This document shows positions 1-64,000 of a stretch of DNA of 64,000 nt, in pieces. Both the position numbers and the translations under genes were made by a program. Each line of letters begins with the position of its first letter. The stretch's first letter is position 1. Source of the DNA: Sipunculus nudus (taxonomy: Eukaryota > Annelida > Sipuncula > Golfingiida > Sipunculidae); contig CM049311.1 in the NCBI GenBank assembly GCA_026874595.1, positions 59,525,953-59,589,952 on the forward strand, written 5' to 3'. Below the pieces are notes generated by a model, which saw only the letters and a list, made by a program, of their open reading frames with translations, was not told the DNA's origin and ran no database searches.

Positions 1-145
1 GTTTTAAGAGTTTTTTTTACATAGAATTAGATAATAATCTGTTTATATATATTGTTTGAGCTACATATTCTATATTTCGTTAAATAAAGTGATTTTTTCT
101 AAATTGATAATTAATCTTATCTAGTTATATCCTTGTCTATTCTAG

Positions 146-3100
146 GACCCAAATGTGTACACAGGTGAATAAAAACGATCTGATTAATATTCATCGTCAG
201 CTGGCACTCGCTGTGAGTGCATTGCATTTCGCTGAACTTCCGGTGGAATACAGAGGAGGCTCCAACCCGGGTAAGTCAAATCAAACTCAATAGCCAAATA
301 CCATAAAAATGGTTAACAGATAGGCTTCGGGACGGACGTCATCAATAATAATTACGAATGCTTATGATGGCCACTCGGTTGAGCTAAGCATGCAGAATAC
401 GTGTGATTTTACAGAGTTTACCCTCCCCTTTTAATCTACAAATGCAAATATCAGGGTGTGACACCTCCTGTTGTCTTTAAATAGGCTTCTTCTTTAATAT
501 TATTAGTCAATATTTGTGTATATCGTTCTATGAATTTATTTGTACAACATTTTATTTATTTTATGTATACGGGTATTTTAGTTTCATTTTTTCCCCATAT
601 TTGTATTTAACTATGTACTCAACTGACAGCATCCTGACCAGGACCCTATAGAAAAAACAGCTCATGCTGAATAGGTTGTCCTGGTTTTATATGTATTAAA
701 TAAATAAATTAATAATAAATTCAAAGTATAACTTGTACAATTGACTCTTATTTTATATTTAGCTTTCACTCGGGCCACGGCGGACAGCTTTGGTATGCTG
801 GTCAGGTCACCTGCTTATCTTCACAGCATTGGCCTTCTTCCGACTGCAGAGACCGACCGAGGTAGGATACTTAAAGACCATACTTGACTATATTTACGAT
901 GATACCTTACTTATTCATCAGTGCCCCCTATATCTCCTGTCCAGCAGGTACCAAGGATGGTAAAAATGTAACGGGGTACATCAGTGATGCTTTTTTTTTT
1001 ACTGAAATTTGCAAGTTGGTCATCGCCATCCAGTCAAATCTCTTTATTAATAATCAACTCAGAGAAAGATGTGTTCATTTTATAATCCCTTCATATATCT
1101 TCATGACTTCATTAAGAGTTAATTGCAAGTACATATCGTAGGTTTAAACTACTTTGAACGACTATTTGAACCCAGCACCAAACTTTTTGTGTGAGGATAA
1201 TTATTAAGATTTTTTTAACGTGTGCACTCTATATATAGCGCTTATAATAAATCGGAATTTTACGGTAAATGAAAATTCAGTGCACTGCATTAATTTATTT
1301 TTAATTAATTTTACAAAGCCCCGAGTCAATGAATGTCGTGAGAAAAAAAAATGATTTTTTTTCATCTCTTACCAAATCAGTCCAGTAATACTAAGGATAA
1401 ATAACCGTTAAAGTAGAGAAAATGTTACCTTCATTTGACACTCCGTGATAATCGGGCCGTAACTGCTGCTGTTGAATAACAAAAGAATTAATAATTTTCT
1501 ATTTTTTTTTGGCTCAGGTGCTGATATTAACGAACTTTTCAAGTATGCCTTGGATCAAGTCGCGTTCGTTCCATTCGGCGTGTTAGTTGATGTCTGGCGT
1601 TGGGGGGTTTGGGGCGGGGAGACACCTAAGAATCAATATAACCGCAAGTGGTGGGAACTAAGGTATGTCATTCCAAACATTATCTTGTACATATTATTAT
1701 TATTATTATATTTAATCAGTAATTTCGCTCCGGAAGTTTATTTTCTGATTAAAAGATTATATAATATATACCCTAAATGATCAGATAAAACCAATGTGAA
1801 TATCATTAAAGCAGTATGAATATATAGTAGCAGCAGTATGGCGAAGCTCTCACTATATTGCTCGTATGATACATGCTGGAAATTGACTTGTGTATCCTTT
1901 AACTGGCCTGTATATGACGTGATATATTTCTTGATAGTAAAGCGAAACAAGAAATACATAACTATAATAATTCCATAAATCTTATCGTGTTATAATTTTA
2001 GACATGTTTACCCCCTTTTATCTACAGATGCAAATATCAAGGTGTGACACCTCCTGTCATGCGCACTGAGGCCGATTTTGATCCTGGCTCCAAATACCAC
2101 GTGCCTGCCAACGTCGATTACCTGGTGTAAGTAAAATAGCACAGTCCAAGAGTACCTTTTCCTTTTATATTTGTTTTGACTTACAAGAAGAATAGTTCCA
2201 AATTCTGTTGGTTTAAACCAGGAGAACAGTTCCGTAAATGAATGGTTTTAACATGTTGATAGTATGGTTTTAATTAACACGTCAGTGTACAACAACGTAT
2301 CTACAAACAACATACAAACATAATATCACAAGGAAAGATATTGTACAGCAATTCACGCAGCAAGGTAATACAACATAGATCTCACTGATCAGTATCAAGT
2401 GAATGAACTAAAATTAACAAGCAGATTCGTTGAATTAATGCCCCTGCTTTGGCCTCTTGTTGTCTTTCATGCTTGAAAAGCAACCAAAATTAAGACGTGG
2501 AGAAAAGGCACATGAAAACTTAAACAGATCTACTATGACATGTGAAGACATCTGCAGGCCGATAATAGTAAGGAAAGTTATCGAACGGAAACGATCCTGG
2601 CGGACGGACAAACAGACAGACAGAGGGACAGAGATACAAACCTAAACCAATGTCCCCCGTTCCGCGGAAGCGGGGGACAAAAAATTAATTCAAGCCTTCT
2701 TTTTTTTTGCTTTATGATTAAACATGTTTATATATGTAAGCATCCATTTTTTAGCTCAGCTGACTGAAAGTCATCTGAGCTATAGCGATCACTCTTTGTC
2801 CGTCGTCCGTCTGTCCGTCTGTCCGTCTGTCCGTCTGTCCGTCCGTTAACCAGGCACAAATCGTAACCGCTGGACCTAGAACCTTGTAACTTGGGATTCT
2901 GAGAGGTCCATAAAAAATCTCCTTGGAAACCAGAAATTAGGTCTCTGTTACCCATATCCTTCGAGCTATGTGGCCCCAAAGTACCCCCCAGAAAAGTCAA
3001 AAAATCCATACAAAAACTTCAATATCTCATTAACTACTTGACTGATGGTCATGATTTTTGGCATACATATTGATCATGAGATGTTACATCACTTCCTGCA

Positions 3101-6100
3101 GACTGGTGGCGCCACCTGTATTTTTCGATTTTTTACGAATTTTTTTCTCTATTTTTGAGACCTTTAAAAATGTGAACATCTGTTAACAAGGCACAAATCA
3201 TAAAGACTGGACTTAGAATCTTAATTCTTGACACACTGAGAGGTCCATGAAAAATCTCCTTGGAAACCAGAAATTAGGTCTCTGTTACCCATATCCTTTG
3301 AGCTATGGGGCCCCAAAGTACCCCCCAGAATAGTAAAAAATTTCATACAAAAACTTCAATATCTCAATAACTACATCACTGATGGTCTTCATTTTTGGCA
3401 TACATATTGATCATGAGATGTTCAATCAGTTCCTGCAGACTGGTGGCGCCACCTGTACTGTTTGATTTTTTACGATTTTTTCCTCTATTTTTGAGACCTT
3501 TGAGGATGCTGTCATCTGTTAGCGTGGCACAAATCGTAACGACTGAACCTAGAATCTTCATTTTCGACACACTGAGAGACCTATGAAAAGTCTCCATGGA
3601 AACCAGAAATTAGGTCTCTGTTACCCATATCCTTCGAGCTATGGGGCCCAAAATTACCCCCCAGAATAGTCAAAAATTTCATACAAAAACTTCAATATCT
3701 CATTAACTACATCACTGATGGTCATGATTTTCGACATACATATTGATGATGAGATGTTTCATCAGTTTGTGCAGACTGGTGGCGCCACCTGTATTTTTCA
3801 ATGTTCACGAATTGTTTTCTCCATTTTTGAGACCTTTAAGGATGAAGTTATCTGTCAACAGGCTACAAATCGTAACGACTGGACCTAGAATCTTCGTTCT
3901 TGACACACAGGGAGACCCATGATAAGTCTCCATGGAAACCTGAAATTTGGTCTCTGTTACCCATATCCTTTGAGCTATGGGGCCCCAAAGTACCCCCCAG
4001 AAAAGTCAAAAATTTCATACAAAAACTTCAATATCTCATTAACTACTTGACTGATGGTCATGATTTTTGACATACATATTGATCATGAGATGTTACATCA
4101 CTTCCTGCAGACTGGTGGCGCCACCTGTATTTTTCGATTTTTTACGAATTTTTTTCTCTATTTTTGAGACCTTTAAATATGTGAACATCTGTTAACAAGG
4201 CACAAATCATAAAGACTGGACTTAGAATCTTAATTCTTGACACACTGAGAGGTCCATGAAAAATCTCCTTGGAAACCAGAAATTAGGTCTCTGTTACCCA
4301 TATCCTTTGAGCTATGGGGCCCCAAAGTACCCCCCAGAATAGTAAAAAATTTCATACAAAAACTTCAATATCTCAATAACTACATCACTGATGGTCTTCA
4401 TTTTTGGCATACATATTGATCATGAGATGTTCGATCAGTTCCTGCAGACTGGTGGCGCCACCTGTACTGTTTGATTTTTTACGATTTTTTCCTCTATTTT
4501 TGAGACCTTTGAGGATGCTGTCATCTGTTAGCGTGGCACAAATTGTAACGACTGGACCTAGAATCTTCATTTTCGACACACTGAGAGACCTATGAAAAGT
4601 CTCCATGGAAACCAGAAATTAGGTCTCTGTTACCCATATCCTTCGAGCTATGGGGCCCAAAATTACCCCCCAGAATAGTCAAAAATTTCATACAAAAACT
4701 TCAATATCTCATTAACTACATCACTGATGGTCATGATTTTCGACATACATATTGATCATGAGATGTTTCATCAGTTTGTGCAGACTGGTGGCGCCACCTG
4801 TATTTTTCATTGTTCACGAACTGTTTTCTCCATTTTTGAGACCTTTAAGGATGTAGTTATCTGTCAACAGGGTACAAATCGTAACGACTGGACCTAGAAT
4901 CTTCGTTCTTGACACACAGGGAGACCCATGATAAGTCTCCATGGAAACCTGAAATTTGGTCTCTGTTACCCATATCCTTTGAGCTATGGCACTCCAAAAT
5001 ACAGCTCAGAATAATGGAAAATTTGATACAAATGCTAAAGTATCTGAACAACTAATGCAGAGATAACCATAATTGTTTGCATGGATATTGATCATGGAGT
5101 GTTTAATAAGTTTCTGCAGACTGGTGGCACCACCTGTATTTGTTCGGTTTTTTTTACGAAATTTTTCTGTATTTTTGAGACCTTTAAAGATATGAACATC
5201 TGTTAACAGGGCACAAATCATAAAAACTGGACCAAGAATCTTCATTCTTGACACACAGGGAGACCCATGAAAAGTCTCCATGGAAACTTGAAATTAGGTC
5301 TCTGTTACCCATATTCTTTAAGCTGTATGGGTCCAAAATACCCCCCCCCCCCAGAATAAAGGAAAATTTGATACAAAAACTGCAGTATTTCAATAACTAC
5401 AACACTGATGGTCATGATTTTTGGCATACATATTGATAATGAGCTGTTCCATCAGTTTCTGCAGACTGGGTGTGCCACCTCTATTTTTTTTCAAATTTTT
5501 ACAAATTTTTTTCTTTTTTTTGAGACCTTTAAAGATGTGGTTATCTGTCAACAGGGTACAAATCGCAACAACTGGACCTAGAATCTTCATTCTTGTCATG
5601 CAAGGAGGCCCATGAAAGGTGCCTGTGGAAACTTGAAATTAGGTCTCTGTTACCCATATCCTTCAAGCTATAGGACTCCGAAGTATCCCTCAGAATAATG
5701 GACAATTTGATACAAAAACTGAAGTATCTGAACAACTAATGCAGAGATCACCATGATTTTTTGCATGGATATTGACCATTAAGTGTTTTTATTAGTTTCT
5801 GCAGACTGATGGAGCCACCTGTATTTTTGTATCCGCCAAAACGAAGTTTTGCGGATACTATGTTTTTGACCGAGTTCCTCCGCCGCGGCGGCGTTCGTTT
5901 CCAGAGAGCTCCTCGGAGACTAATGGACCGATTTTTCCCAAACTTACACCTATTATCGGGTCACATGTGAACTGGTGCCTAACCAATTTGCATTGACCTC
6001 TGACCTTTCCTCTCTATCCAGTGTCCATTTGTGGGTCTGTTTCCACTCATAAACCCTCATATCTCGGGAACCGTTTGACCGATCAGGAAATAAAATTGAT

Positions 6101-8861
6101 ACAAATGTAGCCCTTGGATTGCTTTATAACATACACAAAAAATGGTGGCGCCACCTGTAACCATGTTTGCACAGTGTCCATCTGTTCATCTGCCTTTGGT
6201 TAAAATCACTCATATCTCTGCAGTGAATTGACTAATTCACCTGAAATTCGTCATGTGTATACATCCAGGATAGCTTTCTTGATTTTATGAAGGTGGCGCC
6301 ACCTACGTTCACTTTCACGCTGATGACATCCAAGCTTATATCTCGGGAACCGTTTGACCGATCAGGAAATAAAATTTATACAAATGTAGCCCTTTGATAG
6401 CTCTGTAACATACACAAAAAATGGTGGCGCCACCTGTAACAATGTTTGCACAGCGTCTGTCTGTTAGTCTGCCGTGGCCTAAAATTACTCATTTCTCTGT
6501 AGTGGTTCAACATAACTGCCTAAAATTTTGCAGGTTTATACATCGTGGACAGCTTTCTTGATTTATGACAGGTGGCGCCACCTACATTCAAGTTAACGCT
6601 GGACACATCCAAGCTCATATCTCAGGAACCATTTGACCGATTGGGCCAAAATTGTGCATGTGTTTAGATCTCACATAGGTCTTTATCATACACAAAACTG
6701 GAGGGGTTACCTGCAAAGATTTTTGCACAGTGTTTGTCTGCCATGGGCAAAAATCGCTCATATACATGTAGTGGTTTGACTTTTCTGCCTAAAATTTTGC
6801 ATGTGTATACAACTTGGACAGCTTTCTGGATTTGTGGTAGGTGGCACAACCTACATAAACATTTAGGCTGCAGACATCCATGCTAATATGCAACATACCT
6901 CACTCTATTTCCCCTTGCCACTCAATCCATGCCTCACTATCCAATTTTGGCAGATACATGTAGTCACTTGTCGGTTACCCGTATTCTAGTTTTAAAAGTT
7001 TACACATTTTTCTCTATTTTTGAGATATATAAATACAGACTAAATCTTGGCCTGTTGGTTAATCTGTTTGATGCTTCAGTTGAATGGGTATATACTACCA
7101 TTCTGATGATAAAATTTCCTTTTGCAAATCTCTTCCCAGTCAGCTGAGCGTCATGACCCATGGGTCACTTGTTGCACTATGTTACCCTATTTCTTTTCAT
7201 TTATCTGACTCTTTCCACTTTTCCAGGCTATCATTTCCTGTTTCTTCAATATACGTTATATTATACTTAAAACATATTTTATATTATAATATTTTTGGTT
7301 CCTGATGCTGGAACCTGAATACATATAAAGATGTCTTTAAACTGACAAAACTACCATGTTTACACTCTGTGATTCATACTGATTAAATACAATTTGTTTT
7401 AAATCCAATTCCTTCCCTTCATATACTTCTTTTTTCTCACACTCCATATAATTCGATCTCTTTGTAATTACAAGAACAAGTGACTAATTGTTTCAGGGTG
7501 TGTCCTACAATAGGTACATGGGCATCAGTTGTTTTTATTTTAACCAGTAGAGGGCTTAGAGTTAATTTTCTATGTAGAACTCTTTACTAAAAATATCTGT
7601 GCTTGCTATCAATCATAATAGTATATATTTTATTTTAAAAGACAGCATCTATCACATCTAGCACTGATTTAATCTTTATTACATATTTGCCCTTGTTAAG
7701 CACATATATCTTTCAGGATCTTTTTTTATAAAATTGCTTTTAAATATATTTTTATTTGATATGAAAAATGTAATTTAAATCTTTTGAATTTACTCTTTCT
7801 GGGCGAATGGTATTGAACTCAATAAACCATAATACTCTGAAGTGTTTGGGTTTTAATAATTTTTTTCGTAACATTAATTAAATGTGCAAAATCTAGTTTT
7901 ATACTCAGTCTAAATTAGAACATCTCTTATCAATTTTATAAAATTATTAGACGTCAAATAATGGTATAGGACCCTTTTAAATATTGTCTCTCTCATGCTA
8001 CAGTTTTAATTTTTTTCTTGCAGGTACTCAGTTGGTATGATACAGCAGCATCAGTTCTTTAAGGCCATGTGCGACAATGCTGGGCACACCGGTCCTCTGT
8101 ACAAGTGCAACTTCTACGGTTCGAAACAGGCTGGAGAAAAAATGGGGTAAGTTGATGACACTTTAATCCAACTATAGGCAGATTAAACTCAGATGGTTAG
8201 CTGCTATGAAGGAATGAGGTATTGGCCTAAGTTACTATAATTAAATTATAATCATATTTTGCAACAACAACAAAAATAAATAAAGTAATGCAACACCTCA
8301 GCTCCATTCATGAAGGTAAAGGTCACTGGTCACATGCTCAAAGAACTGCATTTAAAAGCTTCCGAATGGCAAAAACAAACATTCCTGGACCACTGAGATC
8401 TCTGACGAAGTGCAAGATATTTCCAAAATCCTGTGAGAAGATGGGAGGAATCCTTTCAGACACAAATTATCTATCACAGTATATAAAGGGGCCTTATCAC
8501 CTATCTGATCTTTATTAACTCAAGGTAATCCCTTGTAGCTTTTATTAAAAATAGGCCAGAAAACGTGGATATCACCGCACACAGGCTGCTTGTTGTGTGT
8601 ATATCCACTTGTTTATTAAATGTGGGGGCCCGCTAAAATAATCAAAACTAATTCAACAACGCCATCTGGCGGCAAGTCAGCTAAGCCAGAGCTTTGCAAA
8701 AGTGACCTTTCGTCCTCCGCATATATGCAACCTACCACCTTAGGTTACATCCCATTTGTCAACATTGCTGTGTTTACTAGCACGTTGTTTATAAACAAGT
8801 TCACACATCCTGAGCGGAGGCGTTATAAGAAACTTCCTAACCAGAATTACCCTTAGATCAT

Positions 8862-8920
<59 letters not shown>

Positions 8921-9331
8921 GGAAGCCAGAAATGACATACATTCTTTTTTCAAAAGGTAGGTGAATGGGCACCTTTAAAGATTTTTATTTCTGACTCGGT
9001 CGAAAACTCGGACATATAGTTAAACCATAGGAAATGCCTTGATGATAGTAATTCTTTCTTCTGTCCCAGGGCGATGATGAGTGTTGGTTATTCAAAGCCA
9101 TGGCAAGATGCAATGGAAAGACTGACTGGTCAGAGGAAGCTGGACGCCGGGCCTATGTTAGAATACTTCAAGCCGCTCAGCGATTGGCTGGATGAGCAAA
9201 ATGATGGACAGCCGGTCGGGTGGAAGGGGGAGTGTCCAACTCTCGCCGATTTCACTTCCGGAGCATTGATAACAGAGGGCGCTGCATGTCTAATCATGGG
9301 GTTGTTGTTTTTAAATTTGAATTTTTTCTAA
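146..9331 (+). CDS. Angiotensin-converting-enzyme-like protein (M2 fold), C-terminal six exons, zinc site lost
   Basis: Seen: six exons joined by GT-AG introns with consistent phase at 146-270, 763-861, 1518-1662, 2028-2126, 8024-8146 and 9070-9331 (stop TAA 9329-9331), about 283 residues; the start lies upstream of the window. Conserved ACE blocks appear in order: [85 protein letters not shown] and [16 protein letters not shown], and [13 protein letters not shown]. Family knowledge: ACE is a secreted or membrane-bound zinc dipeptidyl carboxypeptidase using HEMGH plus a downstream glutamate. Here the gapless equivalent of HHEMGH reads HRQLAL and of FHEAIGD reads FTRATAD, so all three zinc ligands and the catalytic Glu are missing. 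Substrate-side Lys, His and two Tyr (SKYHVP, VDYLVY) remain, but the Arg known as a chloride ligand is Val. The C terminus is a hydrophobic tail without cytoplasmic residues. Inference: a non-catalytic ACE homologue, as known for nematode ACN-1. A decaying gene is less likely, since frame and splice sites are intact. Confidence 0.9.
416..471 (+). pseudogene. Relic of a duplicated ACE-like exon
   Basis: About 56 bases match the acceptor region and first 30 bases of the exon at 2028-2126 (compare 2006-2058): pyrimidine tract, then TCTACA and the codons for [10 protein letters not shown]. In the relic the acceptor AG has become AA (TCTACAA) and similarity stops after CACCTCCTGT. It sits in the first visible intron, 1.6 kb upstream of the real exon. 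It is a partial, unspliceable exon duplication or conversion remnant. Confidence 0.8.
2440..2679 (-). mobile_element. H-E: hairpin-ended repeat, short copy
   Basis: Read on the minus strand from 2679: a hairpin TGTCCCCCGCTTCC, loop GC, GGAACGGGGGACA (one bulged base), then CTGTCTGTCTG and GTCCGTCCG microsatellite. The far end holds AAAGCAGGGGCA near 2441-2450, an imperfect inverted match to the outer hairpin arm. No protein is encoded. It lies in the fourth ACE-like intron, just left of H-A1. Confidence 0.6.
2753..7171 (+). mobile_element. H-A1: hairpin-ended satellite-bearing element (Helentron-like, non-autonomous)
   Basis: The 5' end is a hairpin: AGCTCAGCTGAC (2753-2764), loop TGAAA, GTCATCTGAGCT (2770-2781), one mismatch. 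It is followed by a GTCCGTCTGTCC microsatellite and about nine monomers of roughly 335 bases (about 2860-5820), each with the palindrome GGTGGCGCCACC or a decayed form. Some monomers are nearly identical (the stretch from 3010 to 3900 recurs from 4020), showing recent segmental duplication. The 3' end has GTCAGCTGAGC (7139-7149), a 14-base palindrome TGACCCATGGGTCA and CTTG (7168-7171), then TT. Element H-B1 is nested at 5829-6989. The small frames inside are satellite, not genes. Confidence 0.85.
5829..6989 (+). mobile_element. H-B1: hairpin-ended element nested in H-A1
   Basis: The 5' hairpin is GTATCCGCCAAAAC, loop GAA, GTTTTGCGGATAC (5829-5858, one bulge), then CCGCCGCGGCGGCG. The body has monomers with ATATCTCGGGAACCGTTTGA and GGTGGCGCCACCT at 6144, 6292, 6425 and 6571. 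The 3' side has TTTTGGCAGATAC (6945-6957), then GTAGTCACTTGTCGGTTAC and CTAG (6986-6989). H-A1 sequence resumes after it in the same T-rich stretch. Confidence 0.82.
8483..8979. mobile_element. MITE M2 in the last ACE-like intron
   Basis: Inverted ends: AAAGGGGCCTTATCACCTAT at 8484 and, read inverted, AAAGGTGCCCATTCACCTAC ending at about 8978, roughly 75 percent alike. A (TA)n tract at 8864-8916 lies inside. A related left terminus (AAAGGGGCCCAATCACCTAT) occurs at 41870. The two small frames inside show no protein similarity that I recognise. Confidence 0.6.
8864..8916. repeat. (TA)n microsatellite
   Basis: About 26 uninterrupted AT units inside MITE M2. Confidence 0.95.
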
Positions 9332-9643
9332 TTTTTTATCATTCCTTAAAGAGAATACTAGTGTATTTGTATAACAAATATGGGGAAGATGTTAAGGTGC
9401 CTTACACACTGATGTGGTCCAGGGCAAATAAGGACTCTGTGTTAATCTCTCAGGGAACTTGCCATATTTTCAGATATGATCGAGGTTTTATTATCTCATT
9501 ATTCTTGGTATTAATGCGAAATGTTACGTTATCCAGGGGTCTAATATCAAGTTTAAGGTAGAACAGGGTTTTCCCCATCTCTTTCTTCTGCAAGCTGTTA
9601 AATTATTTTGTTCTGCTTAATATGGAACATTGCATGAAATAAA
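9332..9643 (+). promoter_or_regulatory. 3' UTR and poly(A) signal of the ACE-like gene
   Basis: Non-coding tail after the stop codon with AATAAA at 9638-9643, about 300 bases downstream. A second AATAAA near 10015 could be an alternative. Transcript ends are inferred. Confidence 0.5.
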
Positions 9644-9649
9644 GATATG

Positions 9650-10100
9650 GTTACGCGCTTTCCAAGACCTCGGCTGCTTATCATAGGTTTTGCGTATTTA
9701 GCGTATTTTTATTATTTCTTATTAATATGATTATGTATTATAACCAATATCGCCATGAAGGTATACAATACTATCTACACACACTTGTTTCACATTAAGA
9801 ACAAAATCTAGGTTTATATGGCTAGGTTTATAGCTCTGGGTAGGAGCTAGTTGACGACTAAAGAGTAAGCTTTACGATTCAGGTTAAGGCTCCGGTTAAA
9901 TGCTTTGGCTAAATATTTGTGTTACTTCTGGGGTTAAGGTTTTAGTTAACTTGTGTGTTCATTGTAGTAAATTTTAACACATAGTTTTTAATTTATATGT
10001 TTTAGATATGACTCAATAAACTGCTTAAATTTAATTTGAATCATTTATGTTTTGGTTTGTTTATTCATTTTAAGTGAAGTATATATAGCTTCCCTGTGTA
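9650..10100. other. Intergenic, no feature recognised
   Basis: AT-rich sequence after the ACE-like poly(A) signal. No conserved frame or repeat terminus seen. Confidence 0.6.
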
Positions 10101-10102
10101 CA

Positions 10103-12025
10103 CGAGGTGTGTCTGAAAAGTAACGGGACTGGTGTCACAGTAAATTTATTTCAATGCCAAATTACTTCATGGCTTCCCCTTAAAAGCACTCTCCATTGAG
10201 TCTGACGTTCTTTCCGTCATTCTATGCCACACTTCTGTGCACTGCTGGAAAGATTCTTCTGGACGCCAGTCCGCTCCGCGTTTCGGATTCTTAATGGCTT
10301 GACGCCTTCAAAACAGGACCCCTTAATAACCCCCCTTGAGCTTGGAAAAAAGAAAATACTCACACAGAGCAAGATCAGGTGAATAGAGGGTTTGTTCTAG
10401 TATGGTGATTTTTTATGCCCCCGCCACAAAGTGGCCGGGGCATATAGTTTTACCCATGTCCGTCATTCTGTCATTCCGTCATTCCGTCATTCCGTCATTC
10501 CGAAATCAAACAGTTGTACGGACTTTTTTTCGCAATGCTTGCAGATATTGGCCTAATTTTTGGTGTGTGGGCAGATATAGACCAGTTACAGATCGAGTTC
10601 ACGTTTCGTCCCGGTTGACCTACTTTTGACCGTTTTACGGCTCCTAAACTTAGAAAATTTCATGAAAAATAGAAATATTCATGACAGATACACATGTACG
10701 GACTTTTTTTCGCAATGCCTGCAGATATTGGCCTGATTTTGGTGTGTGGGCAAATATAGACCAGTTACAGATCAAGTTCGCGTTTCGTCCCGGTTGACCT
10801 ACTTTTGACTGTTATACAAACATAGAAAATTTCATGAAAAATAGAAATATTCATGAAAGATACACATGTACAGACTTTTTTTTCGCAATGCCTGCAGATA
10901 TTGGCCTGATTTTTGGTGTGTGGGCAGATATAGACCTGTTACAGATCGAGTTCGCGTTTCGTCCTGGTTGACCTCTTTTTGACCGTTTTACGGCTCCTGA
11001 ACATAGAAAATTTCATGGAAAATATGAAATATCATGACAAATACACATGTACGGACTTTTTTTTGCAATGCCTGCAGATATTGGCCTGATTTTTGGTGTG
11101 TGGCCAGATATTGACCAGTTACAGATAGAGTTCGCATTTCGTCCTGGTTGACCTACTTTTGACTGTTTTACGGCTCCTGAACATAGAAAATTTCATGTAA
11201 AACATAAATTTTCATGACAAATACACTTGTACAGACTTTTCTTCACAATACCTGCAGATATTGGCCTGATTTTTGGTGTGTGGGCAGATAATGACCAGTT
11301 ACAGATCAAGTTCACGTTTTGTCCCAGTTGACCTATTTTTGACCGTTTGACGGTGCTCTAACAAAGAAAATTTCATAAAAAGGTGCATATGTATGGACTT
11401 TTTTTCGCAGTGCCTGCAGATACGGGCCTGATTTTTGGTGTGTAGGCAGATAATGACCAGTTACAGATCGAGTTCTTGTTTTCTCTCAGTTGACCTACTT
11501 TTGACCATTTGACTGCTTCTGAACATAGAAAGTTTCATGAAAATTATAAATTTTCATAACAAATGCATATGTACTTACTTTTTTTCCTCAATGCCTGCAG
11601 ATACCACCCTGATTATTATGTGTGGGCAGATAATGACAGTTACAGATCGAGTTCGCGTTTCATCCCGGTTGACCTACTTTTGATTGTTTTACGGCTCCTA
11701 AACATAGAAAATTTCATGAAAGACAGAAATTTTTATGGAAAATGCACATGTATGGACTTTTTTTCACAATGCCTGCATATACTGGCATGATTTTTGGTGT
11801 GTTGCTTGATAATGACCCGTTACAGATCGAATTTGCATTTTGCCCTTGTTGACCTACTTTTGACCATACGACACCTCCTGAACTTAAAAAAATTTTCAAA
11901 ATTTTACAAATGTTTCTAATTTGCCCAAGGCGGGGGCATTCGTGTCGTTCCGACACATCTAGTTTTCTCGGATGTTCAGGGCGTTGTGAGCAGGTGCACT
12001 GTCGTCAAAATCAAACGTCAAAGTA
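10103..12025 (-). mobile_element. Mariner-type transposase remnant, split by repeat element H-C1
   Basis: Minus strand: 12025-11963 encodes FDDSAPAHNALNIRE, the segment holding the second catalytic Asp region of mariner transposases. 10414-10103 continues with KITILEQTLYSPDLALCEYF, LFSKLKG and further residues (ESFQQCTEVWHRMTERT) to a terminal sequence ACTTTTCAGACACACCTC, a mariner-style inverted end. The intervening 10415-11962 is an inserted repeat. The 5' half of the transposase gene is missing and there are internal stops, so it is dead. Confidence 0.85.
10415..11962 (+). mobile_element. H-C1: hairpin-ended element inside the mariner remnant
   Basis: The 5' hairpin is ATGCCCCCGCCAC, AAA, GTGGCCGGGGCAT (10415-10443, one mismatch), then a GTCATTCC microsatellite and about eight monomers of roughly 180 bases beginning near GTACGGACTTTTTTTCG (10514, 10694, 10868, 11050, 11230, 11390, 11570, 11750). 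The 3' side has GGCGGGGGCAT (11929-11939), the exact inverse of the outer hairpin arm, then GTGTCG-TTC-CGACAC and CTAG (11959-11962), followed by TTTT. Confidence 0.88.
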
Positions 12026-12029
12026 AACG

Positions 12030-13536
12030 GTAATAAGCCCGGTATACCGGGTCTATCAGCTAGTCAATTATATATGCAAAATTCACCAAACAAACAGGAA
12101 ATAGAATCCTGAAAGGACGCTTGCCTAAAACGGATAAATCCTGATATCACCGCTCGCCATATAACGGCTAAATCCTGGCACACTCGCCATTTAATGTCAC
12201 ATCCTCGAAGGAATGAACTTCCTTGTTCTCCTAACGGGGAAATGAGATGGCTGAAGCTTACACATACATTTAAGAAATGAGAAAAGCCTGTGTAACGTGA
12301 ACAAAAAAATATAATAAAAGAAAATAACTTACAATTCTCTGGACGAGAATGTTCCGCCCGGTCGTGACATGAAGATTTTCTGATCAATGCATGGATTTTA
12401 AATGGGCACGCCTCCTTAAACACGAGTTTGAGAAAATCATGTTTGGATGTGCGGTGTCACCGAAATCTACATCAAACAATGCTATTACAGGAAACTGTCT
12501 AAATTAGCCGTGACAAGTCTGACAAGAAACTATTCTCACAAAGTCACGATTGACCTAAAACTGCCATCAAATAAAGCACCTGGGTTCCCTAAATCTACGT
12601 TTCTACGCTAACATCGATAGATGATACGGCATATTAATATACATCAATTATGACAAACAATCATCTGGTTTTACCATACTTACTTAAAAATGCAACACGA
12701 CAATAAATAATAAAAACGTCACAGCTCTTTGGTGACGCTCCATCCAACCTCCACAGCTGTTAAACTAGCTGTGAAAAAAGGAGTATACTTGTGTGTGTGT
12801 TTAGGGGGGGGACAGATTCTAATACCCCGCCACCCTCATTGTAAAAGGAAATTCGCCTTAAACATTACATGAGCCTTGCGCCCCGATTTAATGGCCTGGG
12901 TCGCTATACCTGCAGTGACGTAGAACTCGAGTTCGGACTCGAGTCCACTTTTTAGGGTCTGGGACGTGGACTCGAAGGCTCTGGATAAGGATTTGTATTC
13001 GGACACAGAGGCAAGCCCTCGAGAAAGCATACCGAGTCCATCTCGAGTCCAGTGCAGAAAAGCTCTGTCATTTATGATAAAGACTTATGACCTATCAACA
13101 GAATATTCTGGATGTCGTGGCCTCCTTTACATCACTGGAAGATGCTTTGCAGTATAACACCTGCAGTTGTGCGAAAAATGTTGCAAAGACTCAGACCTGC
13201 TAGGGCAATATTTTGTGCTTTTAAGTCATCTGCATTTTATAAGGTTTGACACATTTTTACAAATGACTATTAATAGAACACATTTTCTGGTTTCCACGGC
13301 AAACATGCATTTTCTACACACAAACACCATAAAATAACAAAACATCCCGAGATTTTTAATAAATCTATATTATTTATTTCAACTTAACTTTAGGTAAAGA
13401 AATAGCTAAACATATAAAATCAATTTGATTTTTTATTTGACGCACCCACTTTCATGAGTTTCCTTAAAAAAATTATTTATATCTTATTTAGCAATGCAAA
13501 AGGAATAAAATGGCATTTTATCGTCAAAGGACCTGT
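12030..13536. other. Intergenic, no gene recognised
   Basis: Contains a minus-strand frame of 119 codons (12423-12064) and small frames at 12836-13157. None shows recognisable motifs or exon structure. Includes a C/G-run at 12805 and GACTCGAGTCC-type palindromes at 12935-13050. Confidence 0.5.

Positions 13537-13592
<56 letters not shown>
13537..13592. repeat. (TA)n microsatellite
   Basis: AT dinucleotide array with one GTAT interruption. The tyrosine/isoleucine-rich frames over it on both strands are not genes. Confidence 0.95.
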
Positions 13593-13593
<1 letters not shown>

Positions 13594-13799
13594 CGCGATA
13601 ATTAAAGTTAGTTTTAGTGACCATACCAAGTTTCCGCATTTCTTTAGCCTTTAGCACTTTGATACAGTCATTAAGACCATTTCTCGAAAATTTCAACCAC
13701 CAACAATACTTTTCCTATTCTAAGGACAGTAGAAAACAATAAAATAACTCAGATTATGAAGTAGGTGTAATTTCATTGTCTAAGCTTATATTTTTTAAT

Positions 13800-14335
13800 G
13801 TGCACACATAAAAAATCAAAACTATTTAGGGAATTATACATATCTGCACTAAATAAGTATACAATTCATCCGAATACAATTTATTTTGTCAAAACGTCTT
13901 GTTAGAAAATACGCGCATACCCCCCCCCCCCCCCCCCGAAAAAAAAATCAAAATTATTTTGTGAATTGGATATAACTGCACTTAATAAGCATGTTAAATG
14001 TCTAAATATAAACACGGTTATATATATGTATCTTGTTACGCAAAAAAGAGGAGTAACATGGCGTTTTTTTACTACCACAGGACTAGTATTAAGGAAGTTA
14101 CAGTCAATTATGTGACCACTCCCCCTTAACCGATTTCCGGCAGTCGCAAACTTGGTACTTTGTCGCGGTTTGATAAAAAGGCTCATTTCTTGAGAAAAAA
14201 AGAATCAGCCTTATCTCAAGTGCCAACATTCGTTTTCAAAAACTAAGGACCTCTAGGTATAAGAAAATAAGGGCCCAGATAATCTCCCCCAGGGTGGGGA
14301 GCTATTCCCCTACTAGCTCATGGATTGTTATTGGT
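13800..14335 (+). repeat. Dispersed repeat R1, copy 1
   Basis: Shares with 29925-30785 the blocks ATTATTTTGTGAATTGGATA, ACTTAATAAGCATGT, AAAAAGAGGAGTAACA and the end CCCCCAGGGTGGGGAG with CCCCTA. The first block is duplicated inside this copy (13811 and 13943). A (C)17 tract sits at 13921. Confidence 0.65.
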
Positions 14336-15451
14336 TCATAACTGAAATGAGATTTCAGTTATGGGAATCCTTTTATGGAAAAGCGTAGCAAGGGTACATT
14401 AGGATATTTGCAAAATAAACAGAGAAAATGGAGGCAATTATGCAAGTTTCTTACCAATAATTGTTAATAAACTTTTCTGAAGCAAAAATAAATAATGTAA
14501 GTGTGCATTTATAAGGAAATTGCTAAGATTTCAACTCCTGTGGATTTTTCTGGAGCCCGCCATGCTTTCATGTTTATCTCTTGTCACATAACCCTGGTCT
14601 TGACCTTATTGATTATTGTCCCAAATAAATTACAATGAATATTGTTTGGATAACTTCCATTGGCAAATATGTTAAAAACTTAAAAGATATAGCCATAAAC
14701 TTATAATGGACTTATTGTAGTCATATAACTCTACAGCATTATTCATGAACTAAGATGTTTTGGAATAGATTTATAGGCAATAAATTACTCTGGTACACCA
14801 GATGTCAGGTCACAGGTCAAATCATGGGTGACCGGAGTTCATGCATCAGAAACATGACTGGGTCAGTGATGGTCTTCTGCTCTTCTCTTCATGATAAAAT
14901 GCTGTTATATCATACATAACATAACCAGGACACTCCACATGTATGGATACTGAAAAATAAAGATTCGATAGGTAGAGTGAACATAGTTTAAGCTACATCT
15001 GATTCTTAATGGCTCGTTTATTCATTCCTTCTGATATATAAGAAGGACCGCTACGATATTTTGTAAGAACATATTCAAGGCACAGTAATCGAGTTTGGCC
15101 TGTGTCCCCCGGTGTGTAATTCTAGGCAAGCACATGGACTATAATTATTTTCGTGACCTTTTTTATGACATATAATGCCAGTTAGCGAGTGATGGTTATA
15201 CAACTAAATGCTCCTATGGAGTCAGTCATCGATGTATGCCCCCGAAATCTCGAGTACATTGTTGCATTCTTGTTACGCTCTTTACACAGCGGTCTACCTA
15301 CAGGCCTACTTCCTGTATCTCAAGCGTTGTTTGTTTTGGTTTGTTTCCTGGGCCGCTACACGAAAGGGAAGCACTGTATGTCGGGCCAATCAGATGAGAC
15401 CCGTTGCTGGAAGCAACATCCTCCATGATTGGCTGAAACACCTGATGGGAC
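14336..15451. other. Intergenic, no gene recognised
   Basis: Begins with the palindrome ACTGAAATGAGATTTCAGTT (14341). Two overlapping 80-90 codon frames near 15200-15470 lack recognisable similarity. Confidence 0.5.
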
Positions 15452-15571
15452 TAAGAATCTATATATTAATAGCGTAAGGCGATTTTTGTAATTTTCCGTA
15501 TCTCCTCTGATACTACCGTACGGTTTGCCATGATTTCTGACATACATATGCTCAGGGTTTATCCGAAGAGA
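15452..15571 (+). repeat. Dispersed repeat R2, copy 1
   Basis: Shares ATCTATATATTAATAGCGTA and GACATACATATGCTC with 17128-17239, same orientation, 1.67 kb away. Confidence 0.7.
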
Positions 15572-17127
15572 TTCCACCCACTTTTATTTGCAATATTTGC
15601 GTATTACGTGCATAATTAATAATTTTAATATTTGCTCCCCCGCGGGCGCCTCTTTTCTTTGTGTCTTCGGGCCTGATAACACAATGGCCACAGAGTGTTT
15701 GATGGCGTGACAGAGTTTTTCTCCGGGGTCCCCATCTGGGCTTTTCTTAAATTTGCGGTGACCGGCCCGAAATAATCCCCATTGGTGATCCCTTCTCAAA
15801 AGGCAACCTCCGCGCAGCGAAAAGGTCTATTGTGCACAAGGAGATCTCGCGTGAGGAAAATGCTCAAAAGGGGGATCTTTCAAGGAATGAAAATTTTCCG
15901 AGCGGTAGTGAATGCAGGGTAGTGTGTAAAACCCGAACCCCACGGTCCCCGGACCCCATAAACCTATTTCTCATTTTCCATTATTTATACCGATAAAAAC
16001 ACCACTATTGTTGATGTAAGGACAGAGCAAAGTCCCTAAATGTTGCACATTTGTAAATGACCGATTCACTGAAAGATTTATAATTACAAAAATATTTCGA
16101 TGAAGACGGACCTCATTTACTTGAATTTGCCGACTGTTCAATTTTGACGGACCCCAGTAACCACCGCTCATATTTTTATTTATGACTAAAAGAGGACAAA
16201 AATAGCACTCATGTCGCACACTAAAAAGCAAATATAATATTTGTTATTTTAAATGAAAATATAATAGTGCGGACACAGTGGGGGAGATTTAATTTGAAGT
16301 GCACTAACAGTTGAACGGACCTGAGACTGATATATCAGAGCACTTCCACATAACAACAGGTTTCGTGCTCCGTTCATAACAACCATGCAATTTTAAAGTT
16401 GGCAATAACATAAATACCGAAAGGAATTGTTGATTACTTGCATTTCAAGCAACTACAGGTTCCAAAATAATGATTTTGTAAATGTTTTAAATTATAATAC
16501 TTTTTAAAACGCTACACAAATGAAATAAATAACAAATATAAAATTATGAATACAAACTGAGACAGAAATGTAAAAATACAGATACTAACACAATGATAAA
16601 TCACAAATGTGTCATGGCTAAACGTGATGTCAAATACATGTATGTACTAAAGAAATGGTAAAACAACGAGAAAACGGGGTCCGTGTAATCCGTGAGGTCC
16701 GTGCCCCAGGGTCCGTAAGTGTTTTTTTTTTATCAAATTTTGTTGCAAAACAGACTATTTTTTATGTTTTAACCAAACATAATATAAAAAAAATATGTCT
16801 TTAGATACGATTATGCTAAAATATCTGGACAAATTACCATGAGAGTTTAAGAATTACAAATTTTTCTTGGGTTCCGGGATCCGGAGTGGGATCCGGGTTT
16901 AACACACTGACTGAACGCAGTGACTGTTTCACTGGAAAACATTATAACAGGTTCCTTTACTGGCGGATTCACGGGCGCGGAGGGCAACTTTAAATGGCGA
17001 TGTTCAGCATAATATATATTTTCATATAAAAATGATTTTATTAACATATCAAATTCTTCGAAAATTCTCCGGCCAACCTCTCGGCTTCAATTAGTATTTT
17101 TTTTTTCCATAACACTATGCATTTAAT
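15572..17127. other. Intergenic between the two R2 repeats
   Basis: Includes GGTCCGTG-type repeats (16679-16722) and GTCCCCGGACCCC (15944). No gene recognised. Confidence 0.5.
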
Positions 17128-17239
17128 GGATCTATATATTAATAGCGTAACGCGATTTGTGTGAATTTACATGTCTCCTCTGACACTACGGTTTGCCGTG
17201 ATTTTTGACATACATATGCTCCGGGTTTGTCCGAAGACA
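17128..17239 (+). repeat. Dispersed repeat R2, copy 2
   Basis: Direct copy of 15452-15571, about 80 percent identical over 110 bases, starting ATCTATATATTAATAGCGTA. Confidence 0.7.
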
Positions 17240-17929
17240 AGAACGTATTCGTCCAGGTCATTCAGACTCCGACACAAGAATAACTCAGAGACAGAACACT
17301 TATAACAAATATCGGATTCAAAGAGACAGTAACATTGTACACCCAAGACATGAAACTATGACAGACTATTTGACATCAGAACTAAATGCTCGCTCAAAAC
17401 CGTGCGTAGCACGGGTAATTGCTAGTATACATGATTATTGGGACGCGTTCTCATTAGTGGTCCAGATAACCAACGATGTTTGCCAATTAATAACAGCCAA
17501 GAAACGGTTTCACAGATTTTTTAAACATACCATGAAAGTGTAATCAAGCGGTGTAGACGGATTTAACCGGACTCAATATTAACAGGTCCTGTCATATATT
17601 GAGTCTGACAGCGATACAGTGAGTATCTACAATATAAGCTATGGTATAATCAGTATAATACATTAAGGTTCAATACATCACAGTGAAAGTGTTCTACCGT
17701 ACGAGGATAATTAATAATATTATACTATGTGTATAGTTAGCTTGATTTCATAATGTACTACAGTACTATTTCGTGAGTTCACCTTGCAAGCCGGCCCACT
17801 CCTCGGGTACAAACTGAAATGATCATGTGTGAATTTAGTCCGTTTCAATTAGCTGGATTAAGCTTGGCTTTCTGGGTTAGATGAGGTTTTCGTGGTCCAG
17901 AATCAAACGGATGAATCGCTCACCGATCC

Positions 17930-18372
17930 GTTTCGATGCTGTCCGTTTTTGCGGATACGTTTGCGGATCACGTTAAAACGTACATATGGAAACAGTTTAT
18001 CTTAAAAAGAGGGATACGATTTTTTGCGTACGAGATTTACGGATGAATGGAATCACAGCTTAACGGATGGCAAAAATGCCTACATTTCCCAACAGTGCCC
18101 CGGCGCCAGGTTTGATGGGACATATTGACCTTCTTCCTGCGTGACGTCCTTGCAGTTTCAAAAGAGGCACGTGAAAGGGTATCCGCAAGAAAAACGTACG
18201 TACTTATGGAAACAGTTTTGACGGACTGCACACTAGGGAGCGTACGTACGTCTTTTGCGGATACGATTTTTACGGATACATGGAAACACAGCTTTAATCT
18301 TAAAAAGAGAGATCCGATTTTTTGCGTACGAGACGTACGAGATTTACGGATGAAGGGAAACACAGCTTAAAT
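17930..18372. repeat. Repeat with internal direct copies of a GCGTACGAGATTTACGGATG unit
   Basis: The segment from 18001 (CTTAAAAAGAGGGATACGAT ... ACAGCTTAA) recurs at 18299-18370. Between them are GCGGATACGATTTTTACGGA and GTACGTACGT palindromes. The ORFs on both strands here are repeat-derived. Confidence 0.6.
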
Positions 18373-19407
18373 TATTGTGTAGCTATATTCGCTGACTCGA
18401 GGGACAGAGAGACAGAATTTTTTTACATTTTGTTTAAAAGGTCTCGCTGTGACGCGCTGACGAAGGGTAATTGGGACAACTAGTCACACTGGTTACAAGG
18501 GCATTAAGTGGTGTGTAGTTTGGACATATATTGTAGAAACTCTCACTATATATGACTATTGGACTCAAATGCTGCATGTCTATTGTTTGTTAACTGGCAT
18601 TAGATTGGCTGCTAGTCAAATCATATGCACGATGGCGTATAATTCTATCATAATTAGGCAGCGGTTTAATCAGTAGCTTCTTTAGAAGCGCAAGATTTCC
18701 GCTGCCTCGGGAGCGTACATCCATCTATATTCTATATATGTTTACAAAAATAGTAAAATCTGTAGGTTCGACGTGTATGTCTCGCCGTGCATCGCCCGTT
18801 ATCGCATCTGGCCTACAGGCCTGCTGTTGTAGGCCTAAATAAGATATGTATGTGTGTTATTTAAAATGTTTGCAGAAAACCAGACCTTGTGTTAAGTTTG
18901 GCTGTTTCCACTCTCCTGTGACGATGACTTTTTTTAACACGAAAGCTGAGGAAGGCTAGATCAATGAACAGTTTCGCTGTCTCTTGTTTGCCTTAACCAT
19001 TATGCAGCATTTTTGCTTTGATATATGTTTATACATCCCAACGAAAGCTGATAGTGTTTGTCAATTTTTTTTATTAATCTGTGAACAATTTAAGATTTGG
19101 AAATACCTGTCTTGGTCTGTTGCGGGATCATATTTGGCTTCACCGCATTCGGACCAGAACTGCATGGTGAATGAGGGATACAAAGGCCTAAGCTTTTTTA
19201 AAGAATTTATACAGACAATTTCAATACATTTTTGTGTAATCGTGAAGACGGAACTAACTTTTCAATTAGGCGGCGCCACTCAATGTCTTTGTCCGTCATA
19301 CTTGATTGTTGCCACTCGGAACTCCTCGGCCGAATACGTATTAAAACCCCGGATGTGTCAAGGTCGCAGCCATATTGACCATGAAAGAAGTTCAGCAGAG
19401 AAGGCTT
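18373..19407. other. Intergenic, no gene recognised
   Basis: A 141-codon plus-strand frame (18984-19409) has no recognisable motif, no visible splice partners and amino-acid composition like translated non-coding DNA. I leave it unannotated. Confidence 0.5.
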
Positions 19408-19962
19408 AGGCCGCGTAGACTGGTACCCTGCTCTATTATGGCCCTCAGCCCAGCATAGAGACAGGCGTACAACGCCATTTTAGTACTCCCAGTTGCAACT
19501 CCTGACTTACCTGTAGACTGGTTCCAACTGCAGACTGCACGCTCATACCGATTGTCATGGACGTTCACGCGATCCTTTCTGGTTATCCGTGAAGATTTCT
19601 TATAAAATTACTTTCTTTAATTATTTATAGTTTCCGATTATTAAAAAATGAGTCGTTGCACAAAAAAATTACTGATGGATGTAAAGATGATACGATATAC
19701 TGAATCTTTGATATTCCACTATACGTGGCATACGTTTATTATCAATACCTATTAAGCTAATAATAAATGTCACACGTAATGCACAGCCAACTTTTGGTAA
19801 CTTCTCATAGCAAACGAAATGCTTATTTTTATCATTATATTACATACTGGAGTTAGAACAAGTCTTCTGGGAGTACTTAAGATGGCGTTGTACGCCCGTC
19901 TCTATGATTGGCCTAGAGCAGCGGTGCCATAATAGAGCGGGGAACCAGTCTAAAGGCCGCGT
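19408..19962. mobile_element. MITE with about 90-bp inverted arms
   Basis: The arm 19408-19492 (TAGGCCGCGTAGACTGGTAC ... GTACAACGCCATTTTAGTAC TCCCAG) recurs inverted at 19867-19962, about 80 percent identical, with roughly 375 unique AT-rich bases between. No ORF. Confidence 0.8.
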
Positions 19963-20104
19963 ATCTGTATCTCTGTATCTGTGCGCATAATCCGCAAATC
20001 CCAGAGGGCATCACGTGCATGTGTGGTTCCGCCTATGAGCAAACGCTTAATTGGTATTGTCTAACCCGCCTGTACAGGATCAGTTGTAACTGCTGCCTTA
20101 ATGT

Positions 20105-22540
20105 TCATGGTAGCTGAGCTGATATTGTTTCCAAAGATAGTACATTCCATTCCGGAATGGTGCGAGGAACAAAAGAGTAAATCTGTGTTTTCGCTGATAT
20201 ATGTCTAAATTTAAATTGATGATTAGATCTCGTTTTAGTATCCGCTCTAATAAGAAAATTGTCTACTAAAATTGCTGCCTGGCCACTGAGGATTAAGCCC
20301 ATGGGATGTTACGACATCGACATTCCAGTGTATCCCAGTTCACAGACTTCATCATCTTGGTGACACTACTACTCCATTCAATATCCCCTGAGATAAAACG
20401 TGCCGCTCTCCGCTGGATCTGTTCGAGTTATGCGGTATCCTTGCAAAGGTGAGGACCCTAAACAGCACATGAATACTCAAGCACCGAATGAAACTAGGGC
20501 AATGTATGCCTATTCCCTTAGTGTTTCAAGTTATGCCAGAGGAATCTGCATGGCCTTGGCATTCGCTTTAACCTTGATGGTTGATATATGAGAAGACCAA
20601 GATAAATCACTGGAGATGTTGACTCCTGGGTATTTAGCTTTGTCCACAAACGAAGAGGAACTCCACCGAGTTGATATATTTAGATATCATGAATGGGACG
20701 CAATGAGTTGTTGATTCTCATGATTTAACATTTACTTTTTAAATTGTATTCCCCATCTCGGGCCCCTCTCCTCAAGTGCCTGTAGGTCTTCTGGTCAGTT
20801 GCTGTATAGATGACTATAGAGCAGACATTTGTCTGCGAATAATCGCACCTTGGACTGTACATTGGAAGGTTAGTCATTTATCTGAAGCAAGAATAGTAGG
20901 GGCCCAGTGTCCGGCCTGAGGTACTCCAGAAGTGACTGGAGCTGCACTAGATCTGTCGCCCTCTACAACCACACTCTGATATCTGCCCTTCAAGAATGAC
21001 TTAATCCAAGAGTGATCATGTCCATCTATCCCATAATGATTAAATTTTATATAGTAGTTTGTTAAGTGGTAAAGTGTCAAATGCTTTAGTGAAATCTAAT
21101 ATTGCAATGTCAGTTTGGTTTTATTATCATAATAACTTGCAATGTCTTTGATGGTTGTTAGGAGTTGTGTCTCAGGGCTCGGAAACTGTGTTGAAAAGTC
21201 GATAATATCGTATTCGGATCAATATGCTTCAATAAGTGACTACAAATTATGTGTTCCATTACCTTACAACTAATGGATGCGAGGGACACTGGTCTGTAAT
21301 TGTCTGGTGAGTGTTTGTCACTTTTTTGAATATCAGTGTTACTCATGTGATTTTCCATTCTGATGGAAGTTCACCTGTTTGAAAGGACTTGTTAAATAAT
21401 GTTGTAAGGCAAAGTGAAAGCTCGACCGCAAGTTCTTTCAAAATGCGTGCTGATATACTATCCGGACCAGACGTTTCCTTACTTTAAGATAAAGTAAGAG
21501 TTTTGCAATTCCTGACTGCGTAATTGTAAGGTTGCTAATTGAAGGATATGGGGTACCCTCAAGATAGGATATATCTTCCGAATTATATGGAGTAAAAACA
21601 TTGTAATTGATATGATAGAATTTCAGCTGTGGTGATGCTATCACTATGTAATACTTCTGTATTGTTAAGTTGGGATACTCCTAAATTTTCTTGTCTCTGT
21701 GTCTAAACATATCGCCAGAAGGCCTAAGAGTCCTTTTTGGCCATACTTTCTTTAAAAATATCATTTATATAAACATCAAGGGCTTTCATCAAAGTCTAAA
21801 GTCTCGTTTGAACTGGTTAAACGCTCCCAGTGCTTACTTGAATAAGTTCTCCAGGCCAACTTGTGAAGCTTTTGTTTCTTTCGTGTCATCCTACGTATAT
21901 GGCACCATTAACCCAAGGTAAGTGGTCTTCTACTGTTGTTACGTGTAGGAATTTGTTTATAAATTTATTTCCGTAGAATTTTTATTTACAGTTCTAATTG
22001 TGTTCTCCATTAAGTACTGTTCGGTTAAGGCAATTATGTCCTCTCCATAGATTTCCAATCAGCCTTTTGAGTAAAATAGTTTTAACGTGTTTTTTGTTGC
22101 TATATTGGGGCCTAAATCCATATCTGCATCAATAATTTCATGATCTGAAATCCCCGGTACAGTGGTAATATAACGTAAAAGCCCTGGTTTATACACACCA
22201 ACAAATCCAAAATTCGTCAATTTAAAGTTAACTCGGAAACCATGCATCTGATTCAAATGATGATCTCCAAATATAAATGACAGTTTTTCATGTGTTCCCC
22301 TATTCGGACATCCAGTTAATTCCTCAATAGTGTTCCAATTCATGTTCCTTATGATAAAAATCTCCTCCTAATATCAAGGTTATACCTTTATTACATCTCT
22401 TGTTCACATCTGTTAATGCTATATCCAAATCAAAAAGTGAATCCGGCCCCTGTTCCGGTGGCCTGTAAAAGGAGCCAATGATAAAGTTACGTTCTGCCCT
22501 CATTGACACAGATACCCACACAAGCCTTATTTAGTTTGCA
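20105..22540 (-). mobile_element. Decayed non-LTR retrotransposon (endonuclease plus reverse transcriptase)
   Basis: Broken frames on the minus strand line up in LINE order from high to low coordinates. APE endonuclease pieces: NFIIGSFYRPPEQGPDSLFD, LILGGDF and GISDHEIIDADM (22521-22059). Linker ISNLTITQSGIAKLLLYLK (about 21540). Reverse transcriptase: SDKHSPDNYRPVSLASISCK (about 21300), SWIKSFLKGRYQSVVV and APVTSGVPQAG (about 20950), DLSWSSHISTIKVKANAK (about 20560) and QRRAARFISGDIEWSSSV (about 20390). Tail SFVPRTIPEWNVLSLE (about 20150). Many stops and frameshifts show it is dead. It belongs to the Jockey/CR1-like group; the clade is not resolved. Confidence 0.88.
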
Positions 22541-24277
22541 TGTCCACATTCACAGTAGGATAAAAAGACATAATCGCAATCCTTACTCCCCCCCCCCCCC
22601 CCAAACACACACTCTCCTGCTTACGATCGTATTGAAAGCAGTTTTACCCTTGTAATATAAATTCAGAACAGGTCATTTCACTACACAACTTGTCTCTGTA
22701 AATATAGCTGCACCCGGGGAAGTTAAGTCCAGAAAATGATCTATTTAAGCTTTTTACCAGCAAAACTATTACAGTTCACAACAATAGTGCAGCAGTTTGA
22801 TACCTTTTGTTTCATTTGACTGGTACTACTTCCTTTATTACTAAACTATTTAAATAGTAAAACCTAGAGGTGAGGTGACTGGTTTTACTCTGCCTCCCAT
22901 ATCTGTCTTGTTGGATTAAATATACAACCCGGGAATGCAACTTAAGAGATACTGGTTATTGAGAGTGGATCATAAGGGTTGCAAAAGAATTATAGGCAAG
23001 ACCATGCTTATTCCTATCATTGAACCAAATACCATCGGGCTATTAACAACAAGCCAACATTTTTTAAAGAGACACGTTCTGCTATAAATAATATTATTGG
23101 TTATGTTAAAGGAATATTTGGCGAGAGACTCATAGATTTCTTGAAATATTTGTATTTTTATATTGGGTTTTTTTCCGCCTAGTGTTGCTGCATGAGAATA
23201 AAGTTGACGCAAGGTATTTATAAAAATGACGTATGACACCCCCCCCCCCCCCCCCCGTCATACTGACCACATGTGTTTTATCATTTCCCTGAAGACTGCA
23301 GGTGCCACCTTTTTTTCTAATTTTTACTCATTTATTTTCTCTCTTTTTGAGACCTTCAAATGATGAAGCAGACTATTCGTTAACAGGGCTCAAATTTGAT
23401 ATCACATTATGGCCAACAGTAATTGGATTCCGGTGAAATCAACAGGAATACCTAGACAACCATATGGAAGATTCGATTCCCATGGTTTCGTGCCTGAATG
23501 GCCCAAGGCCTGGAGACCCTATAACCATGTCCGTTGCTGTTCTCAGATTACTCAAAATCACATTCATCAGGGGTTCTGTAACAACGTAGCTGGAATTTAA
23601 TTAGAAACTGGTGTTACTTTCGTTTTAGATTGGGGATCTTTAATTATATCCCCATATATGTATACCCCTATACCCGCCCTGTAATGACGCACACGAGGAT
23701 ATCCAATTTGTATTAAAGATTTCAAACTAGCAATCTTTCCTGTATGATATACTGAAGAAAGACCAGAAAGACCCCAGATCAGAAATAATGCGTTCAAAAA
23801 GGGACACGCAGCTAAATAAATAATTAATTGTTAATGAACCGGGTGATAAATCTTCTGTATCATATAAAATGAAAAGGGTCCTTTTCCAGCACAGCTGAAG
23901 AAATGTTTTCCTACATGGGGTTTATCAGGAACACACGGCGCAGATTTGGACTCGCAAGTGTAGAACTCTGCTGTTATAAACGGTTTGTTGACGTCACAAT
24001 CTGACCCCCCCCCCCCCCCCTCCACACACACACACCGCGGCTTCTGAATACACAGATGCCATCGGTTTAAATAAAGTGAATAGGTTAATTTAGTTTGTTC
24101 AAGGACGTTGGATAGGAATTAAATAATAAGGTGGCACACCTTATCCAGCAGAGCAGTAAAGAGAATGAGTGACGCCTTTTAGATAGCCAAACTTGTTTAA
24201 TAACAAAAGAGCTTTCGAAGCGCACAGGCTTCTTCTCATGGTGGTAATTTAAGTGGGAACGAGTAGAGGTGTTTATA

Positions 24278-24279
<2 letters not shown>
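22541..24279. other. Intergenic with poly-C runs
   Basis: Holds C homopolymers at about 22588, 23240 and 24005 and the H-A monomer at 23270-23400. No gene recognised. Confidence 0.5.
23270..23400 (+). repeat. Single H-A monomer fragment
   Basis: CTGCAGGTGCCACCTTTTTT followed by TTTTTGAGACCTTCAAATG and GTTAACAGGGCTCAAAT matches one H-A1 monomer. No terminal hairpin is present. Confidence 0.7.
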
Positions 24280-24333
<54 letters not shown>

Positions 24334-24345
24334 GGGGGGGGGGGG
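24280..24345. repeat. (GA)n followed by (G)n
   Basis: About 25 GA units to 24330, then A and 14 G. Confidence 0.95.
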
Positions 24346-24689
24346 ATGGACTGTAGCTGACGTCATTGCACAATAAACAGTGCCTAAAGAAGTGCTACCA
24401 GTTTTTTTTTAAACAAATTGTTTTGTTTCTTGTAAAGCTGCTTCTTGTGAACATCTTTAAATCAGACATTCAGACACTCATTCAAAATCTCAGTCAAAGC
24501 TCATGCCTAAAAGGAAAGCATAACTACGTTGAACAATGAAAAATATTCTAGATTTTTATTAACCAAACTTTATTACAAGAAAGGATTATTTCCATCATGC
24601 ATTTCAGCTGTTTGGACTGTGCAGAAAGTTATGGATTTTTATAATATGGAAAATTAACACAGAATGTAAGGTATTTAATAGTTAATTAT

Positions 24690-25245
24690 ATAGTTAAAGT
24701 TTATAAGATTATTTGGACCGCCCATACATATAATGCAATACTCGACAGCGGTTTACAAATCAAGAATACATACATAAAATTACATACAAAGAAAAAAAAA
24801 ACAATGATAAATTATCAATGTTATTATTATAACAAGATACAGAGCATTAAAGAACATTCACACAGAGTTTATAAGAGGATAACAATTAAAAATATGCATA
24901 TAAAATTAGCTAAACACTCGCCTAAAATAACAGGTTTTCAACCTCTTTTTAAAAATGGCAATAGAGCCAGCTGTCTTAATGTCTTCGGGCAGTCCATTCC
25001 AAACAGTTGCTGCTGCATACGTAACAGCACGCTTACCGTAAGTTTCGGTGTTTTTTAAAGAAGTGCAAAGCAGGTCTCTAAAATTTGGACCGAAGAGTTC
25101 TCTTATTAGTCTTCTCCTTTATTAGTTCACTTAATTATGAAGGTAACATTTCTGATTTGTTTCTATACAATAAAAGAGAAATTAAAAAATCTATTCGCTC
25201 ACATATTGGTAACCAGTGTAGTCTTTTAGACACTCTTTTGCACTA
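24690..25245 (-). mobile_element. LINE 3' end remnant
   Basis: Minus-strand translation gives the typical end of a LINE reverse-transcriptase ORF: LHWLPICERIDFLISLLLYR, LSELIKEKTNKRTLRS and then YGKRAVTYAAATVWNGLPED and IKTAGSIAIFKKRLKTCYF. It then continues into an AT-rich tail. Its upstream side abuts an inverted H-A fragment at about 25250. Frames are broken. Confidence 0.75.
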
Positions 25246-25251
25246 TCAAAT

Positions 25252-26668
25252 ATCCTTTAAGCAAACACCTGTATTTTTTCCAATTTTTATGATTTTTTCT
25301 TTATTTTTGAGACTTTCAAAGAAGCTGTTATCTGTTAACAAGGCACAAATTGTAACCCCTTGACCTAGAAACCAGTCTGCAGGAACTTATGGAACCCTCC
25401 ATGATCAACATTCATGCAAAGAATCAGAGTGATCAGATACTGGAACTTTTGTATTAACTTTATAATTAATCTGAGGGGTACTTGCGATCCCCAAAGCTTG
25501 GAGGATATGGGTAACAGAGACCTAATTTAAGGTTTTCATGGACTTCCCTTGATGTCAAATAGGAACATTCCAGGTCCAGTGGTTACGATTTGTGCCCTGT
25601 TAATAGATGACAGCTTCTTTGAAGGTCTCAAAAATAAAGAAATAAAATCGTAAAAATTTGAAAAAATACAGGTGGCACCACCAGTTTGCAGGAACTGATG
25701 GAACACTCCATGATCAATATTCATGCAAAGAATCATAGTGATCAATGTATTAGTTATTCAGATACTGGAGTGTTTGTATCATAATTTTAATTATTCTGAG
25801 GGGTACTTACGAGCCTCATAGCTCGGATGATATTGATAACAGAGACCTAATTTCAGGTATCCCTGAAGACTTTTCATGGACCTCCCTTGATGTCAAGTAA
25901 GAAGATTCCAGGTCCAGCAGTTACGATTTGTGCCCTGTGAACAGATGACAGCTTCTTTGAAGGTCTCAAAAATAGAGAAAAAATCGTAAAAATTGGAATA
26001 AATATAGGTAGCGCCACCAGTTTGCAGGAACTGATGGAACACTCCATGATCAATGTTCATGCAGAGAATCATGGTGATCAATGTAGTAGTTATTCCGCTA
26101 CTTGAGCTTTTGTATTAAATTTTTTATTATTCTGGGGGGTACTCACGAGACCCATAGCTGGGAGGATATGGGTTACAAAGACCAAATCTCAGGTTTCCAA
26201 GGAGACTTTTCGTGGACCTCCCTTGATGTCAAGTAAGAAGATTCCAGGTCCAGTGGTTACGATTTGTGCCCTGTTAACAGATGACAGCTTCTTCGAAAGG
26301 TCTCATAAATAGAGAACAAAATTCGTAAAAATTGGAAAAAACTAGATGGCGCCAACAGTTTGCAGGAACTGATGGAACACTCCATGATTAATGTCATACA
26401 GAGAGTCATGCTGATCACTGCAGTAGTTATTCAGCTATTTGACCTTTTGTTTCATTTTTTTTATTATTCTGGGGGGTACTTTCGAGACCCATAGCTTGGA
26501 GAATATGAGTAACAGAGACCTAATTTCAGGTTTCATGGACCTCCCAGGATGTAAAGTTGGAAGATTCCAGGTCCAGCGGTTACGATTTCTGCCCTGTTAA
26601 CGGACGGCCGGCCGGACGGGACAGACGGATGGACGACGGACGAAGAGTGATCGCTATAGCTCAGATGA
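25252..26668 (-). mobile_element. H-A fragment, reversed, about four monomers
   Basis: On the minus strand it starts at about 26668 with AGTCATCTGAGCTATAGCGA (inner hairpin arm only), a GTCCGTCGTCCATCC microsatellite, then monomers of about 335 bases with decayed GGTGGCGCCACC (26345, 26008, 25673). The outer hairpin arm and the 3' end are missing. The left side abuts a LINE remnant. One region contains a short monomer-derived direct repeat (25310-25400). Confidence 0.8.
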
Positions 26669-27473
26669 CTAAAAACGATATTTTTAGATACATTGAGTCT
26701 CTTAATACGCTAGTCTGTATATGTATACTGACATCCAAGCAAATAACACCAATAAATAAACCAATTTCTAATGAAATAATCAAATCACAATTCACAAGAC
26801 ACTCCACCATTATGATACGATTTCTGACATTTTGCACCACTTTCACCTTGTTATGTCTTTGCATGTACAGTAGAACCTCGCCTAACGACCTTTTTAATTG
26901 TGGGTAGGTATGTAGGTAGGTAGGTATGGTTATGTATGTATGTAGAAAGATGAAAAAAGCTACTCAAAATTTATCCAAAACCTGGAGACGTTCTGTCCCC
27001 GAAAACAGGCTACCATCCAGGACATATTTTGACGCGCAGTTAAATTCTGTCGGTGAAGCTGTAACGGGAAAATGCATTTGTAATTCTTGATTTGTGAAGA
27101 TAAATAATTCAAAGTTTTACTCTAATCATGTATTGAAAAATTATGTCAATTTTTATTTATAATTTTATCGATTTCTCATATATATAGGCTATACACAATT
27201 TAATTATTCCTTTAATCGTATCTTCATAAATTCTTGGTTTCAACATTATATGTTGTGATCATCTGATAATATTTTAGGAATAATTAATTACGTTACACAA
27301 CTCACAATACTTTATATATCTATGTTGACTTTAATGCATGTTTTTATGACCTTGGTTCCTTAGTCACCAACTGCTTTATAGTTGGACCCCTCAGGCTTCA
27401 TTTATATTTGATTTTAAAGTCTGTGCAATTCTAAAAGTTTCTTAAAATATACCCTGAGACCATCCCATGGACA

Positions 27474-27556
27474 CGGGGGGGGGGGGGGGGGGAACAGTCT
27501 GCTCTGTGACCGCATGGATCCATATCATCATCCAACAACCCCCCCCCCCCCCCCAC
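27474..27556. repeat. (G)n tract and (C)n tract close together
   Basis: A run of about 18 G at 27475 and about 16 C at 27539, then C-rich sequence to 27600. Able to pair as a hairpin. Confidence 0.9.
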
Positions 27557-28579
27557 CTCCCCTCCTACGCCCCCAACCTCCTCCCCCATCCCGCGCCCAG
27601 TCCATTTTGGGTGCCAATTGTAACAGGGTAAATTGTGTTACAACGGTAAGCTCTGGCGACGTCAGTAGGGACACTTTTGTGTACACAGTTACATATATAT
27701 AATTATATAGATACATTATATACACAAAAGCAACGACCAGCTTTCATTTTTATGCTTTCTACAGTATGGTTATGTTTTTATACATTTTAAATATATATAT
27801 ATATATATTTTTTTCAAATTGATTATAATTACAAAACACAATACATAAAGTGAAACTATACATGGAATAAAGACAATAAATACAATAAAAGTACTAACAT
27901 TTGAACATACTTCTCATTTAGAAACAACTTTAAGTCATAAGGCGATTACGTGATCCCAACAAATCTTATACAGGTATTATTACGATACAAATAGGCTCAC
28001 CTCTAAACCCAAAAAGTTCTATATATTAAGTTTTTTGTTACACAGTTTCATATAAATCAGATTCACTGTTTACCTCTGGCATACCTTCTACCACAGTTTC
28101 ATTTATTCATAACCTTATTCATACATACGATTTTTGTAAGGTAATTACATGATTGCCTCCGCCAGCAGGATATGCGTTCATACCTGTAATATGTTTTTGT
28201 GGGTTTGTGTGTGTTTTTTTTCACAACATATCCAACAACTGCACACGGAATCTCAGGAAATTTTTAGGGCATTTCGGCAAAGGGCCGATAAAGAATCGAT
28301 TAGATTTTGGTGTGGATCCGGCATATAATCCGGTTCCATGAACGTCCAGTTCCATGTAAAGTCATAAATCAACAGTCACCAAAAATACTATTGTTGTAAA
28401 TATTGTTATTTTTTAGATTAAAAAAAAAACTTTCACCACTTTCTTTCTTATTCAGCGTAAGCTGTGTTTAAATGGTTCGTGGCTAAATCACAATCAGAGA
28501 ACACATGAGTAAACACGTTTTAACACTGAAAAACGGGCATACATGAAACGTATGCCAGCTTAGAGGCAAGAGGACAACA

Positions 28580-28795
28580 CTCCCCCCCCCCCCCCTCCGA
28601 TAATTCCCCTCGACAGCTACCCCTCGGACAATTACCCCCTGGACAATCACCCCTCGCGATAATTACCCCCCCCCCCCCAAAAAAAAATTACCCCTCTCCC
28701 CGAAAAATACCGTCCGCGGTCAGTTTACCCCTCGGGGAAAATAACTTCTTGGACAACTATCCCTCCCCCCCCCCCCCCCGACAATTACCCCATAT
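28580..28795. repeat. Degenerate C-rich minisatellite
   Basis: Roughly 16-base units of the form GGACAATTACCCCTC, with poly-C runs at 28581, 28667 and 28755. No ORF. Confidence 0.7.
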
Positions 28796-29099
28796 TATAA
28801 ATTGTGCATTTTACAAATACAAATAATTCTAAAGTACCATAATATAATTATTGCAAAGATTCTTCAAAGACGTATTGCTGGGTATTTGGTCAATAACAAT
28901 GCTTTAAAATAAAAGAAGAAGAAGAAGAAGAAAGTCCTGTGTACCAGGGCCATCATGGATGATTTGGACCAAAGTCGGGGAACTAGTCACTAGTAAGACT
29001 AGTAATATATATATACGTAATAAAAGTGTTGCATGCTAGCAGGTTGTGAAAGAATATACACTGAAGAAAACAATAAAAAATTGTCTACAGATTAGGTTT

Positions 29100-29660
29100 T
29101 CTCAAAGATTGCTGACACGTATAGGTACTCATTAAAGTTCCTTTTGAATAACTTGGGAATGACCGATAATGAATTCAGGATTCACTTATTTAAAAAAGAT
29201 ATACCGCTGGGTCATTAGGATCTTTAACTAAAGCATTCGCTTTCTTATGGTAAATGTATTCAGAAGATGGTAGAGAATTCCCGACTCTCTTTCCAGCCGT
29301 TATAACAAACCGATTAAGTAACTTCCTTTCATCCCCATTGATGCTTCCTCCCAACATATTGACACAGAGCGTCAAAACACTCTCTATGACAGCTCTATAA
29401 AATGTCAGCAGCACCAGTAACCATAGACCAAACGCTTTCAGACTCTTTAAAATTTTCCTCCAACATATTCCTCCCACTTCAAGTTGAACGATACGTGGAT
29501 AACTTAAAATTTAAAACAGTCAACCATTTCTACAGCAGAACCATAAATTTCTGAAGGAAAGATCTCTGATCTTATTCGCCGAAAGTCTATGATCATATTC
29601 TAGGTTTTTTCCCAACATTCAGCACTAAGTAATTTGAGAGCGCCACAAAGTTAGGTGTTC
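29100..29660 (-). mobile_element. LINE reverse-transcriptase C-terminal remnant
   Basis: The minus strand carries a block of the form MLLTFYRAVIESVL, LGGSINGDERKLLNR, AGKRVGNSLPSSEYIYHKKA and KDPNDP, which matches the region after the polymerase domain of many animal LINEs. Flanking codons (FNLKWEEYVGG before it) also fit but need frame changes. This is a short dead fragment, distinct from the LINE at 20-22.5 kb. Confidence 0.7.
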
Positions 29661-29924
29661 AATGTCATGACACATATGAAATCTGAAAGGTATTGCCTAC
29701 ACCTTGCCCTGTTATGGGCTTTTACCGTAAATGACTTAATTATTCATCTACTTTTACATTAAATGTTGTCAGTACGGTCTCTTATGAGGGGTTGAGTAAT
29801 GGTCTTAGACTGCGGGTTTCAATTAAGTCCATGGGCCATCAGGGGTATAGCTCCGCTTCCCCAGGGCAGTTTCCTAGACCGTAATTTGTCTTTTACATAT
29901 CAGTAAAATATACTCAAAAAAGGA

Positions 29925-30785
29925 AGAAGACCCATACAATTTATTGCGTCTAAACTTATGGTTAAAAAATGTGAACGCATAATAAAAATTATTTTGTGAA
30001 TAAGACATAACTGAACTTAATAAGCATGTAACTCATCTAAAGAGAAACACATATATATCTGGCTTGTTCAGTATTAAAAGAGGAGTAAAACTGTGTTTAT
30101 TTTACGACCATAGGATAAGTTTTGAAGAAGTTTCATTCGAATTGGTGACCATAGCCCCATATCCGATTACGATCATTTCTGCGTACTTTTACGCAGTTTG
30201 AAAAAAAAGGCCGATTTTTAAAAAAATGACATTCTTGTTTCAAGGGCCAACATAAGTTTTCAAAGAAAAATAACCTCTACTAATGTAGCATAGTTTCCTT
30301 TTTATTAGTTACTTGTATAGTTAAATAATACTAATATATGAGCGTCATTTCTTTTTTTTCATTTCTGTATTAATGTACATTTTATCTAGATTTTACGTAC
30401 TCCTATTCACTTCAGTCGTACGCTATAGCGCCTTAATATCTGTGTTTTTTTTTACCCAACTACGTTTTTATACATTAGGCCATTCTGCCGAGTACAAATC
30501 ACTACGTAACTCTACAATATATGTACCTCGATTTTAGCTGTGCTTACGTCATTGTGTTTTCGCTTAATACACTCTCATTGTACGATGTTGTTTTAGTTGA
30601 ATGGACCTATTGATTGTATTTTATTGTAATTTCTCTATGTGTTACAGGGCCCATATGTTTACAGAATTTAATTCTGATAAAGGCTACCTTGGAGGATGTA
30701 ATTTTGTGTAATAGGTACAAGAAGGTTAGGGTCTAGAAAATTCCCCCGGGGGAAGGGGAGTTATACCCCTACCGGCCTATGGACT
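29925..30785 (+). repeat. Dispersed repeat R1, copy 2, touching the receptor stop codon
   Basis: Contains AATTATTTTGTGAATAAGAC, AACTTAATAAGCATGTAA and TAAAAGAGGAGTAAAACT, and ends CCCCCGGGGGAAGGGGAGTT ATACCCCTACC at about 30775. Relative to copy 1 it has about 440 additional bases (30280-30715). It would form the 3' UTR of the minus-strand receptor gene; TTTATT at 30301 reads AATAAA on that strand. Confidence 0.6.
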
Positions 30786-33316
30786 AATTATTATCTAAAT
30801 CGCTTAGTTCGATTGATGCTCGGCAAGGACCTCTCGCTTCAAATTTTCTCTCAGTGTCCCTTGTTTTCACAGACATCACTGCCCACGTGGACGGAATTTT
30901 TACATTTCCGTCGTTGTTTGGGGGACTATTGGTTGAGTTCTCGGTTATCCGTTTCAAACATGGGGATCTGAATAACCGTAAGAGACCTTTTCGAAATGAA
31001 TGATGGGTAGCACAGTAGATGAAGAAGTTCAGTGCGGAATTTACATGAGCTAACAGTATAAGCCACAAATGAAGCTCACTAGGTTGTTTATAGCTGAGGC
31101 CAATCAATATTAAAATCGTGTAAGGAGACCAGGTTAAAATGACTGCAAAAAGTACAATGAGTAAAGCTTTGCTGGACCTCATGGTCTCCACCCATGCCTT
31201 TTTCATAGCCATCTGATCTGAAGGATTCGCGTGGCTTGCGTGGACTTTAAACTTTGATTTTCGGATGTGGTTAAACATACACACATGTGACGTGATCATT
31301 ATAAACATGGAAGGAACCAAGAAAACGGCTAAAGTGATAGTGTGGGAAATACTCGACTCCCTTTTCAAAACGCAAGCATGGTAGCTTACATCGAAAACTT
31401 GCTTACCCCAGCTGAAAATGTTTCCCACCTCGATCCCAAAGGCCAGGAACCAAATAAATATGCAGCTGACAATGTTGACCCATCGGCGGCCGAACAGCAG
31501 ATTTTGTACTCTCGTATGACATACGAACAGGTAGCGGTTGACAGTCATTGTTGTCAGGCTGAACATAGCACACAAACAGGCCGTCATACACAGGCAGAAA
31601 ACGAGCTCACAGAACCATGGACGATCCAGGAAGAATTTCTCATCCGCTACAACGCCTAGACAAATAAAAAATAAAGAAAAACAAAGCAACATAAGTAAAT
31701 AAAATTATTTTCAAATACATAAAAATAATAAAATTCATAAAAAAGCAGATAACATTGATAAACCTATCAAATGACCCTCGCGTGCTTCCTGCATGCACCA
31801 AGCAAAACAAGTCTATCGCTATCTTTAGATCAGCTGTCTTAAACTGACTGAATGTAATTCCGAATCTGACCTGTCACACAAAGGCGTTTAAGCCTATTGA
31901 TTTTCTGGTGCATATATTCTTGTTTAAACAGTATGTGAACAGTTTTTACTACGGACTACGGCTTATTTTTGTTGTACATCCAATATTATCCACATGTTTA
32001 ATGTTAACCCCATTTTATGAATGTTATTTAATAACTCATGAAATACCAGGTAGGCCCGTCAGGTTAAGCGTAGTGCATCTGTTAATCAATAGGTCGCCTT
32101 AACAGGAGGAGATTATACACTGTAGACGCAGACTGTGGTTTTTAATCAATATTTTTAAGGGTGGCGTGTTTCAATTCCCGTTAATTCAGGATTGGTTTAA
32201 AATATGGGTCGGTACATTTAAATGCAACTACAGATGTTAAAAAATAATAAGGGTAAATGCGAATTCTATTTAAAACTGCAAATTCAATGAATATGAAATA
32301 AATGTAAAAATAATTGAAGGTAAAAAGCATTTACATTTAAATTCCATTTTATTGTACAATACTGGATTTAGTTTATCCAATTCCCTTTGATATATATACT
32401 AGAGAATATTTAAAATTGCTCAACCGAGGTAATAAAATATTAAATAAAGCTTTTCAGACATATTTTTCTGGAAAAAAATATCCAATGGGCATTCTAAACT
32501 GCATTTTGATTTACAATTTAAACATTATATATTTTCATAACAAAAGTTTGCAAGATGATTATACAAACCGATGTCAGATAATCCTTCAAAAAGGAAACTT
32601 TTTTATTTTTATCTAATTCAGTTAATGATAAAAATTATTTTGTTGGCTCAAACATACTGACTGAAAATAATCTCTTAATTCAAAATACCATCGACCTCCT
32701 TCCTTCCAAACCGGCGACCCAAATTTTTATCAAATTCTTTCACCGCATTATTATGCAAATAATCAGTCGGGTACCATATTTACATAATTTTAGACTTATT
32801 TGAATTTGTTTGAATATTATCTCTAATTTCAACATATTTTCACATTCGATTGTGTTACATAATAGAACACGCCCGTCATCTTTACGCTATGACCTATTGG
32901 TCAATTGATTTAATTTACATAATAATTTGCTCGACAAACAACTTAGGTTTGACAGAATGACATTGAGTAACTGATTCAAAAATTGCTTAACCAAAATCAA
33001 CTTAAGTACTTTTTGTTTTACTGAATAGAGTTGAAGAAGATCCGAACTTACCAACGATGCACATAGGCCCTGCCAGCACAGTCGTACAGAGATCGGCGAA
33101 GGCCATGTTGATGATAAACTCATTGCCGGTCTTCCTAAGTTCCTTATTGGTTAGAAACACGGTCAGTATAAGAGTGTTACCGAACAACCCCAGGAGGACG
33201 ATGACACCAGCCAATAAAACGTAAGGAATTGCCTGTGAAGGATCTGATATGAGCAGACTTGCCCGTGACACACTTATATTTTCCATTATTCTAGTTTCTT
33301 CAGAGACAGAATGCAT
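30784..33316 (-). CDS. Class A G-protein-coupled receptor, melatonin/Moody-Tre1-like
   Basis: Seen: exon 1 is 33316-33052 and exon 2 is 31655-30784 (stop TAG at 30786-30784), joined in phase 1 across a 1.4-kb intron with donor GTAAGT and acceptor TTGTCTAG; about 378 residues. Seven hydrophobic segments follow in order: TM1 VLLAGVIVLLGLFGNTLIL; TM2 FIINMAFADLCTTVLAGPM; a Cys at the top of TM3 (WFCELVF); TM3 ending in NRY instead of DRY; TM4 IVSCIFIWFLAFG; extracellular loop Cys (HACVLKRE); TM5; TM6 ALLIVLFAVILTWSPYTI; TM7 with NFFIY where NPxxY is usual. The N terminus has an N-glycosylation site (NIS), and a second Met lies ten codons in. Family knowledge: NRY and LRKTGN before TM2 are typical of the melatonin-receptor and Moody/Tre1 group. 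A neuropeptide receptor is possible because of NFxxY. The ligand cannot be told. The CDS is complete with no frameshift. Confidence 0.85.
31656..33051 (-). other. Intron of the class A receptor gene
   Basis: A 1.4-kb AT-rich intron between the two receptor exons. No repeat family recognised elsewhere in the window and no exon-like conserved frame were seen in it. Confidence 0.8.
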
Positions 33317-35989
33317 GGTCCATGTTTTAATATTGGTGCCCTTTTTTCTTCTAACTCTGGATCAGATTTTTTTTTATCTCAAACCCCTGTTGCCTTGAAC
33401 ACACCGATGTGATTGATATGTTCTCCGGAATCAGGGGCATGTGGACATAATACAGTTTCTTCAGTCCGTGTGGCCTTGCCTGCACTCCGTTAACATGCTC
33501 ACTGCGTGTGTCGATCCTTTACTGTTTCCGGTCCAGTGATCCAGCGAATTAAACGATAATTAAGGATAAAATAGGTTTCTTACTTTTATCATTTCAGATA
33601 TGATATGTATGATATTTTGGTCAATATTATTTACCCATGAATGCCATCTTTTTGCCCCCAGTACAAAAACCAAGGTTTGTACCCCGTGCTGGATTTCTTG
33701 ATCTCCCTGTTTGTCACGTGTTACCGTTTCTTCACTTACTAAATTTAAGGAATATCCTGAAATGACAAAAGAAACATTATATAAATCATTTGCCTCATAT
33801 TCCAAGAGAATAAATATTAATACTTAAGTTACGAAGTGGTTATATGTCGCATTTGTTCCATCTACCCCATATAGATTATGAACTTTTGAAAAGGGACACC
33901 CAATCAGAGCGTGTTCTGGATCCGGGCGGTTTGGTGGAGTGGGGTCTGACCACCGGTCAGTTGGAGTCTCAATGCGATACAGAAATGAATGACGTTCATC
34001 GCGGTCGACGAATAGCAGCCACAGCAACTGCCCATCTTCTTAAGTGGCGTTTACCTGAGGACTGGCATTATGAACAGTTTCAGCTTAACAGTAACAATCA
34101 ATCTCAATTTGGACAATATTTCAGTTGTGTCAGTTTGTGGGAGAACCTTCCACTTAACTGTCATTTAATTGCTGAAGCAGGATTCAAATGGTTTCGCCGC
34201 ACTGGACCAAGAACGAGAGAGGAGTAGGCCTTAGCATGTGGCCACCATGTTTGAAACCCGACCTCACTAATCTGAACATTCTTTGCCCTGTGCACAACCA
34301 TCTAGTGGCAAAACCTGGTTAGCCCTGTGATTCAGTGGCACATTTTTTTGTAAGCATGCGCATGTGAAATGTAAACAGAAGGTGTATCCGTGAAATGAAT
34401 CACATTTTGATTCCCATATTTCCTGACTAGAAGAGATTCGTTTTAAAAGGGAGGTTCTGTGGAAGGAGGTACGTATGATTTGGATCGCTATACCAATATA
34501 TCAGTACGAACTGTTTCGCTACGTCGATGCGGTTCGCGATATGTTTTGTATGCTGTATTGTCTTATCGAAGGAACACAAAGACTGCTAACAAAATTAAAA
34601 ATATAATTGGGGTCTACAACTCTAACGAGGACTATAATCTAAACAATTTATAAACCTCTAACTACTTTATATGTTAGGCAATAATAGGTGCAATCACTCC
34701 GAAAAACAAGGAGAAGCTAGATTTAGAAGAATGACAAAAAAAACCACCTGAAAAATGTTGATATTAAGGTTGCGTGGTTTGATCACCAGATGACGTGTGC
34801 GCTGAGTTCATGTTTTGCCCCATTTATGGCGCTGATGGAACCTTACTTCCACTCTCTTACAGGAGTGGGCAAACGGTTTTAAAAGAATTATTAGCAGATA
34901 CCATGATATTCTAAAAAGAACACATTATATTTTATATATGTTTAACTTATACTAATGTGAAATTCGCTTGAAGGAGTAAGAGAACGATTGCAGCGCATGA
35001 CCACAGCCTCAGGATGGCTGTCAGGTGTGACAACTCAATGCGGGGCGAAACAACTTAGAAACTGAGGGGGGCAGGGGCAGGACGGACTTGAGCAAATAAT
35101 TTAGGTAAGGGGTTGTTATAACGCCTTCCCGCCTGTCTGAGTCATGTAAACACGCAGTCATGCAAACACGTGCACGGAACGGCATTTTTCATTTTGTTCC
35201 AATCTGTAGGAAAGTTGAACTTGCGTGACACGTTAGATTCTGCAAAAAAAATTGTACGCAAACAGGCCGTAGGTCCCCGTTAGCCGATTGTGACCAAGAC
35301 TTTTCCTCTACCTCTACAACCTCCACGGCCTCCAAGGCACCCAAAATTCGCAGGGGACGTTTACGATCCCAAAATTCGTGCGTCCAGTTGGGATTTTACA
35401 GATAAGTCACATTAAATTTGTGAATCTAGCGGTGGGACACGCGGTCCCTGCCTGGAAATAACATAGCACTGTTTTCAACCCAGACCTTGAACTCGTATTT
35501 TTCTGGTTGATATGACTATTTTAAAAAATAGTGACAGGTATGGGCGGGTATTGTAAGCTGTAAGAATGATGTTGCGTGAGTTATAGGGCGGCCGATTATT
35601 AACGGTTTCAGTTGCTGGACGGGTAAGAGCTCGGTGGTCCATCTCGCACGGAGCCTTAAATTATACACTTTCTCTATTTCCAGTTCTGAATGGGCTACTC
35701 CACACAATTAACTATTCTGTATCGATTATCTTGATATTTTACTGCTTTCTAAATTAGGTTCAGTCAAGAAATTCCAATAAAAGTTTATTAACAGGTGTAT
35801 TTACAGCTTACTGCAAAATATGTTGCAATAGATAAGGCTCCGTTTCAATGCCTTAAACACAAACAACAAAACACATAAAAAATATTAATGTAACACAATA
35901 CATCCCTGTCCTCGAAAGACCTATTTAACCGTTATTCTTGTCACCAAAGCCAGTCATCACCTCCATAAACAAACGTGTTACGGCAGGGG
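33317..35989. other. Upstream of the receptor gene; no confirmed gene
   Basis: The 128-codon plus-strand frame 33844-34227 ends with ENLPLNCHLIAEAGFKW, faintly like the start of a BIR domain, but lacks the zinc-binding residues. No promoter could be assigned for the receptor. Confidence 0.4.
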
Positions 35990-36175
35990 TGGATCCAGCG
36001 TTTTGAAAAACGGTGAGGTCAAAACCAGAAAGACTCAAAAGAAAATCTTTAAAAAATGTCAGGAAGGGGGGGGGAAGACCTCAAAATTTGGTTTAAATTT
36101 TTAAATTTTTTAAAGGATAGGTCCATGGCCTGTTGGTGGTTCTGTCTATTGAATAAGGATGCAGGTCACTACATG
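35990..36175 (+). repeat. Dispersed repeat R3, copy 1
   Basis: GGGTGGATCCAGCGTTTTGA, a purine-rich GGAAGGGGGGGGGGAAGACC-type stretch, CCTCAAAATTTGGTTT and GGCCTGTTGGTGGTTCTGTC, matching 40205-40430. Confidence 0.65.
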
Positions 36176-36369
36176 ATAGGAATATGTTTAATATTAAGCC
36201 CTCGGCGGACACTGTTTTGCGGTCTACCTCTCCATGATAGTCCTCGAGGCCCGAGCGGCTTCCGAGCACCATCGTGGGATTGTTTATCACAGCCGACAAA
36301 TAAGAGCGCCGCTGTTCTGTCGGAAGCCGCTTGTCTAGGAAAAGGGCACCAGGGTTTTTTTTAAACTTA

Positions 36370-38160
36370 ATTGTAAATATCTACAGATTCCAGAATACAT
36401 AGAATTAAATGAAAATGCCATTATATAAACAAAAGAATTTAACAGTAATGTTAATCCAGCTTTAATGTGGGACACGATTAAATGTAAGGCAAGGGCCGGG
36501 GCAACAATTGCATATGCTTCTAAACAAACTAAACAACTAAGAGAGATTTTGCAGCATACAGAATCCAAATTAGCACAGTTGGAAGAACAGTACGGGGGGT
36601 AAAACTGATCAGAATCTTTTAGAAGAAATAAGTGTAATGAAACTTAAAATTAAGACCATAATGCAAGAAAAAACAGAAGGTGCAATGCTTTGGTGAAAAC
36701 TACTTGGTATACAGAGGGATAGAAACCTGTGAAAATATTTCTTAAATATGGAAAAAAATTTGCATAACAGAAAAACTATTACAAAGCTAAAAAAAAAAAT
36801 CATCAGAGCAAAAATAATTCAGTATATTACGGATGAGAATAATATTTTGAACGAAATATCAACACTTTATACTAAACCATATTCTTCAGAGCAGTAACAG
36901 CCCATTATATAAATTTTTAGTGATTTTTCCCAGTAATCCTGATACCATCTCAGATTGGAGAAAAATAGCTGTGATAAAGAATTTAACGAAAGGAAACTTG
37001 AAGATTGTTTGAAAACATTCCAGAATGGCAAATAACCAGGTATTGATGGTTTGCCTGCGGAATATTATAAAATATTCTGCGAAAATATCAAGAAAGATTT
37101 AATGGCTTCATATATATATATTCTTTTACAGAAGGCAGACTTAATATATCACAAAGACAAAGCGTTATAACATTTATTTTAAAAAATCTATGAATCCTCA
37201 ATAATTAAAAAAAAACTGAGACCAATATTTTGTTTATAAACTTAGAACAAAATGTATAGCGCTTAGATTACAAAAGGTACTTTAGGGACATAGGAGAGTA
37301 CACAGGAGAATAAATACATGGAGCTTTTCAGAATATTGATAACATGAAATTACTACAAACAAAGATATTTTCAATATAAAATTTTGCATCGTATTCTTGC
37401 ATTAAAACCATTCATGACTAAAGCTGGGATTACAGAGAGTGAAGCCTGTACTTTTAGCAACAGTGAGAAAGAAACCATCACACATATATACATATTCTAT
37501 GTTACATATGTTGTCATACCAAGGAACATTGGACTAAAAATATATATGATTGGCTTACAGCCTTTTGCATACCAAACATTTTTTAAAATAGAATATGTCT
37601 GAATGTAAGTTTAATAGATTACTAGTCATATTTCTACTGTTTGTAAAATATTAAATTTATGTGAAAAAGTGTAAGAGAGAGGTGTTGTCATTTAGTAGTG
37701 CAAGAATTTTTTTTAAATATTACAATTAAATTTCATGAAAAAAAGTGCCACTTTCCAGAGGAAAACTTTAATATCATAAAATACACTGAAAACCAATTAC
37801 CACTTCAACACTGCTTAATATCGACTGGAGGGAGGTGAAGGGTTTATTAGATTCATTAAAAAGATCTATTAATTACATAAAAGAATAAATATGTTACAAA
37901 AAAGTCTGCTCTAGTTATTATAATAGGAACAGACAAAGAAATAAAATAGTTAAATTTATATAAAAATGTGCTTGAGACATACCAGCTTTGTCTTGTTTTG
38001 TTGTGGTGTATATATAGGCTCTTTGGTCCTTAGGTCTGTCAATTAATTATATGGTTATTTGTTGTTATTGTTGAATGTATAGGGATCGTGTATTGTTATA
38101 TCTTGTTGAAAATGTGTAGTGATATTCGTTTTATATATAATTTATTTGATTTTAAAAGTG
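36370..38160 (+). mobile_element. Degenerate L1-type LINE fragment
   Basis: Plus-strand pieces in order: NPALMWDTIKCKARAGATIA and YASKQTKQLREILQH (about 36450-36570), the inter-domain segment of L1-type ORF2. Then a PGIDGLPAEYYKIF-like block (about 37035), broken RT blocks with LHIYI-type residues (about 37100), and the late segment FQYKILHRILALKPFMTKAG, ITESEACTF and EKETITHI (about 37370-37480). Stops and shifts are numerous and the RT core is shortened, so it is inactive. The end near 38160 abuts the H-B2 copy. Confidence 0.78.
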
Positions 38161-38171
38161 TTGCCAAAAAG

Positions 38172-38992
38172 AAAGCGTAGTCGACAAGCGACTACGTGTA
38201 TCCGCCGAAATAAGAGTAGGACGGGTGAAGTGAGGCATGGATTGAGTGGTAAAGGGAAATAGAGTGAGAAGTGTTGCATATTAGTATAGCTGTCTGCCAC
38301 GTAAACATGACTTTAGGTGATGCAACCTGTCATTTGAACAAAAAATGCTATCTTAGATGTAAACACATGCTAAATTAGGCGGATCAGTCAAACCACTGCC
38401 GGGATATGAGTGCCTTTTACCCCAGACAGACAAACAGATAGACACCGTGGAAAACAGTTGCAGGTGGCGCCGACAGTTTTGTGTATGATAAAGAGCTACC
38501 TGATATCTTTATTCATGCAAAATTTCAGGCTGACAAGTAAAACCAGTTTGGAGAAATTAGCATGGATGTCTGCATGCAGCGTAAGTATAATTGTATGTGA
38601 CGCCACCTGTCATATGAACGAGATATCTATACAAGATGTATATACATGTAGATGCAAAATTTCAGGCGGATAAATCAAACTACTGCCGAGATATCAGTGA
38701 TTTTACCCCAGACAGACAAACAGATCTAAGAGCTATGCTCATGCAAAATTTCAGCCTGATCGGTCAAACGAGTCCCAGGATTATGTATAAAAATGGAGCA
38801 CAGCTGGACGCTGTGCAGAGAGGAAAGGTCAGAGGTCATCCTAAAGTAAGGGCGTACCAGTTAACATCGGACCCGATCATAAGTTCGAGTTTCATAAAAT
38901 TCCGTCCAGTGGTTACACAGGAGTTCTCGGGAAACCTAGGAGGCGGCGCGGGTGGCGGCGGTGGGATGAAAATACAGTATCCGCAAAACTAT
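38172..38992 (-). mobile_element. H-B2: second copy of H-B, reversed, 5' end clipped
   Basis: On the minus strand it begins inside the 5' hairpin (GTTTTGCGGATAC at about 38990), followed by CCGCCGCCACC, GACCTCTGACCTTTCCTCTC and monomers with decayed GGTGGCGCCACC (38463, 38597). It ends with TTCGGCGGATACACGTAGTC and a perfect 8-bp hairpin CGTAGTCG-CTTGT-CGACTACG (38174-38195). The outer 5' arm is lost. Confidence 0.78.
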
Positions 38993-39917
38993 ATTTCATA
39001 TATATAAGCAAATAATTACAGTCACCGAAATTCTTATTCTTCATGTCGCCGCGGCTATATATACTATCGGTGTCAAGGCTCTAGGTCACACTCCTGAACA
39101 AATCTGTGTTAAAGACGCTGATTGAGCTATTGTTCTCTTCATATTCTAATAACAAAGAGAAATATAGACAACTCAAGTTTCGACATGTAACTGTACCACA
39201 ACAGTATAGCATGTCGTAAAATATACACACGGATAGTTTTCATGACATTTACATCCCGTATTTAGCCTGTTTTCACTATTAAATTGTCTGGTTGTTCGAA
39301 TTGATAAAGTTTTAATATTTTGTATTAAATACCAACACATAACAAACAGAATAAATGATTCGTGTAACCAGAGACTCTTACCTATCAGAGCGCCCGACCG
39401 TGCCGGATGGTTAGCCTGCAGGGAGTAACTGACTGAAGCATCCAGAATGTCGGGAAGTCATTAGTAACATTAGTAATATACGATCTCAGTTCAGTTGTCA
39501 GCGAATGAATAATGCTGGAGGTTTGCTGGTGAGCAAAGAATTAATATCCGTTCGCCCCCTTGCTCTGATCACATCCTTTTGCCCAGCCTCAAGGATTACC
39601 CACAAGTTCTTCACTAGACAGTACAGGCTTCAGCAAGAAGATATATCCAACTTATCACTCGACTTATCTGGTCTTTATAAAAAGTCATTGCGAGTACATG
39701 TATCTGCTGTTCATTATGTACAGTAGTGATTAGACCCAACATAATCATGATGGTGTCATCCCTGTTGGACGGGTCTCAGATAGGCGTCTCGTATCGTCTG
39801 TTCTGTTCGGGTCCAATGAGGCAGTATTGCAGTTTTGTTAAATGAAATAACTACAAACCTTGGAGTCCTACATTCCCCTCTCTTTTGAAAAGAATGGGGT
39901 AGAATTTTTATAATTTT
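38993..39917. other. Intergenic, no gene recognised
   Basis: AT-rich, with a 73-codon frame at 39505-39726 of no recognisable family. Confidence 0.5.
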
Positions 39918-40190
39918 ATGCCCCCGTCACAAAGTGGCCGGGGCATATATAGTTTTACCCATGTCCTTCATTCTGTCATTCCGAAATCCAATAGTTGTAC
40001 TTAAGTTCTCCACAATGCTTGCAGAAATTGGCCTGATTTTTTGGTGTGTTGGTGCATAATAACTACTTACAGATCGAGTTCATGTTTCTTCGTGGTTGAC
40101 ATACTTTTGACTGTATGACGGCTCCTGAGCATAGAAAATTTCATGAAAAAAATAGAAATTTTCGTAATAAAAGCATATGTCCCTATATAT
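39918..40190 (+). mobile_element. H-C2: truncated copy of H-C
   Basis: The same 5' hairpin (ATGCCCCCGTCAC, AAA, GTGGCCGGGGCAT), a short CATTCTGTCATTCC stretch and a single monomer with GCCTGATTTTTTGGTGTG and TTTCATGAAAA. The satellite array and 3' end are missing; a dispersed repeat begins at about 40200. Confidence 0.8.
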
Positions 40191-40199
40191 AAACAATCC

Positions 40200-40430
40200 T
40201 GTTATATACAGCAGGGGTGGAACCAGCGGTTTTGTAACAAAGGGGTCCAAACAGGAAGACTAAGGATACAACCTAAAAAAGGTCATCAAGTCAGGAAGGG
40301 GGGTGGAGGGGGGGGGAGGATGTTCAAGGCCTCAAAATTTGGTTTTATTTTTTATAAGGATAGTTCCATTGCCTGTTGGTGGCCCTGTCTGTTGAATGAG
40401 GATGCAGGTAACCATACAGTAAGAATGATA
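40200..40430 (+). repeat. Dispersed repeat R3, copy 2
   Basis: Matches 35990-36175: GGGTGGAACCAGCGGTTTTG, CCTCAAAATTTGGTTTT, GCCTGTTGGTGGCCCTGTCT. It begins right after the truncated H-C2. Confidence 0.65.
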
Positions 40431-40854
40431 TCTGTATTAACAGCTTACTGCACATGGGTAGTACTGTAGGTAAGAGAGTTAGAATTTCTCTACATCAAAT
40501 TGCAATTCCTGTATACTTGAGTGAGTGTTGTATGTGCCCTGTTCGTGCCTTCAATAAATGTTGAGAACCCAATATTTATCATGATTCCCCAGTGCCTATA
40601 TGACGGACATACACGTATCTCCTCTATCAATATTTCTATTTGAATTAACTTATGTTTCTCGACCCACTGCCCAGAATCTGACTCAAAAGAGTACAACTCT
40701 GCCGGTCAGGGATTGTGGGTAAAGGAATTCTGTCCCCACAGTGCACTGGGGTTCTAAATACACCAGCGGCGTAGGTATAGAAGAGGTAATTATGAGGTAA
40801 TTTTTTTATGGATTTGCGGTGTCAGTTAAAGACAGGTAATCCATGAAGGCAATT

Positions 40855-41050
40855 AGGGCCCAGCTTTAAAAAAAGCGGTGCCCTATTGTGCTCACCGTGT
40901 CCGTCCGTCCTTCCGTCAGTTAAGCTTTCTTTCGATATTACAAAGACAATTCGGTAGATCATTCTAAGATCCACGGGGATGTTTGGTGCCTAGGAGGGCT
41001 CCGTCACTATCGAGTTTTATACCATCCAAAGATTCAATATGGCTGCCAGA
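40855..41050 (+). mobile_element. H-F: 5' end of another hairpin-ended repeat
   Basis: AGGGCCCAGCTTT (40855-40867), loop AAAA, AAAGCGGTGCCCT (40872-40884): a 13-bp stem with two mismatches in the middle. It is followed by ATTGTGCTCACCGTGTCCGT and CCGTCCTTCCGTC. The element's 3' limit is not evident; the end given is approximate. Confidence 0.55.
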
Positions 41051-43138
41051 GCACAATCGGTGATTTTCTTTCGCGCGTGATATCCTCTTTAATCAGAATA
41101 AAATCAAATTGTTCTGATCTACAGAAGTCCAAATGTCACCAATAACATATTTGCCACTTACATATTTGAAATATTGCAAAATCTAGATCCATCACTGCCA
41201 AATGTATTTATGGGGGCTTCAGCATCTTTTTTTACAAACAAAAGGAAATTACCCTGTAAGCAACATTTTCTTTAAAAACAAATTTATGCAACAAGTTGAT
41301 CAACATACATACCATCAAAACTCACTACTGGTTCATGTGTGGACAAACGACAGCATACCAGCCTGCAAAATATTAACACTGGCAACATACTACAGTGACC
41401 ATACTACTATAAGGACCATCGTCCCATTACATCTCATTTGAGGCATGATCCTCGGCTGCTCTTCTGTATAAGACAGGAAGTGTATGATTTCGCACCGGAA
41501 TATTCGAGCGAAAGCCTAATATAATATTTACCTATTTACGACAGGTTCGGTATTTTACCCACATTTGATACACTACGGCTCAAATCGGAGCTGGATATCG
41601 CAAGTTGTCAGGTCGTTCAGTTTCATTACTCAGAGTGTCCAGTCAATTACGCTGTTAAAACCAAAAGGCGCGTCGCACAGGATTGAGAATGTAACAAAAA
41701 CGCAGCTGTAATTTAGGCATTTATGTAGAGTGATACGTAACTATAGCTTCACAACAATTACTTAACCATGCAGTTAAGTGCATAATAACTGAAATGAAAT
41801 GAAATCGGTTTTATTCAGAAAATGTAAGCCTCATGTTCATAGCTTCACAATGATTTGTATAATACCTTAAAGGGGCCCAATCACCTATAAAGCATGTTGA
41901 ATTAACACGAAATAAATTTGAAATAAATTGGTACCTGCCAAAGTTTTTACCTGAAACCGTTGGCTTACTCCTGTACACAAGTGTTAAAACAATGGACCGG
42001 GCGCGATCACAGGTGTCAACAAAACACAGCGCATCGGACTTCGTGCACCGCTTGGGCCAAAACAGATGTCAATAAAGAGATGCCCTGACTAACTTTGCCC
42101 TAAAAATGTTATACATGTTCCTGCCGGCCGAAACATCGCATGTTATCTGTAGCGCTTGTGCAAAATCGGCCACGCGGCCTTGTTTTTGTAAACCGACACT
42201 CGTGGACTTGTTTGAAAACATGCAAAATCATAACAAGGTGTTAAAGAGCTCAAAGGGAGGTACTGAAACCGTGTGCCGGGATAGTTTTGCCTGGAAATTT
42301 TTGTATAACGCAAACGTGAACTGATATTGTGAAAGAATAAGTATAATATTTCTCTTGATTATGTCCCTTTAATGTATAGTCACGTGTCTCCATATTCAAA
42401 CCATAGTACTGTAAAGTCAGAAACAACAAAAATAGTAAAAAATAACTACGTCACTATTTACTGTGTGAACAAAAATTATTAATAATAATTATACATAAAT
42501 GATAAATAATAAATAAAAGAACATATTTAAATATATGTACAATAATGAATTAAATTAGTTTTGGTATAATTAATACTGATTTTAACAACATGTGCACATA
42601 TAAATATCGATCTATACTAAATAAACATACCGGTTTCTAATCCATTAAATAAAGTTACATATTAGGAAGAAAAGAAATCAAGAAAATATAGATTATATGT
42701 TTAAATAAATCACAATAGCAGATGTTTGTAGAATTCTACAAGTTGTGTTGGATAGCTGAAAATGTATACATTAACGTGACATATTATCATCTTTGAGATG
42801 CATGATATATCCAAGAGATTTTTAACACAGTTCTAAGTTAAGTTCTGATACAAACATTATTCATTATTCACTCATATGTAAAAGTGATATAACAGTCCTG
42901 TTATTTACCCATACATAATTAACAAAATCATTACTATGGCAGTTCAGTCATAAACTATATTTTCATTTATGGTAATCATTATAAGCCAACAAGGAAACTT
43001 GTGAATTATCATAATAAATGAATGAATTAGTCATAATGGTATTAACCTGTGTCAGACACAAATGCAGTCTTATAGTTGTCTAGCAACAATCAAGACTCTT
43101 GTTATTGATGCAAGATTATTATTAGATATTTATGACAA
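41051..43138. other. Intergenic, no gene recognised
   Basis: Contains an M2-like left terminus at 41870 and a 72-codon frame (42106-42324) without motifs. Strongly AT-rich after 42400. Confidence 0.5.
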
Positions 43139-43483
43139 TTAGGCAAAAAAAATTAAAGGTATGGCTCTCAGGCACCGCCCGCATCAATTTTAACCCCCCG
43201 CATCAAAAATTTTTATTTTGATTTTCAACAGAAACTTACCAATTTTGAGCTGCAGCCGCTCGGATATTTCTATCAAGTAGATACAATCATATACAATTTC
43301 CTTTGTTATGTAGTGCTTTAGCATGTTTAGCAAAATAAATTTATTATTATCATGTTTTTCTCTTATCATTTGACATTTTTATCGAAACATACAAAAAAAT
43401 AAAAATAAAAAAAACCGCCCGCCCGCATTGATTTCTAAAAAAAAAGTGCCTAAGAACCATACCTTTTATTTTTTTTGGCCTAA
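43139..43483. mobile_element. MITE M1a, intact reference copy
   Basis: Terminal inverted repeats of about 37 bases: TTAGGC, an A-run, AAAGGTATGGCTCTCAGGCA at the left, and the mirror TGCCTAAGAACCATACCTTT, a T-run, GGCCTAA at the right. Inside are GCCCGCAT repeats near both ends. No coding capacity. Confidence 0.85.
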
Positions 43484-43589
43484 TGCAGTTTTTCTATTAT
43501 CAAATAAATGATCTGTAAAGGCTGCAAGGCTATTTATTGTGAATAGATTTTAATTGACATCAATGAGTGGAAAGATAACTTGTTTACAT

Positions 43590-44345
43590 TATACATATAT
43601 TTTCTCCTCAGGTTATCATACAAAGGACACTTCTAATAAAATGATATTCATCTTCTACATAAGCTTCTCCATGTTTTAAGCAGTACCTACATAGTCTCTC
43701 TTCTCCAGTTTTTCTTGTATGACGACAACATTCTATTTCAAGTTCATGTGAAGATGTTCTAAGTCTTGCCAAACTTATTCTAGATCTCTTATTTGGACGA
43801 ATGATAAATACTATTCTATACCTGATACATTTTTAAATACACCATCATTTTTTAATCTCCCATTATTTTCTACACATGCTGACTATTCCTGCATTTCACC
43901 ATCTTGCATGTCTTTGGTTAAAACATGCCAAAAATTGAATTTATATCACGGGCCCTACTTCTTGTGATAGCCATAAATATCCAAAACCATGTGAAAATAA
44001 TACATGTTTGATTCTTGTCGCCCAGGTTTCCTTACCCTCTTCATCTGATCTGTATATTTTATAATAGAGTTGCTTCGGGAGTCTGTATTCTGATATTCTC
44101 AATACATTTATTTTAATCCAATAAGAAATGCATTTTATCATGTGCTTGATTTTTTTTGGGAGTCTGCCACATTCTCCAAGTGCTGCAGCGTTGGGTGAAG
44201 ACGAATTAATACCTAGTATATATTTACAAAACCTATATATATAGTGTGAACTTGTTCCATATTACCGCTATTGGTGTAACCCCATAGCTCACTGCCATAA
44301 GACGGAACTAGTTCTACCATTTTATCCACAATGAAAACAATTCTT
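43590..44345 (-). mobile_element. LINE ORF2 C-terminal remnant
   Basis: Minus-strand translation reads YGSELWGYTNSGNMEQVH-like codons near 44300, then SPNAAALGECGRLPKK and MIKCISYWIKINVLRISEYR (44141-44080), HGFGYLWLSQEVG (about 43970), and RTSSHELEIECCRHTRK with CRYCLKHGEAYVEDEYHF (about 43750-43650). The cysteine/histidine tail is the zinc-binding end of a LINE ORF2. The fragment is broken by frameshifts. Confidence 0.75.
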
Positions 44346-45167
44346 TAACTGATATATTTCTTCTCAGAAGCAAACTTTTTATCATTAGAATAGAATTATT
44401 TGCATGGGATACCAGTTGTTTTTACCCAATTTCAGACTATTTAAGTAATGAAGTAAAGTGCCCTCACATGTATTTATAATTACTGCATGATAATTGTATA
44501 ATTGTTAAACCAAACTCCGTTTTGCTATCTGATTGCACAATGTCGCCCAATAATAGGTGACACGAGGTCTAATGACTTTAAGACTATTCCTGTTACACAG
44601 TTAATAAAAAAAATACATATTTTACATGGCATAAATATTTCAAACTTTTCATTCATTTAAACATGATTTTGTAACATTAAAAAGTTAAATGAATCATGTA
44701 ACAGCTGATGACAATATCTCAAAAGTGTTTTTTTTTTCAATTATTTATTCTGTACGTGTGATTCTTGTTGAAAACTTCTATTGAATAAATAAAAATTTTA
44801 TTCAATCAAAATTTAAGTTTAAGTTTTAAGGTAGATAGAGAAATGAAAGAAAAAAAAACTTGAGAAATTATCATGAAGTTTAATATGAGTGGAAATTATC
44901 AGGCTGGAAAATGGCTTGCTGAACATTACTGTTTCAGTCTTAATTATTTAATTATTTCAGAGATTTTTTTATTCAAATGTATGACTTAAAAAGACATATA
45001 ATGTAACTTTATGAAATTGTTTATTTGAAACATGCGGGCAGACACACATCATGGCATCATGAACATACAAGTAGACTGCAAGGAGTCAGCTGTAACTTAC
45101 TCACTGCACTGCATGGAAAAGGATTTCAGAGCGACATGACAAGGAATGGTTCTCAGAGGGGGAAAAC
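44346..45167. other. Upstream of MSH2; no gene recognised
   Basis: AT-rich, becoming GC-balanced from about 45020 toward the MSH2 start. The long frame 45025-45279 overlaps MSH2 exon 1 in the same frame but its upstream part is not MSH2-like. Confidence 0.5.
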
Positions 45168-45204
45168 CCATGACGTCATACGGCGGGAATCTGATTCAGC
45201 AATC
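45168..45204 (+). promoter_or_regulatory. Probable MSH2 promoter with CRE and E2F-like sites
   Basis: The palindrome TGACGTCA (45171-45178) is a consensus CRE/ATF site, and GGCGGGAA (45182-45189) is an E2F-like site; both lie within 35 bases upstream of the proposed ATG at 45205. The block is less AT-rich than its surroundings. E2F control of mismatch-repair genes is known in other animals. Use of these sites here is inference. Confidence 0.5.
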
Positions 45205-48200
45205 ATGGCGGCCTTGTTGAAGCAAGACTCTGCGGGCAGTGGTAGTGTTTTACAGCCTTATGTTGATAACGATCTTTAACATTATTATTTAATATCATAA
45301 ACTTATATGTGATTCATTAAACTATTTGAATGCTATTAATTAGTTGTTCGTTTTTCGTTAATTTTTACAGAAACTGTAGCGGATAATGGCTTCATCGTAT
45401 ATTATCGCTCACTGCCTGAGGTAAGTTGTGGCATAAACTGCAATTATGTCAATTCAAATATAAAATCTTTCTCTGTTTGTTACCTATTTTTAAAACAGGG
45501 TACATCATTGTATGTGACGTAAAAAATCTGGTGAATATCAGGATTAAAGAACAAGGCTAACAAAGTTTATGTTTCAGCAAATGGAATATATCATGCAACC
45601 AGTCTGTGACACTGTCTGAGTCTGAGAACAGACATGTAATTATATGACAGTACATACACACAAAGCTGGTGTGCCCATATATGCTTGCCAAATCACTCTT
45701 TTGATTTTGTAATTGGAGTATTTACAAAGACTGAAGTGATATATAGTTCAACGTCAGGTCCCATCACTGTACAGGGGCAGATCCAGGATTGAGGAAAAGG
45801 GGGGAGGGGGGGTCCAACCCAGGAATACTAATGAAAAACTAAGAAAAAGGTCCCCAGGTTCAAAAAAAGGGGTCTAGGCCGTTAAATTTTGTCTGAAACC
45901 CTTAAAAAAGGTTTCTTAGGGGTTATATTACGTCTATTCACCATCTTTTTTTATGGAAGACTGTCCTTGATTCGCTGTACCTATTTTTGTCAGCCAGTAC
46001 CAGCATATACACACACATGGAAACACCTTTTTTTTACCGGCAAGCGTATACGCACATGCATATATAAGTGCACATGGAAACACAGATATAAATGTTCAGT
46101 ATCAAGCATTATTGCCACATTACAAGGTTCAAAGTAAATGCTAGAACTTAAATCTCTAGTTGAATGAAAAAGATTTACTGGTGCATAAGATATGCCACGA
46201 TGCAAAGTCAAATATTGAATCTGTTTCATCAAATGGACCTGACTCCCCATATTGATACACTGATGATAGGTGATTAAAGGGGCCTATTCTGTAAAAGAAA
46301 GATAATCTCCTGAACTTTACTATAAATAATTGATGGTCATACAAGCCATGCCTGAACACTTAATTTATCACTTTAAAACTGAATAAACAAGCAGCTTATT
46401 TTGAATGCTTCATTCTGGCTCTACTATTTATCAGTTCATGTCCCTGTCAAGTCTTTCTACAACACCATATGTGAAGCATGTATTATCCTCTGTGTACTAC
46501 TCACTTTTCAGTTTCCTCTATATTGAATAAATATATATAAAAAAAACTGTTAAATTCCATGTGAAACAAGAAAAAAAGTGATCAGCCTCGTAAAAATAAT
46601 CTGTAACTGTGTTAACAGCTCCAACACTTAAAAAATGCCATCCCAGGTCATCTCTAGATCAATGCCAATACCAATGGATGGGACATTTGGGGCTCATAAC
46701 TATATAGCCTGGCCCTCTGTTGCTACAAAGAAACTGGCCCATCTCACAATGGCTTATATTCTTTGAATGGAAAACATGGTGCATAAGTGTGTCTTTCCGC
46801 AGTATCATCAAAATCTTAACACGAGTCTTTGCAATGTTGCTAGCAGATAAGGTAGACCCAGTTGTGGCTCTGTTGTTAAAACACAGAGCCACAGGTCGCT
46901 GCCTACATTTATTTGGCAGATGGGAATGCATGCAGTTTCTGACGATGCACTCAGTTTAAGTACATGTATCTTACCTGGAGTGTGGTAAACCGAGGCTATT
47001 AGCTCAGCTAGCGATGTGCAGTGCACGTGTTACATCACCGCTGCTGTGAGTGTCCTTGTAACTGGACCACTGGCTACACAAGGCCACTGGCTGAACGGGG
47101 TGTTACCAGGGTTAGGTCCCTTTTCCATGCGCGCGGAAACGCGGGCGTTGCCGCGCCCAGAAAAAATCGCGCAAGTGTAAATCAGGTATACCTTTTCCAT
47201 GCAGGTGGAAACGCGCGCGTGTGAAATGAACATCGTGCGATGTGCGATTTTTCAGCGTGGTTTCCGCGCGTGGAAAAATCACACCAGTGTAAATCAGGTA
47301 TACCTTTTCCATGCAGGTGGAAACGCGCGCGTGTGAATGAACATCGTGCGATGCGCGATTTTTCAGTGCACGTTTCCACGCGCGGAAAAATTGCACCAGT
47401 GTAAATCATGTGTCCCTTTTCCATGCACGCGGAAACGCGCGCGGGTGAGCCTGCTTGTGGAGGTCAAGGACGCGAATGCAGTCTGATTGAGGGCGCCCCA
47501 TCATAGGCCTCTATCAAGCATGGCGACAAGTCATACATAATTGCTGTTCTGCTTTACTACTTTAATGCATGATTATATATATATATATTAAATAAACATA
47601 TATATGTGCGTCGAGGTTGTTAAATATCTTATAACAGACTGCGGTAGTTAATTATAATCATATATAGCCTATATACGACTCCCGCCCTCCTGTCAATAGC
47701 TCACTACCGAAATAAAAACTATACGTTCCTGCAAATATAATGAAATTTTAAATGTATACATGCATAAACTGAACAGACACATGCTTGACATGATGCGGGG
47801 AAGGCTGTGGGACGGTTAATACCTTGTGAAAACAGGTCACGTGAAGGGGGAATTCTACGAAAACGCGCGCTTTTCTGTGCAAATGGAAAAGCTCAATTCA
47901 GCGCGATTTTTTCAGCGCGCGGAAACATGCGCATGGAAAAGGGGCCTTACACACTGGATTGTTTCAGCCCGCATGGTGCATGTGTCACGTTTCATCTGGG
48001 TGCTTCAGGAAGTTAGCAGCGATGATTTAACACGTGCACAGCACACCGCTAGCTGAAGCAGTCACCCATCCCAGCTCACCATCATCTAACAGTGCATGAC
48101 TTCACGTCCGCTAGATAAATGAAAGCAGCCACCTGTGGCTGAGCCACAACTAAGTCTAGCAGATAAAGGAACCATGGGTAAAAGTTTACACCGCACTACC

Positions 48201-51200
48201 AACTAAACATATAATTCTGTATCAATGATGTTAGTGCACTTTTATCTAAATTTCAGTTATTGCTGTGTTGACAGGATTTTTTCTTTGATTTTTCAGAAAC
48301 CAAATACAACTGTCAGGTTCTTTGATAGAGGGGTAAGCATGTTTACAATATTTTTCTGCTTTACATAGTTTACTTTGTTCTCATTACACCTAAACAAAAT
48401 ATTATAAAATTATTATTTTTTTTTTATTTGCATTTCATTTTTTTTTTCAGTTTTCATAAAATGAGGGACAAGAAGGCTATCTTTTATTTTACAGAATTTT
48501 CCAAATATATTAATTATAAAGGACACCACTATACTTAAAACACTAGTAAGTGTGGAAAAATTAGATTTAGTTACCAATATCTCTTATGTATTAAAATAGC
48601 ATAATTTATGAAAAGCAAATTCTCAAATAACTCCATCTTTCTTTGATTGAAAAAAGTGAAGGAATCTCATGGGTTTTATGTGAAAGTAGTATAAATAAAT
48701 ATTAGCTGAAAAGGATTTGACTGGGATTGTCTTTTTCAGTTAGTTAAAAGTGTTTCAAGGAAGCACTTGCATTCAGTTAACCAGAAAATTTATATACTGA
48801 AAAACTGTCTGTAAAGAGCTTGTAAAGGAATCACAGTCCCTCTTTTCTCAACAAATGTATAATATTGGTAGCACCAGTGTCTTAAGTGTTTGCTCTCAGA
48901 TTGCTTGTGGACCAAAATGTTCATTAATATGAGATCTGTACAATCAGTACAGTCAGACCTCAGAATTATGACCGATGCTGGGACCTCGGTAAAGTGGTCA
49001 CATTTGCCAGGTGGATGTCTAAGCGAGGTTTATATAAGAGTGAAAATAATCAGGACCCATAAAAAGTGTCTTGTGGTGAGGACCAAACTGAGGTAGTCTT
49101 TAGGTGAGTTTTAACTGTAATATGTGATTGCTGATTAACTTCAGGATTTGGTAGTTTTCATTATCAGGTCCTCGTGATTGTAGGAGTACTACACAGTCCA
49201 TGGACCTGATGCTGTGTATGCAGCAAAAGAGGTGTTCAAGACCATGGGGGTCATCAAGTACTTTGGATCAGGTAGGACCAAGTTCATATAAAACATCTGT
49301 AACAGTCCACAAATAACTTATTCAGACAAATTAAAATCCACTTTGTTAGACCAAAAAAATAAAAGAGTATGGTTCTCAGGCACTTTTTTAGCTCAGCTGA
49401 CTATAAGTCATCTGAGCTATAGTCGTGGTCCTTTGTCCGTCATCCGTCCCGCCGTCCGTCCGTTAACAGGGCACGTTTTAAAACCGTTGGACCTACAAAT
49501 CCAAAATTCTGCATACCATTAGATGTCCCTAAAATCTCCTACCAAACAAAAAATTGGGTCATTTAAACTTCGTTCCTTCGAGATATTAAGGAAAAACCTC
49601 CGTTTTCCATAAAAAAGCAATTGTTACACTTCAAGTCTGCCTAATATTAAAACCACTGATCTGTTTTTGATCATATTTAGTATTCATATTCTTCCATACA
49701 TTTTCTGTGCACATACCAAAAATTAAGTCAGTATTGGGTATTATTTTGAAGTTATCAGCCCAAATATAATGCAATTTTTTAAAAATCAGGAAATATATTT
49801 GCTCACTTAACATGAGAATTGCTGAAGCTGAAGACTTTTTTTTCAGGAATATAACTTTATTTAATCAAGATTCAATTGTTTGCCCAAAATTAGATCTGAA
49901 TTTTGCAAATTTTTCAAGTTATTAGCATAAATAAAAAATTAATACCTTAAATTTTGTCCAACTTTGGCAGTGGCACGTTTTTTCCCTGTAAGCACTGTTG
50001 ATTTAATTTTCACAGCATATATACATACGGATTTAATCTTTTAAAATCTGAAATTTCAAAGAAATTGTTTGAAAAGAGTAGCTTTTGTTCAAGTTTTCAT
50101 ACACCATGTCAAGTGTTGTTTATATCTAGCCCACCTAGTAGTACAGCCTTCACTTGCATTATGTAACCCACCCCAGGCAGCTTGCCTTGACCCAGCTTGG
50201 CCACTACTAGCAGGCTTCTCCTCTGCCCTGCACTCACCCCCCCCCCCCCCCCCCCGCTGGTGCATAAACTAGATGAATGTTATAATTTTCTGTATTTTAT
50301 TTTATTCTTGGACATGCTACATTTTAGATTTTGTATTGTACCACCAGGGTTACAATGATTAAAGTGCACATTTAATTGTGTCCACAAAGTGAAGTAATAC
50401 TTTACTTCAGAAGAGTAAAACTTCACCAGGTGTGAAATTGACTATTAATTCCAGTTATTAATTATAGCTGAGATTGTAATTAGCATAATGATATTGTTTG
50501 TCCCTCATTCAACCAACAGTGTGTATACTTTATTTGAAAAGATGTTTTTATTTTATCAAATTTACTGAATCTTTTATTTTATTTCGGTGAATAAAATTAA
50601 GCTTGTCCTGAAAAACTCCAATGTGCAAAACTTTTTAATAGGAATTCAATTAATAATTTTGTAGATGCCATGTTGTGGCATTATTTTCTTTTACATTCAG
50701 TTTAAACATTTGATTTAAAAATAATAAAATATATGTGTATGCATAATATGACCCAATGTGAGCTACAATCTGGATATATAATGATTGCAACTTAGAATTC
50801 TAATATTTTAACTTATATTTTCACTTTTATATTACAAATTTATAACACTTGTAAATAAAAAAATGAATCAGATAAAAACTATTAATGAAAAAAGTGGATA
50901 TGCTAAAAGAATAGGCTTATATATAAACTTAAATGCATTATTCCTTTAAAAGTGAAATGAAGGTATTAGTCCATTCTGTCCACTTGCCTGTCCATCTGTA
51001 AATTTTTCATATGCATCACAGTATCTCAAAACTTTTACTGTTTTTCTTCATGACAGTCTTGTCAGAGTATTAGTTTGCAATCATATATTGAGAACTTTAC
51101 TATAACCAAGTAGGAGGGCCCTTTCCTCTTAGCTTCTCATATGCTTATATAAATATAAAACATTACAATAGAATATTTTTCATATTTTGCATTTGCAAAA

Positions 51201-54200
51201 ATTTCAAACTTTTGTCGTGACCCATGGGTCCTTTGTTTATATTCTGGATTCTCAACATCATTGTTTGGCTAAAACTGAATAAATACCAGACATGGTGCAA
51301 ATACTTTGCAAATGTATATGAATATGAATATGTACTCCATTATAAAATTTCTTGCATAAGAATGGGAATTCAGGTAAAAATGAAAGGATTTGAATACCAG
51401 TGCAAATACTTTCAAAATGTATTCATGAATGCATATATTCTATAATATTATTTTAATAATTAGTTCAGTTAGATTTTATTAAAAAAATCATATGATTGTC
51501 TTATTATTTTTAATAAAAGTTATATTGGCACAATATTTGTTATTAAATTTTAATAAATAGTTAAACTCTTTTATTAAATGTGCTGCTTATAAGTTATATG
51601 GCCAAGTCAAAATCTGTGTGACAATAGCACTCCATTTGTTAATAAAATAAATGAAATCAATCCTCTTCCCTGTCTCCAAAAATACTATCAAAATCATACA
51701 TAAGCTAAACACAAACAACTCATAATAAAGTTTATATTTATTACCACACAAAACCAGCATATGCCTCTTTCCCAAATCATATTTTTTATCATATATAACA
51801 GCTGAGCGCCGTGACCCATGGGTCCCTTGTTTCAGAAATCAATGCGGGCGGGCGGGCAGTATTTTATTTTTTACCTTTTTTGTATGTTTCGATAAAATGT
51901 CATATGATTAGGGAAAAGCATGTAAATGACAGGTTTCTTCTTGCTAAACAGGTAAAGCAACTACATAACAAAGGAAATTGTATTGAAATTATATTATTTT
52001 ACCATCTTGAATGACAAAATCACAATTAAAATGTTTGATGCGGAGGGGTTAAAATTGACGAGAGCGGTGCCTGAGAACCATACCTTTTATATTTTTTGGC
52101 CTTAATTTTCTTTTTTTTGCACTTCAGGGCTCCAGATTAACATTTGAAATTATTTGCCCCACATGAATCTGTGATCGTAGCCACAAACAGAAAGTGTTTC
52201 ACATGTTAGATATTAAATGAACATGTTTGAATGTTTGTTCGTTAATGATGTTTGCTTTTAATATTTATACAGTTAAACTAAGAGGTAATTTCAGTTGAAG
52301 TGGTTTTATCAGTATGTTTTTTTAATTTCTCCAAGAAAGAAAATGGCTCTCTCAAAATAAGTTCAGACTCAGATGTTTGGGTAAAGGTCCACGTTTGACT
52401 CACTTCCCCTGTCAGGCAAGTAGGAGCTGACTCTTTGTTGCCCTACCATCATTTTGCTGGAACTCTTTGCTTGCCCTGGGCAAGAAAGAATCTTAAAAAA
52501 AAAAGAAAAACTTTATTCTGGAATCATGAGAAGGCCACAGGACAATAGTTCCAAATATATGAAAATTTGAAGTAAATACAGAAATAAGTATAACAAATGT
52601 CTGATGGCATTGCTCTACTTACTAATACGCAAGTCATTATAACATCATAATTTACTATTATTCTAAAAAAAATGCAATTTACACTCATTCTGTCAGAATT
52701 TCTGTGCAAGTATCCAATATGCACTCTACGACTGATCTGAAAAAAAAATAATTAGGATACCCTATTATATATGTTGTAACTTATGTTTTAAATGTTATAT
52801 AACAGTTCCTTTAACTCATATCAAATCCACTTAGGCAAGCAGTTAACCGTAAATTGTGGTATATGAGTAGGTGCTGACATCTAGCGGCATGTGATGTGAG
52901 AGCTGGTGAGAATAAAGGCATTCTGGGATACTAATATTGAGTTGTTGGTTTTGTCTTGTCGAGTGCGAGCCGTTTCAAACCCAAAAACACGACATAAATG
53001 TTTAGCCCTGAACTTGTTCACTTCCATATCGTTGGATTTTAATATTTTAGGCTCAAACAAGCTGGAATATGTGAATGTGAGTAAGCTGAACTTTGAGTCC
53101 ATGGCCAAGGACCTTCTGTTGGTGCGACACTACAGAGTAGAGGTTTACAAGAGCAAAGGTGCCAAATCTAATGACTGGTCCCTGCTTTACAAGGTCTGTT
53201 ATCTTATCTTCATCTTCTGGTTCACAATAAAATTTGCTAATCTATCAGAAAAAGTGTCTAATCAATTGTAACTGTTATTATGGTTCTTTTGTCACTGTGT
53301 GGTGACTTTCCACTTGTGTTGAAAGGTGCATTTTGAAAGGTTACACTAATTAAATGTAAGTATTTGTTTTAGGTGTTATCAAAGCTAAAATTAAAATGGA
53401 TATAATTTTGAGAATAATATTCTGTGGAAACAAATTTGACTTTATTACTGGTCATACTCAGTCTGGAGATGATACACTGTAGGGCAAGTGTGGTCTGTCT
53501 TATCTGGGGGAATCAGTAGTAGGCCAGAATGTTTATGTTCAGAACAGGATTTGTTGAACTGGGTGACCCCTTGAACTTCTAGATGAAAGGAAGTCAAAAA
53601 GTTTTGATATTCTTGGAGGGGGGGGGGGGGGAGAACCAAATACTCAAACTTAGATTTAAGTTACCAGTGTCTCCACCATATGTGAATATTCACTGTGGAA
53701 TGAGTGTAACTCTGAATTCCTTCAGCTTTCCAGTAGATATTTAAATCTTATCAGTGTCAAAACTCAACTTGTACAAGAAAATGCTTTGAGTTTTCTTAAG
53801 TTATTGTTTGTTGTGATAAATACCAAAAAGCGGTTTTCATCTTCCATGTAAAGTATGTTTAATTTTTAAAGGATAAGTTATGTGAAATAATCCTTTGAAA
53901 ATGAAATTATGTGAAATAACTGTTTCTAGTAAAATGTCACTTGAAAGTACTTATTAGCTTATTCCTCTTAGATTGGATTCTTCATGACAAGTAGAAACTT
54001 TTTTCTAGGCCTCCCCAGGAAACCTGGCCCAGTTTGAAGATGTCCTTTTTGGCTCATCAGATATGTCAGAGGCAGTAGGTGTCATTGCTGTTAAAGTTGC
54101 CAGTGACAACGGGCAGTTGGTGAGTTTACAGTATTTTTTCTATGTCACAAAATCAGGTTGTGTTTAAATTTTCCAACAAACCTTATCTTTGGCAACTTGA

Positions 54201-57200
54201 CCACTGTAGTCAGTCTCATTCACAGAGGATACAAATTTGAACACATTGCCACATGTTAACAACTTCTCAAGACTTGTACACAGGTATATCATAACCAATA
54301 AAGCTATTGAAATTTATTTGAAGATTTGACCAACCTCTGTGATTGTACTTGAGGTTAAGCTAGTACAGTGTCCTTTGTTAATTATTCAAAAGAAATATTC
54401 CTCTTAAAAAAATTGATACATGAGAACTGAAACATACTGTTAATGTTTTAAGCAGGATCTGCTTTCTGATATAAAACTAGGTCATTACGACTTCATGTCT
54501 GAAATCATTTTGTTCCAATTTAACTTAGTTCACTGATTCACTTTATTTTTAAGTTGGTAATTACTTATGTGGTGTATACATCACTTGGTAACTTGATGGA
54601 TGATTTATGATTTCAGTGAACATAATCCATACAGTTGGCATTTAAATAGAGTAAGATAATAGCTAAGTAAGGTGTCTGTGCTGACAAATGTTAGACAGCT
54701 CTATACTGTGTTCCTAAACAAATAACCAGCTCAGGGGTAGAGCACAGGACTCAAAAGCCGGGAGATCATGAGTTAGAATCTCAGCTGAGGCGGTGAGATT
54801 TTTCACAGTCGGCCCCCCACCAAGGGTGAGCACTCTGCTGAATGGGAAGGCTGTTCCCAATGGCTGTGTTTCACTCACAAATTAGTGTGCCTTTCAGGGG
54901 TTCCTCAGTGGTATAACCCAGCAATGGGAAAGATTATGCACCCAGGGCCCGCAGGTGCAATTGGCACTAGGCCAGGATAAACCCAAGCTATCAAATGAAA
55001 GGAAGTGTGTAATATTGCCCTGTCATGTAGTCCAAAACCAGAATGGAATTCTGCAGATGAACATTTACCTAGTTAAGTGAGCATTTAAAAAATGAAGGCG
55101 GTAACCTCCGCCATAAAATATTTGAAAAATTTTGACATCATCTCTCCATTTTAGTTGACACATTATAAATGACTATAATATTATTCAAAGTGAAACTTCA
55201 TTACATATACTTAATTTATACTTGTGCTTTCTTAGTTCACTCAGTCCCTTGTAGATGGTGCTGCAAAAGCCTTGTTGCAATAAATGTCCTTTTTCTCAGG
55301 ATTCACTTTAAAATGAGGTAAAATGGCCCTCTCCCCTGATTACACACTGTTTCATTCCCCAAATTGGCCACAGAGAGGTTGTGTTACAAATTGGTACAAC
55401 CATCGATTATAACATTGATATCTGTGAAAAGGCAGTTTTCCTTCAACATGTTTTCATTAGTTTTCATTCAACATGAGATTATGTATGTGCAAAATTAGGA
55501 TCTGTTTAGTTTCAGTAATTTATTAAAAATTTTTACTTAAAAAATATAAGCAGAAATATTATACTCAACATGTATTGTTAAATGCTGTAAATGATTTAGT
55601 AATGTTTTTTATATTGTGTGTACTGTGTATTGATTATTACATTTTCTGCAGGTTGTTGGAGTAGGGTATGCTGATGCAACCTTACGCAAAATGGGTGTAG
55701 CAGAATTTCCTGATAATGAGCAATTTTCAAACCTAGAGGTAGGTTTGTTAAATCTGCCCATCGTGTAAGTTTTCAGATTGAAGGGGACTTGTAACATATC
55801 AAATGTAAATATGTGTAGAACGTACATTCACTTTGGATAATATTGTTCAGACTTAATATGCAAGATTCCCGCCCTGAGTCTCTCAGTACTTAAGGATAAA
55901 AAGATTTAACTTTTTCTTAAATCATTATCTAAAAAGATTAATTTGTCTTCCACTCTGCTATTTCCTTGGATTGCAGTTACAAACCAATGAGACCCTTCTT
56001 AGTTGTAGTTAAAATAGAAAAGTTTTCAGAGAGCGCAGACCTCCGCCAAAACAGCTCATAACCTCCGTATGGATTCGTCAGAAATGTGTGATAAACACAG
56101 TAGTACAACCACTGAATGTTAAAGCATACTGACACTGAGCACCATCCAGTGTCAACAAACTTAACAAAGCAGCTCATTACCCCAATTTGGCATTGTCAGC
56201 CTGAGAAATGCAGCATTTTCTTAAAACAAAATTCAGGTCCAGATCACCCCCAGAATTGAATCATTTGTTCCTTGTATCATTACCAAGCAGTTCTGAAAAT
56301 TTCATCAAAATCTGCAAAAAACTTTTTGAGTAGTTTTGCTAACAGACAATCAAACCTATGCCGGCAAAAGCATAACCTCCTTGGCAGAGGTAATAAGATA
56401 CTCCAGACTGTCCCTCTGGTGTATTGATTTGTTGTGATCTTGTTTGCAGGCCTTGATCATACAGCTAGGACCCAAGGAGTGTGTGGTACAGTCTGGAGAG
56501 GGACCTGGGGATCCTGCTAAACTCAAACAGGTGCTCCAGAGGAGCGGGCTCCTGGTCACGGAGAAGAAGAAAGGTCAGACACCTTGTCAGAATTGTTGTA
56601 CATACCACTAACATTAAATAATAGCAGCAGTTGAATCATTTAGGTATTTATTACTAAAAAAATGATATATTTCTTTGTGGGCTACATTTAAAGACACTAT
56701 CCACTTCAGTCTGGCCTTGGTTTGCTGTTTTGACTGTCAACCATTCATTGAAGATGACCTTTTCACTGAACAGTTCATAATGACTGTAAAAGATTCATTT
56801 TTGCATTCCCAAACCTGAAGGTTGGTAATACTTTGGTCTTAGTACAGTCAGACTGCAGCGGCTAAGACATATGTTGAGAAACTGTACATCTTGATAGCTA
56901 TAAAACTAATTGACTGTTTTTTGTGAAATTTTGTATCTATACAGAAACAAGTAGAGGAAGTTGCTTGTTTAAATTGGGGTAATGGCTTAACAAGCACAAT
57001 GACCTCAGCCCTTTTTAGGGCAATTTTGAGTAAAATATATACAAAAGAAAATATTTCTCTGGGATGACTTATGGATTGTTCTGATATTTGGTGTGCACTT
57101 AAATCTTAGTGAGCATGATCTGCTACACAAAGTTATGATGCCACCAGCATTTGTCCTGATTTTACATAGTTTTACTGGTAAATTGATCTTGTTACCTATA

Positions 57201-60200
57201 CTTAAAAGTAAGGTAATAGACTGGCATCTTTGAAATTTTGTTCATCGAAGAAAAGGGACATAGGCTATTTGAAATTAAGTTATGAACTTGTATTTCCCAT
57301 TTGAATAAGATTTCTACAAAACATCAGATATTTCAGAACTGGTTAAATGGATTGCTTCAAATTTAGGTTTGCTCGTGTACTATAACATTATTCATTGCAC
57401 TAGACTTGTGATGCCAGCTAATTCCAAGCAATTTCAGTAATATTTCTTTAATTGATTAATCCAAGCAGTCTTTATAAGTGCAGGGATTAAGCATTTTGAA
57501 GTGATTACCATGATAGAAAATTGGCAGATATTCTTATGCCCAGCAGTGGCTTCATTGCCTAGCACTCAGGAGACCTTTACATCAGACATAAGCACATTAT
57601 ATAGTAAATAAAGTTTTAACATTTATGCTTCAACATTTTTTTTTTCAAATTTTGATTCAGTACCACATTTAACCATTATTTACTGGAGGTCATGTATGTA
57701 ATGCAGTTTTTCATAATTATTGGTTTATTCACTTCCAGGAGACTTTTCCACCAAGGACAATGTACAAGATTTGAACCGGCTACTGAAGTTTAAGAAAGGG
57801 GAGCAGGCAAACAGTGCTGCCCTGCGTGAGTGGTTACTGTCTTCACAGAGATACAGTGCTGAGTGGTTTGAGAGCACATACCTCCATCAAGGCTGAACAG
57901 CAATGTTTACTAATAGAGCTTGCTTTCAGGAGAAGAATGTATATCGGTCATTAGCTCAGGTTAAGTGACTGATTATAGATAGTTGTATCGCCAGACAAAG
58001 TCTGGAGATACTATGGTTTAGGCACGGTTGCGCCGCCGCCGCCGCCGCCGCAGAGATTTCTTTTGGACACAATAACTCAAAAAATATTTCAAGGATCTTT
58101 TTCAAACTTGACACATTTATAGATATAGGTGAGAGGACGAAGCCTATTTAAAATGGGGTCATGACCTCAACTAGGAGAGTGACCTTGACCTTGAATAGAT
58201 CCATTTTTGGGGAAAATCACACAAATTCTTAAATATCTCAAGAAATCTTTCATGGATTTATCCAAAAATCAAGTTGGACAAAGATCTTGGATAGTGATGT
58301 CATGTACCGGAAACTGGTGGTGCCACCTAGTATCCTTTTCTTGTTTTTGTGCCGTTTAATACCCCTATCATTGCCACTTGACAGTACTTTTAGCATCACA
58401 AGTCAAAAACTAATTGACAGATTTCTTTAATATTATGCATGTACATAGGTATGAGTTATGGGATGATGTATATTAAAATTGGGGTCATGACCTTTCCTTT
58501 GAGAGTGGCTTTGACCTTGAATATTACCATATATGGTGAAAATCACATAAAATCATGAATATCTTAAAAGGGAGCATGGATTGGTCCAAAAATCAAGTTG
58601 ACGGAAGATCTTGGATAGTTTTGTCTTTTGCAGAAGATAGGTGACGCCACCTGTTGTCCTTTTCTTTGTTTTTTGCGCCTTTGAATACCCCATCATTGCC
58701 ACTTGACAGTATATACTGTGAGCATTATAAGTCAAACAGTAATGGACAGATTTCTTTCATGTTATGCAATTTTTTTTTTTTCAAATGTTGGATATTTTGG
58801 AATGCAGTTTATTGATTTTGGGTCATGACCGTGACTATGAGAGTGACCTTGACCTTGAATATTCCCATATTTGGTGAAAAACATAAAATCATGAATATCT
58901 TAAAAAGGGCCACTTGACAGCACTGTGAGCATTATAAGTCAAAAACTAATGGACAGATTTCTTTTATATTATGCATATACATAGATTTGGATTATGGGAT
59001 GAGATATATTTAAATTTGGGTCCTGACCTTGCATATGAGAGTGGACTTGACTTTAAATATTGCCATATATGGTAAAAATCACCAACAATCATGAAAATCT
59101 CCAGTGAACCTGGGGGATTGCTTCAGCTAGTGGTCTGCAAATGGTGTTGCATCATGTTTTGCCCAAACATCAGCAGTTCTGGGCCATGGTCAGATTCTAT
59201 AAATAGATATGATGGTCAGTGATAAATGAATTAGTGCACTGGGTGTACCACAGAGTCACAACTGGATCATTTTCCTTTGAGAGTGGTCTTGACCTTTGGA
59301 CGAAGACTATTTAAAATGGCTCATGAATGTTGCCTATATGGGACTTGACAGTATTGTCAGCATTATAAAATAAAAATTAAAAAGTTGTTGGATAGTGTTG
59401 TCATGTGCTGGAAACTAATTGGCAGATATCTTTCATATTATGCATATAGATAGATATGGGTAATGTGATGAGTCATTTGCTGGGAACTGCATGGTGGCAC
59501 CCCCTACTCTATTTTCTTGTTTTTCCACAATTTATGCTATTGATAAGGAACAAATGACAATTTTTATGACAATATAACAATTTATTACAAAGAACAAAAT
59601 ATGATGTGAAACAAAATATAACAGATATTATTATTTCATTCTCATTATCATATCTCTCCATCTCTCTGAAATCTTGTCTATCCATCTCTTTCTCTTTCTT
59701 TCTGCTTTACTCTTTATTATTCTCAAACAAGTTACTCCAAACATACATATACAACTCAATACATCATTAAATATATACTTCTATTTATACATAACCTTTT
59801 ACATAACAATTGCCTTTACTTTAAATATTCCTATATTTTGTACAAATGTTTCTCACATTCATTGCTAAAATACAAATACATCACATTATATCAACAAAAT
59901 ACCACAAAACCTTATTTGTCTGGCGATACTATTGCACCAGCAGTGCCAAGAAATGTCTAGTTCATCACTGATTTTCAGGAGAAGTTGATAATGATTATCA
60001 TCTAGAGACTATCAGTGAAATATTAATATGTTCAATTAAAAAAGAGGATTTAAGATTTATTTATATATCACTGGTGCCTGGACCTGCCCACGGCGGAGCA
60101 ACAACACTGCAATGTATGTGTAAAGCTGACAAAAATTAGATACATATATCAGCTTCACTTAATTTGCTTTTTAATGTTGGGACATACTCTAACACTGTTA

Positions 60201-63200
60201 TCTCAAAGTTTCCTGTGTATGACAAATATATAAAACTATAAATGATGTAAAATATAATCAGTTTGCTGAATAAATCAATTTATCACTTGATCATATCAGT
60301 TCTCTTCAGAGCCATTATTAATCACATTGATTTTAAATGTAAGAGGCATAGTTTATATATTAATGTTGTTAATATTCTTGTATCCATTGTTATGTTGGTG
60401 TATTGTATGCACCTATGCTATTAACCTGCACCTATGCTATTAACCAAATCAAGCAATATCTGAGGGAAAAATATACTAAACAAAAAAAGAATGGTACAGA
60501 TTCTATCAGCTTCCAAGGTCATGGGACAGATTGTGTCTCAAAGCTGGGTGATCACGAATTTGAATATCAGCCAAGGTAGTGAAAGTTAGCTCAGCTGACT
60601 GTTAGTCATCTGAGCTACAGCAATCACCCTTTGTCTAGCATCCGTCAGGCTGTCCAGCTGTCTGTCCATTTACAGGGCACAAATGGTAACCATTAGACCT
60701 AGAAACTTTTAACTGTACAACCAGGAGGTCTTGGGCAAATCTCCTTGGAAACCTGAAATTAAGTCATGGTGACCTATATTTTGTGACCTATGGGCCAAAA
60801 ACATGATTTCGGGCACCCAGACAGACAGGGCACAAATTGTATCCATTAGGCCTAGAAACCTCTAACCTTGGAAACCTGAAACTAGGTTACTGACAGCTAT
60901 ATTCTGCGACCTATTGGAAAAGATGTCATATGAGCACCCTGAATGTAAGATGGGGACAAATCGTATCTGTGAGGCCCAGAATCTTCTAACAGAATATCCT
61001 GGGATTTTCCGGGGCAAATCTCTTTGGAAACCTAATATTAGGTCATGGTGACCCATATTTTATGACCTTTGGGCCGAAAACAAGGTTTTTTAGCATCGGA
61101 CTGTCAGACGGGGCACAAATTGATTCAATAAGGCCTAGAATACTCAACCTTGACATTTAGGGAGGTCAAAGCCATATTTGAAAACCTGAAATTAGGTCAT
61201 TTTGACCTATATTTTGAGACCTACAGGCCGAAAACATGATTTTGAGCACCCTGAATGTTAGATGGGGACACATCATATATGTGAGGCCTAGAATCTTTTA
61301 ACTTAATATCTTGGGTGTTTCTAGGCAAATCTCCTTGGAAACCTTAAATTAGGTCATTGCAACCTTCTTTTAATGACCTTCAGGCCAAAAACAAGGTTTT
61401 TTATAATCAGACAGTCAGATGTGGCACATATTGAATCGATAAGTCCTAGAATCCTCCAATGTGACATTAAGGGAGGTCCTTGGCAAATCTCCTAGATGTT
61501 TACCTTTATGTTGTGACCTACAGCCGAAAACATGATTTCAAGCACCCTGAATGTTAGATGGGGACAAATTGTATATGTGAGGCCTAGAATCTTCAAACTC
61601 AGTATCCTAGGAGTTTCTAGGTAAATCTCCCTGGAAACCTGAAATAAGGTCATGGTGACCTATATTTTGCGACCTATGGGCTGAAAACATGATTCTGAGC
61701 CTTCTGAATGTCAGATGGGCACAAATCATATTTGTTAGGCCTAGAATCTTCTAATGCAACATCCTTGGAGGTCCTAGGCAAATCTTCTTGGAAACTTGAA
61801 ATTAGGTCATGGTGACCTACATTTTGTGACCTACAGGTCAAAAACAGAATTTTGAGCACCCAGAAAGTCAGGCAGGGCACCCTTTGTATTTGTTTAGCTT
61901 AGAATCTTCTAATATGATATTCTGAGACATCCTTGGCAAATGTCTGTGGAAAACTGAAAATAGGTCACCATGACCTATATTTTGCTACCTTTAGAAAATA
62001 AGTCGTATTAGCACCCAGACAGTCAGTCAGGGCACACATTGTATCTGTTAAGCCTAGAATCTTCTAATGTAACATTCTGAGACATCCTTGGCCAGTGTCC
62101 TTGGAAAACTAACATTAGGTCACCATGAAAAGATGTCATATAAGCACCCAGACAGTCAGACAGGGCACAAATTGTATCCATTAGGCCTAGAATCTTTAAA
62201 CATAAAATTCAGGAAGGTCCTAGTCAAGTGTCCTTTGGACATCTCCATGACATCCCAAAAAATGTCAGGTTAGAGGTTTCTTGGCCTAATGGATACAATT
62301 TGTGCCCCATCTGACTGTCTGGGTGCCCGAAATCATGTTTTTGGCCCATAGGTCACAAAATATAGGTCACCATGACCTAATTTCAGGTTTCAAAGGGGAT
62401 TTGCCCAGGACCCCTTGGATGTACAGTTAGAAGTTTATAGATCATATGGTTACGATTTGTGCCCTGTTAACGGAAGGACGGCTGGAAGCTGGACAGACGC
62501 CGGATAAAGGGTGATTGCTACAGCTCAGATGACTTACAGTTAGCTGAGCTAAAAACATGAGCACCCAGCCAAAATTAGCTGAGCATCATGGCTCATGGGC
62601 CACTTGTTGTGGTCAGCACCAACCCAAGGTGGGAATTCTGCAGGCTTAATGGGGAGACTGTTCCAACAGTCATATTTCACTCATAAAGTAATTCACCTTT
62701 CAGGGTTTCTTCTGTGACACACACTCGGTACCCACCCAGGTTGACATCAGGATAATTGTGTGCAAGCCCCTGTCATGTAGTCTGAAACTGTAGATATACA
62801 TAGTTTTTAGTTAAGCAAGCCTTACAAAAATGGAGGCAGTTACCTCCACCAAAACATTTAAAAAAAATGCTTATTATGTTGTCATGCAATTAGTCCTGCC
62901 TAAATGATCAAAAGTTTCAATAAATTCATAAATAATTTTAAAAATCTCTAAGTACAAAAAATAAATGTATCTTGATATTTTTGTTTCAGCTGAATCAGAT
63001 TTGCTACATGCAATGGCTTGTATCTCAGCCCTGATCAAATACTTGGAGGTAAGTAGTTCCTGTAATTGCAGGCTGTCAGGGAGAAGATGAATAAATGCTA
63101 TGTTATTTTATAATAAAAATAAAATGAAATACTTTATTAAAACTGCACTAGCATTTCTCTTTACACCCACAACCTCTTAAGAACAGCATAACTTTTCAAC

Positions 63201-63778
63201 CTCAGTTATTTCATGAATGTTTTTGTAACATACCTTTTTCTGAATGCATTTGTAGCTGTTTTTGCTTGAGAGCAAAATTTTACTGACTTGTTGAGACCAT
63301 TAACCTTGAGATATATATATCTTGTGGAGTTGGGTGTTATGACAATTATAATTGTCTTTACCAGATAACCCTTATGAACCTTTTTTGGGGTGAATCTGAG
63401 AAAAACTCTTAAGTAGATTTTAGTGATAAACTTTTAATAGATCTAAAACTTTGCATCTAGAGAATTTTTTTATTGGTTTACTAGATGGGTTTGGCAGTAA
63501 TTTATTGATAAAATATCAATATTTCATGAAAAAAGAAATGGTAGATTGATTAAAATACCTTCTTGCACAAGGTTCTGTGGGCCTGGTAAAGTCCTCACCT
63601 ATGAGAGTAATTTTAACCAGTTAGTTTTAACCAGCTATGGAATGTTTTAACTCGTAGCTGCTGTCTGATGAGAGCAACTTTAACCAGTTCAGTTTGACTA
63701 GCTTTGACCTGAACCAGTACATGAGACTAGACGCCGCAGCTGTCCGAGCTCTGAACATCTTACCCAGCCCTACAGAAG
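45205..63778 (+). CDS. MSH2: DNA mismatch repair protein MSH2, N-terminal 11 exons (gene continues beyond window)
   Basis: Seen: exons 45205-45241, 45371-45420, 48297-48332, 49184-49271, 53051-53193, 54009-54119, 55652-55738, 56450-56573, 57739-57825, 62990-63048 and 63658-63778, all with GT-AG introns and compatible phases, giving about 314 residues. Role: MSH2 pairs with MSH6 or MSH3 to bind mismatches and loops in nuclear DNA and start repair. Residues 1-125 form MutS domain I ([34 protein letters not shown]); about 130-285 form the connector domain II ([67 protein letters not shown]); the rest begins domain III ([34 protein letters not shown]). The ATPase end is outside the window. Start: ATG 45205 lies in CAATCATGG and gives [12 protein letters not shown], which splices in phase 1 to [18 protein letters not shown]; its donor GTAGTG is weak, so exon 1 is the least certain. 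The first 65 codons are split over four small exons. Introns are loaded with transposons. Confidence 0.95.
45770..45905 (+). repeat. Dispersed repeat R3-like, copy 3 in MSH2 intron
   Basis: ACAGGGGCAGATCCAGGATT and AAAGGGGGGAGGGGGGGTCC resemble the start of R3. The rest is diverged. It lies between MSH2 exons 2 and 3. Confidence 0.45.
47105..47960. mobile_element. CpG-rich inverted-end element with internal 112-bp tandem units, MSH2 intron
   Basis: Ends are inverted: GTCCCTTTTCCATGCGCGCG at about 47116 and GCGCATGGAAAAGGGGCCTT at about 47930. Units starting CTTTTCCATGCAGGTGGAAA recur at 47192, 47304 and 47416 (112 bp apart), preceded by a shorter unit at 47120. They contain GCGCGCG runs and CATCGTGCGATG. 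Overlapping frames repeating [10 protein letters not shown] are by-products of the tandem array. Confidence 0.78.
48948..49122. mobile_element. MITE M3, pogo/Tigger-like ends
   Basis: Begins TACAGTCAGACCTCAGAATT and ends, inverted, TACAGTTAAAACTCACCTAA, with TA on both outer sides, the TA target preference of Tc1/mariner-pogo elements. It ends 62 bases before the MSH2 exon 49184-49271. Confidence 0.6.
49346..52105. mobile_element. MITE M1b, interrupted by H-A2
   Basis: The left terminus (49346-49389: AAAAGAGTATGGTTCTCAGG then CAC and six T) and right part (51830-52105: CAGAAATCAATGCGGGCGGG to TGCCTGAGAACCATACCTTT) together match M1a. The 2.4-kb H-A2 lies between. It is within the intron between MSH2 exons 49184-49271 and 53051-53193. 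Confidence 0.85.
49390..51829 (+). mobile_element. H-A2: H-A family copy in an MSH2 intron, nested in a MITE
   Basis: The 5' hairpin is AGCTCAGCTGAC, TATAA, GTCATCTGAGCT (49390-49418), then CCGCCGTCCGTCCG. One diverged monomer start follows (GGGCACGTTTTAAAACCG) and then AT-rich body. The 3' side has CAGCTGAGCGCC, GTGACCCATGGGTCC and CTTG (51826-51829). A second 3'-end-like block (GACCCATGGGTCC, TTTG) lies inside at 51217-51234. The flanks are the two halves of MITE M1b. Confidence 0.8.
54721..55110 (+). mobile_element. tRNA-derived SINE
   Basis: The head contains a pol III A-box-like AGCTCAGGGGTAGAGCAC (54730) and B-box-like GAGTTAGAATCTC (about 54770) with tRNA spacing. The body (CCCACCAAGGGTGAGCACTC, TGTCATGTAGTCCAAAACCA) ends in a small GGCGGTAACCTCCGCC hairpin. 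The A box identifies the plus strand as transcribed. Confidence 0.75.
56035..56400 (+). repeat. Dispersed repeat with ACCTCCGCC / GGCAGAGGT ends, MSH2 intron
   Basis: Starts GACCTCCGCCAAAACAGCTC and ends AACCTCCTTGGCAGAGGTAA. It includes GTCCAGATCACCCCCAGAAT and AACTTTTTGAGTAGTTTTGC, a repeat style widespread in animal genomes. It ends 50 bases before the exon 56450-56573. Confidence 0.7.
57985..59960 (+). mobile_element. H-D: hairpin-ended element in an MSH2 intron
   Basis: The 5' hairpin is GTATCGCCAGAC, AAA, GTCTGGAGATAC (57985-58011, one mismatch), then GCGCCGCCGCCGCCGCCG. The body has monomers with GAGAGTGACCTTGACCTTGA and GGTGGTGCCACCT (58316) or GGTGACGCCACCT. The 3' side has GTCTGGCGATAC (59918-59929), a perfect 12-base inverse of the outer arm, then GCAC-CAGCA-GTGC and CTAG (59957-59960), followed by TT. 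Confidence 0.85.
60490..62850 (+). mobile_element. Second SINE copy, split by H-A3
   Basis: The tRNA-like head is at 60490-60587 (CAAAGCTGGGTGATCACGAA, TTTGAATATCAGCC). The body resumes at 62607 (GTCAGCACCAACCCAAGGTG, CCTGTCATGTAGTCTGAAAC) and ends near 62850 with GGAGGCAGTTACCTCCACC. Alignment to the copy at 54721-55110 is colinear across the insertion. Confidence 0.78.
60588..62606 (+). mobile_element. H-A3: H-A family copy with fold-back structure in an MSH2 intron
   Basis: The 5' hairpin is AGCTCAGCTGAC, TGTTA, GTCATCTGAGCT (60588-60616). The body has roughly 130-base monomers containing CTAGAATCTTCTAA, TTGGAAACCTGAAATTAGGT and ATGTTAGATGGGGACA. At 62270-62550 the last monomer and a complete 5' end run in the opposite direction (AGCTCAGATGAC to AGCTGAGCT at 62550). 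The 3' terminus is TTAGCTGAGC, TGGCTCATGGGCCA and CTTG (62603-62606). It splits a SINE. Confidence 0.82.
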
Positions 63779-64000
63779 GTAAAATCTTTAACATCTTACC
63801 CAACCCTTCAGAATGTAAAATCTTAAACATCTTACCCAGCCCTACAGAAGGTTAAATCTTAAACATCTTACCCAGCCCTACAGAAGGTAAAATCTTAAAT
63901 GTCATACCCAACCCTACAGAAGGTAAAATCTTATACATCTTACCCAGCCCAACAGAAGGTAAAATCTGAAACATCTACAGAAAGTAAAATCTTAAACATC
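63754..64000 (+). repeat. 36-bp minisatellite copying an MSH2 exon end plus its splice donor
   Basis: Six near-identical 36-base units start at 63754, 63790, 63826, 63862, 63898 and 63934, then a shortened unit, reaching the window edge. The first unit straddles the exon 63658-63778 and its donor: codons NILPSPTE then G|GTAAAA. Later units repeat exon-end, CAGAAG and GTAAAATCTTA. Unit length is twelve codons. Units differ by a few substitutions; unit 2 has GAATGTAAAA and unit 3 GAAGGTTAAA at the donor. Confidence 0.95.

Follow-up and report, generated by a model that had tools for sequence, protein, structure and literature searches.

Families of probable Helentron-related elements in Sipunculus nudus carry a flawed 5' hairpin whose outer arm is repeated near the 3' end

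The stretch of DNA analyzed here, 64,000 nucleotides of contig CM049311.1 of Sipunculus nudus (the window), contains six families of repeats, each with a 5' hairpin of 12-14 bp that carries a central defect. The families were labeled H-A, H-B, H-C, H-D, H-F, and H-G by their place in the window, where the following hairpins, arrays, and ends were found:

2651-2679, minus strand: H-G 5' hairpin, outer arm TGTCCCCCGCTTCC, inner arm GGAACGGGGGACA; outer arm with a bulged C
2752-2782, plus strand: H-A 5' hairpin, outer arm TAGCTCAGCTGACT, loop GAA, inner arm AGTCATCTGAGCTA; C.T mismatch at stem position 9
2797-2846, plus strand: GTCC/TGTC microsatellite, 3' of the H-A 5' hairpin
2845-5828, plus strand: central satellite array of H-A, 8.8 copies of a 336 bp unit
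5829-5858, plus strand: H-B 5' hairpin, inside the H-A array, outer arm GTATCCGCCAAAAC, inner arm GTTTTGCGGATAC; outer arm with a bulged C
6945-6989, plus strand: H-B 3' end, subTIR TTTTGGCAGATAC (outer-arm type), small hairpin, CTAG, then TTTT
7139-7171, plus strand: H-A 3' end, subTIR GTCAGCTGAGC (outer-arm type), hairpin TGACCCATGGGTCA, CTTG, then TT
10414-10444, plus strand: H-D 5' hairpin, TATGCCCCCGCCAC / GTGGCCGGGGCATA, C.C mismatch
10459-10502, plus strand: microsatellite TCCGTCAT, after the H-D 5' hairpin
11929-11962, plus strand: H-D 3' end, subTIR GGCGGGGGCAT (outer-arm type), hairpin GTGTCGTTCCGACAC, CTAG, then TTTT
39917-39947, plus strand: second H-D 5' hairpin, one base of the outer arm altered (CCCCCGTC)
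40855-40884, plus strand: H-F 5' hairpin, C.T mismatch at position 6 and an inconstant second mismatch; found by eye, then by genome search
49389-49419, plus strand: second copy of the H-A 5' hairpin
57985-58011, plus strand: H-C 5' hairpin, GTATCGCCAGAC / GTCTGGAGATAC, G.A mismatch, with a GCC microsatellite after it
59918-59960, plus strand: H-C 3' end, subTIR GTCTGGCGATAC (outer-arm type), hairpin, CTAG, then TT
60587-60617, plus strand: third copy of the H-A 5' hairpin, with a different central repeat (about 157 bp)
62521-62551, minus strand: inverted H-A 5' end within the third H-A copy
62575-62606, plus strand: 3' end of the third H-A copy, TTAGCTGAGC, hairpin, CTTG, then TT

A bulge-tolerant scan of the window returned 9 hairpins, compared with 3, 0, 2, and 2 in four shuffled versions. 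Six of the 9 are element ends and the other 3 are not; the scan missed H-F as well as H-D, which was caught by another search. Near position 2440 there is also a decayed sequence, seen by eye only, that may be a 3' copy of H-G; it was left out of the counts.

Genome-wide, the hairpin patterns matched 23,415 places for H-A, 5,556 for H-B, 881 for H-C, 3,303 for H-D, 18 for H-G, and 6 for H-F, and the control, in which each pattern was read backwards, gave 0 places in all six families. The shared design of a 5' hairpin with a central defect, put forward in a preliminary description of the window, proved real: the window hairpins were confirmed, and the defect is the usual state of all six families across the genome. 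Among the first places listed on contig C1, H-A has C.T at the odd base in 97 of 100 (other mismatches in 3, perfect stems in 0), H-B a bulged C in 49 of 50 (C.T in 1), H-C G.A in 45 of 50 (other mismatches in 3, perfect stems in 2), and H-D C.C in 42 of 50 (other mismatches in 8, perfect stems in 0). H-G has a bulged C in 16 of its 18 places and a bulged T in 2, and H-F has C.T at position 6 in 6 of 6. The second mismatch, originally described as a feature of H-F, is paired in two of these six places and is probably decay. Perfect C:G stems of H-A number 110 of 23,415 (this count leaves out a perfect A:T stem), and the 50 listed have many different loops, resembling scattered decay.

Each family has its own sequence that appears both as the outer arm of the 5' hairpin and as the 3' subterminal copy, and the inner arm is a near-complement of it that forms the local hairpin. 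As initially proposed, the 3' copy matches the outer and not the inner arm, odd base included: the outer-arm base is present in 100 of the 100 H-A ends listed (3,965 places in all), and inner-type copies, far from being equally frequent, make up 0 of the same 100. The outer-arm base is likewise found in the 3' copies of H-B, H-C, and H-D in the window and in that of another H-D copy (L057). One further H-B 3' copy (L055) is outer-type but belongs to the same composite as the window H-B, and the odd base of another (L031) is ambiguous. Outer arm and 3' copy are identical over 12 bp in H-C and 11 bp in H-D, and in H-A 11 bp are fixed in the 3' search pattern. All 3' ends that were read continue with a small hairpin, followed by CTAG or CTTG and a T. 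Such ends were recovered in 2 of the 9 fetched H-B and H-D stretches, with none in range in the other 7.

Judged by sequence, these families are very probably HINEs, non-autonomous rolling-circle relatives of Helentrons, with a likely autonomous partner for H-A. HINE anatomy has been described as comprising subTIRs of 12-15 bp, a complementary IR, a GTCC-type microsatellite, satellite-like repeats, a 3' palindrome, and a T-rich target (PMC4067079; PMC7492417). Inverted repeats of 11-15 bp, near the 5' end and in 3' subterminal position, are present in H-A, H-C, and H-D, and a short palindrome separates the 3' subTIR from the terminus, as in H-A and H-D. T-rich insertion is seen as TT 5' of 13 of 13 insertions of H-C relatives with perfect stems, as a T following CTAG in all 3 full copies of these relatives, and as TT after CTTG in 4 of 4 flanks of the composite element discussed below, 3 of which were picked with TT in the pattern; the third H-A copy (60587) has no T run before its 5' end. 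A likely partner with Rep, helicase, endonuclease, and the same ends was found for H-A only. The ends thus agree with the earlier assignment to Helentron-type elements with asymmetric terminal inverted repeats. They also have the arrangement of Helitron2, a 5' ATIR hairpin together with a 3' ATIR upstream of a 3' hairpin. They differ from canonical Helitrons (Helitron1: 5' TC, 3' CTRR, A/T insertion, and no 5' hairpin) in the 5' hairpin, the T flanks, and the CTTG terminus of H-A, although the CTAG of H-B, H-C, and H-D would fit CTRR.

A likely autonomous Rep/helicase element with matching ends, which the preliminary description had suggested looking for, was found for H-A by piecing together copies. 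Assembled by placement across these copies, the likely partner consists of a Helentron-type Rep-helicase frame with the same flawed 5' hairpin and the same 3' end. The Rep domain PF14214 has 143 matches in the genome, in open frames of up to 2,426 aa. One frame (L029) runs for 2,342 codons without stops and contains a PF14214 match; a paralogue, L027, matches it at 93% identity across 5,979 bp and combines the Rep domain with PIF1 helicase and Exo_endo_phos domains. Helicase and endonuclease domains were called on L027 and L025, not on L029. The tail of L029, with the H-A 3' end, recurs in 5 further copies at 98% and 1 at 90%, and these matches end at query positions 1321-1328, CTTG ending at 1322 with TT behind it. 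Upstream, the copy on C1 is 97% identical and starts with the H-A hairpin, mismatch included (L035:2359); similarity between L035 and L036 begins 4 bases before this hairpin, and the flanks differ. In the C1 copy, the Rep domain is matched in part, at 58-177 of 191. A further H-A 5' hairpin sits 1 kb farther in (L035:3421), so that either of the two may be the one that starts transposition. L027 is without the H-A tail, its similarity to L029 stopping soon after the frame. Four other stretches with Rep-bearing frames (L025, L026, L028, and L030) were rejected as partners: the DNA read there has none of the known family ends, only weak arm-like matches (two differences) without hairpin or 3' structure, and the termini of these four elements could not be located. 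No partner with H-B, H-C, H-D, or H-G ends was found in the fetched stretches.

The H-B copy nested in H-A is part of a composite, an H-A 3' end with a complete H-B inside, that was found at 4 sites and ends at H-A's own 3' end. The 4 insertions are 97.5-98.6% identical from the H-B 5' end to the H-A 3' end (the H-A 5' end was read in the window copy), and 32-46% beyond the junction of CTTG and TT. These composites read through the H-B 3' end and stop at that of H-A, which makes endpoint choice look specific to matched arms, a conclusion that we lean toward by a narrow measure. The H-B 3' arm of the composite differs from the H-B outer arm at two bases, and the read-through could also reflect a damaged end.

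Modeled energies are compatible with such pairing between the ends. In the four mismatch families, the local hairpin is predicted at -8.2 to -12.7 kcal/mol and the end-to-end duplex at -14.9 to -18.3 kcal/mol, duplex values that exclude the cost of closing a kilobase loop. The defect weakens the local hairpin by a modeled 4.3-5.4 kcal/mol. A switch between local hairpin and end-to-end pairing, initially offered as a new idea, had already been suggested for Helitron2: Bao and Jurka (2013) proposed that the 5' hairpin is destroyed when the 5' and 3' ATIRs pair, and that this pairing determines the replication endpoint (PMC3627910). What may still be new is that the defect would bias this switch, with which the energies fit, together with the H-A partner and the composite as a natural experiment.

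In a stronger form, selection would have kept the defect to make the outer arm favor the 3' end over its neighbor, and efficient transposition would need it. The weakened local hairpin, the central defect usual in all six window families, its presence in the likely autonomous element as well, and the scarcity of perfect H-A stems all speak for this reading. However, in the model even a perfect local hairpin would be no more stable than end-to-end pairing in any of the four families, so that no mismatch would be needed for the preference. The odd position was also expected to be conserved above the flanking stem, and the reverse was seen in H-D, the one family in which per-copy conservation was measured: the odd bases, which lie in CpG context, have 9 changes per 100 base positions, versus 3 per 200 at two neighboring pairs. 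Per-copy conservation was not relied on as the main test of selection, since insertions mostly accumulate neutral substitutions as they decay; for the same reason, missing perfect stems are weak evidence in favor of the reading.

Evidence against a needed mismatch also comes from the perfect-stem branch of H-C, which was found at 31 places. Of the 14 fetched, 13 are separate insertions. Most of these fall in a single cluster, and the others include L041, which has a matching 3' copy of its own, and L048; L047 contains no element sequence and was excluded. A search of 2.4 kb in L038, L040, and L042 recovered no 3' copy (the closest sequence was at distance 3). In three full copies, the 3' copy is again identical to the outer arm, and the two co-vary, with G and C in H-C and C and G in the perfect-stem relatives. 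Since these perfect-stem elements moved, the flaw is not required for transposition, and the idea that need explains the retention of the mismatch is not supported. Perfect consensus stems, which the preliminary description had named as evidence against its view, thus characterize this mobile branch but not the six families themselves.

The number of independent cases is also smaller than it seemed. Beyond the stem, 14-16 bases of H-B recur in a perfect-stem H-C copy, a match that 0 of 300 shuffles reach, and both stems start with GTATC; H-B and H-C are related, although the six families were first described as unrelated. H-C and H-G have one 9-base word in common (0 of 300 shuffles); for the remaining pairs, sharing is limited to the microsatellite unit or to 4-8-base words. 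The kinship makes a mismatch-dependent switch less likely, and overall we regard that reading as improbable.

It also makes more likely that the defect has no function, a reading to which we give nearly an even chance. Under it, the outer arm and its 3' copy would form a conserved, putative binding site, the inner arm would drift, and each family would inherit the defect of its founder; the central position would be an artefact of noticing, as defects at the end just shorten the stem. Apart from the mobility of perfect stems, the kind and position of the defect vary between families, and in oyster elements IRs measure 7-12 bp versus normally 11-12 bp for subTIRs, with subTIRs carrying one mismatch predominating in most elements (PMC7492417). 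One usual defect in 6 of 6 families, with zero only in the H-C branch, is nevertheless tighter than free drift suggests, a figure to be read knowing that a reader chose the families for similar looks and that two are related. A search for further families in 16 stretches of 8 kb (128 kb) returned element-like hairpins that were mainly more H-A copies, and a relaxed scan over all fetched stretches gave no convincing new family, so that the six-of-six figure rests on that first selection.

Alternatively, the unpaired base might act as a landmark by which Rep tells the correct strand, and the outer from the inner arm, in the way that irregular stems in REP and IS608 hairpins serve their HUH transposases. 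Five of the six families have C as their odd outer base (G in H-C), and the E. coli TnpA-REP needs the bulge of the REP stem and contacts its bulged C; group 3 REPs are generally perfect palindromes, much as perfect and flawed H-C stems coexist (PMC8266576). We nonetheless consider a landmark unlikely: the opposite base varies by family (T, C, A, or none), the sample of six families is small and partly related, their arms are C-rich, and the perfect-stem H-C elements moved.

Taken as a whole, the best explanation, which we hold with reasonable confidence, combines HINEs, an endpoint set by matched arms, and a dispensable defect. The HINEs would be mobilized by Helentron (Helitron2-type) elements encoding Rep, helicase, and endonuclease. 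Rep would recognize the hairpin that the 5' end forms in single-stranded DNA. Replication would end at the point where the family's own 3' copy pairs, or is co-bound, with the outer arm and the inner arm is displaced. The defect may cheapen this displacement or give Rep a landmark, and would be helpful or tolerated rather than required; that it has any role at all seems to us rather doubtful. Still less probable is a selected, recurrent defect, in which an unpaired outer base, usually C, would be kept in each source element and bias the 5' arm toward its own 3' copy, such that replication ends only at a matched 3' end and foreign ends, like that of the nested H-B, are read through. If this were true, the perfect-stem H-C lineages would be less successful side branches. 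How a rolling-circle transposon recognizes its endpoint is a question for which this genome provides a natural test set, with copies in the tens of thousands, a likely autonomous partner, coexisting hairpin lineages of both the flawed and the perfect kind, and a composite in which a foreign 3' end is bypassed.

Among known systems, the bacterial REP/TnpA-REP and IS608 systems (PMC8266576) also use HUH enzymes that read single-stranded hairpins, some needing an irregular stem and others using perfect palindromes; they belong to another protein family, and the working principle alone is compared. Helitron2 (PMC3627910) has the same arrangement of ends, its 5' ATIR forming a hairpin with neighboring bases and its 3' ATIR preceding the 3' hairpin, whereas the relevant portion of that account makes no claim of a conserved stem mismatch. 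The HINEs and Helentrons of Thomas, Vadnagara, and Pritham (2014, PMC4067079) resemble the families here in their 12-15 bp subTIRs, short 3' palindrome, microsatellite or tandem repeats, and insertion between Ts, and in non-autonomous copies that share ends with a Rep/helicase/endonuclease element. They differ in that the relevant passages do not discuss a stem defect, the main text being without the words "mismatch" and "imperfect", and in that the candidate H-A partner has a long 5' region that contains satellite-like sequence as well as a nested HINE. Published bivalve HINEs are similar in style: Cg_HINE of the Pacific oyster (PMC7492417) has a 5' subTIR, a complementary IR, a GTCC-type microsatellite, satellite-like repeats, a 3' subTIR with a palindrome, and several families per genome. 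In the relevant part of that account, the autonomous partner of these satellite-carrying HINEs is reported as unresolved, with no autonomous element relatable to them, whereas in S. nudus a likely autonomous element shares both ends of H-A.

The genome searched comprised 1.43 Gb on 153 contigs. Within the window, a bulge-tolerant scan detected 9 hairpins, against 3, 0, 2, and 2 in four shuffles, and 6 of the 9 were element ends. Each window hairpin was confirmed in the raw sequence; H-D came from a separate search and H-F from reading by eye. All of these HINE-type families follow a shared 5′ plan, in which a usually T-rich flank is followed by a 12–14 bp stem, a short loop, and usually a microsatellite. 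3′ ends were present in H-A, H-B, H-C, and H-D, where an inverted copy of the outer arm of the 5′ stem is followed by a small hairpin and by CTAG or CTTG before a T. The preliminary description had proposed six unrelated families with one hairpin design. The shared design is borne out, but the 5′ ends of H-B and H-C are related to each other. One 9-base word is common to H-C and H-G, and the remaining families have a microsatellite unit or short words in common, nothing more.

The central repeats of H-A, H-B, and H-C also contain a palindrome, GGTGGCGCCACC (window positions 3105–5123, 6144–6571, 25671, 26007, 58316, and 58640). With at most one mismatch it matched 15 times in the window and 0 times in each of 20 block shuffles, and it was found in 8 of 16 other stretches of the genome. 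Apart from this palindrome, similarity among the three central repeats is confined to short stretches of at most 36 bases.

Genome-wide pattern searches, in which the odd positions were left free and repeat counts are lower bounds, confirmed that a central stem defect is the usual state in H-A, H-B, H-C, H-D, H-F, and H-G; the backwards-read control of every pattern returned 0 places. H-A had at least 23,415 places, and the first 100 listed comprised 97 with a C·T mismatch, 3 with another mismatch, and 0 with a perfect stem. A direct count gave 110 perfect C:G stems among the at least 23,415, perfect A:T stems lying outside this count; the loops of the 50 listed were varied, with many different ones. 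Perfect stems made up 0 of 50 listed places in both H-D (at least 3,303 places) and H-B (at least 5,556), 2 of 50 listed in H-C (at least 881), and 0 of 18 in H-G. All 6 H-F places carried the position-6 mismatch, with the second mismatch paired in 2. The prediction that the mismatch position would be kept more than the flanking stem failed in H-D, where, of the 50 copies listed, 8 had a changed odd pair and 3 a change at the two adjacent pairs. As the odd bases of H-D lie in a CpG context, this higher rate does not show relaxed selection.

Perfect H-C stems occurred at 31 places, 30 of them with the loop AAA. Among the 14 fetched, 13 were genuine 5′ ends, with element sequence in common, different flanks, and TT before each; L047 was not and was dropped. 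Of 6 perfect-stem stretches of 2.4 kb, 3 included a 3′ end, marked by GTCTGGGGATAC as the copy and by CTAG; the other 3 had no 3′ end within 2.4 kb. Eleven of the 13 insertions formed one cluster, whose members were approximately 82–97% identical to one another in the first 310 bases. The other two, L041 and L048, showed approximately 71–82% identity to the other perfect-stem copies and 78% between themselves; L041 carries a matching 3′ copy of its own, and L048 is known from its 5′ end alone. Perfect stems thus survive in two or three lineages that have diverged, which speaks against a mismatch required for transposition. H-C and its perfect-stem relatives differ in matched fashion in both outer arm and 3′ copy; the inner arm differs too.

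That the 3′ copy follows the outer arm, odd base included, was upheld. A pattern that allowed any base at the odd position matched at least 3,965 H-A 3′ ends; every one of the 100 listed carried the outer-arm base, and the same type was found in the window 3′ ends of H-B, H-C, and H-D and in L057, a stretch elsewhere in the genome; one H-B copy was ambiguous at the odd base. Such a match is expected for this class, since subTIR means exactly that in the literature.

With DNA parameters, the local hairpins of H-A, H-B, H-C, and H-D had energies of −10.2, −10.0, −8.2, and −12.7 kcal/mol, their perfect-stem versions −15.1, −14.7, −12.5, and −18.1 kcal/mol, and the duplexes of outer arm and 3′ copy, excluding the cost of closing the long loop, −16.6, −17.1, −14.9, and −18.3 kcal/mol, respectively. 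The defect is thus modelled to add a bias of 4–5 kcal/mol towards the end duplex. With the long-loop cost excluded, the modelled end duplex is at least as stable as the hairpin even when the stem has no defect, and the perfect-stem H-C relative gave −11.7 kcal/mol for the hairpin versus −14.1 for the end duplex. We propose that the outer arm and its matching 3′ copy would be the functional pair, with the stem defect being helpful or neutral.

A composite bears on where insertions end. The window H-A (2752–7171) holds a whole H-B element, and the stretch from the H-B 5′ end to the H-A 3′ end was found at three more places, making at least four sites in all (window 2752–7171; L055 with L060, L061, and L062); the extra three were selected for a spacing of approximately 1.3 kb between a listed H-B start and a listed H-A end, and the H-A 5′ end was read in the window copy alone. 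The four are 97.5–98.6% identical inside and 32–46% beyond the CTTG–TT junction, indicating that every insertion ended at the H-A 3′ end, past the hairpin and CTAG of H-B itself. The 3′ arm of the nested H-B differs from its own outer arm at two bases. This pattern, in four copies selected because they had both ends, favours dependence of the endpoint on the matched arm rather than on any 3′ hairpin.

A likely autonomous partner, the Rep/helicase element with matching ends that the preliminary description had sought, was found for H-A. Across the genome there were 143 matches to the Helitron Rep domain, several in frames of more than 2,200 codons. Two proteins examined combined Rep, PIF1 helicase, and endonuclease domains, the Helentron architecture; a third, from L030, lacked the endonuclease match. 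An H-A 3′ end lies downstream of the frame in L029. A query of this frame end and tail matched 5 more places at 98% and 1 at 90%, and each of these matches ended no more than a few bases from the CTTG–TT junction, which places the 3′ terminus of the L029-type element at the H-A end. Upstream of the tail, several of these places align at 95–97% over kilobases. One copy starts with the H-A 5′ hairpin, mismatch included, contains a second H-A 5′ hairpin further inside, and has a partial Rep match:

C1, approximately 71,789,258–71,805,195: long element of approximately 15.9 kb, pieced together and delimited by placement.

L036 is a copy in which alignment to the long element ends at query position 416; the resemblance between L036 and the C1 copy begins 4 bases ahead of the hairpin, and the flanks diverge. 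The partner is likely a Helentron-type element with an L029-like frame and both H-A ends. Other short matches, at 96–98%, cover the first few hundred bases of the long element and look like deletion derivatives. The paralogous frame in L027 has no H-A tail.

Several further features were observed. Two H-A 5′ hairpins stand in tandem approximately 1 kb apart at L035:2359–3451 and L036:889–1933. Both the likely autonomous element and a copy that lacks the downstream part of this element have the arrangement, which looks as though one start had overtaken another. The Helitron-like frames of L025, L026, L027, L028, L029, and L030 carry, early in the frame, a tandem array of 63- or 69-bp units, approximately 4–14 in number and varying between copies. 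In L025:1100–7849, an OTU-like cysteine protease domain precedes Rep in the Helentron frame. Pieces of window 15455–17426 are 78–87% related to DNA downstream of the L027 Helentron frame and possibly belong to another repeat family.

HINE and Helentron anatomy has been described (PMC4067079), including several HINE families in one host, the oyster (PMC7492417). A switch in which the 5′ hairpin gives way to end-to-end pairing, offered as new in the preliminary description, had already been put forward in 2013 (PMC3627910). The sections consulted of two later satellite papers (PMC12628747, PMC11136912) do not mention partners, and we found no statement that a central stem mismatch is conserved in the main-text portions consulted of the relevant literature. 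In the sections consulted, fungal relatives are described as having a hairpin at one end or at both (PMC5148889), and bacterial HUH transposases as reading stem irregularities, with one group generally using perfect palindromes (PMC8266576).
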